From: Utricularia gibba
Taxonomy: Eukaryota; Streptophyta; Magnoliopsida; Lamiales; Lentibulariaceae
DNA length: 64,000 nt
Direction: 5' to 3'
Assembly: GCA_002189035.1 (NCBI GenBank)
Contig: NEEC01000008.1
Location: 2,790,001 to 2,854,000 of the forward strand
The position numbers and the translations under genes are program-made. Positions 1-64,000 of the stretch are shown one piece after another. Below the pieces are notes generated by a model. It made no database searches and was not told the origin of the DNA. It saw only the letters and a program-made list of their open reading frames with translations. Numbering within the stretch: the first letter of the stretch is position 1; each line of letters starts with the position of its first letter.

Positions 1-68
1 AAAAATTATTAAAAATATTTATTCTATTTTTCAAAAAAAAAATTAAAAAATATGTACGAAATATAAGT

Positions 69-2096
69 TTACACTTGGGGCAATGATGATCTCATCAGCT
101 GAGCAAAATTTTCTGCCTCCTCCTTCCGGCCCAGACGAGTGAGAAGTTGGATAATGCAAGAGTAGTGTTCCTGGGTTGCTCTGATTCTGTACTTGCGAGT
201 CATCAAGTTGAAGTACCTGATCGCATCATCCGCGAATCCGCCTGCGTTGCAAACATTCAAGATCGCTTTGAGAGTAAAATGGGTCGGAGAGGACCCATTG
301 CCATCTGCTAGCATCTGCTTGAAGAGGTTCATAGCTTCCTCTGGTTGGGAGTTGCATTCATGAGCCTCGATGATGGCTGTCCAAGCCATTGACCCCTTCA
401 CTGGGATGGTGTTGAACAATGACAGTGCCTTGTCTATTTTGCCGCATTTCGCATACATTCTCATCACTTCGGTGTAGACGAAGGGGATGGATTCCAGATT
501 CTTCTTCAAAACCTGTGCATGTATCTCTTTCCCAAGGTGCAGAGTTTTGAGCTCGCTGCAGATGCTTAGTGATCGCGCGACTGTAACGGAGTCTGGTCTG
601 TGCTTGGAGGTCTGCATTGAGCGGAAGACATCTAGTGCATCATGGAAGCGCTTACCTGCTATGAGACATTCAATCATGGCTGTCCATGCAATCACGTTCT
701 TCTTCTCCATGGTGTTGAATAGCTTTGAGCAGTAGCTATGGCTACCGCACTTTGAGTACATCATCATGAGACATGTAGATATGGAGACATCAGGAAAAAA
801 TCCGTTCTTTACTGCATAAGCATGTAATTCTTTCCCTTGCTTCAGTGCTCTTAAACGACCACAGACTGGTAGCACTGTGGCAAGAGTGACAAGGTCAGGT
901 TTGAATCCTTCTTGCTGCATCCAGATAATGGACCTCAATGCTTGCTCAAGCCTCCCATTTTGGACATAACCAGAGAGGAGAGCAGTCCAGGAAACAGTAC
1001 TTCTCTGCTTCGAGCCATAGAAAACCTTTCTTCCGGAAATCATATCACCACATTTGCAATACATGTCGATTAATGAAGAATGAATAAACGGCTGCATCGA
1101 GTACCCTTTTTTCTTGGTAATATAAGCGTGAACCTCCTTCCCTGTTCTCAGGGCAGAGATTTCTCCAATGGCAGGAAGAATGATTGTAAGTATAACAGAA
1201 TTGACCTGTATGCCATCGTCAACCATCAATTTCGTATACCTCAAAGCCTCCCGGGGTAGCTTATTATGTGCAAACCCTGCTATCATTGCACCCCATGCCA
1301 CAATATCCTTCTCCTCAATTTCCCTGAAAATAGCGCTTGCAAGTTTGATCTTGCCACATTTAAAATACATGTCAATTAAGCTAGTTTTGAGTACGGAACT
1401 CTCAAAGAAGCCATTTTTTATCATGATACCATGCGTTTTCATGCCTTGTCGCAGGGAATGATTGGCTCCAAGACTCTTTATCAAAGAAGAAAAGCTGTAA
1501 ACATTCAAATCCACACCAGAAAGCTGCATTTCTGAAAATGAAGTTAAAATTTCACGGTGACTACACCTCCCCATCATGATATTACCCCTGAGCAGTGCAT
1601 TCCAAGGGTACACACTTGTCACAGGCATAGTCTCAAACACCCCCTTTGCATCATCAATTGATCCACAACATGCATAAAGCTGGACAAGCTTTGTCTGCAA
1701 GAACTCATTTCTCTCCAAACCATTCACTCTAATGTAGGCATGCACCCTTCTCGCGAAATCAATTGATTTGAGTCTGACACAGGCGGTAATAAGAGAAGTG
1801 AATGTGGTGACATTGACAGGAATGCCACGATGATCCAGGAAATCTAAAATCTCTAAAGCTTCATTCAGCTTCTTTTGGGAGGCAAGTCTCTGAATCTCCC
1901 TGTGGATAATATGGGGATTCTTAGTGTGGATAGAGAAGACGTTTGAAAGTACATCCCTTTTGTAAGAAAATTTCGGCTTTGTGTTTGACACTGCAATGGG
2001 ATAAAGTGATGGCACTGGTGAAGCCTTAGCTCTTTTTGCATTGCTCCGGGGTTTCAAACAACTCTGCGGGACTTGGCACGCTATGATAGCATCCAT
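69..2096 (-). CDS. Pentatricopeptide repeat (PPR) protein, organellar
   Basis: A single uninterrupted reading frame of 675 residues begins at an ATG (2094-2096). After an N-terminal stretch of about 60 residues without repeats come tandem PPR units with the usual signatures, such as 'TSLIDMYFKCGKI', 'VAWGAMIAGF' and 'VSWTALLSGYVQNG'. This is the PLS-type pattern, and the protein stops without a clear E or DYW editing domain. PPR proteins bind organellar RNA and act in editing, splicing or stabilisation. Overall order and length resemble the Arabidopsis At1g71460-type protein, which is annotated as chloroplastic; that assignment is from memory. The N-terminus is basic and Ser-rich, consistent with a transit peptide. 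Absence of introns is typical of the family. RNA target unknown. Confidence 0.93.
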   Translation of the reverse strand: MDAIIACQVPQSCLKPRSNAKRAKASPVPSLYPIAVSNTKPKFSYKRDVLSNVFSIHTKNPHIIHREIQRLASQKKLNEALEILDFLDHRGIPVNVTTFTSLITACVRLKSIDFARRVHAYIRVNGLERNEFLQTKLVQLYACCGSIDDAKGVFETMPVTSVYPWNALLRGNIMMGRCSHREILTSFSEMQLSGVDLNVYSFSSLIKSLGANHSLRQGMKTHGIMIKNGFFESSVLKTSLIDMYFKCGKIKLASAIFREIEEKDIVAWGAMIAGFAHNKLPREALRYTKLMVDDGIQVNSVILTIILPAIGEISALRTGKEVHAYITKKKGYSMQPFIHSSLIDMYCKCGDMISGRKVFYGSKQRSTVSWTALLSGYVQNGRLEQALRSIIWMQQEGFKPDLVTLATVLPVCGRLRALKQGKELHAYAVKNGFFPDVSISTCLMMMYSKCGSHSYCSKLFNTMEKKNVIAWTAMIECLIAGKRFHDALDVFRSMQTSKHRPDSVTVARSLSICSELKTLHLGKEIHAQVLKKNLESIPFVYTEVMRMYAKCGKIDKALSLFNTIPVKGSMAWTAIIEAHECNSQPEEAMNLFKQMLADGNGSSPTHFTLKAILNVCNAGGFADDAIRYFNLMTRKYRIRATQEHYSCIIQLLTRLGRKEEAENFAQLMRSSLPQV

Positions 2097-3083
2097 AATC
2101 CTTTATATCCTGCAACAAAAACTATTTCAATAATGAAAGCAGGACACGAGAACCCAACATATCTCCAGAAAAATGCAAACAGTATGAGCCATATTCTAGA
2201 GTGTACTCAAAACAATATCAAACAAACCATTTTAATTTCTCTATACAATGAAAAGATCATATAACTGCTCTGCGAAGGATTTGTCGACAGGATTCATCAA
2301 TGTGAGGAGGATAATAGAAAGGGTTCAAGAACAAAAATCACATAAACCTGAATCATCAAAATAGACGGAACCAGGCCACGGAATTCGAAACTCACCAGGC
2401 AGGAACTGAACAATTTGGACGAAACCCGGAATCGCAGAGGAGAAGTTTAATTAACAGGTGATAAACCCGCAGAGTAATGAACATTCTACTCCGATTCAAG
2501 CCCACAATGCCAGAAAGAGTGGAATTGTTTCATGACGCACCCCAGGTTGAGGGGCAAACAAATCTAAAAACTGGGCATACTTCCAAACAGCAAATATCAA
2601 ACTCGACGCAAATCACAATTAGCGAGTGTTAATCAACACCCACAAATCGTCCAGGAGATGAAAGACATGGAATTTGGAAGGAGGCTGGAGAAGAAAAACA
2701 TGGGCAGCAACACAGCTCTCATCTCTTCAACAATTGAATTTTTATGAAGTCAAAAAAAAAATCTATTAATTTAAGGTTCTATTCAATTTTTCTTTTTCAA
2801 AAATACTTTTTGAAAAATTTAATAAAAAAAAATAAAGATATCTAATTTATAAAAATTAATTAATTAATTAATTAATTAACGGTAAGATAATGTAATGATT
2901 AGATTTTATTTGGAATGCAATAATTAATCTAAATACTTCCAAAAAACAGTAATTAGATTAATCTAATCACTTTCCAAATCTCGTCATCACATTAGATTTA
3001 TTTCCATATTTGGCTTCAAGTTCTCCTATAAAAAGGGGAATTTTCAGCCCACCGAAGAGCACCCTTTCCTCTCGAAGAGTTCC
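2097..3083. other. Divergent intergenic spacer between PPR and fasciclin genes
   Basis: There is no convincing coding sequence here. The left part probably holds the leader of the PPR gene. An (AATT)n run lies at about 2855-2879. A short perfect hairpin with 11-nt arms sits at 2793-2817. A TATA-like element at 3027-3034 lies about 55 bases before the fasciclin ATG. Confidence 0.6.
3027..3034 (+). promoter_or_regulatory. TATA box of the fasciclin-like gene
   Basis: The sequence TATAAAAA lies about 50 bases upstream of the ATG at 3084, the usual plant spacing. Confidence 0.55.
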
Positions 3084-3795
3084 ATGGCGTCTTTGTTGCG
3101 ATCGTTCTGCTTTCTCCTCCTTGCTTTTATCTGCATTTCCTCCGGTGCGGAGGCTCAGTTGCCGCCGCCGAGTTCTTTCGCCTCCGCTGTGGATGCATTG
3201 GCCAATTCCGGATACACGGCGATGTCCCTCACGCTGCTGCTCATGGCCGACACTCTGCCGATCTCATCGAACCTCACCATCTTTTCTCCGTCGGACAGAG
3301 CGTTTTCGGCCTCCAGCGAGCCGCCCTTGGATCGCCTGCTACTGCATTTTTCTCCGTCTCTCCTCTCCCACAAGGCGCTGGCTTCCCTCCCATTAGGCGC
3401 AACTATCCCTTCCCTGTCCAACTCCTGCGACCTCGTCGTCACCTCCACCGGAGACAGAGCTTCCATCAACCACGTCAGGGTACCGGAGCGTCCCATCTTC
3501 GATGACGGGTCCGTCGTCGTGTACGGACCTTGAAAAGGCGAAACCCCAGGAGCAGCATCCTTCCACCGTGCCATCGTTTCTTGAACTGCACCTGATGGGG
3601 TTCGTCTCTCCGGGGAGTTTAACGGACGAGATGATGCGGTGGAACCTCTTTGCTGCTGTTAAGGAGTCTCACGGCGTTCTGGCTTCAAAGAGCCTCCTCG
3701 ATACCGTGGAGAGATCTAGCGATGACCGCCAAATTCTACTCATCGTCGTCGCGGTGGCGGTTATTATCGTTACCTCCATTGTTAGTTGTTTTTAA
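3084..3795 (+). CDS. Small fasciclin-like (FAS1) secreted protein, one-base frameshift
   Basis: The first frame encodes 149 residues: a signal peptide (residues 1-24, hydrophobic core then GAEAQ) followed by a FAS1 domain with the conserved 'LTIFSPSDRAF' H1-like box and an H2-like 'DGSVVVYGP'. It then hits TGA at 3531-3533. The adjacent frame continues from there with plausible protein and ends in a hydrophobic tail (about 20 residues, ILLIVVAVAVII), like a GPI signal or membrane anchor. Removing one T from the TT at 3530-3531 joins both parts into 236 residues ending at TAA (3793-3795). Plant FAS1 proteins are cell-wall or plasma-membrane adhesion proteins; this resembles the short FLA19/20/21-type group. 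The break may be a sequencing error, or the gene may be newly inactive. Confidence 0.75.
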
Positions 3796-4167
3796 GCGGT
3801 TTTCTTCACTTTGAAATTCGAATGGATTTTATTTTAGTTTTTTATCATATGCAATGTTCAATTTTCAAATTAATTATTTAAAATTAATCAATTAATATAA
3901 AAAATCCTAAAATTATTATAAAGCATCTGAATAAAATGCTAATAAACTAAATTATTATTCAATTCAATTAATCGGATAATCCACCAACCCAAAAAATGTT
4001 CACAACTACTTAAACTTATAAACTGTAATTAAGCTGAAAAAAAATTCAACGTTTTATTTTCTTAAAGTATTCTAAAATATAATTAAAATTTATTACATTA
4101 TAAAAGCTTATCCCAAATCTAGAATGAGTTAGAACTTGTTTTTTTAACATGGAAAACACGAGTTCAC
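3796..4167. other. AT-rich convergent spacer
   Basis: This is low-complexity AT-rich sequence between the 3' ends of the fasciclin and biotin genes. I see no gene. Confidence 0.6.
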
Positions 4168-7100
4168 TCACATCTTTGAATCTGCCGAGCACAGGGGCGG
4201 TGCACACCTCTCGCGGCCGAACCACAGGACGCCGTCGTAGACTTTGTCGAGAATCCCACGGCAAGTCTCCGGCGAGGTGCAGGGGCCACACATCAGATAT
4301 ATGACATTGCCGAGCGGCCTCATGTAGATTCCATCTCTGTGGAGCCTCTCCAGGAGAGGGCCTGCGTACGTGGAAGCGTACCTGCGGAAAAAGGAGCTCC
4401 TGAAGGAGACGGCTTATACAAGAGAAGGAGCTGATAGAAACGGAATGGGCATCGGAACGCTGAACAATGGCAGAGATTGTGTGTTTTAAACACTGCATTT
4501 ATACCCGGCATCAGAGCCTTCGGCTGTGAGCTCAATGGCGCAGAGAGTTCCAAGGGTCACGATTCTGCTGACAACAGGAAGCCATGAAAGCTGGAGCACA
4601 AGCTCCCTATTCCACAGCTAGTAAAGGCAACATTTTCAGCGATGGGTATGCGGAGCGATAGAATGGAGTGAATTTACTTACCTCCTGAAGCGATTGCGAG
4701 CCGGGTATCAGATTCGAGTTTGTTTTGTGGTCTTTAAACCATTTTATGGACTTGACAGCCGCAGTGCATCCTATAGCATGTGCAGTGTATGAGTGTCCAT
4801 GCAAAAGAGCTTGAAGCTGAAATCAAAGAAAGGGGTGTCAGCAGCAAATGTGCCCAAACTCTTGTCTGAAGCACAGGGTACTTGTTACCTTGGAATCACC
4901 CTCAAATGCTTGGAAAACAGCATCTGAAGCTAAGGTAGCAGATAGCGGAATGATCCCACCAGTCATCAGTTTTGCAAAACAGGCAATGTCTGGCTGACAG
5001 TCGAGGATTTCTGCTGCAGACTGAAGTTAACCAACTGCTCAGTGAAGGTAGAGGGAACTCAGAGAAATAAGCAGCAAAGAGTAATATGGTGGATGGACCT
5101 CTCTTCCCAGACGCCAAAATCCGGTGAAGACCTCGTCGAATATAACAGGGATGTTTCGGCGTTTACATTCTCGGACTAGTGTACGCTGATAAAGAGGATC
5201 AATCATCAGCATTCCACCAGCACCATGGATCACTGCAAATTCATTGCAATCAAGTAAAAGAGTTGTTACTGCGTTTGAAAAAGATGAACCATCGAAAAGT
5301 GCATCTGCAAAGGAAATATTGCCTGGCTCGATTATCAGAGCTCCGACTTGGGACCGCCCACTGCCATCTGTGAGTAGCTGTAGCTCCTCTGATATTACAG
5401 AGGAATAAAGCATTGAAAGGGTAGAAGAATCACGGCTCCTGATAAAGACGTCATCCAGTGAACTGAAAGCTACACCATAATCCAACAGTTAGAAAGAACC
5501 AGAATGATGATCAGTGAAAAGCAATGTGTTTGATGATGCATAACTGGTCCAACAGTTAGAAGAACTAGTCGTTTACCAAGGAGTTCATCTTTGGATTTCA
5601 GAGATTGCATCTTCTTGGGGAGCAAGACTTCCCATGTTCCATTGCACAAGCCAACTGTGGGTGGATCCAAGAAGACACCTCTTCCACAGTACCTGGTTTT
5701 TTTTACAAACAAACTTCAGTCATGAAGCTCTACCAATTAGAGGTTTTTGAACACGCATGAATTGCATCACGTATCAGACATCCAAACAGCAGCTTATGAG
5801 TCAGAATCAGGACATTGGATTCTGCATCAAGTGCTCTTACAGGATATTAAAAACATTTTAGGCAGTGATGGCTAAGCAGCTTTAACTCTTCATATGTTTT
5901 GACCTTCAAGAATAAGAATACATCATTTAATAGAAAATGTTTAAAATTCTAACTAATGTGATCCAAATTGTTTTTTAACTGCAATCAAAATACGCTATGA
6001 TAGCATGAACAGAGAAACAAAGGAAAAAAAAAAAAAAACAGAACAGAACAGAACTGAGCATCTCATGTGCTCAAAAGGCCATACCAGGGCTGCTGGAGGA
6101 GTCCAGTATATGGTGAAGGAGCCTGAGCTTCCATAGCACCCAATGTATCACCATGATAAGACCCTTTAAGAGCTAAAACCTAATTTGGAAAAATTATAAA
6201 TTTCATCTAAAAGAGCAAAACTAATTCCAAGAAAAAGCAGCAAGATTTGTGAAGATCATCAATGCACAAGTCAGGTCACAGATAAGAATCTTCAGAAAAT
6301 ATAAGCAAAAACCAAATGATACTGTTTTCTTGCCTTCAGTTCCAAGAAATTGTGATTCCAATCAGCATTTACAAGGTCTAAGTCCAACTTACTATCAACC
6401 AAGTACTTTCGAAATGCCATTTTGAGGGCAATCTCTACTGCTGTGGATCCATTGTCCGAGAAATACACCCTGGAAGCCCATCCTGGTAAACATTGTGGGT
6501 CAGTTAATGTTAAAACTTTGAATAAAGAACCATGAAAATTTGGCTCTAACATGCTCAATACATATCTACTTAAGAATCCCCAACTGTTCTTACATCATTT
6601 AATAACGGTGCACTGCAGATAGATCATTAGGATGAAAACAATGACTTAATATAAATCACAGATTCAGGCCAGGAAAAAAAAAGGCTGATTTATGTAGTGA
6701 CAGAAGGAACAAGAGAAACGGTAGTGAAGAGGTAAAGACACCTGCCTCTTCCAACACCTTCAAGCAAAAGTTCAGCTAGTTCCAAAGATGGTTCATAAAC
6801 GTTCTCTGGAAACATCACATGCCCATATCTTGCAGTAGCATATCCCACATCTCTAGCAAGTTCAATCTGTATATATAATCAAAACAGGAGTATTACTTAT
6901 AAAACGGCACCTGACACCATTGTTTTAGGAGTGTCCCAAGGATAAAGAAGCCAAACTCCGAATATAATACTACAATACCAATTTAAGAATCAGGGGTACG
7001 ACTCTTATTCGGTGTGCAAAATGTTCACACAGACAGTTCTAAAATGAAAACTGATAAGAAACCATATCTATAGCACTGGAATTGAGCACTGTAAGACCAT

Positions 7101-8988
7101 TACTGATTAGCAACTGACATGTATTCTCCATGGTAACAGTAAGCTAGAAAATATCAAGATTAGATTACCTGCAGGCTAGCATCAGGTCCCTGAGTCCACC
7201 AACTTGCACAAGCATCAAATTGTTGAGAAATACAATCAAATTCCTGAGACTAATTAATCCATGCAGTGATGTTAGGATTCAGTTTTGACAATATAAAATA
7301 CATTTCAGTTATAAAACAAAGAAGGAACCATTTGAACTAATATGTATTAGCATATATGTATAAAGTACAAAAAACATCATCTACTCGAAAGTTCAAACCT
7401 TGTGTATAGAAAAGTTTTCTCCACATCGTGAATCTATAACGGTCACTTTGTCATCGAGCACGAGCTTATGCTGAGTGAATGGCCACCAGAAAGCAGCACA
7501 AGCTCGCTCTGGCATACCGTTCAGCAGCTGAATTCTTTTTTGGAAATCTGAAATCAATATCTCCTTGAGAGTATTGAAAACGACCTGAGACTTCTGGAAC
7601 CAATCTGCTAAATTATCTGATAAATCTGTTGGGATGCATGGAAGAACAAGCACAGGAACCCTGTAAAAGGCCAACCATTCTCTTGATAAGAATACTGAAA
7701 TTTATTTTTAACTGGACAAGTAGCACCTGTCCACAAAGCGCATCACAGACCACAATGAGAAATTCATATATCAAAAACTCGAATCCTTGGAAGGAATAAA
7801 GCACATGAATATGGGTGTGGGTGCTTCACTACCTATTATGGAAATATGATGACAATGGCAACTCATTCTGCAGGCCATGATCCTCAAATATTACAGCAGC
7901 GACATCATACCCACGAAGCTTTAGAGTTTCATAAGCTGATATAGTTCCTGAAATTCCACCAAGCCTTCCATCCCCGACAAGAACAGCAGGCAGGCGAAAA
8001 GGGCTGCAACAAAATCAGAAACAAAAATCACACCCCAAACTTATAGCAAATGATAATTCTGGTTCATTTCTTTTTTTTTAATGCTCAATTAGTATCCAAT
8101 ATTTAGATTTACGCATTGCGTTCATAAGGCAATGACAGATTGAAAGCTTTTCTTTCAGCATCAATACGCCTATCAAATATCCACATGCGGGACAGCATCA
8201 ATGTGCATAACTTTGTGATCATTAATAAACCCTACGCACCGGTACAAGTCGCACTGAAGAGATGAATTAGGCCCTGGACTCGCCACACCACCTGCAGTCT
8301 CAATCAAACACATAGCCTGTGATCCTTCAGCACCAAGCGAAGCTCTTTCCATACAAGTCTTCAAACTCTGCAAGAGAAGCGAGTCTTTGATAGCAGCTCC
8401 TTCATTTTCCGCAGCCAGATGAGGCGAAACTGCCTCTTTCCACGCGTGCATTGTCAGACAAACCAGCTCGGATTCAGGATACGATTCATTTTCGTCAAAG
8501 ACACTGCCTTGCAATTTCGTTTCTTCATGTAAGTTCAAATTTACAAACCCACTTTCAAAGCGTCCACCTTTTTCTACTTTCTCAGACGCAAGATACTCAT
8601 TCGCGAAACCATTTTCGGAAACTGTACGAGCAGCCGGAACGGATACTTTGAGAACACAATTCGAAGCGAAAACAGAGCCCACCAGCGGGTTGCGAGCAAA
8701 AAAGTCGCAGAATTTCCTGTAAACAAAGCGAGAATCAGAGTCCTCTGGAAAACCAGTCTGGAGTGGCTTTACGTATAAAAATCTCTTCTTGGATGATGGT
8801 TCCGAGTTAGATGAAATGAAGGACATAGAAAGACCCGCAGAGACGAGGGTTTTGCCGAGGGAGGTATTGGAAGCCCAAATGGTGTAAATAGGGTGAGACA
8901 ACGGGTACTCAACAGCCGAATGAAAGCAGCGGCTGCTTCGCCGGAGTTTCAAGAATCGGCGGCGGAGTGAAGTTAAAATCAGCGTCAT
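4168..8988 (-). CDS. BIO3-BIO1: Bifunctional dethiobiotin synthetase / DAPA aminotransferase (BIO3-BIO1)
   Basis: This gene makes dethiobiotin from KAPA in mitochondria: the aminotransferase forms DAPA and the synthetase closes the ureido ring. I reconstructed 14 exons that stay in frame from ATG (8986-8988) to TGA (4168-4170), giving 870 residues: 8988-8240, 8003-7833, 7660-7399, 7243-7169, 6866-6746, 6482-6334, 6179-6085, 5692-5577, 5469-5323, 5232-5099, 5020-4889, 4816-4682, 4617-4505, 4381-4168. The start gives an Arg-rich presequence (MTLILTSLRRRFLKLRRSS); an upstream in-frame Met at 9039 looks less likely. The synthetase half has 'NTSLGKT', 'KPLQTGFP' and 'GDGRLGGIS'. The PLP half has 'WWPFTQH', 'YHGDTLGAM', 'VIFDEVFTGFWRLG' and the lysine motif 'FAKLMTGG'. 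Three introns (after 6746, 6334 and 5323) need GC donors. The fusion is known in plants. Confidence 0.95.
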
Positions 8989-9019
8989 TGCGTCAGCAAG
9001 GACTGAAACCCACCAATTT

Positions 9020-9710
9020 TCTGGCTTCCTTTTAAGCAACAGGATGAGAATCGCCGTGGGAAGTCGCCATCCTCGTGCACGGTGCCACCATATTTCAAAT
9101 GGCGAGTGTCATTTCAAGGGTTCCCAAATACAAACATTTGCGAAGTGCTGCTCCTGCTGAAATAGGTAATGACGTAATTGCAAGAATAGCATCAAACATC
9201 ATTCAGCTCTCTCCATCTCTACTACCAGCAGCCTTCTCATCTCACCTTCACTGGGAAAGCGGTATCCAAGTTTTACCAGAACACAGGTTTGCTGGGTTCT
9301 TCCTGCGACCAACAAAGTTCCTATATTTGAATTCATTTGAGGCATGAGCACGGATCAGCAGCTTGAAAAAACAGCACTTGTTTGTTGCCTTTCTCTTGGG
9401 TGGCAACAAGAATCGAGCTTTGCAGCAGTTCAAGGTTATATGCACAACCCTTGTGAGCATCCAGGTTATTTTCAAATAGTTAGATTCAAACGCAGGCAGT
9501 TTTGTGTGAAATGGGTTCGATTCCATCACGCTGCAGGTGTGCAAACGCTTACCATATTTGAATTCAGTTGTTTCCCAGTATTTGCTTGCCATGGAGACAA
9601 CTCAGTGAAGTAAATAGCTGGAAACGCCAATTTTCACACTCAGCGAAAGATTCCTCTTCACACAAAATGTACTTAAAACCCTTGAATTCCCCTGAAAGTT
9701 CTGTAGATCC
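9020..9710. other. Divergent spacer between BIO3-BIO1 and the TPD1-like gene
   Basis: Only short frames are present (for example 9344-9613, 89 codons), and none resembles a known family. The region likely holds both promoters and leaders. Confidence 0.5.
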
Positions 9711-10216
9711 ATGGCGAGCTCCTGCTTTATAATCTTCATCATCTTCTCCCTTCGCCCTCCCATTGTTACATGTGCGCTTCAAGCTTCAGTGTTCTGTCTT
9801 CCTTGTCAACTTAGTTCATCTGATATCCATCGTGCTGAACTTATTGAAGCCTCAAGTTGTTACTGATGGTGTTTTACATCGCATTTGCAGGCTGGTTTCT
9901 CAATCCCAGAGGATGCGACCTTGGGGATATACGAATCTATCAATGGCCTTCAGGCTTCGCAGCGCTGCACGTCCCCAAGTTCACGGTTGAAATCATCAAC
10001 GAGACGTGGAGCGCCAAGACGATATACGAGGTCAGGATTTCGTGCCATGGATTCGCGACGACGACGGTGATCGACCCGAGGATCTTCCGGCGGCTCGACA
10101 TGTCCGTATGCCTTCTGAGAGACGGCGGGGTCATCAAACCAGGGGATGTCATCAGCTTCGACTACTCCAATGTGCTTCCCTTTCCTCTCTTGGTTCTCGA
10201 CATGAAGTGCAAGTAG
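9711..10216 (+). CDS. TPD1-like small secreted protein (first exon uncertain)
   Basis: The clear part is the exon from about 9890 to the TAG at 10214-10216. It carries the family pattern 'CDLGDIRIYQ', 'PKFTVEIINE', 'ISCHGFATTTVIDPRIFRRLD', 'CLLRDGG.I.PGD.ISFDY' and 'PFPLLVL'. Related plant proteins are ligands such as TPD1, which signals through EMS1 in anthers, or uncharacterised secreted relatives. A hydrophobic signal-peptide-like first exon begins at ATG 9711 (MASSCFIIFIIFSL), and an acceptor TTTGCAG precedes 9890. The frame across the intron works with a donor near 9771, but this is not certain. An alternative start at ATG 9866 would avoid splicing and give a weaker leader. The central cysteine pair typical of the family is replaced here by 'ETWSAKT'. 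Confidence 0.65.
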
Positions 10217-11155
10217 AACCACAATTTGAGTTAAAGGTGTTGCCATTCCTGGAAACGCAACCTGTTTCACCACTTCACGTTCTGTTAGGCAGCTTCCATC
10301 CATGAGATTAGTTAGCTTCCATATGTGTCGGAGAAAAAGCCTGCAAATGGACTCTGATGAGTCCTCCATTTCGTCAATGAGAAAACACTCTCCAAAGCTT
10401 CCTTCTCATGACTGTCGGTTCTGAGGAATCATCAGTAGGATCATCTTCTTCACCCAGCCAGTTGATCAACAGAGACCGAACAACAAGAACAAAAGTTACA
10501 AAGAATTTTTAACTGGGAACCAATCCTTGGTAAAAACCTTGTCTTCTCCCAGCATTCGACAACAGATCCGACAACAACTGCAACACAGCAAGCTTTGACA
10601 GGAAACAGAGTGTGCAACCAGAGACAGTAAACTGACTAAACACTCTGACGAAACCAAGCACTGAATTTGGCTAGTTTGCCGACTTGGGTGCTTTCCCATT
10701 GCAGCAAACATGGCTTAATTGAAGGATCTTGCTAGTTTGACAAGACACTGATTAAGGATCCAGTAGCAATACAATGACAATAGATACAGAACAACGGCTG
10801 AAAGTTTCCTGTACTTCGGACATAACTATATTTGATTGAATGTGTGTGAAAGAATGTAATAATGGAATCCATTGAGCAATAGGAAGTTTATTAGTGATAT
10901 ATAATTATTTTAAAAAAAATTTAAAAATTAAATTTCATTTTCCATCCTCAAGTTAAATAAGATTTCAATCATTTTAAATTTGTTATTTTTCGTGCAATTC
11001 TTCAAATGATCTTTTGTTGTCAAATTATTTCTTTTTTGAAAATTATCATCTACAAAATAATATTATTTTAAATTTTGAAATGTATTTATTTAAATACAAT
11101 ATTAATTAAATTAAATTTGATCATCTCGTAAATGTAATTTCATTTTTATTTTTAA

Positions 11156-11215
<60 letters not shown>

Positions 11216-12233
11216 TTACCGTTTTGGTGTAGGGTAAAAGAAGGAAGCGTGGCGTGGATGAAGGAGCATTGAATGGTGTGTGGGGGCGAGCGCACGAGGC
11301 CATGAAGAAGGCAACAGTTCCAGTCCAGGCTGGAACTGGTCCCACCCCACGGCTGGCTTCCTTGCCCTTCCCTCTCGCCGTCGCTTTCTCAATACTACGC
11401 ACAACTCTGATCCTCCAGACCCACCTGCCACCCCAAAAATAAAGAAATAATCTAAAAAATTATTTTCCTTCCATTATTTAATTCATTATGTAAATTGGGA
11501 ATGAATAAATAAGGTAAAAAACTTGGAACTTGTTGGGTAGTAATACATACAAATTAATTTTTATTAAATAATGTACATTAGTTCTTGATTTTCTAAGAAT
11601 TGATAATTATATGAATCAGATATCAAAGTACTTTTTTTGGTTACACTGAGATTTATGATGAAAATAGGTTTGGTTGATCATGATGACCTATTCTAATTAT
11701 ATAGATTAGAATCATTTTTTCAGATTATAAAATACTTTATTGAATATTATAAAATTTAATATCATAATATAAATGTATTTTATAATAGATAAAAAAAGTG
11801 AATAATTTCTAAATTTAATAACTGAATCCAACTTTTTGATTTTGTACATATACATTAAAGATTAGAACTTTTAAAAATTAAATATAACAATTTCAGAAAA
11901 TTATATACTGAGCCCCTATTAATTATTAATTTTATTCTTTTTACTTAATTCATGAAAATTATCCATTTAAAACTTATGTAAATATAAATGTTTTAATAAT
12001 AGTTTATATACATATCATTATAAAATATCTACCAATAACTAATATTTTCTACAAAATGTATTTATATTTTATTAAATCGCTTTTTATAAATTAATCTCAT
12101 TCACATTTTTAAAAAATTCCTACTTTTAGTTTTTTTTTAAAGAAAAAAAAAAGAAAAAGACATAAATAGGCAAGTGTGTGGCGTGGCCGGGGGTCCATTT
12201 GCATTTTAGAGTGTATCTATCTCCGACCGCGTG
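10217..12233. other. AT-rich spacer with a GC-rich island
   Basis: This is intergenic sequence before the PYL gene. It includes an (AT)26 microsatellite and a GC-richer block at about 11220-11440 whose frames match nothing I recognise. The remainder is AT-rich with no genes. Confidence 0.55.
11161..11212. repeat. (AT)n microsatellite
   Basis: About 26 uninterrupted AT units are visible, followed by a T run. Confidence 0.98.
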
Positions 12234-12240
12234 TATATAA
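12234..12240 (+). promoter_or_regulatory. TATA box of the PYL gene
   Basis: TATATAA lies about 58 bases upstream of the chosen ATG at 12298. Confidence 0.6.
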
Positions 12241-12297
12241 CGGCGCCTGTTTTGAGATTAAACCTTGGAGGTAATACAGAACAGGAGAGGAAAAAGA

Positions 12298-12870
12298 ATG
12301 CAGTCAGATCTTACCGGTGCACCGGAGCATCGCCACCGTGGGAAGGAAGCTCCAGTGCCGGAGCGCGTTATGAGATACCATTCCCACGGCGGAGTAGGGG
12401 CACGGCAGTGCTGCTCCTCGGTGACCCAATCCATCTCCGCGCCCATCTCCACCGTCTGGTCCGTCCTCCGCCGCTTCGACAAGCCGCAGGCGTACAAGAA
12501 ATTCGTCAAGAGCTGCCACCTGGTGATAGGCAACGGCGACGTGGGCACCGTGAGGGAGGTCCGCGTGATCTCGGGTCTCCCAGCGGTTAGCAGCCGGGAG
12601 CGGTTGGAGATCCTGGATGAGGAGAATCACGTCATCAGCTTCCGAGTGGTGGGCGGCGACCACCGCCTGGTAAATTACCGCTCCGTCACGACGCTCCACG
12701 AGGCGGCCAACGGCGACACGGTGGTTGTAGAGTCCTACGTGGTGGATGTCCCCCATGGCAACACTAAGGAAGAAACGTGCGTCTTCGTGGACACCATCGT
12801 GAGATGCAATCTTCACTCCCTGGCGCGGATCGCAGAGTCGCGGAAACAGACCTCGTTTACATCCTCTTAG
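12298..12870 (+). CDS. PYR/PYL/RCAR abscisic-acid receptor, PYL4/5/6 type
   Basis: This intronless gene encodes 190 residues with a START/Bet v 1 fold that binds ABA in cytosol and nucleus and then inhibits clade A PP2C phosphatases. Visible landmarks are the ABA-contacting Lys region ('[11 protein letters not shown]'), the gate loop 'SGLPA', the latch 'HRL' within '[18 protein letters not shown]', and the C-terminal helix '[17 protein letters not shown]'. Lack of introns and '[17 protein letters not shown]' point to the monomeric subfamily containing PYL4-6; the exact orthologue is not determined. The frame is open upstream to 12265, but no ATG occurs there, so 12298 is the start. No key residue appears to be missing. 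Confidence 0.95.
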
Positions 12871-14639
12871 AAAGAAACCCACGCACAGTAAATTCGTGCC
12901 CTTAAATTCAATCGTATATTATAAGCTCAATTCATTTCCAATCCCAAACCTTATGTGTTTAGATTATTAAAGTATTATTCCTTTTATATAAAATATATAA
13001 TTTAATTAAATTGCGAGGGTAGGTTTTGCAATGAATAGTTGTTAAGAGGGACTGAGGGGACAAGGAATGAAAACACAAGGAACGTGAGTGAGTCAATTGA
13101 TCAAACAGCTGTGGTACAACTGGTAGGCACTCGCTCCTTCCAACAGATTTCTCAAATTGTAGTATTTTTTTTAAAATTTAATCATTTTATTTGATAGTAT
13201 TTTTTAAATTATTCCATTTATAATTTTATATTCTTTTTTAATTGTTGAAAGTAATATTAAATAAATTTTATTTGCTAATTTTCTATGACCCAATGGCATT
13301 TGTGGGTCTCTATTTTAAATGGATGTGTTATAAATTTGACTATTTTATTTTTAGTATGTGATAAAATTAATCATATCTAATTAAAAATTTTCACTTACTG
13401 TACGTGAGATAATGTGGCAGTCTTCAATTTTGTACTGAGCGGGTGATGGATATCATTAAAAGAAACATATTATTAAATTATTAAATTTAATAATTGTTAA
13501 TTGACTAAAAAATGTGTAATAATATGAAATATTTTTTTTTTATATAATTATATTAATTAAATGTTTTTAATTTTTTGAGACTCGGTAAATCGTGACCCAC
13601 GCCTTTCAGGCACTGGACAGTAGACAGTTTACAGAGCAGTTTAAAACTTCCGAGATTTTGGTCAGCGGTGGCGGCGGAGGTTGGCAACGGGGATGCCACG
13701 AGAGGATACCATGAAAGAGGAGCTGTGATATTGTGCTTCATTGGATTCAATATTGCGGTTGATCGTATTTCAATGTCTGGGCCTAAAGGCATTTTTCCCA
13801 TGAGCCCTTAAACCTGGCATTGAAATTAACCAGGTTGGCGCTCTTCGTCGTCGGAAGTCATGGTATGATCGTTGTTCTGAGCTTGCTATAAATTCCTGGA
13901 TTCGTAGTTTTTATAGGCGGTTGTCTTCGAATAGGGTGCCGCAATCGGAAGGTCAGATTTTCCAGTCGTCATTTGTTAGCCTGAAAAAGGGCATGTCGTG
14001 GAATGGATCTAATGAGATTATTCCTTTGTTCAATTTATAATTTCCATTTTTCCGATGTTTTAGTCTTCATATGATGGGTTTTTGTAGCTTAAGGGTTGCT
14101 TCGTTTTTTTGTCGATCCAATTTGAGAAATTGATGAATTTTATCTTCTCGGCTGAGGTTGCATCTTCTTTATAAGGAGGAACAGTTTTCTCTTTTCTTGT
14201 GTCTTGTTCTCTCTACGTGTATTTGTCTTCCATGTGCTCTTCTACATGAGTTTGCTCTATGTATCGGGGTTTGTTGACATGCTTATGTTCATTATACTCT
14301 TTTTATTTCTCGATTGCGTCAGGTGAAATTTCCGAAGACTCTTAAGCTTGAAGTTGGTTAGCCATCACGTTTGGTAACGGAAAGTCCTTTCCCTCTTAAG
14401 ACTTGAGCATACATTGCTAGGAAGTGGGCCAAAACCTAAACCCAAACAAGTCTTGATGCTTTTTCTAGATTCATCAAAATCTAGTCAGTATTCTCCCACC
14501 ACAAAAACTTCAGGCCTTCAAAAGTGAAAATCTTTAGTTGAGGGATCGTCTTTTTCCATCTGAATCAGGACTGCTAGCAGATGGAAATGAAATAACTACC
14601 AAAGGAAATAAAATTTTGGTGTTTTCCATTGCTATAATC
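12871..14639. other. AT-rich spacer and probable PIG-V leader
   Basis: There is no gene from 12871 to about 13600. From about 13600 composition rises. The stretch 13800-14639 looks transcribed (T-rich intron-like runs) and probably contains a non-coding first exon and leader intron of PIG-V. I cannot fix the splice sites. Confidence 0.4.
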
Positions 14640-17455
14640 ATGTCTTCTGAGAAATCAGTGGCTCCAATCAACTGTGGTGGTGACTCGAGCCACATACTTT
14701 GCTATTCTATAGCCTCTAGGACGCTCATTCTTTTCCTAATGGTTATCTGGCGGTCACTCCTCAGTCCCTATGATACCTCCGCCTCAATAAATCCACCTTG
14801 CCTTTCTGTTGATACATATACCTCAGATTCTCCCACATTAGGTGTTCTTCTTCCGAAGGTTGGCGCAGCTATTGAGAAAAGTATCGTATGGGATGGAGTA
14901 TACTTTGTGCGCATCGTGGAGTGTGGATATGAATATGAGCAAGACTATGCTTTTCTTCCCTTGCTTCCCATTTGCATTTCCATTTTATCCAAAACTGGTA
15001 TACTCTTAATTTTCTTTGATAACATTTTATGGTTTTATTTGTTCAATTCTTGTGATGGAGGCTCGTTTTGTTTCAGTGAGAGAGAGTAGGCATGGAAAGT
15101 GAGAATGATAGTAATCAATGCAAGTGAATTCTTGCATTATTTTTGGTTTCATGCACCAAGTAATATTGTGCCGCCTTCCAAAAAGTTAATGGATGGTGTT
15201 ATTTTTATCAAATTATGCAGTGTTTGCCCCATTAGTGCCTGTGATTGGATTCAGGGCCGTGCTTGGATTTTCGGGCTATGTTCTCAACAATGTAGCATTT
15301 GTTTTCTCTGCATTGTATCTTTACCGGTAAGTTTATTGTTTTGCTAACTAGGTGTATGAACCTTCAGTAAATAGTTTAATCTTAGCTCTTGTACCCAGTT
15401 GTCCTGATGTAGGTGTCTTACCTTATAAATTTTTCTAATATTTCGGTGAATCTTGTGTATATGTTTCTACTAATGCTCAATGCCTCATGTTTCCAGGCTT
15501 TCCGTTACTGTGTTGAAGGACCAAAAATTAGCATTAAGGGCATCCATTCTGTTTTGCTTCAATCCAGCCTCCATATTCTATTCATCAATGTATTATCTGA
15601 ACTCTCGGTTTTGGAAAAAAAAAACATGCTTTATACAATGGAGAAGAAATATAATGCTTTCTTATCTGCAGATATTCGGAGAGTGTGTATGCCTTGACAT
15701 CGTTTGGTGGACTCTATTACGTAATGAGTGGTTCAGATTGCACAGCAACATTTTTATTTGCACTATCTAGTTGTGCAAGGTCAAATGGGTTTCTTAACAC
15801 TGGCTATATTTGCTTTCGAAGGTTAAATGAGGCTCTTCTGTGTAGGAAAGGAGCATACGTGAGTACCATCATGTGTGAACATTAAGTTGTTTTCTGTTGT
15901 TTGTTATCCACCTTCAAGTTTATCATATTATCTCATTCCACATTATTTCCAGCTGCGAGTGCTAAAGAATCTTCTCGTTGCGGCATTATTTTCTCTGGTT
16001 GTCGCTGCTCCCTTTATTTCTTTTCAAGTTTTTGGATACTCCAATATTTGCAAAGGTAGTTCCCTAACTGAAATGAGGACTTGGTGCAAGGCTAGAATTC
16101 CGTTAATGTACAAATATATTCAAGAACATTATTGGTAAGTTTTCTATTCAATATTCTCATTTTACTTCGTTTTTTGCTCTATTTTCTTGACATGTATGTC
16201 ATCTGATGGGAGATCATGCTCATACAATGATCTTACTCTTCTGCTCTTATGTTGAGCATGAAGTTTGTATAGAGTAATATTTTTTAGAAAATGTTGCTGA
16301 TTTTTGCATCTTAATGTCTCTGGTGCACCGACTTGCTCACAAATAAGTTCAAGGGTAATCCAGACCATTGTGGGAAATGAATCATCTTGTGGCAAACCTT
16401 TCGAATTTGCTGTTGCTAATTATTGCGGATTTAGTGATAGTCATTATGGGTGCAAGACTGCTAAGGTGTTTTTGAGTAGGTCATTTCCTATTTTATGCAA
16501 CATGAGGAGAATAATCTTTTGTAAAATCTCTTCTCTGACCCTCTAGCATCGTTCTTTTTATGACAGGGGAGTAGGATTCTTGAAATATTTTCAGGTCAAA
16601 CAGATACCCAACTTTCTGCTTGCTTTGCCATCACTATCTCTGTCTTTTTGCTCCATTGTCCACTACATGAAGCTCTGGCCTGAGGTCTTTCAGTCACTTG
16701 GCCTTCCAAGCTTTCCTCAGAAGAAGCTGTCGATTAATTCATCATCCACCACCACCTCGAGGAATCAACCGACCCCTCTTAACTTCTCAGAGAACAACAG
16801 TCATACAGTTTCACAAGGTACGCATTATTTTACTCTTGGAAGCTTTGCTGATTGCTACTGTTTCTTTTTATACAACCCAAATAATGAAATCAGTATGAAG
16901 TACAAGTCAATCCAACTGTCTTATTATGAGATGCTGGCTTGTTTGACCAGTATCAGAAAGCACAAATATATATACATATACGCACACATGGAAATGGTTT
17001 TTAGCTTACTGCTCCATTTCTTTTCTCCAATAAGGTGGAAGGCGCCACAGACTGAATAGAAGGGCCCCCACCGGAGAATATTCATATGAAAACCCCTCAA
17101 GATGTAACAAACCAGACAGCATACAATCAAGCCCCGTTATTCTGGTTCCATTCATTCTGCATTTGCTCTTCTTGTCAGCAACAGCGTTCTTCGTGATGCA
17201 TGTTCAGGTTAGTAGCTTTATTTGTCCCAATGCATGTTCCTACTTGTGCACAACGCAAAATATTGCTGATGTTATCTCTAATTCCATTAGGTCGCAACCC
17301 GATTCTTATCTTCGAGCCCCCTTTTATACTGGTATGCTTCACAACTAATGGAGTCTGCAGGGGGCAGGAGATGGGGATACGCCATATGGGCTTACTCTGC
17401 ATTGTACATTCTTATTGGTAGTTTGCTCTTCTCCAACTTCTATCCTTTCACCTGA
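14640..17455 (+). CDS. PIGV: GPI mannosyltransferase 2 (PIG-V)
   Basis: The enzyme adds the second mannose to the GPI anchor precursor in the ER lumen. Eight exons join in frame to 504 residues: 14640-14997, 15221-15326, 15497-15589, 15672-15858, 15953-16134, 16567-16817, 17035-17207, 17291-17455. All have GT-AG borders. The protein is multi-pass. Family landmarks are 'SIVWDGVYFVRI' in the first luminal loop, which holds the catalytic acidic residue, 'FCFNPASIFYSS.YSESVYA', and 'WGVGFLKYFQVKQIPNFLLALPSL'. The C-terminus 'GSLLFSNFYPFT' is typical of the family's end. The frame is open upstream of the ATG, but the next in-frame upstream codons lack a better start. Confidence 0.95.
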
Positions 17456-17855
17456 GCTGCAGCATGACTCTCCCAAGCATCCCATTGGCTGACTCCTACG
17501 AGCAGCTTGAAACTTCACCTTCAGAAAACCAGAAGAAAGACTTCCATCACCAATTAGACTATTAAACATGATTTGTTCAATATTTGTTTAATGGAACCCA
17601 TTAATCAATCATGTAATATTGATAGTAAAAATATTTTATTTTTGAATTTGACATACTCATAATTTCTAATCTATTTTCAAATTCTTGAATATGGTGAATT
17701 TGAAAAACAAAATAATACATGAAAAATTCCAAAATCAACCCATCAAATATATTAACTCTAATCCAACGAAAGAAGGCTTTATGGTTGAATCTCATAGAAG
17801 GTGATGCCACAAAAGAGTTAAAAAAAAAAAGAACGAAATTTACCAGCCTTCACGT
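17456..17855. other. Convergent spacer between PIG-V and DnaJ
   Basis: This AT-rich sequence holds both 3' untranslated regions. I see no gene. Confidence 0.6.
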
Positions 17856-19517
17856 TCAAGAGGAAGATGGTAACAACCGCCTGATGCCTATTTTCTGCTC
17901 TGAAGTAAGCCTGCTTGGGAACTTAATGTTGAACTTGATCCTAAGGTTACCTCTCTTGCCGGGGTTCTTTGATATCGGCATTCCCTCGCCTATCACGACT
18001 TGTTCGTAGGTTGGGCTCACGATGTTGTTGATGGGTATCAGGAGATTCCGGCCATCGAGGGTCGTCACTTGGGCAGTGTAGCCTGTGAGACTTTCAGATA
18101 AAGAGATCTGCTGGGTGATAATGAGATCGTTACCATCCCTCTTGAAAACGGGATGAGGGTTTTCATCGATGGTGATGACTAGATCAGCGGGTATGACACC
18201 TCGCTGCTCGTTTCCCTTCTCTGGAAAAGTGATCTTTGTTCCCTTCTTCCAACCGGGCTTAATTCTTATTGTCTGGAACTCTTCCACTGTTGTTGGCCGT
18301 CTGCCAAAAACGAGAGAGCAGTTAACTTATCTCTACTTTAAACATGTAATGCTACAAGGAATGGCAACATGAGCTCCCATGCTATGTCATGGACTGACAC
18401 CATGAAGCCTCCGAGGTTTAGAAAAACAAGTTTTAACAAGGAAATGCAATTCCTAAACTTATGGTGAAAAATAAATACATAGTAGCTTATGGTACTAGAA
18501 AGGCTGATAAGTCCCTAACTTCAAATCCTGGTGGTTAAACATTTCGCATGCCTAATTTGACTTCCATACTTCTCAGGCAACATGGAAACTACATCAATAG
18601 GTCTTCATACTATCTTTTCCATAACTAATCCATCTGAAGCTACTACATTTGAATGTGGAGAACGAGGAAAATGACAGGAAATTCCTTCATTTTTCGGTTT
18701 AGATATTCACATAGAAAAATCTAGCCAACAGAACTTACGCATGGCGACCTTACATAAACAATGTGGATCAAATCAAGCCAAGATCACCCGCACATTTCCT
18801 CTCTGTTGGTCAAACCACTTCATTCAAAAAGAAAAGAGGAGATGATGTGAATAAAACTTTACCCACTAGCGTCGAGAACATCCCGAGAAATCTTCATTTT
18901 TCTCGAAGCACCCCTATATAATTCTTCCAAACTACACAACAATGTTGAATTGATTGGCGCAGCCTTCACCGGTGGGATACCGCTGGAGCCTCCTACCCCT
19001 CCAGCCGCCGTCCTAAAGGAAGCAAACATATCATCACCAAACCTATTAAAACCCGATGCACCTGATCTCGGTGCACGAGGCATGTCACCCATTCCTCCCC
19101 CAGACGGACTTTGAAACCCAAAAAATTCAGCAAAGATGTCTTCCGGGCGACTGAAAGGGAAACCACTGTTTATCCCTCCATCGGTGAATCCAGAAGCACC
19201 CGGCGGCGGAACTTGCCCCTTCAATCCCCCCTCTCCATATTGATCATAAATCGCTCTCTTTTGGGGATCACTCAAAACCTAACACGAAACAACAGTTCTC
19301 AAAACCCAGACCCCAAAATAACCAGAAAGCAGCGCAAGAACGAACACCTTACATCATAAGCCTCTGATACTTGCTTAAATTTCGCTTCAGCTGCTTTCTT
19401 GTTATCAGGATTCTTATCGGGATGCCATTTCATAGCGAGTTTGCGGTAAGCTTTCTTGAGATCATCATCACCGGCGGAGCGATCCACCTGAAGAATCTTG
19501 TAGTAATCCACGCCCAT
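17856..19517 (-). CDS. Type II (class B) DnaJ/HSP40 co-chaperone
   Basis: Three exons (19517-19353, 19278-18863, 18300-17856) give 341 residues. Residues 1 to about 70 are a J domain ('[12 protein letters not shown]', then the HPD tripeptide in 'KWHPDKNP') that stimulates HSP70 ATPase. A Gly/Phe/Pro-rich linker follows ('[24 protein letters not shown]'). The last about 170 residues form the two beta-sandwich client-binding domains of DNAJB/SIS1 type, including '[21 protein letters not shown]' and '[21 protein letters not shown]'. No CxxCxGxG zinc repeats occur, so it is not type I. It ends in SSS with no CaaX or ER signal, so it is cytosolic or nuclear. Confidence 0.95.
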
Positions 19518-19847
19518 TACAAAGGCTTTTCGTGTTCTTCCGACGGTGTATATTCACGAATCAGAACATCAAAATTCAACATGAATTTCTCCTCTTCCGC
19601 CGCAACCACCCCCCTCTACCACCAATCAACGTGGCGTGCCGTGCGGCGCCATTAACCGCCCAAACGTTCTCTTTCCCCAAGACAAAATCTATTGGATCCT
19701 TCGGCCAGGTAACTAAATTGAGCCAGCCCATTTCAAAGCCCAATTGTTAAATAATTATTTAAATTTAACTTAAATATGATTGAATTGAAAGATAAAATTT
19801 AAAAAATTAGAAATATTCGAATTTTACATAAATTTTATTTTTACGTA

Positions 19848-19885
<38 letters not shown>

Positions 19886-20069
19886 CATTTATTTATTTTT
19901 ATATAGATTCTAAATATTCAATCAATATTTCACTGCTTTCGTTATATTTACCATTTTTCGGCTATATAGTTTTGAAATTAAAACTTCTAAAATGGCATTT
20001 TTGCTGCATTAATTTTAATTCGGGAACCCTAAAAGAATCGTTTTCATGTTACATACTGTATTCAGGCGA
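19518..20069. other. Spacer upstream of DnaJ
   Basis: The DnaJ promoter side carries AGCCCA elements at about 19725-19745, which are site II-like. A (TA)n run at 19855-19882 and AT-rich sequence follow. Confidence 0.5.
19855..19882. repeat. (TA)n microsatellite
   Basis: About 14 consecutive TA units are visible. Confidence 0.95.
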
Positions 20070-23000
20070 TCAACTTCCAGGTGATGACTCCTGGCTGTTT
20101 TCAGCCACGGGCACGGGCTCGGGCTCCGGCTGATTCTCCGGATCTTCCGTGGCCGGAGTTTGCGTTTGCGTCTGAATTTGATTCTCGGACTCGGTTTGTG
20201 TTTCATTTGGTGTCGCTTCAGTAGTGACGTGAGTTTCGAGGCCAAGGACCACCAGGGAAGATCTACAGGAGATGTTGATCCTGAATATAGGTGCAGTTTG
20301 TGTACTGCGAAGAGCAAATAATGGTAATTACCAACCTTGGGAGGGATGACCTTATGTGCGGCTGAGATGCATGGGCGACCAGCGGCTCCTTGATAGCGGC
20401 TATTCGAGTCAAGGCATTCTCGAGCTGCGCTGTAGGTAGCTGCGGGATCGTGGCAAAAGGTTTCGATCATGGGAAACAATGGTGTGTTACACGTTATAAG
20501 TGCTGGCAACCAATGCATTTGGTGATGCCCAGAGCTTTAGATGGAGGAGGATCCCAGGGCGTTTACCTGGAGCAGAACACGGAAAGACTGCGGTTTTGTC
20601 AGCTGGGTACACTTCAAGAACCCCACCCAGAGCTTTGGATATTTCCATATCTGCAGTGTATAATAATGTGTATTACTTGGAGCTGGGCATTGAGAGATAG
20701 TACGCTGAGATATGCTGGTAGACACTGAAGTCAAGTGTTACCCTCACCTGCTTGTTTACAAGGCGGGAAAGAATCTCCATTATGAAATCCACCTGCAGCA
20801 GGTTAAGAAACAAAAGGTAAAGAAGGACAAGACTCCGAGCATCCACGGAATTCATGAGGATCAGGCCAATGATACATTGGGCATGCCAGTGAAGGAAGTG
20901 GATTTTCACTCACCAGTGACGGGAAAGCACCTACTGCCTGCAGTACAGTGCGCATAAAAAGTAGAGGAAGTGGAATTTGCTCTACCTGCAGGAACAAACA
21001 TTGGTCTGTGTCAAACGCAAGGAGGCTTTTAAAAAGCTAACACCTTTACTCGTAGAAGTAATCAATCCCACCAGTTGATTCAGAACTTTTGCAAGGACTT
21101 GCTGGGAAAATACATGGCGCTGCTCAAAACAAGCATTGCAAGCATCTGTCACCTGGTAAAGGAGAAGAAATTATTTTTTATAAACAAATTTTAAAGAAAA
21201 ATGATATACAGGATATGCAATCCAAGCAAGTGTATTTATAACCTTCTTCAAGGGAATTCCATCTCTTTCAGGATCAATCTCATGTATAGAAATTAATGCT
21301 TCGGCTGGAGCGAGGAGGGCAGCAGACTGATTGAAACCCTGGTTGTCATATTAGGGAAGAAATGAATGAAATAATAATTTAAAAAAGTAACATACAAAGC
21401 TTGTTCTTAATGCAAAACCGCCTGTGTGAGTCATTTGATTAATATTCGTTGAAAAATTCTCAGGCTTTCAAACAGATAGAGTGGAGCACAGCAGTGGAAT
21501 GGCATACCTCAACAACACGAGAAAGAGCAAGTTGGAACTTGTCCAGAGGCGAGCTTACAAGATGCGGAAAAAGGGCCAAAACCTGAGAGATACAACAAAA
21601 ACTCAACTGACCAAGATGATAATTTGGAGAATAAAGGCACTGCATTTCGAAATTTAAGCCAAGACATTGAACCAGCAAAATTCTGGTGACCCAAATGTAC
21701 ACACTAAATAAGTGGATTAATTTGATATACAATACTCTCACCTCATCTTTAGACAGGAACGGTAATATAGGAATCAAAATGTCCACATCCTGCCAACAGG
21801 GTGTAAAGTACGTTAATATGCAGTGCACCTCGAAAGTTCAAATTAAAAAGCCACAATTACCTTCAATTTGTTTTCATACAATTTTTTAATGGTCAAAACC
21901 AATTCTGGGGAAGGAATTATCCCATCCGTAAGGGTTTGCACAACCTGGATTTTGAGTAACGTGTAATGACGGCAATAAACGAGAGTAATGAGAAAAAGAA
22001 ACAGGCACTACTTGGATGATGAGTCCTTCGCTTCCAAGTGGTGGATCAGATAGTATATTCAAGAGATCAGGGGATGAACCAATGGTCCTCACAAGTAAGG
22101 GTATTTGCTGATGGATTGCCTGAAAAAGTTAAAAACTGGGCAGTTTAGATAAAGGAAAAATTCAAGTCACAAATTAATGTAATGGTGTATACCTGCTTCG
22201 CTACTGCAGATGTGTCTCTATAAACGTTAAAGACTTTCCAGAAAAGAGAATGTCTCTGTCATTTAACCATTTCAAAAATCAGGCATGGTCACGTGCAACA
22301 CTTAACAGTTGAGATGAAAAAAAGAAGTGTGAGAAATCATCTCAATAATACCTTAGTACACAACGCAAAATACAAAGACATGTATTGCTGCACTGCAGCC
22401 AGTGTAAAAGAGGGTGTGCTGTCGGATGCTGATAACTGGTGAGAGTCAGGAGAAATGTCTTTAACAGCAGAGCCCCTGGACTAAAAATAATGAAAAAAAA
22501 ATCATTTACTAAGATGGAGCAAAAAAGTTGAAAAGAAATGCACTATCCAACGGATGATACAATTGGATATGAAAAGTTGCTTGAATAATATCAGGCAATT
22601 GCAACAATCAATTTTCGTATTTTATTTAACCCTGATTGCAGATAAAAAAAAAAGATTAAATGTGAAATGGATTGGTACCTCTGGCAGTTCTTTGTGAATT
22701 TTATCAGCCTCTGCAGGATGTCCTATCTCACTAATACACGATACCATCTTTTCTGTAGCAAATTCCTCGATTTCTCCAGATATGGAAGGCATAGGATAAA
22801 GTTTATTAGCAATCTACAAGCAAAAAAGACAAGAACAAGATTTTGAGGTTAGCGATATATTTCACATGGAATGACAGAAGCTGTGACTTACCAAACGTAT
22901 TGCCTTCATCCTAACTTCTTCCAAATAGTGAACTGCACTCTGTTGGCACATTAAAACAGTTAAGAGTTACATTATGCGCATTGAGGGGAGAAAGCTACAC

Positions 23001-26000
23001 TTCAACAGCAAGAAAAATGTGGCAGGATATTGGTTTGACAATTATTCCATGCATGTAACCCATCAAGTGGATGTACTTAGCATAATAGATGACTAAATTA
23101 AGGCCTTCCAACTGTTATCGTGCCATCTGTGAATAAGGTTTATACCTTCAAAGCTATCTTCAAACATGAACCCCGGATTGGTGGTCTCTGCAAAATTAAA
23201 CTCCAAACCACACTGAGACCCTGGGTAACTCTGTCTCCGCCGTACATTTCCATCTCATCATTACTAGGACAACTTAAGGTTTCCAGCATTTCAAATATAC
23301 TTTTTGGAAGATAAGGAACATCGCAGAGAATTCTACCAAGAGATTTGTCAGATGCAGGAAAAGAATCCCTCAGAGTTTCAGTCTGTGTCCAACAAAAATG
23401 AGTGATGATGAGAACATGCATTTATACTATTAGTTAGATATTCGAACCAGGATACTTACCACTTGCAAAAGAAAAGTTTCATACACAGATGTAGCTGTTG
23501 TTGAAGCAAAAAAATCACGGTCTGCTTCAGCCTCTCCATACAGCCTGTATAGGGCGCGCAATGTTAATTCATGCCCCTGAAAAGCTACAGTGATCAGCTA
23601 TGTCATACAGAATCTACAAAGCATTTCCTCTCAAAGAAAAGCACATGGGTCAGAATGTAAAGCAAGGCAGTCATTTTCCATGAGGTGGGGATAATTAGAA
23701 TTGTCAAAATGAATAAAAAAACACAAAGGCCCAAGTTTATACAATAAAGCACACAAACTTAATCCAATATTTAGCTGAATTCCGACAGAGAGAAAATAAT
23801 GCAGCCTTTAACTACCAAAGATCATAAGCTCATTTACCTCATGATTGCTATAATCAGAAAAAATATGCTCTCTCAATAATTTCCATGGGTCCAGCTCTGT
23901 TGGGAACTGCATTAAGAACACATTATAGAAAGCATTTAATAAGACCAGAAATATGGAACATAGTATGCCATGGTGCTTACCTCCATTCCTGAGTGTGCAA
24001 GAATGGAGAAGCGAGCTTCAGACCCTCCAGCAACTGAAACTTGCCTATATGCATCAATGATGTGCACAAAAGCCAGTTGCTGTAACTGGTCCTTCTGCTC
24101 ATCACTGAGGTATAATACAGGAGCAGATATCTTAGGGAGAATTACTCTTGAAACGGATAAATCAGATGTCGCAGACAACTTGACACTGGTAGAGTCCATT
24201 GCCTTTGAATGGAGTTCTTCAGACATATCACTGGTCAACAAATAATTCTCCACGGGTTTTCCACCTAAAGGTGGATTATCCTCTTGAGAACCCTCCACTA
24301 AATCAGTTAAATTTGAATCATCTAAACCAGCAAAGCTATTTGAGGAAGCAAGTTCGGAAACTTCCTCATTCTGAACAGATAGAACAAGCCCTGGTATTAC
24401 ATCTGGAATATCTTCAGTATCATTGGCCTTATCTGATGTATACACATGTCCTGTATCCATAAAATCTAGGACATCACCCACAGAGGCATACTCACTTAAA
24501 GGTGCTGCCACTTGTTCGTTCAAGCTGCTGAATTCAGCATTGCTATCAGTCAGAGTCACTTCTAGTTCATCATTTCCATGAGCTTGCTGCATCAAATACC
24601 AAGGCGCATGCATTTACGAGATGTAAGATAATGACATAATGTAAAGAAACAAAAAAAAATTTTGGAGCCTATTATTGATACTTAAAATAGGAAATAAAAT
24701 AAACAAAATGATTGATTAGTACAAATGATGCATAATGGCATACCTCAAACTCTGCAGGAAATGAATCAGGTGAGTTTTCAATTACAGAGTCCTTCTCGAT
24801 GGACACTGACTGTGGAAGAACATCTGCCAGCAAAACTGACAAGTGCTTAATGTGCATATCGCATTGAGTCACATCAACATCATCCCCCATGCCCTGAAGC
24901 GAAGTTTCATTTCCTTCAGATTTGAAGCTTTTCGGGGAATATTTTGCATATTGGCCATTACTACTTCTGCTAGCAAGTCTGCTGATATACTAGCGATGAG
25001 AATCTCAAGGGATGCAACAGCCTTCTCACCCTGAGCAACCAATGCGCCAAACATTGCCACAAGCTGTTGGACAGGTCCATTATCCTCAGTGGATTGCGAT
25101 GCACTTTTTTCACTAGGAGAGTTTCTTTCCAGCTCTTCTGTCATTCCATGCCGAAGTTCCTCTGATGGGCTGAGTGATGATCTTGCACGCTTTGCAGCCA
25201 TGCCATCTTCTATAAACTCAGGTCTATCTGCATACTCAATTCTTTTTCTGCCCACATTATCATGCTCAGGGAAAAGAAGTGGAGAGGACTTTTTATCCTA
25301 CACAAGAAAATATTGTTCCTTTAAGTTGCACATTTAGCATAATTAAGAACAAATAAAATACCTCACGGGCTTGGGCACTATGTGTATCATCTCCCTGTGC
25401 TGCTGTGTCATTAGTTCCAACTATCACTGTGGAAGGATTTTCTAAAAAATCCCCAACCTTCATCACACTTAAAGCACTAAGTAGACGGTTCCGCCACTTC
25501 AAGAAGAGATAGAGATAAGATAATTAGAGAGATCACGATGTCAAATCATTAGGGGATCAAGATAAAAGAATCTATAACAATTTCTATGGATTATTTACCT
25601 ACTTAATAGTATTAGAATTAATTGGTTTACTTCAAGTTCTCTGATTTTTAGACATCAGCTAAAAACATGAAGCACAAAAGATAGTGTGCTTGGAACATAA
25701 TGAATTTACCGGGGCTGCAGCATCATGTACACAATCCAAACAAGATTCAAAAGCATTCTTCAATGCCTGATGCACACCAGCTACATGCACGACCTTGCTA
25801 GCAGAAATTGATGGCTTAAAGGCAAGCAAAACTGGTAGAATACGGCCATAAAAAGCAGGCCTCTTTTTTGCAAGAATTGAAATACTGCACATTTTTAAAG
25901 CAAAATAATGATTCATTAGACAAACTCATTTATATAATTGAGGTCAAACAAGAAATGTACATACAAATACGAGTGAGAAAGACAGCCACAAACCTTTTAA

Positions 26001-28002
26001 TCAGCACAATGATCATTAAAAAATTATTGAATTTCAGATAAGGGGCTCTTAGCAGATCAAGCATCTGGCTTAAATTTTGGCTCGCTTCACCAGATAAATC
26101 ACTAACATTGAGAAGAGGATGTCCACCACGAAGCCATGAGATATCAATGTCATTGAGATTTTCTGTTGATGTATTAAAAAAAAAACAGTGCATTCATATG
26201 TGCAGAGAAAAAAAATTCACCTAAGTTTTGAAAAATAATCGACAGCAGCGATTCACCTTGAGACATTGGCTCCAAAGAGCCATCAGGATCAGGGGTATAA
26301 AGTAGCACAACAGATTCTACAAACTTCAATGCGCATATCCTTATACCCTCATTTCCAACCTTGACATCTAGTTTGTTAGTAAGTCAACAATGAGCAAAAG
26401 TATGAACACACAAAATAGCACTTACTCCGAAGGCAATTGTGTATAGCTCATCCTTGAGTTTCAGAACAGCCTCCCATGAACGTTTCAGTGTCTCACTGAT
26501 CTCACTTGCGTACAGTCCCTGTTAAGAAATATGCAGTATTCTATCTCACCATCATACACCTAGAATATTTAAAACAGCGAGCATGTTTTACTATTTTGAT
26601 TGCTGATGCCACATCATTTACCATCAGAAAACAACGACCATCCTTATCACAGGCACCAACATACTTCCCCTTAGAGTACCTTTTACATGGATATTCTTAG
26701 TTATCACTCTTAAAAACGCACAAAAATTAGAACTAAAATTACTAATTGTGTAGTTACGAAAATAGCATTTTTCCTAATCATCCATTCCAGATGTTTATTT
26801 CCATGTATTTATCCATGTCAACATACGTTATCAGAAAAACCATTTCTTCTAAAACCATGTGAAGTTTTTTATTCTTCCTGCTACAATGTGATACAAATAT
26901 ATATCAAAAAATTCATAAGCAAAATCAGTAGACCATAACTATATGTGTAATGAAATCATAAACAGGATTATGGAATGAGGCAGGGAACAGGTAGAGACTT
27001 GAAATTTTGCTGTTTCTGTTGCAGTTTTTAAAAACAACTTAGACAACTCGTGCAGCATTTTTGTGAATAATTTATGCCGAAAAATACCAAAGACAACTAA
27101 TGCATTTGAATAAGGCGTTGCATAGCAAGCAACACAAAAAATAAACACATAGAACACGGAGCGTGCACCTTTGTGTGATTTAACAAATTAAATGACAACA
27201 AAAGGGTAATTTACACAAAGAATTTGCAACCTGGACCAACCTGGATTACTACTTTAATGAAACAGGTGCGAAATATAGCAGTAGCACAAAGAATAGCCTG
27301 CCTACACACAGCAGGTGTTTCATCCTTCAAAACATCGATCAGAACTGGAATGATTTCGGGCAACAACTCCAAGTGTTTCTGACCAATCTCACCAATCATC
27401 CTACATCGATGGGTTCATCATTAAGATAACATCTGAAAGAAGTCAATAAATTTTACTTTCACACTTCATGGCCAGTTTTCACAAATGAAACAAATTTGCA
27501 TATAACAGAAACAATTCTCACAAAGATCTCAGAGAAAAAGTCCGTCAGAGACAAATTTGCATCCCAATTGTGCAAAACTTGATCCAACTTTAGGAAATGT
27601 AAATGAGCACTGGAAAACTTTCCTCTGAGTTAAGCATTAACCTGATCATAAAATGCACGGGAACAAACACAGGGATACCCCAGTAACTAAAACAAAAAAA
27701 AAGAAAAAAAAACCCAAAAAAGAAGAAACCTCCAAGGCTCAAATAGAAGAGAATCCAGCTGCATTTACCCCGATAAACGCTTACCGAGTGATATATTTCC
27801 GGACAGGACTAGATGAGTCGGAGAGGAGGTTCAAAACTGGGGAGAGTAACTCCAACGCCAACTCAGACCCTGAGTTAATGAACTCGCGGCGAAATCGCCG
27901 CAACTGGTCCAGCTTCGCCGCGACATCACCGGCGGCCAGGTAGTTTATTGAGTTGATTTCGCTAAGCATCTTATCTCGCGAAATGGCCATCACGCCAGCC
28001 AT
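20070..28002 (-). CDS. Symplekin/Pta1 homologue (ESP4-like), one-base frameshift
   Basis: Symplekin is the scaffold of the nuclear polyadenylation/CPSF machinery. I trace about 27 exons, roughly 1,330 residues. Exon 1 is near 28002-27785, with ATG at 28000-28002 or 27988-27990. The N-terminal HEAT region reads '[13 protein letters not shown]', '[15 protein letters not shown]', '[17 protein letters not shown]' and '[19 protein letters not shown]'. A Lys/Ser-rich linker follows, then the symplekin C-terminal domain ('[21 protein letters not shown]', '[16 protein letters not shown]', '[18 protein letters not shown]', '[23 protein letters not shown]'), and an acidic/Gln tail ending '[10 protein letters not shown]'. 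In the exon at 25297-24745 the frame changes at the C run at 24937-24934. One extra C restores '[14 protein letters not shown]'. Other exons have ordinary GT-AG borders where I checked them. Confidence 0.93.
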
Positions 28003-28440
28003 TTCTTTTCCTACCCCACAAGAACCAAGACGCCGGCGCACAAAAGATGCCAACTTCAGTTACACCGGCAGCGGCACGGTGGGAGAGAGACTGAGACCGG
28101 AGAGAGGACCGGGTCAGCAAATTGGGCTTCTGTGCTTTGAAATTTTTAGAAGCAGACCACTCCACATTGGGAGATGGCTCACGGTTTTAGTGGGCTTATT
28201 GACCCATTTCTTGTTGCTATAAATAAAATCAAAATATTTATTAATGTTATGAGTTTTTAATTTAATATAATTTAATTTAAATTTTTCCCAAATTTCAAAC
28301 ATTTATAGGCCCTAACGTACTTGCCTTAAGGTAGGGTATACAATACATTAACATCTCGTATTCAGACACAGCGTTGTCTCAACGCCAGAAAAGAAGCCAC
28401 TGTTGGCAGGGGAAGATAACCTGAGCTTACTTTTTCCACA
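28003..28440. other. Symplekin promoter / HMGB downstream spacer
   Basis: TGGGCT elements occur at about 28121 and 28191, upstream of symplekin. I see no gene. Confidence 0.5.
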
Positions 28441-29670
28441 TCATTCGTCTTCGTCGTCCTCCTCCTCTTCTTCATCCTGCACATAACCGGACATGGGACG
28501 ACAAAAAAAGCATGAGGATCGGAGGAGGAAAATTCCTCCCACATTTGTGCTCTTCAGTGTTCTCAAATAACAATAAGAAAATGTGGGAATTGCTATGTTC
28601 ATGTACATTCTTCCGGCGGAAAGTAGACCTCCTATTTAAAGAGAGCATTAAGAAAGACTGGTCTCAGAATGCTACAAAGGGATGAAGATAATCGAACAAT
28701 ATACCTCTCCACCCTCATCATCATGATGAACTTCAGAGGCAGATTTCTCAGATTCTTCATCGGCATCATCTGCTGAGGTGTCCTGTCAAATAGATAATGT
28801 AAGAGTGGTTTCAGATGCAGCCAGAGTAAGCAAAGGTGACGGAAGCCAACCTGCTTCTTGTTGTAGGCAGTCATGAGTTTCTCATACTCTGCCTTCTTCT
28901 TTTTAGCTTTAGCTTCATATGGACCTTTTTCCTGCAATTCAAAAGTCGGCTGTTAAGAAATGAGTTAAGCATGCAGAGAAAACAAGTTCCATGAAAATCA
29001 CGCTGGTATGGCTGCTGAAAAAACACTTCATTTACACTAAAATGAGCGACTTACAGCCTCAGTTAAGGACTTCCACTTTTCTCCACCAGCTTTTCCAACC
29101 TACACGCACAAACAAAATTACCACCCGATTGAACTGAGACACGGAAAAAAAGTAGAGACAAAGTCTCCTACAGCAGACACAGCTTTGACGTTGGGGTTTT
29201 CCTTCTTGAAAGTCGTACGGAATTCTTCACTGTAAAACACAAGATAAGTAGTCTAGGAAAAACAATAAACAGTATCAACAGATCCTGATATGAATTTTTA
29301 TCATACAGAAACACAAAAAAGGCACTGGGTGGTCGTTTTGGCTTATTAGGGTCCTTCTTGACCCTTTTCGCCTTTCCCTTATCGGCCTTTGCAGCAGCCT
29401 TCCTTTTACCAACCTTCCTGCAAGAAGATATAAATGTGTTTTCATGTTCCCCAGATCACTACAGCGCGGCCTGTGGTTGAATTGAAAGAAAATGCAACTC
29501 ATTAATCATCTCTGATATTGAAGCAACCTAGATGAATAGATTATCCTCTCTAAAAATGCAAACAAAAAAATGCAAGCAAAGCATTCTTTTGCCAACCTAT
29601 CATCAGATGGTTTCAACACGTCTTTTGTTTCCTTCTTCTTGATACCCTTACTCCTTCCGGTGGTCTTCAT
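28441..29670 (-). CDS. HMGB-type high-mobility-group chromatin protein
   Basis: Seven exons (29670-29597, 29417-29307, 29229-29172, 29099-29055, 28931-28851, 28782-28705, 28476-28441) give 160 residues with perfect phase. The order is typical of plant HMGB: a basic N-terminal region (KTTGRSKGIKKKE), one HMG box ('DPNKPKRPPSAFFVFLEEF', 'KAVSAVGKAGGEKWKSL', 'YEAKAKKKKAEYEKLMTAYN'), and a short acidic tail rich in Asp/Glu ending EDDEDE. These nuclear proteins bend DNA with little sequence preference and help chromatin remodelling. The size fits the HMGB1/2/3/4-like group; the exact member is not resolved. It is divergently transcribed from CP29. Confidence 0.95.
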
Positions 29671-30696
29671 ATCTAACAGACATCAAGCCAAATTAATCAT
29701 AAAAGTAGCCTATGAACCCATAAATAAGGATCACTCAACAACTAAACCAAGGAAATACAAATCCGTAGCAAATTTTAAAAATTAATCAGCAGAGTGCTAC
29801 AGATCATACGATTCCACTAAAACGCATCTGATACAAAATATCTAATCCTCAATACGGATTCACAAACCAAAAGTAACAAGTTGCCCAATTGCATGTCCCC
29901 TAAAAACCATGAAAACTCGATCGACATTAAACACCTGCCCCTAAAATTGGAAAGCGAATCACAAACAGCAAATAGAAAACATAAAAAGAAATCGCAAGTA
30001 ACCCAACAAATAAAAACCAAAAAAAACACCGAATTTAAAAAAAAAAAAACAAGCAGACGCAGGGTGAGAATACCCTCCAAGATAACAAGTGATCCGTGGT
30101 AGGTCACCAGAAGCCGAGCAGAAAACAATCAGCTCCTCCACAACCCTGCTAGAAGACTATACGCTACGCGAGTTACCGCCGGTAAGAATCACCGTGGACG
30201 AATTCTGCTTTCTTGACGATGGGACCCCGACAGTCCGGACGGTATGACAAATGGAACCGAGATTCTCCGCCTATCCCGTGTTCCAGTTATTCCGTGCATG
30301 CAATGACATGGGAGTTATCCTGCGGCGCAGCTGCTCCATCTACACGTGGATTCTTTTTAAAGGATGAGGCTCGTAAGTTAATAATTGGGCTGAGCCGTCA
30401 GCAAGAGAAGCCCATTTAGTTATATAGCCCAAATTACGGGCCAATCCTACGTGTCGCCACGAGGCATCGCCTGAATTCAGAGAGCCAGACGCCTAGATTC
30501 TAATCGATCAGATAAGGAAGAGATAAGCTTGAAGCCGAGACAGCCGTCGGATCGCTCTACGTAGACGATCCAACGGCCACCATTCCCACAAGATCAAAAA
30601 TCTCGATCTCCAATCACCACGAACCCGTCATCAAAATCCCCAAACCACACAAAAAAGAAACACCTCACATTTCTCCGATCCATCGATCCCAAAACC
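29671..30696. promoter_or_regulatory. Divergent promoter region, HMGB and CP29
   Basis: About 1 kb separates the two start codons. Near CP29 are two GATAAG I-boxes (30511-30516, 30522-30527), a CCAAT box and an ACGT core at about 30441-30452, and several GGGCT/GCCCA elements at about 30389-30440. The left part, nearer HMGB, holds its leader and is AT-rich. No coding sequence is recognised. Confidence 0.55.
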
Positions 30697-32160
30697 ATGG
30701 CCACCGCCGCCGCCGCCGCCTCTTCATTCCTCGGCACTCGCCTCCCGGAGATCAACTCTGGCTCCGGCCGGGTCATGGCACGGTTCGGATTCGGTAAGAA
30801 GGCTCCGAAGAAAGCAGCGAAGAAGGTGGTTTCAGACCGCCCGCTATGGTACCCCGGAGCCACAGCGCCAGAGTATCTCGACGGAACCCTCATCGGAGAC
30901 TACGGCTTCGATCCGTTCGGTCTCGCAAAGCCCGCGGAGTACCTGCAATTCGATGTGGACTCGCTGGACCAGAATCTGGCTAAAAACATTGCCGGAGATA
31001 TCATCGGAACCAGAACCGAAACCGCCGATGTGAAATCCACACCCCTGCAGCCGTACAGCGAGATTTTCGGGCTCCAGAGGTTCAGAGAATGTGAGCTGAT
31101 TCATGGAAGATGGGCAATGCTCGCTACCCTCGGCGCCCTCACCGTCGAGTGGCTCACGGGCGTCACATGGCAAGATGCGGGCAAGGTAATAATATTATCC
31201 GCATTTTTTTATTTACTCATAAATGCTTATAAAATTATTCTGTGAATTCGTATGCCTTACCTTAGCCTTCATGTGATTTTTCATCAATATTCCATAATTT
31301 TTTTAGAATAATTACTATTTTATCGAATTGAAAATAATTTTATAATTTCAAAAATACTTTTAAATTTAAATTTTTAAAAAAATGTATTTCTTTTTTAATT
31401 ATTTCAAAATAATTCATTATATCATTTAGAAATTAGGTAGCCATAGGTGATCGATTTTATAGATTTCTAATTTATTTCAAGACGTAGTTGTTATTTGCGT
31501 AGTCAGAAATTCTCATTTAAAAAAGTAGAATTAAAGAGTGTTCTAAAAAATTTTAAAAACTATTTTTACTTTTCAGAAGTAAAAATAGTTTTATTCTAAA
31601 CAATTTTAATTGTAAAAGTAATTCTATCAAAAATACTTTTAAAATTATAACTGCAAAAGTTATTTTTGAAAAATTAAGAAATTGTTTAATTTTACTTTTT
31701 ATTTCTACTTTTTAAAAATAATTTTGAAAAGTAAAAATATGTTTCAAAAAATTTTCAGAAATTTAGAATCTTTGGAGATGATGGTGTGGTGTTGTCAGGT
31801 TGAGCTGGTGGAGGGAGCTTCATACCTCGGGCAGTCGCTCCCCTTCTCAATATCAACGTTGGTTGCCATCGAGGTTGTGATCATCGGGTACATCGAGTTC
31901 CAGCGGAATGCGGAGCTGGACCCGGAGAAGCGCATCTACCCGGGCGGGTCTTCTTCGACCCGCTGGGTCTAGCGTCGGACCCCGTGAAAAAGGAGGCCCT
32001 TCAGCTGGCGGAGATCAAGCACGCCCGTCTCGCCATGGTGGGGTTCTTGGGGTTCGCGGTCCAGGCCGCGGCCACCGGAAAAGGCCCGCTCAACAACTGG
32101 GCGACCCATCTCAGCGACCCGCTTCACACCACCATTTTCGACACCTTCGGCCTGTTTTAA
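30697..32160 (+). CDS. Lhcb4: Chlorophyll a/b-binding protein CP29 (Lhcb4), one-base frameshift
   Basis: This is a minor antenna protein of photosystem II in the thylakoid membrane that links trimeric LHCII to the core. Exon 1 (30697-31185) encodes the transit peptide, the CP29 N-terminus ('[12 protein letters not shown]', 'DRPLWYPGA', '[10 protein letters not shown]', '[20 protein letters not shown]') and the first chlorophyll-binding helix ('[15 protein letters not shown]'). Exon 2 (31799-32160) encodes the second helix ('[27 protein letters not shown]') and the third ('[38 protein letters not shown]'). Between them the frame shifts at GGG 31946-31948: one more G gives '[13 protein letters not shown]'. 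Exon 2 has 362 bases, two more than a multiple of three, which fits one missing base. The protein would be about 283 residues. Confidence 0.93.
31543..31756. mobile_element. MITE-like inverted-repeat element in the CP29 intron (tentative)
   Basis: The 3' half of the intron has imperfect terminal inverted repeats of about 30 bases (left about 31543-31574, right about 31726-31756), both containing TATTTTTACTTTTC or its complement. An internal near-perfect palindrome lies at 31556-31592. There is no coding capacity. I cannot define target-site duplications in AT-rich sequence. Confidence 0.35.
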
Positions 32161-32484
32161 AAAGATGTCGACTGTGAAGCACATTGTGCCTGAAATTTGA
32201 CCCACCCATTCGGCCTCCCACGGTTGTAGAAATCCATCCCATAATACATTCGCATTCTCCATGATGTTAACTCTTTTATCGATTATTTTAAATGATAAAA
32301 AAAATCGCTAATCGCCATTCTCAGATCAATTTGATTCCATGAAAGTAACTGTTATCAGATATGTTCCGTAATTTCAAATTTTAATTTAGATTATATATAA
32401 TAGAATCAATTTCAAGATTATTTAAATAAAATCAGTTTGATATTATAAAACGATTTTGTAATATAGTATAAAATATATTATAAA

Positions 32485-32488
<4 letters not shown>

Positions 32489-32530
<42 letters not shown>
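32489..32530. repeat. (AT)n microsatellite
   Basis: About 20 consecutive AT units are visible just downstream of CP29. Confidence 0.95.
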
Positions 32531-32533
<3 letters not shown>

Positions 32534-35500
32534 ATAATATTATTGCATAAATTTATTTTTATAATAGATATAAATTGAATAATATAATTTTTCTAAAAAC
32601 TCTATTCTTTAATCTCTGAAATAGAGATTTAATAAATTTAATAATTTTTTAAGTTAATAATAAATTTTAAATTTCTGATTATACTACATAACGACTAAGG
32701 ATTAAAATCTTAAAAATTAAACAAAATCAATTCAGAAAATTAATAACATAGAACACGCCCATCATCAACTGATTTTTATTTTTATCATTGACTATTTTTT
32801 TAGTTTTTTATAATAAAAAAGTAAAAACACTTTTATAATAAATAAAATATTTAGATAATATTTATTTTACAAAAGTACTTGAAACATTCAACAAATCAAA
32901 CTATTTATTTATATCAATTTTAATCGTAAAATATATATATCTTTCAATTAGTTCAATATGAATAATTAACTTATTTGATATTTTTTCGATTTCCAATAAC
33001 CCAAAATATAACATACCAAATGAACTTTACAACCCTTTCAATTTTGTATAACAACATTCTTTGTGTCACAATAACAATCCTTTTAATGGGAAAGAAATGT
33101 TTCAAAAATGGCAATCTCACCTAAGTCTCATTAAATAATATATGAAAATGACTGTAGCACAATACTTTATTGCAATTAATGTCGATTAAGAAATTGTTAT
33201 AAAAAAACAAGCATAACTGCTTTTGGGGATTAAGAATCTTTAAAGTGCAACCGTCACCACCAGCTTTATAAATTTGCACATGCCACCCTCCCTCTAAGAT
33301 TTGACTGGTCGCTTTTGCCTCTGGATTCTTTCTATTTGTAGTTCGACCCCCCATGATGTTCATAATTCCGATATTTCTCCCGTCAATTCGGATGTTCACA
33401 CTCAAACTAAGTGGTTATGGGATCCACTCTAATCCCACCTAACCATGTCACTATCCCACCACATCAAATGCACACAAATATTTTGGTTTTAATTTATTTG
33501 GTATTAAATATGGATGGAGTGAATTTGAATAAAAATGAAATATTTGAGAAAAATTGAATTAATTATATTTATATAGAGTATTATTAAATTACTCATAGTT
33601 GCATAAATTTCTATAAGAAATTAAAGTTTGAAATGTAGAATATTACCAAAAGCTTACAATTCAACATTTAAAAAATATTTTTTTTTCATTATACTTTCAC
33701 AATTGAAGGAATCTTTTATGAAAAAAATCAATTTATTGCACAAATTAGAAAAATGCTAAGGAATAATCATTACACAAATTAATCTTTAATATCCGACCAA
33801 ATCAACGTCAATTGCAGTGTTTTAAAAATATGGGTTCCACCCATGGTTAGAACCGGTTAGATCCGAACTATGTTAATAGGTTGGATCTAATTCTATTTTT
33901 TTTATTAATAAAGATGGTTAAGAACAAATATAAATTATGTTATAAATATTTGATCTATATATATTAAATAAATCTAAATAATTATATTTTTATATATGTA
34001 TTTGTATTGATATTATAAAAAAATCATTTGCATTTGGATTACACATTATTTAAATAAGATATGAGACAATGAATATAATTTTGATAAAGTTTTTTAATGT
34101 AATTATATCAAGTGTTAGGTACATACTTTTAATATTTTGATGGATATTTAACCCAAAATCATAACTGAACCGTTGAATGGGTTTAAAGAAAAACACTCAT
34201 AACTCGTAACTACATTAAAAACAGACTAATTGGAGAAGCGAATAATCATTAGAAATAAAGAGGCGGCGGCGCGGCTCATTAACCAACTGGAGGGGCTTGG
34301 CGCGGCGGCGAATTAATGGCGTCGACCGAACCCATTCGCGGAAAGTTAAGCCGTTCAAGTAGTTGAGGACAGGGTGAGGATGTGTGTATCCATCCTCCAA
34401 TTTGGGTGTTGTTTATTCATTTACTACATGTGTTCCCATTTCAATCAATTCAATTCCTGTAAGAAGAAGCCCAGATGGGGATGTCGGAACCACCCTCCCT
34501 CCCCCCGCCCGCTCATTCAATCTTAACTTATCGCACCTCCCATTCATTACCATCGCCGCCGTGTCGGTGCTCGAGCCTCTGTCTCATCGTCATCGCCACA
34601 AATGCTCCGCCCCACTCATTCATTTCAATCCATCTTATGCCATCAAATTCACGTTTAATTAATCCTTAATGAATTCAATTATACACCAAAACATATCTAA
34701 CTAGTAAAAACACATTTGGTAAGTAGATTTTATGATTAAAGTAATAACGTAAATTATAATTTAAAAATCATATAATATTACTAATTATAGATGAATATGT
34801 TATTTACTTGCTAAAATTAATTCTTCTTTTTTATATTTCAAACATAAATCGATTTTATAATGACTATTTTAAAAAACTGATTTTAAATATATACAAGTTC
34901 TCATTCTATTAAAATTTTAAATTTTACTAAAATCAAATTTGGAATGATTTTTCCAAACCTAGCTTTCATAGCTAAACACTACTACTCAGTATTCACCTTT
35001 TTTTGATAATTTATTTAAATTCAAATAATTGAAATCATATTCATTTTTTTTACCGAGCTAACACAAGTGGATCTATGGAAGAGGGGAGGTTGGTATTAAA
35101 ACTGTGGACGAAGACCATAGGAATAACCTCCATAAAATTTCAACATAATTGCAAACCCTAATTAATTGCTGCACTATTTAGTACCTTTAGGGTTAGGCAC
35201 ATTGACTCCATGGCCACTTTGATTCATGTCATTCACAACAAAACATACAAACGAATCTTCCCAGTGTTCTTGCCTACACCCCATCATCTATCTTAGTTTT
35301 TGGGGGTGAAAGTGTTAATATGACATAAATTGTGGACGTGATTGTGGATTAACCGAAGTTTAGGGGTCATTTAACACTAACTTTCTGATACAAGTAAATA
35401 TGTTATTTTATGGGTTGTGAAGTTGATAATAATTGTATTGCAATGATGCATGTGGTTGGGCATTAAAGCACCATATGACCCCCGCTGCAAAATTAGATTT

Positions 35501-36695
35501 GCATTTCGGCCTCTGTTTTCCAGGAAATATTGATTCTGAAAATGAAACGTGTTTTTCATATTTCAACTACTTTTTGTGGCTTGTTATTATTACTTTTTAA
35601 AAAAACAAATTAATTGTACAAATCCCAACATCTTCCATGTGCAAAAATTTAGGAATTATTCTAGAATTTTTCTAGTGTTCCATCGCTTATACCCTGTTTT
35701 TTTATCAGTGGAGTTTAGTATAAATACCCTAAATTTATGTGATTTTCTGTAAAAAAAAAAATGGTTTTTGTTATTTAATTCTGTGAATCAAATGCAGTAT
35801 ATTCTATGCCCCTTTAATTTCACCTGACAAACGCCCTCTTATAATAATAATATATTATTATTAATATTATTTTTTCACATTCATTTTACCATTTGTCATG
35901 GTAATGCAGTGTTATTTTATTAAAAATAAGTAATGATTCTTTTTCAGAATTTTTATTTAATCTTATATAAACATTATTGAATCAAACTCAAAATATAATA
36001 ATTTTGAATTAAAAACGATTTAATAATGCAAATAAATGTCACAGAATAATCATTGCTTATTTTTTCCTGACGCCTACTCCTTGGAGGAGTGACTACCGAT
36101 TACATAAATAATCATTTTCATGGTTTATTTTGTCCCCCTCGCCACAATGCGTATATCCAGATGTTTTATAACACGCTAATGACATCAACACCAACATAAA
36201 CGGTCGAGACTGCATCGCCCATTTTTCCCATGTTCACTCAACCCGAATTCGGGTCGATTCCGGTTTCGATTCGGAGTCGGGTTTAAGGTTGGGTTTGAGA
36301 TGGGAATGGGTGTATGATTGTAAGGTGTAGTTCCGGTGGCTGGTCCCTGCCAAAATTTTGGGTGATTCGGGTGCTTAGAGGTAGGAACACGAGTATCTTA
36401 CTAGTCGCCCAATAATGTCACAAGAAGCATCTTGTAGATCAGAATACGATCCATCCAAGACGATAGTGTCTGCCTATGCTGACCCCCCGCCTTCATTCAA
36501 TGACGTATTTTTAATTCAAAAATATGAAATTTACTCCTATCCCTAAACTCTATCCACTACTCGCTCCTGCGGTTTATGTAACTATAATTTTAGGGTTGGA
36601 ACCCTGTATTTGATAGGAGGGTTAAAAGGGTTAATTTGAAGAATTACGATTCCCATTTTACGCATGTGAAAAATAATCATCTTTAATTATATCAT

Positions 36696-36726
<31 letters not shown>

Positions 36727-36736
36727 TGTGTGTGTG
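36696..36736. repeat. Compound (AT)n(GT)n microsatellite
   Basis: An AT run passes directly into an interrupted GT run. Confidence 0.93.
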
Positions 36737-37840
36737 AGATATAATATGTAAGATGTTTATTTTTCAAAATAAACCAAGGTTATATATGGTTTTATGGTCA
36801 TGTTTTTATCAAAAGACGGAATTTTATACAATTCGATACAGCATTCCAAATAATTTTTCACATTGAAATTTAACGTAATTATAACTACATACCAAACAAT
36901 TTTTACATTTACGTGTTCGTTTGATTGTGAATTGGAGGAGATACATATACGCGGAGGCGCACGTGGTCGTGTCGTAAGGTCGAGTTATGATGGCATTTTT
37001 CATCTCTATTATGCTGTCCCTCCCCTCCATCGAAATCAAGGAATTTACCGTATGAAAAGACGCCGGGGAATCCCCTCGCCATCTCACTGTCAACAAAACT
37101 CAGAGGATATTTTGCAGCCGCCCTGGGACCCACACCCCCCTCTCTCTATTTGTCTCTTTTTATTTATTTATTTTATTATTTTTTTACTGCCTCTGTGGGC
37201 GCCTGTAGACGACTGTAATCTCGGACCCGTATTAACTTCCTCCTTTACGACGTCGTACCTTAAGGTTAGTCAATTTGTCGGAATACATTTATCAATACCT
37301 GGAATTACTATCATGGTTGTTGCTGCTCCATTAAAATATTAATTTCTTTTTCATGCCTTTTTTTTAGTGTGAGAGAGTTAATCAGGATTTATGGTATTTA
37401 ATTGTGATTAGTACGATTAAAAATTTGATTGGTAGGTCCGGCTAAGGGGGGAGCATAATGGGGGAGGGCTAGGGGCGGCATTCAGAGAACTAAAGGGTAG
37501 GCAGGCTGCTACCTCGAGGGCTAAAAGGTAAATAATACGAAGCGATCTTATTATTACTGTAATAAACACGTAGTTATCCCCCTAATCACAATTAAGCGGT
37601 CTGCAGTTGCAATAAAGCGTATTAAATATTTTATTTAATAATATCTGGCGCCAGTAATCCAACTCCGGCCTTCTCTCTCTGCCTCAACCACCACCAACTT
37701 ATTCACCCCGTCGGCGTTTTCGTTTTCTTTTTAAGTCTCCTTCTCTCCGGTTTCATGAGCAATTCCCAGCTCACACTCCCGGAGCCAGCTTCGCAAGACT
37801 TCCTTTCTCTCTCTCCCTCTCTCTAGATTCTGATTGAGGA

Positions 37841-39616
37841 ATGGGGGCGGATCGGCGGCGTTTCGAGCCGATTGCGAAATGCAGGGTCGACGGTAGGGGG
37901 AACCAGACGGTGGCGGCGGATTTGGATGGAACGCTGTTGAGATCGAGCAGTGCGTTCCCGTACTACATGCTCGTCGCGCTGGAGGCAGGAAGCGTGATTC
38001 GCGCGTTGATTCTGTTGGCGTCCGTGCCGTTTGTGTATCTCGTGTATTTGTTCCTCTCGGAGACTGTCGCGATTCAGACTCTGATTTTCGTCGCCTTCGC
38101 CGGACTGAAGGTTCGCGATATCGAGCTCGTAGCGCGATCAGTGTTGCCCAAGTTTTACGCGGAGGACGTGCACCCGGAGTCGTGGCGGGTGTTCAACTCG
38201 TTCGGGAAACGCTACATTGTGACCGCGAGCCCCAGAATCATGGTCGAGCACTTCGCGAGGAACTTCCTCGGCGCGGATAAAGTGCTCGGGACCGAATTGC
38301 AGACCACGAAATCCGGCCGCGCCACCGGATTCGTGAAATCTCCGGGAGTCCTCGTCGGCGAGTCCAAGAAATCGGCAGTTATTGCCGAATTAGGGCCCAA
38401 TTTGCCAGATTTGGGGATTGGGGATCGGGAGTCCGATCACGACTTCATGTCCCTCTGCAAGGTAAGCCTGGGATTCTGTAACGGTTTTGGGTTCAGTTCA
38501 GTTTTCCGTACCGCGCACAAAAAAACAATTTTACCGTGAGGCATATTAGTAAGAGTTGGTAGAGATTTTTAATATTCTTGGTCAAGGTATTTACTGTTCA
38601 TTGCAGGGGAAGTTCAGATTCCCATGCAGGTATCGTGGAGAAGTAGTTGAATGCCTCTGTCGATACCTGCGTTTTCCCTCTAAATGCCTACTGCTTTCTG
38701 ATGATCCTGAATTTTGGCCATTTTGCAGGAGGGGTTCATGGTCCCGAGAACCAAGGTTGAACCGCTAGCCCGAAACAAGCTGCTTTCTCCGGTGATCTTT
38801 CACGAGGGCCGCCTTGTGCAGCGCCCAACTCCGCTCGTGGCTCTCGTCACATTCCTCTGGATGCCCATAGGAATCTTCCTCTCCATCCTCAGGGTGTACC
38901 TCAACATCCCCTTGCCGGAAAAAATCGTGCGTTACAATTACATGATCCTGGGAATCAAACTGATAGTTAAAGGGAACCCGCCGCCGCCGCCGCGGCCGGG
39001 GCAGGGGGGCGTCCTCTTCGTATGCAACCACCGCACCGTCCTCGACCCAGTCGTCACCGCGGTGGCTCTGGGGCGGAAGATCAGCTGCGTCACTTACAGC
39101 ATCAGCAAATTCTCGGAAATGATTTCGCCGATCAAAGCCGTTGCACTGTCCCGGGAACGAGAACGAGACGCGGCGAACATCAAGCGTTTACTCGAGGAAG
39201 GTGACCTGGTGATCTGCCCCGAAGGAACAACCTGCAGAGAACCGTTTCTCCTCCGGTTCAGCGCCCTGTTCGCGGAACTGAGTGACCGGATCGTCCCGGT
39301 GGCGATAAGCACGAAGCAAACAGTTTTCTACGGAACCACAACTCGGGGTTACAAGGTCCTAGACCCATACTTCGTGTTCATGAATCCTCGTCCGACGTAC
39401 GAAATCACGTTCCTGAATCAGCTCCCCCCGGAATTAACCGTGGCCGGCGGTAAATCAGCGATCGAGGTGGCGAATTACATCCAGCGAGTGCTCGCCGGAA
39501 CTCTGGGCTTCGAGTGCACCAATTTGACAAGGAAAGACAAGTACGCGTTGATGGCCGGGACAGACGGCTTGGTCAAATCCAACTCCGATAAGGAAATCCT
39601 TGACAAGAAGCAGTAA
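37841..39616 (+). CDS. GPAT6: sn-2 glycerol-3-phosphate acyltransferase, GPAT6 type
   Basis: Two exons (37841-38461 and 38729-39616) give 502 residues. The N-terminal half is the HAD-like phosphatase domain of cutin GPATs ('[13 protein letters not shown]', with the DxDGT nucleophile motif, and '[13 protein letters not shown]'). Membrane segments follow, then the acyltransferase domain with block I 'NHRTVLDP' (HxxxxD form NHRTVLD), '[19 protein letters not shown]' and 'VPVAISTKQ'. Enzymes of this type acylate glycerol-3-phosphate at sn-2 and release phosphate to give 2-monoacylglycerol, a cutin precursor, in the ER. Sequence and length are closest, from memory, to Arabidopsis GPAT6 (about 501 aa), which is needed for petal and anther cuticle. 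GT-AG intron, no disruption. Confidence 0.95.
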
Positions 39617-42282
39617 AAAATAATTAAAAAAAAATGAAGTTGTCCGTCTACTAGTAGCCAAAGAAAATGGGACGAAGACTTGTTATCCTCCTTTGGTTGC
39701 AACAGCAATCCCCCACCCCAATATGATGTATATTGCTTGCTCTGGGCTAATTTCCCGATTCATAATATACCAATAATACATGATGTGTATCATCCCAATT
39801 CATTCCCATTTGTCTCTGGTAAATGAAATGGCAGGGAATAATAATAATAATACTAATACTAATACTACTAGTACAGTGGGGAGGAATTGAATGCCAGAAG
39901 AGCAGCGCCGCTAGAGAGCAGCCGGGGTTATTGATGAATCCCACATGGCCAGCTGCAAGGGCAACCACCCACCTACACACACAACTTGGTGATCCTCTCT
40001 AATTAACTGCTGCCGCTGCTCCCACGCCACGCTCCCAACAACATTTTTATTCTTTAAATGTACCCAGCAAACAAACCCGGCGGCCGGGTGATTGATGAAG
40101 TGTAAGCCGCCGTGTACTTCCGCTTTCCGATTGAAGTACACGGCGGCTTACACTTCATTTTGCATAATAATACTTTATTATTATTATTTTTCAATATTTT
40201 TTTATTAATTTAATATTTTATCTTATTGGTAATTTATCTTTATCAATATGAGCGTAACAAATGAAATTACGATTACATTTTATTTATTTTTCAAATTGAT
40301 CCACTATAAAATATCCCATCTTACCTCTCCCATATTCATTAAAATATGGCTAGACCCTAATTAAAATATTTTAATAATAAGAGTATTATGGCTAAACCCT
40401 AATAAATTAATTGGATTTGTAGAATCAATTAATCAGTCAGGATTGTACTATGAGAAGTACACATTGAATGAGATAATCATTCTTTTCCATAATCATTTAT
40501 GTAATATAAAACTGTAATATTGTCATTTTATATCTCAAAATTAAAAAAATTAAATTAATATTAGTATTAGTATTAGTTTCTACTTTTAAAAATGAAAAAT
40601 AAGAAGTAGAAGTATCACATAAAATAGTTTTAGTCTATGTGCTGTATAATTTATATTTCTTATTTCTTTTTTAAAAGTTAATGATTTGCATAACACGACA
40701 TGTTTCTATAGATTTGTGTTAGAAATTAGAAATAGTTCTAAGTTTTTTAAGAATAATTACAGAATATTTTATTCATTTTAAATCTATTTTTCAAGAATTT
40801 TTTTTAGGATAGTTTATTTGAATAATCAAAAGACAGTCATTGTTGTTTTGGCAGTTCACATGGAACACGTGATGCCCTGGAGCCGAGTGAAGGAACTGGT
40901 CAGTAGATGATAAGGCCCACTTTTTGTATTCTTGTCTTTAATTGGCATCTAAATAAAAAAAATAAATTCATGAGCCCATGGGCGCGAAATGCCCCATTCT
41001 GCTTCTCGTTGGGCCACTTATTGTGGTCGTTTAGGCCCAATATGATTTTCTCTCCGGAGCCCCAAATTACGCGAGGCTCTAAAATCTGTCTCCTTTGTAG
41101 GGTCGCTGTCGTTGTTCGCAGAACTGGGGAAGATTGTCTTGTGATGGTGTGGTGATATTTCTTGGCTACCGGCTCGGAACGAGGGGTTTTATTAAGATTT
41201 TTTGTTCAATTTGCTGTTGATGAATGGGATTTTGGACCTGAGTTGTTGTGAATGAGAAGTTGGGAGCGTCCGTGACTGAGGTTGATGATTCCGATGAGCA
41301 ATATGTTTCCCAGAAGAAAATTGTGACAAGGACATGATTAAGGCTGGAATAGGCGAAAAAGGTACTAGGGATCTGGGATCGTAATCAGGTATGAGGGCAT
41401 GTGGATGAAACACGTTTTAATGGTGTTATTCTCCTGAGTTGTTTGAATGCATTGTTTTGAAGGTTTATCATTATGGCGTGTGTGCAGTTTTGTGAAGGTT
41501 ATACTGTATAATCCGAAAACTGGATGCCGTAGTTGTAGAGTCAACCCGAGCTAAACTCAGAGGTTCGATTAATCTTGCTCTATGATTCACATTGTCATGG
41601 GGGTACTGCCTAATTTGGGGTATCTTGTGTCTGATGGAATAGTAAATTGCGCCCCCAAAAGGATCATTTTTGTAAAAGCAAGATGATCTTGGCTTGGTGG
41701 AAGGGATGCCTACAATGAGTTGCACTGGTAATTTGTTAGAAAAACTGTCATCTATTGATCAACCACATGCTTATGATCAATCAAGTCATGATAGAAAAGG
41801 CATGAATAATGTGTAAGTTTATCCCATTCAAGTATTTCCTGACACAGTTAATCTTTGTGTCCGGTTCCCATAAGGCAATCGGAACTAGCTGATTGGGCGA
41901 GAAAGCAGCCATTTATGTCCCAAGGTAGTAGTTGGCCGTGTCCCTCGTTTGAAGGTATTTTTGAAATCCTATATGAAGTGGAGCTGGTTCACTTTGTCCA
42001 GGTGAAATTGCCATTCTGGTTATTCAAAACTCTGCTACACCAAGACTGACGTTGCCTGGAGATACAGTCCTTGATACATGCCCACCTGAATGGCTTCATT
42101 GTACGAGGCTCCTCTGGTGCTTATGGTTTAGTGGGAACTGGGAAATGAGCCTCTTTATTGCTTAATGGATTCTGTGGCAGTTCGTTTGGTGACAACAGAT
42201 TGAGCAGAAACATATTACCCTTCTGGAAACAAGTTCTGAGATTTCAGTAAAGAAACATTTTCTTCCGTTGGCATAAGTTGCC
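39617..42282. other. Spacer between GPAT6 and the COPT-like gene
   Basis: It includes an ATT/ACT-rich trinucleotide patch at about 39838-39872, the 26-bp inverted repeat at 40095-40158, a telobox-like AAACCCTAA near 40394 and a small AT-rich inverted repeat at about 40581-40679. A cluster of GGCCCA/TGGGCC elements at about 40910-41040 looks like a promoter. The sequence at 41100-42280 looks transcribed but has only short open frames, for example 41855-42049 with 'FEGIFEILYEVELVHFVQVKLPFW'. I do not recognise these. They may be a decayed gene or exons of an unidentified one. Confidence 0.4.
40095..40158. repeat. Perfect 26-bp inverted repeat with a 12-nt loop
   Basis: The left arm 40095-40120 and the right arm 40133-40158 are exact reverse complements. 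The arms are GC-richer than the surrounding AT-rich spacer. The loop is 40121-40132. It lies about 480 bases past the GPAT6 stop codon. Confidence 0.95.
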
Positions 42283-42402
42283 ATGGACATACAGACACTC
42301 ACTGAGAGCCTCGAGAAGAACACCAAACAAAGCCTGTCAACAAAGAGTATCAGAAGTGCAAGCCAGAAACTCCACCGTCTACTTGGATATGCGGAAGCTT
42401 AA
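42283..42402 (+). CDS. Short open frame or terminal exon, unknown
   Basis: The frame encodes 39 residues (MDIQTLTESLEKNTKQ...HRLLGYAEA) that are hydrophilic and protein-like, with TAA at 42400-42402. It overlaps the 3' end of the COPT-like frame on the other strand. It could be the last exon of an unidentified plus-strand gene in 41100-42400, or chance. I do not recognise it. Confidence 0.2.
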   Translation: MDIQTLTESLEKNTKQSLSTKSIRSASQKLHRLLGYAEA

Positions 42403-42718
42403 GCAAAGCTCCGTCCACGAAATACAGGGCCGCTACAAAGTCCCCCACGGCGTGTCCGGCCACAGCCACGAAAAGGAAAACAAGATCGGTTGCCGTTACC
42501 GCAACGATGGCCAAATACAACATGAACCAGTTGACCGCGCGCATCACGACGGAGCGCAGCCGTGTGGGGCGCCCGGTGGGAAGTTTGGAGCAGAACTCAG
42601 CGCTGAAGGTGCAGAGGAAGACAAAAGAGAGGGACAGACAGTAGTCCAGGAGGTTCGGATATTCCGGCCACCCCGGCAGCAGCCGCCTCAGGTATGAACT
42701 CCAGAAACTGCTCACCAT
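42350..42718 (-). CDS. Diverged COPT/Ctr-like small membrane protein
   Basis: This intronless frame of 122 residues starts at ATG 42716-42718. It has the layout of plant COPT copper transporters: 'LRRLLPGWPEY' resembles the 'LFPGWPG' block before the first membrane segment. A hydrophobic segment follows ('YCLSLSFVFLCTFSAEFC'), then a variable loop, and then two close membrane segments ending in 'FVAVAGHAVGDFV', matching the conserved GHAxG packing motif of TM3. However, the MxxxM copper motif of TM2 is absent ('MLYLAIVAVTATDL'), as are the N-terminal Met/His clusters and 'FNGGVF'. Real COPTs import Cu(I) at plasma or vacuolar membranes; this one probably cannot. It may be a degenerating copy. 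Family assignment is by pattern only. Confidence 0.5.
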   Translation of the reverse strand: MVSSFWSSYLRRLLPGWPEYPNLLDYCLSLSFVFLCTFSAEFCSKLPTGRPTRLRSVVMRAVNWFMLYLAIVAVTATDLVFLFVAVAGHAVGDFVAALYFVDGALLKLPHIQVDGGVSGLHF

Positions 42719-43439
42719 TTCGACGGCGGTTCAAACTTCCGCAGGAGAAAGGGGACGACTAAGAAGAAAGCAAATGCATGTGGGCCGTGGGGATGCACCA
42801 ATTCAAAATTCAGCCGGCGCTTTCACAGAAGGATGCCCATTGCTTCAATGCTTCAAACAAAAAAAATATACCAACTTGAAAAATTAAAAATTCAGGCACC
42901 GTGCAATTATTGAAGAAGCGGATAAATTCAAACAAAGCCCGGTAGCTTAGGTCCATGGGTCCCATTATTTAGGATCCATTTGAAATAATTTATTTTTATT
43001 CTAAAAAATACAAATTTGAAAACATTTCGTAATTTTAATAAATTATAAAAAAAATCAAATTCGATTTTCTTAAAATATTTTTTCAAAAAATACTATTAAA
43101 AAAGTATAATTAATTGGAATTTTAATATTTTTAATTAGCACTTTTTAAATTATATTTAAAAATTAGGTGAATAATTTTCTAATTAAAAAATTAAATAAAA
43201 TATACCAAATATGAACATTCTTATAATTCAAAAAATTTCAAATTTTGAATCTTACCAAATTTTATTTTGAATAAACAAAAATTTAAAATTTTGAGGAAAT
43301 TTAAAGCATTGAGATTAAATAATGGATTACTACTACTAGATCAATGATTCATGGTTAGTTAGCTATTTGAATAATTAAAACACCATTACAAGCTAATCAA
43401 CCATCCGATTTGGAGGTGATGAAGCAACCCTGTTATCTG
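42719..43439. other. AT-rich spacer
   Basis: Low-complexity AT-rich sequence lies between the COPT-like gene and the 3' end of the LisH gene. I see nothing coding. Confidence 0.6.
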
Positions 43440-45404
43440 TCACGCCTGCCTGTGCTCCTCATGCAGATCGCTCCTACTGCTTTTTACTGAAAAAACCATT
43501 TGCAAAAGTTGGTAATTCCCTGAAGAGATGGAGAGCAAGAGCAACAAGGTTTAGTGGATATTTACCAGGACTAACAACTCTAACACGTTTCGTGATGGAT
43601 CGTGTAGTGGTTATTGTTTCTGGTGCTGCAATCAAACCACCGCACTTTAGATTCAATGCTTGAGTAAGATACAGAGGGTTCAGCTGCAGATGATGCTCTT
43701 ACCAATTTCTAGTGTAGGTGTCATCATGTCCTTGCCAGCCATGGCTTCTTCTGGCAACTGGCTTGGGAAATGGGAGGCAACACTCTCGTGGTTTCCTTGT
43801 AAACTATGTGGACTGAAACTAAGGATGAAAAGGGAGCAATGTTGAGGTTAAAATGTGAGAATGTGACTAAGGAAATGGATGGAGAATTAATTACCTGGAG
43901 GAGAAATGGGGAGATGAATCCATTCCTTGGCTTGAGTTTAAACACTGCCCTTCATTTGAAACATCGAATTCAAGTAGAAGTTCAGAAAGATTGAAATCAA
44001 GTCCAAAGGCGTCCAGGCCTGAGAAGTCCAAGTCAAGAATGCTGTTTTCTCGGTCAGATTCTGAGGTAGAGTTGCCATCAGTTTGTGTCTCCATCATGGG
44101 CGTGTCTGCTGCTGAACCAAAATCTAGCCTTCCTCTAACATTATCCTTAGCAGAGTACCTCTTCAAATGAGGTGAACATGATGAGACATGACTCTTCTCA
44201 ATGGAATAATATGAGATCTGCTTCATGGGTGTCACTCTAATTGTCTCGGAGACTATTGTGCAATTGGCAGACACAACATGTGGAGAGACACCTTTAGCAG
44301 ACGTGGGAGTTGAAAGGATTTCCAAGGGTGTCCTGGATTTCTCAGTTTCGGAAGAAGAAGTGCGTGGAGGAGTTTTGGGAACAGGGGTCTGCATAGGTGG
44401 TAATGGAGCTTCTTGATGAAACAAACCCTTGACATCATTCGATCCATTTGGAACTGCTTCGTGGCTAGGTAACTGAGCTGCAGGGTGTGTATGAGGCTCG
44501 TGTTTTCCACTTTCCTTCGAGTTCGATAGCATCGTATCATCTGCAACAAGAAAATAGAGTAAGAGGGCACAGCCTGCAGTGAAAAAGCCAGTTTTGCCAA
44601 AGATTCCACCTTTGATTTGGGTGCATTTCCGAGCTCTCTTGGAAGTAATTGGAACGTCTAAGACACTTTTCTGAGCTTTCCTTCTCGTAGATTGTATAAC
44701 TGAGGTAACTGAATTGTTAGGTAACTTCTGGATATGTGAGTCCCTTGATGCAGACACCATCGTCACACCATTAAGTGCTGTACAACAGTAAAGACAGGAA
44801 AGTTAGGCAACACAAACATCGGGAAAACCCACAAGCACAATTGCAAAATATTGCAGAAAATGCAGATCAAATATTACTTGCAGGGGTCACAAACGCAGCT
44901 TCGCTCTGCGAAGCCAAGGGCCCTGTTGTTGCTTGTGGCATCGAAGGTGCGGCGAAAGAACTTCTGCCTACGAAGTCGTTTTCGGCGGCATTATAAGCAT
45001 TCATTACGCCTTGTAACCCTACCAGCAAATTGACGACCCGCAGCTTTTCCTGTTCCAAACGGCACCGTTCCTGATCTACCCACACCTTCTTCTCCTTCAA
45101 AGTTATGTATTCATCAAGAATTGCAGCTAAACTCAGCATACTCTTGGGCGCCTGAAAATTCCAAACCCAGAACATCAATGCCCAAACCCATGTCAAACCT
45201 GGTTAATTAAAAGCAAGCAAAGGGAATTACTTCGTGAACAGGAGAATTAGCAATGAGATCCGCTGCTTCGACCCGAAACGTTGAACGCGCATGGGTGTAA
45301 CCATTGTCGAGTAGATAACGATCAACGATGAAAGCTGTCTGAAGAGGAGTAACTTTCCCTTTACCCACAACGAGAGGTTTCTTCGATTTCGTCTGCTTCC
45401 CCAT
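43440..45404 (-). CDS. LisH-domain protein of unknown function
   Basis: Seven exons (45404-45231, 45151-44878, 44777-44610, 44540-43963, 43757-43703, 43625-43566, 43519-43440) join in frame to 462 residues ending at TGA 43440-43442. Residues about 15-50 form a LisH motif ('TAFIVDRYLLDNGYTHARSTF'), used for dimerisation. A basic helix follows ('LKEKKVWVDQERCRLEQEKLRVVNLL', likely coiled coil), then a Ser/Thr/Pro-rich disordered region with basic clusters (STRRKAQK, TSKRARK) suggesting nuclear location. Near the C-terminus are acidic 'LDLDFSGLDAFGLDF' repeats, 'TPTLEI' and 'KRVRVVSP'. Function unknown. Two points are uncertain: the donor at 43963 (an alternative at 43897 reads to a near stop) and the final acceptor (43519 or about 43476). 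The third intron, 44541-44609, is only 69 nt and open in frame. Confidence 0.75.
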
Positions 45405-45789
45405 TCCCTCTCCTCCTCCAGTTCAGAAAAGGCGAGAAGGCGAATTGGAGGGAATTCAACGACGACTACGCCTCGCGGAGGAGGGAAAAGATGCAGAAAA
45501 GAAGCGGGAGCATTTCGAATTTCTCTTTTCGACGACAAGGCCCAAATTTCTTCTTTTTGGGCTGGACTACGACAAGGCCCAAATTTCTTCTTTTTGGGCT
45601 GGACTACGACAAGGCTCAAACGTGCTTGATCGGCCCATCATACATGGTCATGGGCCTGAAAATCTTGGGCTATATGAATTGATAAGGTGGATCGGCCCAT
45701 TAGACCAGGAAAGCCCATTTCTGGTGCATTATCCACAACCGAAACGGAAAAGGTGTTTCTGCTGGACACCTGCAATTGCGAGGGACAAG
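45405..45789. promoter_or_regulatory. Bidirectional promoter, LisH gene and pTAC13, with site II elements
   Basis: Only 385 bases separate the divergent start codons. Within about 180 bases there are nine copies of RGCCCA/TGGGCY (45539 to about 45716), partly created by a 37-bp tandem duplication. Such site II elements bind TCP factors in promoters of plant ribosomal and organelle-related genes, which fits pTAC13. I see no TATA box. Confidence 0.7.
45534..45621. repeat. 37-bp direct tandem duplication in the promoter
   Basis: Unit 1 (45534-45570) and unit 2 (45571-45607) are identical, followed by a partial third copy to about 45621 with one change. Each unit carries GGCCCA and TGGGCT. Confidence 0.95.
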
Positions 45790-47498
45790 ATGATGATGAA
45801 TCGAGGACTGCTGTCATGGAGTCATCGTTTAGGGACCTCACAATTGTGCATTCCTTCGCATAGAGCTCGATTTCCTGGTTCCAATGAGCCTAAATTCTCA
45901 ACCATTACATTAGCGGTTAGTTCTGTGGGCGAGGAGTCGATGACCGCCCGGGAGAAAAGGCAGATGAGGAACAGTAGAAGGGAGAGCAAGCCCGCGTATA
46001 ATTGGAAGGAAGATGTTGAGATGCGCCTAATCAAGAAGACGAAGAAACGGCGAGTCTCTTGGACAGAGGAGTTAAATTTGGATAATCTCGCGTCCGCTGG
46101 CCCGCAGTGGTGGATTGTCAGAGTCTCTAGAGTTTCTGGGAGTGAGACGGCCGAGAGAATGGCTCGTGCTCTAGCCAGAAACTTCCCTCACATGGATTTC
46201 AAGGTTAGTATTGGTTTTTCATTTTAATTGCTTTGCGGCTGAGAGTGGAGAATCTGCAGTTGTTTTTTGTGATTGAAATAGCGAAAATTTATTGTTATTG
46301 TAGCTGGTGTAGGGCGTGTTTCTTGATTGCTCCATGAATACAGGTTTACATTCCTTCAGTTCAAATCAAGAAAAAGTTGAAAAATGGCTCCATTACTGTT
46401 AAGCGAAAATCAGTTTTCCCAGGATGCGTATTTCTGAGATGTGTATTGAACAAGGAGGTGCATGACTTCATTCGAGAATGTGATGGGGTAGGAGGCTTTG
46501 TTGGATCCAAGGTTGGAAATGAGTAAGAAATCTATGTTAATTTCTCCAACTCTGTTGAACTTTTGTTCTCACTCTTCGATTATTTATGAACTGGTGGAAA
46601 AAAATACATAGAAATTTCGAATTTTCCAATATTTCCGTATTTCTTATTGCAGGAAGAGGCAGATAAACAGACCTAGGCCTGTAAGTGAACATGAAGTTGA
46701 GGTCATATTTAAGCAAGCAAAAGAAGAACAGGAGAAAGAGGATTTAGCATTTGAAGAGGAACAGAAGAAGGATCTTGCGTTAGACTCCACACCTTTGTCC
46801 TCCGGTGGCATTGCAGATCTCAAGGCGATAGTGAAGCGTGGTGGGCATGGTAGGAAAACTACTTCATTGAAACTCGGATCCACTGTCCAAGTTATATCCG
46901 GACCCTTTGCCGGTTTCTCTGGCACCATCAGGAAGCTTAATAAAAAAGCAGGGGTGGTATGTTGCTCTTACTTACGTTTACTGTTTGCCTTATTGAGGAC
47001 TTACACTTAAAACTTCACCGAGGAAGCCTATGCCCCACCATGATTAGCCTTCCCCGTTTCAGATTGCAGACACATATTTCATCATATTTCCTTTTTACTC
47101 ATAATATCCTTCTACGGTGGCCATATTTTACTACCTGAGGTTGATGGTATAGGAGACTGTAGGAGCGAGAAGCTGTCAACACAGCAAGTTTTTGTAGTTG
47201 GATTTTTTCCTAGGTTGTAGGAAAGGAACAAGAGTCATAGCACGCTTAGTTTGATTTTTGGCACATCGAAGTTGCTTCAGCAGCAATCATTACTGTGTTT
47301 CACTGGATCAAACTTTTGGTGATCAATTCTGGTTTGTTTATGCAGGCGACGCTTTCACTCCTGCTGTTTGGGAAGGAAACGCTAGCTGATATTGATACAA
47401 AAGATATCTCCCCGAGACAAATAATCAAGCAACAAATGCGGTTCTTTAATACCCTTCTGCCACACTACTGCAAAAAATCAAACGTTCTCCCTCAATGA
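45790..47498 (+). CDS. PTAC13: Plastid NusG-like KOW protein, pTAC13
   Basis: Four exons (45790-46203, 46344-46522, 46653-46956, 47346-47498) give 349 residues. The chosen ATG (45790) is the first of three consecutive Met codons and starts a Ser/Arg-rich transit peptide. The frame is open upstream, but those codons lie in the promoter repeats. The NusG N-terminal domain follows ('PQWWIVRVSRVSGSETAERMARALARNFPHMDFKVYIPSVQIKKKLKNGSI', 'VFPGCVFLRC'), then a charged linker and a KOW domain ('LGSTVQVISGPFAGFSGTIRKLNKKAG', 'ATLSLLLFGKET'). Bacterial NusG binds RNA polymerase and ribosomes. The plant plastid form was found in the transcriptionally active chromosome. It most likely tunes plastid transcript elongation. 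Confidence 0.93.
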
Positions 47499-48667
47499 AG
47501 ACCTCAAAGTGGAAAGGTAATCCGGTCTCAACATTGTTATGAACCTTGATTTCGTCACCAAGATCTTTTACATTTTCCTTCTTCGCTGATGTCACACCCT
47601 TGATAAGTTGGTGAAATGAATTAATTACATAGATGATCTCTACAGTTCACTTAACCGATACTATTTGTACCTAGGAAAATCCATTTACTATACCACTCCA
47701 CTTCCTGTTGTTGCCGCCCCACTAGTGCTTGGCCACCATTCACTGCACTGCCTGCGCCCGAGTGCGAGCCTATGCTTGTGGTGGGGGTGCGCCGTCGAGT
47801 GGGCGGCTGCAGGCGGGCAAGTGGGCGGTGGGGCATGATGGGTGGTGGCCAACAGTAGGCGGTCAATGGTAGTTGATAAGGTTGTTCCCAATTTTGTCAA
47901 ATTTTTCCATGTATAACCCATCTTTTCGATCGTTTAAACGATCTATTGCACAATTCGGTGATCATCTTCTCCTTGTCATCCCTCCCATCAGTATCACACT
48001 GATATTTCATCTGCTTGCTGTTTTGCAGTTATGGGTATCTTCCTTCTGCTCTGGAAACTATGTTTAAAGCCCTCTGGAAGTGGAGACAATCCCATAGGGG
48101 TAACCAACATTGTACTTCACTTCCAAGCTTCATCAGGGTTCTTGTTTTTGTCGGCACCAGAAAGCACCAGCTAAGCGAAACAGAAGTTGCTTTGGCGTGG
48201 GTGCCTGAGCTTTTCTCTCTTTTCTCACGCTTTCTCCCCAAAAAGCCAGGATCGCCATCCAAATTTCTTCTTTCACTCCGCCCCAAATCTTTCGCCTATT
48301 TACACTTTGCCCCTCCTCAGTCACTGAATTAAGTATCATATAATTATAAAATTAACACACTGAAACTGGAAATAACAATTCATTCTTGAACACATTTCAA
48401 CTGCAAACTAATCCAAATGATTAGGGGATTACAACCAAAACACCTCCCCTAATCTCTCCCTAACTTTATTACTCTCTCCGGCCGCCGTCGGGTTCTCCGG
48501 CCAACTCGCAGTCATACATTTTTCGTATTTCATCTCTTTGTAACACTACTTCTCAAGCCACTAACTACCCTTATCATATTTTCGTTGCTTTATTTGCAGC
48601 ACAACCCACAACTCAAGGAATGATTAGACAGATGGGAGAAGATCAAACAGCAGCACTGCCGGCCCGG
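47499..48667. other. Convergent spacer
   Basis: It includes the pTAC13 3' region and a GC-rich patch at about 47700-47870. The open frames here (for example 48015-48332) look unlike protein. No gene is called. Confidence 0.5.
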
Positions 48668-50082
48668 TTAATACGACCACTCCGGAGGAAGCCGGAGGTC
48701 CTGGTTAGGCGCCGACGGGAAGCTTCTTGGATTTGGATTGCTGCTGACGCGGATTCTGCCTGAAAAGGACACTAGAATTAGTACAAAACCGAGAGCGAAA
48801 ACGGTGAACGGATTCTGTGAACGATAAATCACGTACTGTAATCCGACTCCGGATTTGGGTTCGCCTTCTCCGGTGGAAGAAACCTACCTGTAGCACAATA
48901 ATGAAGAAAGACTCAGAATTGACAACGATGTGTGGTAGCCAGAAAAAGGAATGAGGCCCATGTGCAGGTTAGGCCATGTAATAACTCGGAGCATTGATGG
49001 CGGAATGAGTAGCACAACCGTCTCAAGTTGTAATAGTTCTCAACTATCGAAGATGTAGCAGTTAATGGACCTGGTTTCCTGCGGGTATCAGTAGGCGCAG
49101 GAGCATCGGTGGGGCTGCGGCGAGGCAAGAACACGCCGGTTCCGTTTCGCTCCTTTTTTACGAGGGTGTTGCCTCCTAAGAAAACATTTGCGTTTACCCG
49201 CCGCCTCTCGTTGGATTGTTGCAGAGTAGCCCAAGTTTCCGGCACTCCTGCGGGGGGCAAAGGTGGCGAGTTGTGTTGGAAGCTGAATTCCGGCGACTGA
49301 TTGGCCCAAATTTCTCTTTGCAACATCACCCGTTGCTGCTGCAGCTGCTTAATCTTCTGGATCTATGGAAATAAAGATGGATGTAAGATGATGGGCGCTA
49401 ATTTAATTTGGGTGAACGGAAAAGCGGAACGAGGGCGGCATACCTGAGTTGCCTGCAACTGTAAATACGCAAGGCGGGCGTCGTTTTGAGATTTAAGACG
49501 GTAAAATGAAGGAAGAGGGCAGGCATCCCTTAACGGCGGCGCAGCTTTCTTCTGCGGCTTGGGTACAAATGTGCGAGTCTGAATCGACGCCATTTCTTCA
49601 ACAAATTTAATTCTAGCAACTTCCTCCGCCGCCTTGTACAGAAAATCCCACCCCACCGGGGGCTTTGCTTCCGAGGGATAAGCGGCATTTCGGAAACCGT
49701 ACGCGGAAAGAGCAGATTGTGGAGATCCGTACAACTTCCGGGCCTGCAGGAAAGGCAAGAACAGAAATTAAGTAGGAAACAAAATCACCCCGAGAAAACC
49801 CAAGGTTGCTAAAATCAAAACCTTGGCGCAGGACGAATCCGAGGAATGCAACGAAGTATTTCGTATATTCCGAGCCAACCCAGAGACGTAATCCTCTTCG
49901 TCGCTGTCGGTTTCAGTAGACCCATTGGCAGACTCGACAGGGGAACTCAGATCCGAGTTAGACCCACATCGACGTTGAGCCCAGAAACACTCATTTCGGT
50001 AGTCCATCAGAAGATCGTCGTCGGTCAAAAACTCCGACGGCAACCAGAACTCCTCGTCATCCCCCTTCCTCTGCTGCGCCAT
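48668..50082 (-). CDS. Plant-specific protein of unknown function (FWLPSEFL type)
   Basis: Five exons (50082-49822, 49743-49444, 49362-49071, 48887-48837, 48759-48668) join in frame to 331 residues. The N-terminus has 'EEFWLPSEFLTDDDLLMD', then an acidic Ser-rich stretch. The middle has 'PPVGWDFLYKAAEEVARIKF' and a Gln-rich helix ('IQKIKQLQQQRVMLQREIW'). Near the end are 'GTGVFLPRRSPTD' and 'TRRKPG', and the protein closes with 'DLRLPPEWSY'. I recall plant-only proteins that share the start and end motifs, but no established function. No membrane segment or signal peptide is visible, so nuclear or cytosolic is likely. The last two short exons (51 and 92 nt) are supported by phase and by the conserved C-terminus. 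Confidence 0.75.
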
Positions 50083-52331
50083 CCTAGGACGACGAAGACA
50101 ACAAACAACGGGCGTATTCTTTATAAAGCTGAAAAGCTCTTGCGGTTCGCCGAAGGCAAAATCATGGGCCGTGTTCCCAGTGTAAAGATCTCGGAGGGCC
50201 CCCAGAGAGAGAACAGAGACAGCCGAGGAAGGGGGAGCGTGGAAGAAAGAGGGCGCGCTGGATTTATAAAACGAAATTCACACACCTGGATGCGGCACAC
50301 CCGCGGCGACGGCGAGTGGGATACACGCGTAGCGGCAATATCCCAATTATTCCAAGAAACCGCCCTTCTGTATTCAACTCAACATGACCTACCCGTTGTA
50401 CGGTTCCTTTATTTAATTGGTTTCTTTTTCCCCAAAATGATTTAACGCAATGACAGCTGGCATATATCCACTTGAGATAATCCCGAATATTGATAAATCA
50501 AACATTTCAGAGAAATTTATTTTTCAAAAATATTAGAGAAAAAAATATTGAAAATAGGAGACATGTTGAGAAAAAAACAGTTGGTGCCAGGTATGAGCGT
50601 TCCCCGGAAAGTGGGCTCCACCGCCTGGTAGGCATGTGATCAGGTCAGTGGTAAACGCGTGGGCGCCACCTTTTTCCTGTCCTTGCGCATGTGGTGGCAC
50701 GCAGTGGGACCCATCCGTGTCGACACGTGGCAGTTAGCACTCTGCACGTTGCCAACCCGCGTCTTCTTGAATTTTTTAAATGTATACAAATTAATTAATA
50801 TAATTAGTTATTTACCAATAAGTTAAATGAAATCAATTCAATAAATTCGGGAAAAAAAAGAAGAGGCCCTTGGATTTGAAAGGTGAAGCCCTCCGGCGTC
50901 GCCTCCGCCGGCGGGCGCGGCGCGGAAGCGACTGGAGATATCAGTCGCGTTCGCAGATGAGTCAAAGTTGCAGAAATCCTGCCGCCAAAATCCTACGCAG
51001 ATGGAATCTTGATCCTGCTTCTTGCCTGCTTTGTCATGCGCTTTGTCTCGGGATCTTCGGCATCTCTCTTCTTTTTCCCCAAACGCTGCTTCTTCTCCCC
51101 CAATTACACACATACCGACCGCACTCACCCCTCCATCTTTCCAAAAAATTAAAAATAATTTTGCGCCACATAAACATTTAGTAAGAAAAATTTTAATGAT
51201 TTCATAAAATTTACGCCCAGGCGGATCGGGTGCCCATTTTTGGCGCGTGGATGGGACGGGCGCCGGTTTCGATGAGCATTTTCCCGCCATTTATTCCCGC
51301 CGGATTCCATAAAACCCTCTCAACTGCATTTGATAAAATCTGTTATCCAGGCTACCCGGAATTAATGAACTCGGATGAATAAATTTTAATAATAAATATT
51401 TACCTTCAATTTTAAAATTCGCGACGAATATAATTAATTAATTACTAAAAAAAGGTGTGATTTTCTGTCAAGCACTTGTTCCCTCACATGGAGCCGTACG
51501 CATTGAATTTACGTTGGCTTGGGAGTGCCGCGATTAACGAGAAGTGGGCCCCCCGGTTGCGTCAACATTACACAACACACCTACTTTATTTTTATCCATT
51601 TATTTATTTGAAAGAAAATTACATATACGTATAATAGTTTTTTATATGAATATAATAAGAGTTTTCTGTGACGGACTTGGTACAGGTGCCACGTGTCGAT
51701 GACGTGGCTGGGGGTGCATCCCATGAGGCATGCGTGACGCTGGCCAATCATGTGGCGTCTTTATTTAACTACGTGCCATAATTGGGAGTCCGTACCTGAG
51801 GAACTAATCACGCGCTACATCCCCGTTGTTTTCGGGATTTATTTCGACATTTACTTGCTAACATATTTGTTCCTTTCATTTCTACATCACAATGGTCACG
51901 TTTTTGTGAGGAATTGCGCACGAGGTTGTGTGTTGTGGGCGCCGGAGTCGGTTGCCATCTTCGTATTTTTTGAAAAATTATTTCTAATTAAATTCTATAT
52001 TTTCTGAAAAATAAAAACCAATTTTAAATTTTTACTTTTTCTTATAACAAAACTAATTGTGAAAATAAAAATCGTTTGAAAGAAAGTCTGAATTTGAAAT
52101 GTAAAAAATTCCAAATTGGCGTAGGGTTTGTCATTTCCAAAAAAATCCCAAATGTGAGCGTAGGAAATGGGCTCCGTTGTTGGGCCTTGGATCAAACTGA
52201 AGGGAGGGTCCATACGGGAGCCCAAGTTGTTCAGAAAAAAGAAATTCTTGGCTGCTCCGAGAGGACTTGGCGGTTTCGTCTTTGGATTTTCGTAAGCAAT
52301 GAAGAGAAGTTGAGGTCGTCGGTGGATTACC
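50083..52331. other. Divergent spacer with ACGT-core elements
   Basis: This is a 2.2-kb spacer. It contains ABRE/G-box-like sites at about 50722-50736 and 51694-51716. A GC-rich segment at about 50870-51300 has frames on both strands that match nothing. Site II elements (TGGGCT, TGGGCC, GCCCA) at about 52169-52225 lie upstream of the next gene. Confidence 0.5.
51694..51716. promoter_or_regulatory. Paired G-box / ABRE-like elements
   Basis: CCACGTGTC is followed within a few bases by TGACGTGGC. Two ACGT cores this close match ABRE couples bound by bZIP factors. The nearest gene starts at 52332. Confidence 0.45.
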
Positions 52332-53213
52332 ATGTCGATGCTGCAATTCTCTCTGCCGTGTCATTCATCGAGGATATGCATTTCGCCGCCAATTTCGATT
52401 TCATGGGCGCCCCAAAATCAATTTCTAAGCATCAAACCCTTCATCATCTGCCCATCGTCCGTCCCTTTCAAAACGACGCAGATTCGGATGGGCGGTGGTC
52501 CTCGAACGTTCCCAGGAGGAGTATCGAAGTGGCAGTGGAAGCGAATGCAAGCCAAGAAAGCGAAGCAGCTGCTTAAAGCCCGTTTGGCTAGAGACCGTCA
52601 GATATACGAGATGAGGAAGCGGGCGGAGCTTAAAGCGGCTGTATCCGAACTTGAGCGTCCGTGGGAGACTGTTGAGAGGCCGCCGAATTTGTTCTCCGTC
52701 ACCGCTGATGAGCAGTTGAAGGTGTTGGCGGATAGGTTTCAGAAGCCTGGTGGTCTTGATTTGTGGTCGGAAAATGACGGCCCGCAGCTCTTTAGACCTG
52801 ATAATGGATTGCCCTCTGCGAGGTTTTTTCCGAAAGGAGTTGTTCATAGCATCAAACCGTATGGGAAAATTGAAGACAGGGATAGAATTTCTGAAGAGTC
52901 GTCGAGTTGGGGTTTGAATCAGAATGAAGAAAGTGGTGGAAGTGATAAGGAAATGGGGATTCAGAGAAGGGGTTACTTCAAGAATTCCAGGAGTAGCAAC
53001 AATGGCGGTTCAAGTAGAAGATCAAATCCCACTCCCAATTCCGAGAAGGGTGTTGTAAGAGATGATAAAAGACGAAACCTTGATGAAAAGATTAGAGACA
53101 CGAAGCATAGAGAAGCTTATGAACCAGCCAAGTTTAATAACAAAGTTGGTTGGAGGAACAGCAGATATCAGAAACACGAAGATGAGAATGCAGAGATCAA
53201 TGGGTTCTTCTGA
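52332..53213 (+). CDS. Plastid-targeted protein like the N-terminus of DEAD-box helicases, no helicase core
   Basis: This intronless frame encodes 293 residues. The first about 50 are Ser/Pro-rich without acids ('LPCHSSRICISPPISISW'), a likely transit peptide. After 'MGGGPRTFPGGVSKWQWKRMQAKKAKQLLKARLARDRQIYEMRKRAEL' comes 'LADRFQKPGGLDLWSENDGPQLF' and a conserved 'LPSARFFPKGVVHSIKPYG'. The rest is hydrophilic, rich in Ser, Asn, Arg and Lys. The GGGPRTFPGG...KWQWKRM block also opens the plant RH33-type DEAD-box helicases, as I recall them. Here no Walker or DEAD motif follows, and the protein ends at TGA 53211-53213. The basic composition suggests RNA association. Function unknown. Confidence 0.75.
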   Translation: MSMLQFSLPCHSSRICISPPISISWAPQNQFLSIKPFIICPSSVPFKTTQIRMGGGPRTFPGGVSKWQWKRMQAKKAKQLLKARLARDRQIYEMRKRAELKAAVSELERPWETVERPPNLFSVTADEQLKVLADRFQKPGGLDLWSENDGPQLFRPDNGLPSARFFPKGVVHSIKPYGKIEDRDRISEESSSWGLNQNEESGGSDKEMGIQRRGYFKNSRSSNNGGSSRRSNPTPNSEKGVVRDDKRRNLDEKIRDTKHREAYEPAKFNNKVGWRNSRYQKHEDENAEINGFF

Positions 53214-54464
53214 AATGGAATGTTTATAATTGTTTAACTGTGGAATGCATCTGTGAATTTTGTGATGCTGAAATCTATATGTTGAACTGTGGAATGTAAG
53301 AAATGTGAGCATATGTTATGTTGGAAGTGAAGCATTGATAATGAACGCTCATTTTCTTCTAGAGAAGATTGCAACTCTGGCCACTATGTTTCCTTGACCC
53401 GTTGTTCTAGATCAGTTTTTTTAGACCAGATACACTTCAGATTGGATTTCAATAACGTAATCAGGATGAGAATTAGTAACATGTTTTAATTGCTAGCTTT
53501 CTCCACTGCATCTGGATTCATTGTTAAGATCTTCAGTGCTGTCTACTTTCTTACAAAGCATCACACTCCATCTGGTCTTCTGATACACCAGAGGAAGCCG
53601 AGACATGTTTAGCTCATGCCTCGTGCTTCCAGTCCAGCCCTGAACACTGATTTAAACTCTTATGGAAACTTCACCTTCCATTAGAGTGTTAGTGGGATTG
53701 ACTTCCACTACCACAGTTTTCAAATCTCATCAGAAAAAACCACTACACAAACGGAGTCAACTGAAACCACTGAGGCACAGTTTACATTTGATGGATGGAT
53801 CAATCTGAACCCACCAAGGACGGTCGTGTTTCCTTGGGGTTAAAGTTGAGGTGAAAATAATGCAGGGTTCCAATTCCACTGTACTTCCACCGAATAAAGA
53901 AACGCTTCCCTTCTCATCCTTTCAAATAGTCTATTGGGGAAGAAAATGATTCTCCATCTGAATAAAAAAACAAAAGGTGGTTTCTTTCTTCCGGGTCTAC
54001 GAAGAACCATCATGTATGAGAAAAACACGTATTAAAAAAGGAGGATTCACGACTCCTTTTTGTCTGGAGATGGATCTGATCTTCTTTGTCTCTCTACCTT
54101 TCACAAGATCATATCTCATGCCATGCATGTCATACTGTAGGATGGCAAAAAGTATTCGACCAGAAGCGGGGGTGCATGGATACCGGCAGCAATTCGAGTC
54201 CCTGCATCAAAAGCAAGTAGCCGTGTCCGATTCTCAACAAAAAAGCATCCCTATGTCGACACGGCCGCAGACTGGTTGTTGCATCGTCTCATCACTTGCC
54301 CCTGTAATGGAAAACCCACTTGAAATTTGACGCACCCAAATCAAATATTCACAGTCATTTGTAATAATGACCACTTATTCCAGGTATGATCAATCATCAC
54401 CTAAACAATTGTAATAATAATATTTTTTGACAATTTTTCAATCAAGGAAGTTGCGTTTGTAGGC
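53214..54464. other. Intergenic spacer upstream of the NPF gene
   Basis: I see no coding sequence. The first part is the 3' region of the preceding gene. Short frames at 53840-54330 do not resemble proteins I know. Confidence 0.55.
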
Positions 54465-54472
54465 TATATAAG
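54465..54472 (+). promoter_or_regulatory. TATA box of the NPF gene
   Basis: TATATAAG lies about 60 bases before the ATG at 54532. Confidence 0.55.
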
Positions 54473-54531
54473 CAGTAGTTCCTGAGATTTGCAGAAACTC
54501 AGAACTGAAAAGTTGGACGGGGGACGGAGAC

Positions 54532-56467
54532 ATGGGAGTTGAGGAATCGTTGAGCCGCCGTGAACCAGAACCGGAACCAGACGACGACCGATGGGTGTAC
54601 AGTTCTTGCGTCGACTACCATGGACGAATACCGCTGCGAGCTTCTACTGGTTCATGGAAAGCTGCCCTCTTCATCATTGGTAAACAGAAACAGGAACCTC
54701 TTTCTCTCTGTGTTTCTGTTTTTTTACCAGTGTTCATTTCGAGCTTGTTTTTGCTCATGGCAGCGATTGAATTTAGTGAAAGGCTAAGTTACTTCGGAAT
54801 ATCCACCGCTCTGATTATTTACCTCACCAAAGTTCTCCATCAAGACATCCAAACCGCGGCCAAAAGCGTCAATTACTGGATCGGGGTGACGACGATGATG
54901 CCCCTCATCGGAGGATTCATCGCAGACGCCTACCTCGGTTGCTTCCACACCGTCCTGGCGTCCTCCATAGTTTACATCATGGTGATTCATCGCAAAATCT
55001 CTCTATACTCCGCATCGGAGATACGTCATTGCGTCAGACATGCTCTGCTTTCCCTTGTGTACGTAACAATTTTGTTCGACACAGGGCTTGCTGTTGTTGA
55101 CGATGTCGAGAGCGATCCCGAGTTTAAGGCCTGGCGATAACCAGAGGGTCCATGGCGTCATTTTTTTCATTTCCATATACATGATTTCGGTGGGCACCGG
55201 AGGGCACAAGCCGGCGCTTGAGAGTTTCGGGGCGGATCAGTTTGACGAGCATCATGCCGGAGAACGGAAACAGAGGATGTCCTTCTTTAATTGGTGGAAT
55301 TTCGCTATTTCGTGCGGATGTCTTCTGGGTGTCACTGTGATTGTTTACATTCAGGATAATATCAGCTGGCTTTCAGCTGACGTTGTCCTTACGTCGGCTA
55401 TGCTGCTGTCGTCGATAGTTTTCATGCTCGGACGCCGGTTTTTTCGGTCTCGGAAACCCATGGGGAGTCCGCTGGTTCCTCTCTTTCAGGTGCTTGCTGC
55501 GGCGGTTGCGAAAAGGAAACTTCACGACCCCCGTCGCCGGACCAGCTCTACGAGGTTCCGAAGTCGGAGATGGCGCGGGGGGAAAGGCTTCTCCCGCACA
55601 CCCACAAGCTAAAGTATCTCTCATTTGCTTCCCGTTGGATCTCCTTTAGAACATACTGAACGAGTTGCTGTTATTTGATCTCCAAGGTTTCTGGATAAAG
55701 CTGCGATTGTTGAAGAAGACAAAGGGGAGCAGGGTCCATGGCGACTGGCAGCAGTGACGAAAGTAGAAGAATTGAAGCTCATCATCAACATGATCCCTAT
55801 TTGGGTAACCGCTCTCCCATTCGGAATCTGCATCGCACAAACAAGCACGTTCTTCATCAAACAGAGCACCACAATGAACCGCCGAATCACCCCGGATTTC
55901 GTCATCCCGCCGGCGTCGATCTACGCCATCACCCCTGTCGGATTGATATTCGCCGTCACTGTATACGACAGACTCCTAGTCCCCTGTTTACGGAGAGTCA
56001 CCGGAAACGAGCGGGGCATCAAAATCCTCCACCGAATCGGAATCGGAATGGCCTTCTCCGTGGTATCCATGGTCGTCGCAGCCCTAATCGAGAGAAAGCG
56101 GCTCAACTCCAGGACCCCGTTAGGGATTTTCTGGTTGGCGCCGCAGTTTCTGATAATCGGGATCGGAGATGCGTTCGCGATTGTGGGTTTGCAGGAGTAT
56201 TTCTACGATCAGGTCCCGGAGTCGATGCGAAGCTTGGGTATCGCATTCTACCTGAGTGTCATCGGAGCGGCGAACTTCCTGAGCAGCCTTCTGATCACGG
56301 TAGTTGATCGCGTTACAGACAAGATGGGGAAGAATTGGTTCGCTATGGATCTCAATTCCAGTCACCTTGATCGATTCTACTGGCTTTTGGCAGCTATCGG
56401 AGCCACCAATATTTGCGTCTACGCCGCCGTTGCCCGTCGTTACGTTAACAAGAATGTGATGGTGTAA
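54532..56467 (+). CDS. NRT1/PTR family (NPF) transporter, NPF5-like, one-base frameshift
   Basis: Four exons (54532-54679, 54764-54981, 55085-55613, 55687-56467) encode a 12-helix proton-coupled transporter. Landmarks: 'GSWKAALFIIAIEFSERLSYFGISTALIIYLT' (the ExxER-type TM1 motif appears as IEFSER), 'GGFIADAYLG', 'GTGGHKPALESFGADQFDE' and 'SFFNWWNF'. The C-terminal half has 'IPIWVTALPFGI', 'TSTFFIKQSTTMNR', 'GIGDAFAIVGLQEYFYDQVPESMRSLG' and 'GNW'-like 'KMGKNWFAMDLN'. In exon 3 the frame breaks in the C run 55528-55532. One extra C restores '...HDPPSPDQLYEVPKSEMARGERLLPHTHKLKFLDKAAI' and gives 558 residues. The family moves nitrate, peptides or hormones; this substrate is unknown. Similarity is closest to NPF5 members. 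Confidence 0.92.
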
Positions 56468-56512
56468 TTAATTTATGATAATATAATATACTAATAATTT
56501 CTCGAATATCTT

Positions 56513-56586
56513 GTCTGGGTGGTGTAGTTGGTTATCACGCTAGTCTCACACACTAGAGGTCCCCGGTTCGAACCCGGGCTCAGACA
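56513..56586 (+). tRNA. trnV-CAC: tRNA-Val (CAC)
   Basis: This 74-base cloverleaf has a 7-bp acceptor stem (GTCTGGG with CTCAGAC, one G-U). The D arm carries A box-like GTGTAGTTGG, the anticodon stem CTAGT/ACTAG closes the loop CTCACAC (anticodon CAC), and the T arm carries GGTTCGAACCC (B box). The discriminator base is A. No intron and no encoded CCA, as expected for a nuclear gene. It lies 45 bases after the NPF stop codon. Confidence 0.95.
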
Positions 56587-56592
56587 ATCAGC

Positions 56593-56600
56593 TTTTTTTT
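56593..56600 (+). terminator. RNA polymerase III terminator of tRNA-Val
   Basis: A run of eight T starts seven bases after the tRNA 3' end. Confidence 0.85.
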
Positions 56601-57194
56601 GCCTCTTATATGGCAACAGAGGGAAACTGTCATTACTAATATATCATAATATTTCATGTTTATTTTCTTATTTTTTTGTGTTAAAATCTATTAATATTGA
56701 ACAAATTAAATAATTATTTATTGGAATATTTGCTTTTAATCTTTTTTAAAATCCGATGAAATTAGTTACTGGAGAAGCAAGTTGTGTTGAAACCCATTGC
56801 CCAGACCGACGAGAAGCTAAAGCTGCCAAACAACACTGAGACAGAGAAGAAAAGATGCCTGAATTCATCTGCAGAAAAGCACCGCCTCAATAATCCACCG
56901 TTTGTTACCTTAACTGTCTCGCTGAGGATCGGCAAAAGATCAATTTTTTCCCCATCCCGGCTTCAGTTTTGATTGTTCTACGATTAGTATTCTCTTGCTT
57001 TTTTTTTTTTAATTCTGTTGGTTTTGGGAATCAGTTCGAAATTAGTTTGATTTTGACCGTGTAACTAGACGAAGAATCAGGGGAAATTGGGGGATTGCAT
57101 CTCTCTTGTGATATGCGATGGTTGAAAATTTTGAAGAATTTGGGAATTTAGGGGTTTGACGGAGGCCCCTTTGGAAGGTTAAGGGTTTCTGAAG
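56601..57194. other. Spacer and leader of the CASP-like gene
   Basis: I see no gene. The sequence from about 56760 onward is probably a transcribed 5' leader, with a T-rich patch near 57000. Confidence 0.5.
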
Positions 57195-58095
57195 ATGAAG
57201 GATCTGTTGGGTTGCCCTGGGAGTGTCAGTGGATTGCTATTAAGAATTGGGCAGTCCTTATTTGCCGCTGCTTCTGTTGGAGCTATGGTTTCTGCGAGTG
57301 GATTCTCCAACTTCACTGCGTTTTGGTATTCCTGAGTTCACTCCCTGGTTTTACTTTGTCCCAGCTTATGTCTGCTTTCTTTATATGGATGGTTTTACCT
57401 AAAACGTTCAAATTCTGTGTTTCTATACTTGAGGTTTTCTGTGGCTTGTTTTCGAAATTCATGATTGTGATAAATTGGGATTTGTCATTTCTTCCTGCAT
57501 TTGCTCCTTGAAATGATGTTGATTTTCTGTTGTATTCGCTTTTGAATTATGTTTATCATAAGGAACTCATGGAAGAGCGGAGTCCCCTTCTATGGAAACA
57601 ACTTTTATTCTTGTTATAGAACAAACCCACCATTCAAATTTGACAACAACAGATTCTTCTTAAGCTAGGTTGTGACATCATATCTGTTTGTGTGTTCAGC
57701 TATCTAATTGCATCAATGGGGCTTCAAGTTCTGTGGAGCTTTGCACTTGCCGGCCTTGACATCTACTCTCTATGTACCAAAAGAGACATCAGAAATCCCG
57801 TTCTTGTTAGCCTCTTTGTCGTGGGTGACTGGGTATTCCCTCTTCCCCTCCACAGTTGCAAAGTTGAATCACCTATGAACCATCCTTACTTGCAGGTCAC
57901 AGCCGCGCTCTCTCTGGCGGCAGCGTGTTCATCCGCCGGATCGCAGTTTTGTATGCCAAGGACTTGAACTACTGCACGGGACAAGCACATCTTCCATGCC
58001 TTAGATTCGAGCTCTCTATAGCACTGGCTTTCGTTACATGGCTGTTTGCTGCCATTTCTTCCCATGTCATGTTTTGGATCTTAGCTTCTCTTTGA
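57195..58095 (+). CDS. CASP-like membrane protein, CASPL5C type, one-base frameshift
   Basis: Three exons (57195-57325, 57700-57832, 57896-58095) encode about 154 residues with four membrane segments and little else, as in CASP-like proteins of the Casparian-strip/MARVEL family. Signatures are '[31 protein letters not shown]', '[24 protein letters not shown]', 'LDIYSL', '[13 protein letters not shown]', '[15 protein letters not shown]', 'LYAKDLNYC' and the end 'FWILASL'. The third exon breaks at GG 57940-57941: one added G gives '[16 protein letters not shown]', while as read the frame stops at 57965-57967. CASPLs are plasma-membrane proteins that may organise local wall modification; the 5C group is little studied. 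Confidence 0.88.
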
Positions 58096-61000
58096 AACAT
58101 CCCTCTGTGCGCTTGCTGACGTTTGTTATCAGCTTGTTGAAGATTTTGCTGCTCACTTCCTTCTCCATTCTTCAGAAACACTTCTCTACCCATTTGCCAA
58201 GGTCGTGCTCGAATCGGAAGCCGATCGCTGGTAGTTGGATCAGAACTTCACCGTACTTTCTGACTCCAGCAAGATGCTTTTTTTTCAATAGAAAGATTAA
58301 AATTTTCATTTTATTAATGGTATTGACATTCTAATATAAAAATAAAATTATTAAAATGGTTGATTTCAGATATATTTATTGAATTGTAAAAAATGATTTA
58401 TCATTCATTAAATATGTATGATCACTCAAATTAGTAAATATTGAAATTAAGAATTCAATAAATCATATATTCAAATTAGTAGATGTTAAAATTAAAAATT
58501 CAATAAAATAAATAAATATACGTAAAATTCAAATATATAATAAACTTAAATCATATTACAAAATAATAATACTTATTTATTTTAATATAAAATTATTTGT
58601 TATAATAATAATAAATTAATACCCACTATGCCCTTTCCGCATGTTGGTAAACAAATGAATCTTGAACCTGACCCACGTCAAAGTACGGACGTTCTCAAAA
58701 CCACGCATGGAAATGTTTTGATCTTGCCCATGGGTTTAGAAATAAGATCTTTTCTGCGTCTTGAGAGATGTGGCGAAGTTAGAGCCACACAACAAACCAA
58801 AAGAGTTTTGACAACCCTGAATCGATCATCCCGCAAAATCCAAGATTGCTGCCACGCCAATAGCTGTCTGATTTCAGGCATTCGATCTGTTGATATCTCG
58901 GGAAGGCTCATGTACCTTGAAAGCCACATTTTTTGCAGGAACAACCAATCAAAATCGTTTGTCTCTTTGCACATTCAATCATATTTGTAACTCTTGGTGG
59001 GAATCAGTGTTTTCAACTTCTGTTTTTGGGAAGGATTTGAATCAGGATGCCACTGAGAACTTCTTTGAATATTTTACTTCACTTGAACTGGGGGGATATA
59101 AATCTAGGGTTTTCTCACAATACCTGTTGTTTTCATATGGACTGCAGTGACAGATTGAGCTCACAAAATGTTTCTCAATATTATACTCGATGTTCATTTT
59201 CGATGTGGAATATTGAACCAGGTATGACGTTATGTCTTAGTTTTCTCTCTTTTTTTTTTTTTTGGAACGCAGAGATGCACTTGTTGATTGGTCGTTCTTT
59301 CAAGCTTATGCATTATTAGGTCTCCTTTTCGACATTTCAGCCTTTCTTCTTTTTCCCTACGTCTTCTCTGGTTGTTTGTTAGCTTTTGTGGTTCATTCCA
59401 AACAAGTTGAGATTAGAAAACATTCTTATTCAACTGGAATGCTGAAAAAGAAATGTGGATCCAGAATAAGCTGGGGATCGATCAGGGAGAAAACAAATGG
59501 AAATTCCAAACATTAACACACAATGGCATAGTTCTCTGGTAAGTTTTGCTTACCTCATTTTAGGGCTTAAACTAGAACTTAGGTTCTTTAGCAGAGTAAC
59601 AATAAACCGAATGCCAAATTTCTGATTGAAGTTCTGAACTGTTGCTCATTACAAAGTTCATCATTCACGATTCTCGGTATGCTTCAAGAGCTTCCAACAA
59701 TGGTGATTGAGTAGGTTATGGATGGATTGTGCCCTCAAGATCCACCCCTTGGCCAAAATCACAACTTCACTTAGGCATTTCTCAAGAAGAATTTAAGGCT
59801 GTCTCTTCTTGCATCCCCACAGACTGTTCTCTCTTTCCTTTTGACACTGCATCTGAGCTAGGTTGAGATTCATGCTGTATAATTTTAACCGAATCCGGAG
59901 CCTGGAGGAGGAGGAGAAGTAAACACAAAGATTATTGAGTTTTGGGTTGGCTCCAATTTGGTTCTCTATGCGCATTCACAAGCCAACCCAAGGCTGTCAA
60001 GGACCATTTTTGGAGATTGTGAATCTTGTGTTGCAGCTCCATTTCTGGAGATTGTACTGGCCGTCAAGGGCCAGTTCCACTTGTTACTTCCTAAACTTCC
60101 CCCAATGTGTTAGAACATGCACTTGTTCCTGCTGAAATTCCTTAGAACGCATCTATTACCAGATGGGAATCATCTCAGCTATAAAAAGCACTTGAACCAC
60201 TAGTAAATGACTCGGAATTCATCGGCCTTCCTGCTTCAGACAAGTGCGCAGCCTGGTGTCTAAACCATGTCGCGTTCAAAGTGGGTCAATCAGACACGCC
60301 AAAACCCTCGCGCATTCTTCCGGTGGATGCTATAAAAGGCGATGACACCACCACCTGCTCTTCCGCTTTACAGATACAACATTGGATTAAAATATGCATG
60401 CAGAAACAAATTCCTGCTGTGAAATATCTGGTCAAGCTTTTTAGCCGGCCCAGTGTTAGAATCATTTTTGGTGCATAGTGTATGGATTTTTGCAAGGCGT
60501 TCAAATGCCATGAAACTCGTTGAATTGAATACATGTCTTAAACGGTCACTCTATTACATTAAAAAAAGGTTTTTTTAACACTGCTACACTCGGGGAACAA
60601 AAAAAATACTTCTTTTTTTAACCAATTGTACTTTTCTGATTGAGCATTAACCCTAAATTTAATAAATGTGATCGATTCTTACAAGTTTTTACAAAAATGA
60701 AAAAAAGTAGATATAAAACATGATGTTATTGTCTTGAATTTTTTTTTATTGAACAAAATTATGCTCATTCTTATTAGAACACAATCCCATATCATAAAAT
60801 GAAATTAATCAATTGAATCTATTTTTTTAATTTGTTGCAAGTTTTTTATTTATTTGAACTTCATGTATACCCCCAATCTATAGGATTCTTAATTTCAATA
60901 AAACATGTGTTTCATGCTGGCATGAGGATTGATTAAAAAAACAAAATAAAGAGATTCATTGAACTTAGACAACAAAAATTATCTATAATTATAAAAAAAA

Positions 61001-61404
61001 TCTAAGTTTTAATCAAAGCAAAGATCGATTCGACTTAAGGTTGACTATTAGAACAAATAATTGTACATCAACATTTGAAAATGAAATAATTAAGTATATA
61101 AGAAATTAAATATCAATAATAATTTGTTAACTATAATCTTTTCTAATATGATACATATCTATTATGAACTTGGGTTTTTCATGTAATCATCCGATTTTAT
61201 CGAATCCTTAATTTTAAAAATTCTAATTAGTTTTAGGGTTGATTTGTCGATGAACAAAAGAAAATGTTTAAGTCCAGGCTAGGTGATTATTTAATCTGAT
61301 GCAATGTCCTTTGGAACCCTACCCAGAACTACTATGTTTTCTCCTCACACTAATGCATATATAGTCCTCGTCAAATCACACTTTGGGTGTCGAGATCTTC
61401 ATAA
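58096..61404. other. 3.3-kb intergenic region
   Basis: The first part is the 3' region of the CASP-like gene. The sequence at 58620-60480 is less AT-rich, with short frames (for example 58628-58990 and 59262-59516) that match nothing I know. The sequence at 60540-61300 is AT-rich. A TATA-like 'catatatag' near 61356 precedes the next gene. Confidence 0.45.
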
Positions 61405-61803
61405 ATGGAGGAGGGAGGTGAAAATCAACAAGGTGAGCATGCATCACTGCCAAGGTATTCTTATCCTTGCAGGTTTTGCAACCGAGTGCTCATATCTGCT
61501 CCAGCTTTGGGTGGCCATATGAATGTACACAGAGTAGAAAGAGCCAAGTTGAAGCAATCCCTGAACTCTCCCCAGCTCCAGGATGCCGCGTACCGCAGCA
61601 CCCTGCTTCTGTTTCCTCCGAGTAGGAACGTCTATGCATCGACCCTCAACGGGAAGACAAAGGGAAATGTGGAAATCGGTAGCTGCAAGAAGAAGAAGGT
61701 CGAGGGAAAACTCTCGTGGCCTCATTCGTCTCAGGAGGTGGATGTGGATCTCGAGTTGAGACTGGGACACAACCCGAATCTTGGTGACGACATTGACCAC
61801 TGA
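61405..61803 (+). CDS. One-finger C2H2/EAR zinc-finger protein, variant QALGGH
   Basis: An intronless frame encodes 132 residues, in the style of the SUPERMAN/TAC1/RABBIT EARS group. The single finger spans about residues 20-43 ('[23 protein letters not shown]', Cys-x2-Cys...His-x3-His). A basic region follows, and the C-terminus has an EAR repression motif in 'DVDLELRLG'. Such proteins bind DNA in the nucleus and recruit TOPLESS-type corepressors during organ and branch development. The plant-specific QALGGH core reads PALGGH here: the Gln is replaced by Pro (CAA to CCA would suffice). The paralogue 1.2 kb downstream keeps Gln. It may bind DNA weakly or differently. Confidence 0.85.
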
Positions 61804-63015
61804 ATCAGGGAAAGATTTGAACAGCAGATCCAGGTTTTTGTCTGAAGTTCATCTCCTCAGAAGCATTCCTTCTCTTCGTTATCACTTTCTGTCAGTGGAT
61901 AAACCCCTTTTCACTTTTCCAAACAAGTAAAGAACCGAAAAACAGGATGAGATACAACACTTTTACTGGTTTGTGGGAGCAGAGTAACAAGTGACATGAT
62001 CAATCATCACATGTATTAGAAAAATAAGTTATTTATAGAGAAAAATATTCATCGTATATATAAAAAATTGATTTTAGTAAATAAAGTATAAAGTTTTCAA
62101 AATGATCACCATACATATAATAAATTCATCACTGCCCTCAATGGCTTTAGCCACTCACAAATCCAGCTTCTAGGGCTTATTTAATACACTATTTTGAATT
62201 ATTTTGATAAGATTTTCATTTTTCAAATCCCACAATCTTTTAAAGGTGGCTTTATCTTAAACATGCAATTTCCTTTATTTATTTTTCTATTAATTAAATA
62301 TCATATAAAAATTAAAATCTCTTACACAATATTTTCTAAACCCAACATTTCTTGTTTCAATGAGAATTTTTTTGTGCCCTACACCAAAGTTAAGGTGTGC
62401 TTTTGCTCAACTTGTCCAAGTTAAGTGTTCCATGATTATAATCATCTTATTTTGCAATATCTTTCACGTAAGCATTTTATTATTTTTCATTTTGACGTTC
62501 TAAAATGAAGAGTGAGGGATCCATTGGGCCGGTTCCTTTATTTGACCGGTAGCTCTTCCAATTTGCCGTTGGCCCATAAAGCCCATTGGGCATTGAAGCT
62601 AATAATCAGTTTAAATATATAAAATTAATAGAAATTGAAACATGATTAGAATATTTGAAAGTTCAAATTTAATATATATAATAATAATAATTAAAAAGAA
62701 ATATTTTTAAAAAAATTGGATTAAATATGCCAATTTTAAATTATGCAATCAAAATATAAGTTTTAAATAATATTAAAAACTGATTTTAAAATTTTTAAAA
62801 AAAATAATCGATTTCTCAATTTCCGAAATTGAAAATAATACGTCGAGAGTTCATCCAATAATTTATACCTATGCAAAAGCCTATGCTTGGGTTTCGACAG
62901 CCCTAGCTTTTTTCTGAGGAAAAGCCATTTGACCGGAGCTCCGGCAGCGGCCATTGTTGAGATTCAGACAAGCCAAACCTGAAACTTCAACTGCTTGTTC
63001 CCCCATCATTCAGAC
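61804..63015. other. AT-rich spacer between the two zinc-finger genes
   Basis: I see no gene. A cluster of TGGGCC, GGCCCA and TGGGCA elements lies at about 62525-62590, followed by AT-rich sequence up to the next gene. Confidence 0.55.
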
Positions 63016-63488
63016 ATGAACGTCCAGCAACCATCGGGGAAGTCAGTTTCATGGGACGGTCAAAGCCTCGTGCTATCCAGATCCTTCATGTGCAATTTCT
63101 GCAAAAGGGGCTTTTCCAATGCACAAGCCCTAGGAGGACACATGAACATTCATCGCAAGGATCGGGCCAAGCTCATCGAGTTTTCAGAAGGGAACCTTCT
63201 CTCGTTGGATCCAACGCCAAAGGTTATTGATTACGGTGAAGAGAGTGGGAAAGAAGGGTGTTGTGCTGATTCACCTGGGATGAGAAGCTGATCACGGTTG
63301 AAAGGGAAGCTGTGTGTTTGGAAGGGGAAGAGGCAGCCAAGAGGGTGAAGGTTTTAGGGTTCGGGAATGGGGATTTGGACCTTGAGCTTCGGCTGGGACC
63401 GCGGCTGCGGCAGAACCCGAAACTGCACGATTTCATGGGGTTGAATTCTGCTGGGACTGAAGCCCAAACAAGGTTTAGCAAGAGATAA
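63016..63488 (+). CDS. One-finger C2H2/EAR zinc-finger protein, one-base frameshift
   Basis: The frame begins at ATG 63016. Residues about 29-50 are a C2H2 finger with an intact core ('[30 protein letters not shown]'). As written it stops at TGA 63289-63291. In the shifted frame the sequence continues as '[24 protein letters not shown]', a nuclear-localisation-like cluster plus EAR motif, and ends at TAA 63486-63488. One added G at GGG 63277-63279 gives '[19 protein letters not shown]' and a 157-residue protein. Without it the repression motif would be lost. It is likely an active repressor like its upstream neighbour, in tandem orientation. Confidence 0.85.
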
Positions 63489-64000
63489 AGGAATGGAAAA
63501 CAGAAGGTTCACTTACTTTTCATCTCTGATCTCTCACTGAAGGCACATACATACGCTCTAGATCAGGTCAAAGTTCAAACCAGTTACTACACAATCTATT
63601 GGATGTGTCTGAAGTGGTGAAGAGTGAGGATTTGTAGTCAACAGTTGCTCTAAACTTGACAGCCTGCAGCCATCGTTTTTGGCACTTTGTTGTCCATTCG
63701 ACGCTCCAAGCGAATCTCCTTGTGCTTCTGACTTTCTTACCTTCATCACTCAAAAGCAGTAAATGGAAGCTTATGCTATGCAGCGTTTTCTGAGGGTTCT
63801 GTTACGTTATAATTCACTTCTGTTATGGAGACGAATCTAGCATTGAAACTACAGTAACAATTTTTCATGTTACTTTTATGGGAAACAGTGTCACCATGAA
63901 TATGTTGTAAGAATCCCTGAATGCAGCAGCACACGCCTGAACCAGACCTGGAGAGTGCAAGGACCGCAGTTACTCTTGATACTTCATTGTCACAGCACAA
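63489..64000. other. Right-edge sequence, possible exon of a minus-strand gene
   Basis: The first part is the 3' region of the zinc-finger gene. On the minus strand near the edge (about 64000-63950) a short protein-like stretch ('CCDNEVSRVTAVLALS') is followed by AG|GTCTGG, a possible donor. The gene, if real, lies mostly outside the window. I cannot identify it. Confidence 0.2.

Follow-up and report, generated by a model that had tools for sequence, protein, structure and literature searches.

Frame changes in six genes of a 64-kb plant nuclear window: probable residual consensus errors at five of the sites

The window considered here, by which we mean the whole 64 kb analysed, from the nuclear genome of a plant (G000:C414:2790001-2854000), was the subject of a sequence-only reading according to which six of its genes each change frame once. 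All six shifts were found again, at or near the places then given. Are such genes broken in the plant, or in the assembly that represents it? The comparisons below were made within a single assembly of 100 Mb and 516 contigs. The six genes, or the parts of them that could be matched, are as follows:

3084..3792, plus strand: single-domain fasciclin (FAS1) gene (Pfam Fasciclin, E 7.7e-4; two paralogues on C3)
24741..25297, minus strand: symplekin exon (adjacent open frames without room for an intron; paralogue C98:764652-764810)
30697..32160, plus strand: CP29 (Lhcb4) gene (Pfam Chloroa_b-bind on both sides of the shift; DNA alignment to an intact C3 paralogue)
54472..56467, plus strand: NPF (PTR2/POT) transporter gene (ordered Pfam PTR2 matches on the two sides of the shift; in-phase splice)
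57668..58095, plus strand: CASP-like membrane protein gene, matched part (DNA alignment to paralogue C3:913306-913736)
63082..63488, plus strand: second C2H2 zinc-finger gene, matched part (paralogue C375:1572100-1572456)

The same window carries at 5039-9108 a BIO3-BIO1-type bifunctional biotin gene, the first part of which matches structure 4a0g/4a0f (E 6.8e-49).

Paralogues of the fasciclin, CP29 and CASP-like genes are grouped on C3 at about 0.81-0.92 Mb, in what looks, from the sequence, like a duplicated block, so that relatives within the same genome could be used for comparison. In-frame relatives from this genome cross four of the sites (symplekin, CP29, CASP-like and second C2H2), and the call for the NPF gene is based on the order of its Pfam matches and on splice phase. 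The repeats of the window were also searched for a young duplicate to compare, and none was found.

In the exon that we take to be that of a plant symplekin, the run at 24934-24937 reads CGGGGA on the plus strand, which is a C run on the minus strand of the gene. The two frames abut, an intron cannot fit between them, and the second frame stays open for about 60 codons, up to a splice donor; a distant paralogue on C98 passes the site in a single frame when aligned. The site thus reads as a net one-base loss. The same reading applies to the NPF gene, where the Pfam PTR2 profile is matched over positions 13-152 and then 189-387 on the two sides of CCCCC at 55528-55532, and where the shifted frame continues to ...HTHKLK before an in-phase splice to FLDKAAI. 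For the CASP-like gene, DNA alignment sets CCGG-ATCG in the window against GGCGGGATT in the paralogue, with GG at 57938-57939 standing for GGG; the gene is one base short as had been claimed, but at a point two bases away from the proposed 57940-57941. The second C2H2 gene, which carries an EAR-type DLELRLG motif, aligns over its site in one frame with its C375 paralogue, and a net one-base loss lies near 63277, the position being approximate.

CP29 is also one base short, though outside the GGG at 31946-31948 to which the loss had been assigned. Its intact paralogue at C3:864.5-865.1 kb has GGCGGGTCATTCTTC, where the window has GGCGGGTC-TTCTTC, the window version opposite GGCGGGTCATTCTTC being also written as GGCGGGTCTTCTTC. 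Alignment places the absent base between 31950 and 31951, where it would close a serine codon as its third base, the exact base being approximate. The intron of this gene contains a repeat, about 235 bases long (31507-31766), with dozens of genome matches at 82-89% identity.

Of the single-base changes proposed, the five losses stand as net one-base losses and the extra T in fasciclin fails, and the placement of the losses at G/C runs is borne out for symplekin, NPF and CASP-like but is not shown for CP29 and C2H2. More broadly, one-base changes at or beside short runs were found at five of the six window sites and, elsewhere in the assembly, in all events bar an ambiguous one in HSP70.

The reading frames beyond the shifts bear on the possibility that the plant itself carries five broken genes, through independent recent loss-of-function mutations that are fixed or present in the assembled haplotype. 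An older duplication has left several of these genes with paralogues, and the loss of one copy could be tolerable; a broken frame in one copy of a pair is also what is seen in the pseudogenes of duplicated plant genomes. Unlike such pseudogenes, however, the genes studied here show neither stop codons nor any additional decay, the sequence past the shift is under strong selection in CP29 and HSP70, and genes as conserved as Lhcb1 and HSP70 are hit equally. For the part that follows the shift, dN/dS comes to about 0.05 in CP29 (dN 0.034, dS 0.63) and about 0.03 in the HSP70 gene on C496 (dN 0.034, dS 1.05); in the HSP70 gene on C451 dN is 0.087 with dS saturated, and in the CASP-like gene constraint is weaker, at about 0.29 over a short stretch of 48 codons. 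These estimates cover CP29, the CASP-like gene and the HSP70 genes on C496 and C451. Relaxed selection and further disabling changes, the marks of a pseudogene, were looked for and not found: there were no in-frame stops, and both CP29 and the HSP70 gene on C496 are constrained. Such ratios show long-term constraint and, taken alone, are compatible with a very recent mutation.

The rest of the assembly was examined with a frame-tolerant protein-to-DNA aligner written for this work and run on conserved families. In HSP70, where eight genes gave 4629 aligned codons (13.9 kb), it counted five frame changes, a rate close to one in 2.8 kb; the 95% Poisson range on the count is 1.6 to 11.7. Four of them are one-base losses in three genes, on C451, C496 and C255, whose proteins are 83-94% identical to those of their relatives; the fifth is of ambiguous type, in a gene at 66% identity. 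The HSP70 frame change on C304 is also present in C241, but it falls within a stretch identical between the two contigs, and this pair was rejected as an independent check of the event. In Lhcb1, two tandem copies on C3, with 99-100% protein identity to a joint reference, have one loss each, located by aligning the two copies with each other: the first has TCCC in place of TCCCC, and the second is a base short ahead of CCCAGC. The tandem array to which they belong (G000:C3:3490709-3502451) contains six or more Lhcb1 copies, of which two were read, both with a one-base loss. Cytochrome P450 sequences, for which narrow stretches were taken for alignment, gave three further losses in two genes. 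Because the choice of Lhcb1, P450 and LHC loci had in part followed their broken appearance, the rate is drawn from HSP70 alone.

Across these families the shifts classed by the aligner are all net one-base losses, one ambiguous case excepted. The frequency is similar over the assembly whatever the gene, as judged from the HSP70 rate and from the Lhcb1, P450 and LHC events on several contigs, and no difference between the rate in the window and that in HSP70 is seen when the coding length of the window is set anywhere from 18 to 26 kb (summed by eye, it comes to about 20-25 kb). All six full-length histone H3 genes are intact, in about 2.3 kb of coding sequence in which less than one event was expected, so that they carry little information. 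Paralogues of NPF were left uncounted as a rate estimate, since identities of 35-45% together with introns made most automatic frame calls unreliable, and the actin, UDP-glycosyltransferase and P450 tables were set aside as a source of frame changes because intron read-through mimics them.

Near-identical contigs were also compared. One-base length differences nearly as common as substitutions are expected from consensus error and not from ordinary polymorphism, and this is what is found between C376 (29.6 kb) and C413: over 9.1 kb there are five substitutions, an indel of 39 bases, and four homopolymers whose length differs by one base. A stretch of 2.1 kb contains one substitution and two of the homopolymer differences, and a further 7.0 kb contain four substitutions, the 39-base indel and the other two homopolymer differences, which are in G5 and A8 runs, each shorter in C376. 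A P450 gene lies across one of the differing runs within the 2.1 kb, frameshifted with G4 in C376 and in frame with G5 in C413. The two contigs may be two haplotypes, in which case some of the length differences would be true polymorphism. Here and in C241/C304, small contigs almost identical to parts of large ones are probably retained haplotypes or duplicate assembly.

We therefore hold with high confidence that the five frame changes in symplekin, CP29, NPF, CASP-like and second C2H2 are residual consensus errors, because the same lesion occurs elsewhere at a similar rate, because purifying selection is seen downstream of shifts, and because of the differences between C376 and C413. The sequence-only reading had proposed consensus error, and for these five sites the proposal is upheld on those same three grounds, which are independent of the window. 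Genuine breakage of the five genes is, by comparison, very improbable: HSP70 and Lhcb1 genes show the same lesion with no other damage, the direction of change is that of a net one-base loss in every classed shift but the ambiguous one, and of two near-identical contigs one is intact where the other is broken. Programmed ribosomal frameshifting, or another recoding signal, would preserve function and would agree with the conserved frames that flank each site on both sides. It is nevertheless so implausible as to be negligible, given that the paralogues of CP29, CASP, C2H2, Lhcb1 and HSP70 are single-frame and that sequence contexts differ from site to site; we know of no precedent for frameshifting in five unrelated nuclear genes.

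Under consensus error, the assembly would have been incompletely corrected, with individual bases lost within or next to short runs, most of them G or C, all over the genome; in the sampled genes such omissions come to roughly one in every 3 kb of coding sequence. The five affected genes would then probably be intact in the plant, and we infer that the reads would contain the absent bases and that the sequencing platform was a long-read one. Within the window, homopolymers of up to 15 A/T and 6 G/C survive, and their length spectrum has no sharp cut-off, so that it gives no clear pointer to one platform and neither supports nor excludes any. Long-read assemblies carry residual indel errors, according to Watson and Warr (2019) as cited in PMC7501810 and PMC8337076. 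The present case resembles such errors in that short-run, single-base length errors break otherwise intact genes assembly-wide, and departs from it in that long A/T runs are not sharply shortened here.

The five one-base losses are thus almost certainly a problem of data quality and not of biology. With the sampled rate of about one frame change in 3 kb of coding sequence, a large part of the gene models built on this assembly would be cut short or contain false introns, and claims of gene loss or of odd protein ends that are drawn from it need a prior check against reads or RNA. The result is a caution on gene models and has no bearing on the biology of the plant.

The fasciclin gene stands apart. 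An extra T at 3530-3531 had been proposed, and alignment with the two C3 paralogues (C3:811988-812620 and C3:815893-816492) replaces it with a gap at 3526-3531, some 23 nt long, in which a conserved EDFF stretch is absent. This gap could reflect a genuine deletion, or else a different or larger assembly fault. The chances seem evenly divided on whether, in this gene alone, a true deletion of about 23 nt has given a pseudogene or a truncated protein. The stretch absent from the window is present in both paralogues, in one case bordered by a short GAAC repeat, and the family is variable, the second C3 copy ending early in the same region; past the gap, however, 67 of 77 bases still match the paralogue, and a larger assembly fault would give the same appearance. 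It is likewise an open call, with as much for it as against, that at least one of the six, most likely fasciclin, is a member of a duplicated pair that has genuinely and recently lost its function. The paralogue at C3:811900-812800 itself seems to have a frame change of its own near its end, with a hydrophobic tail like that of the window lying in another frame.
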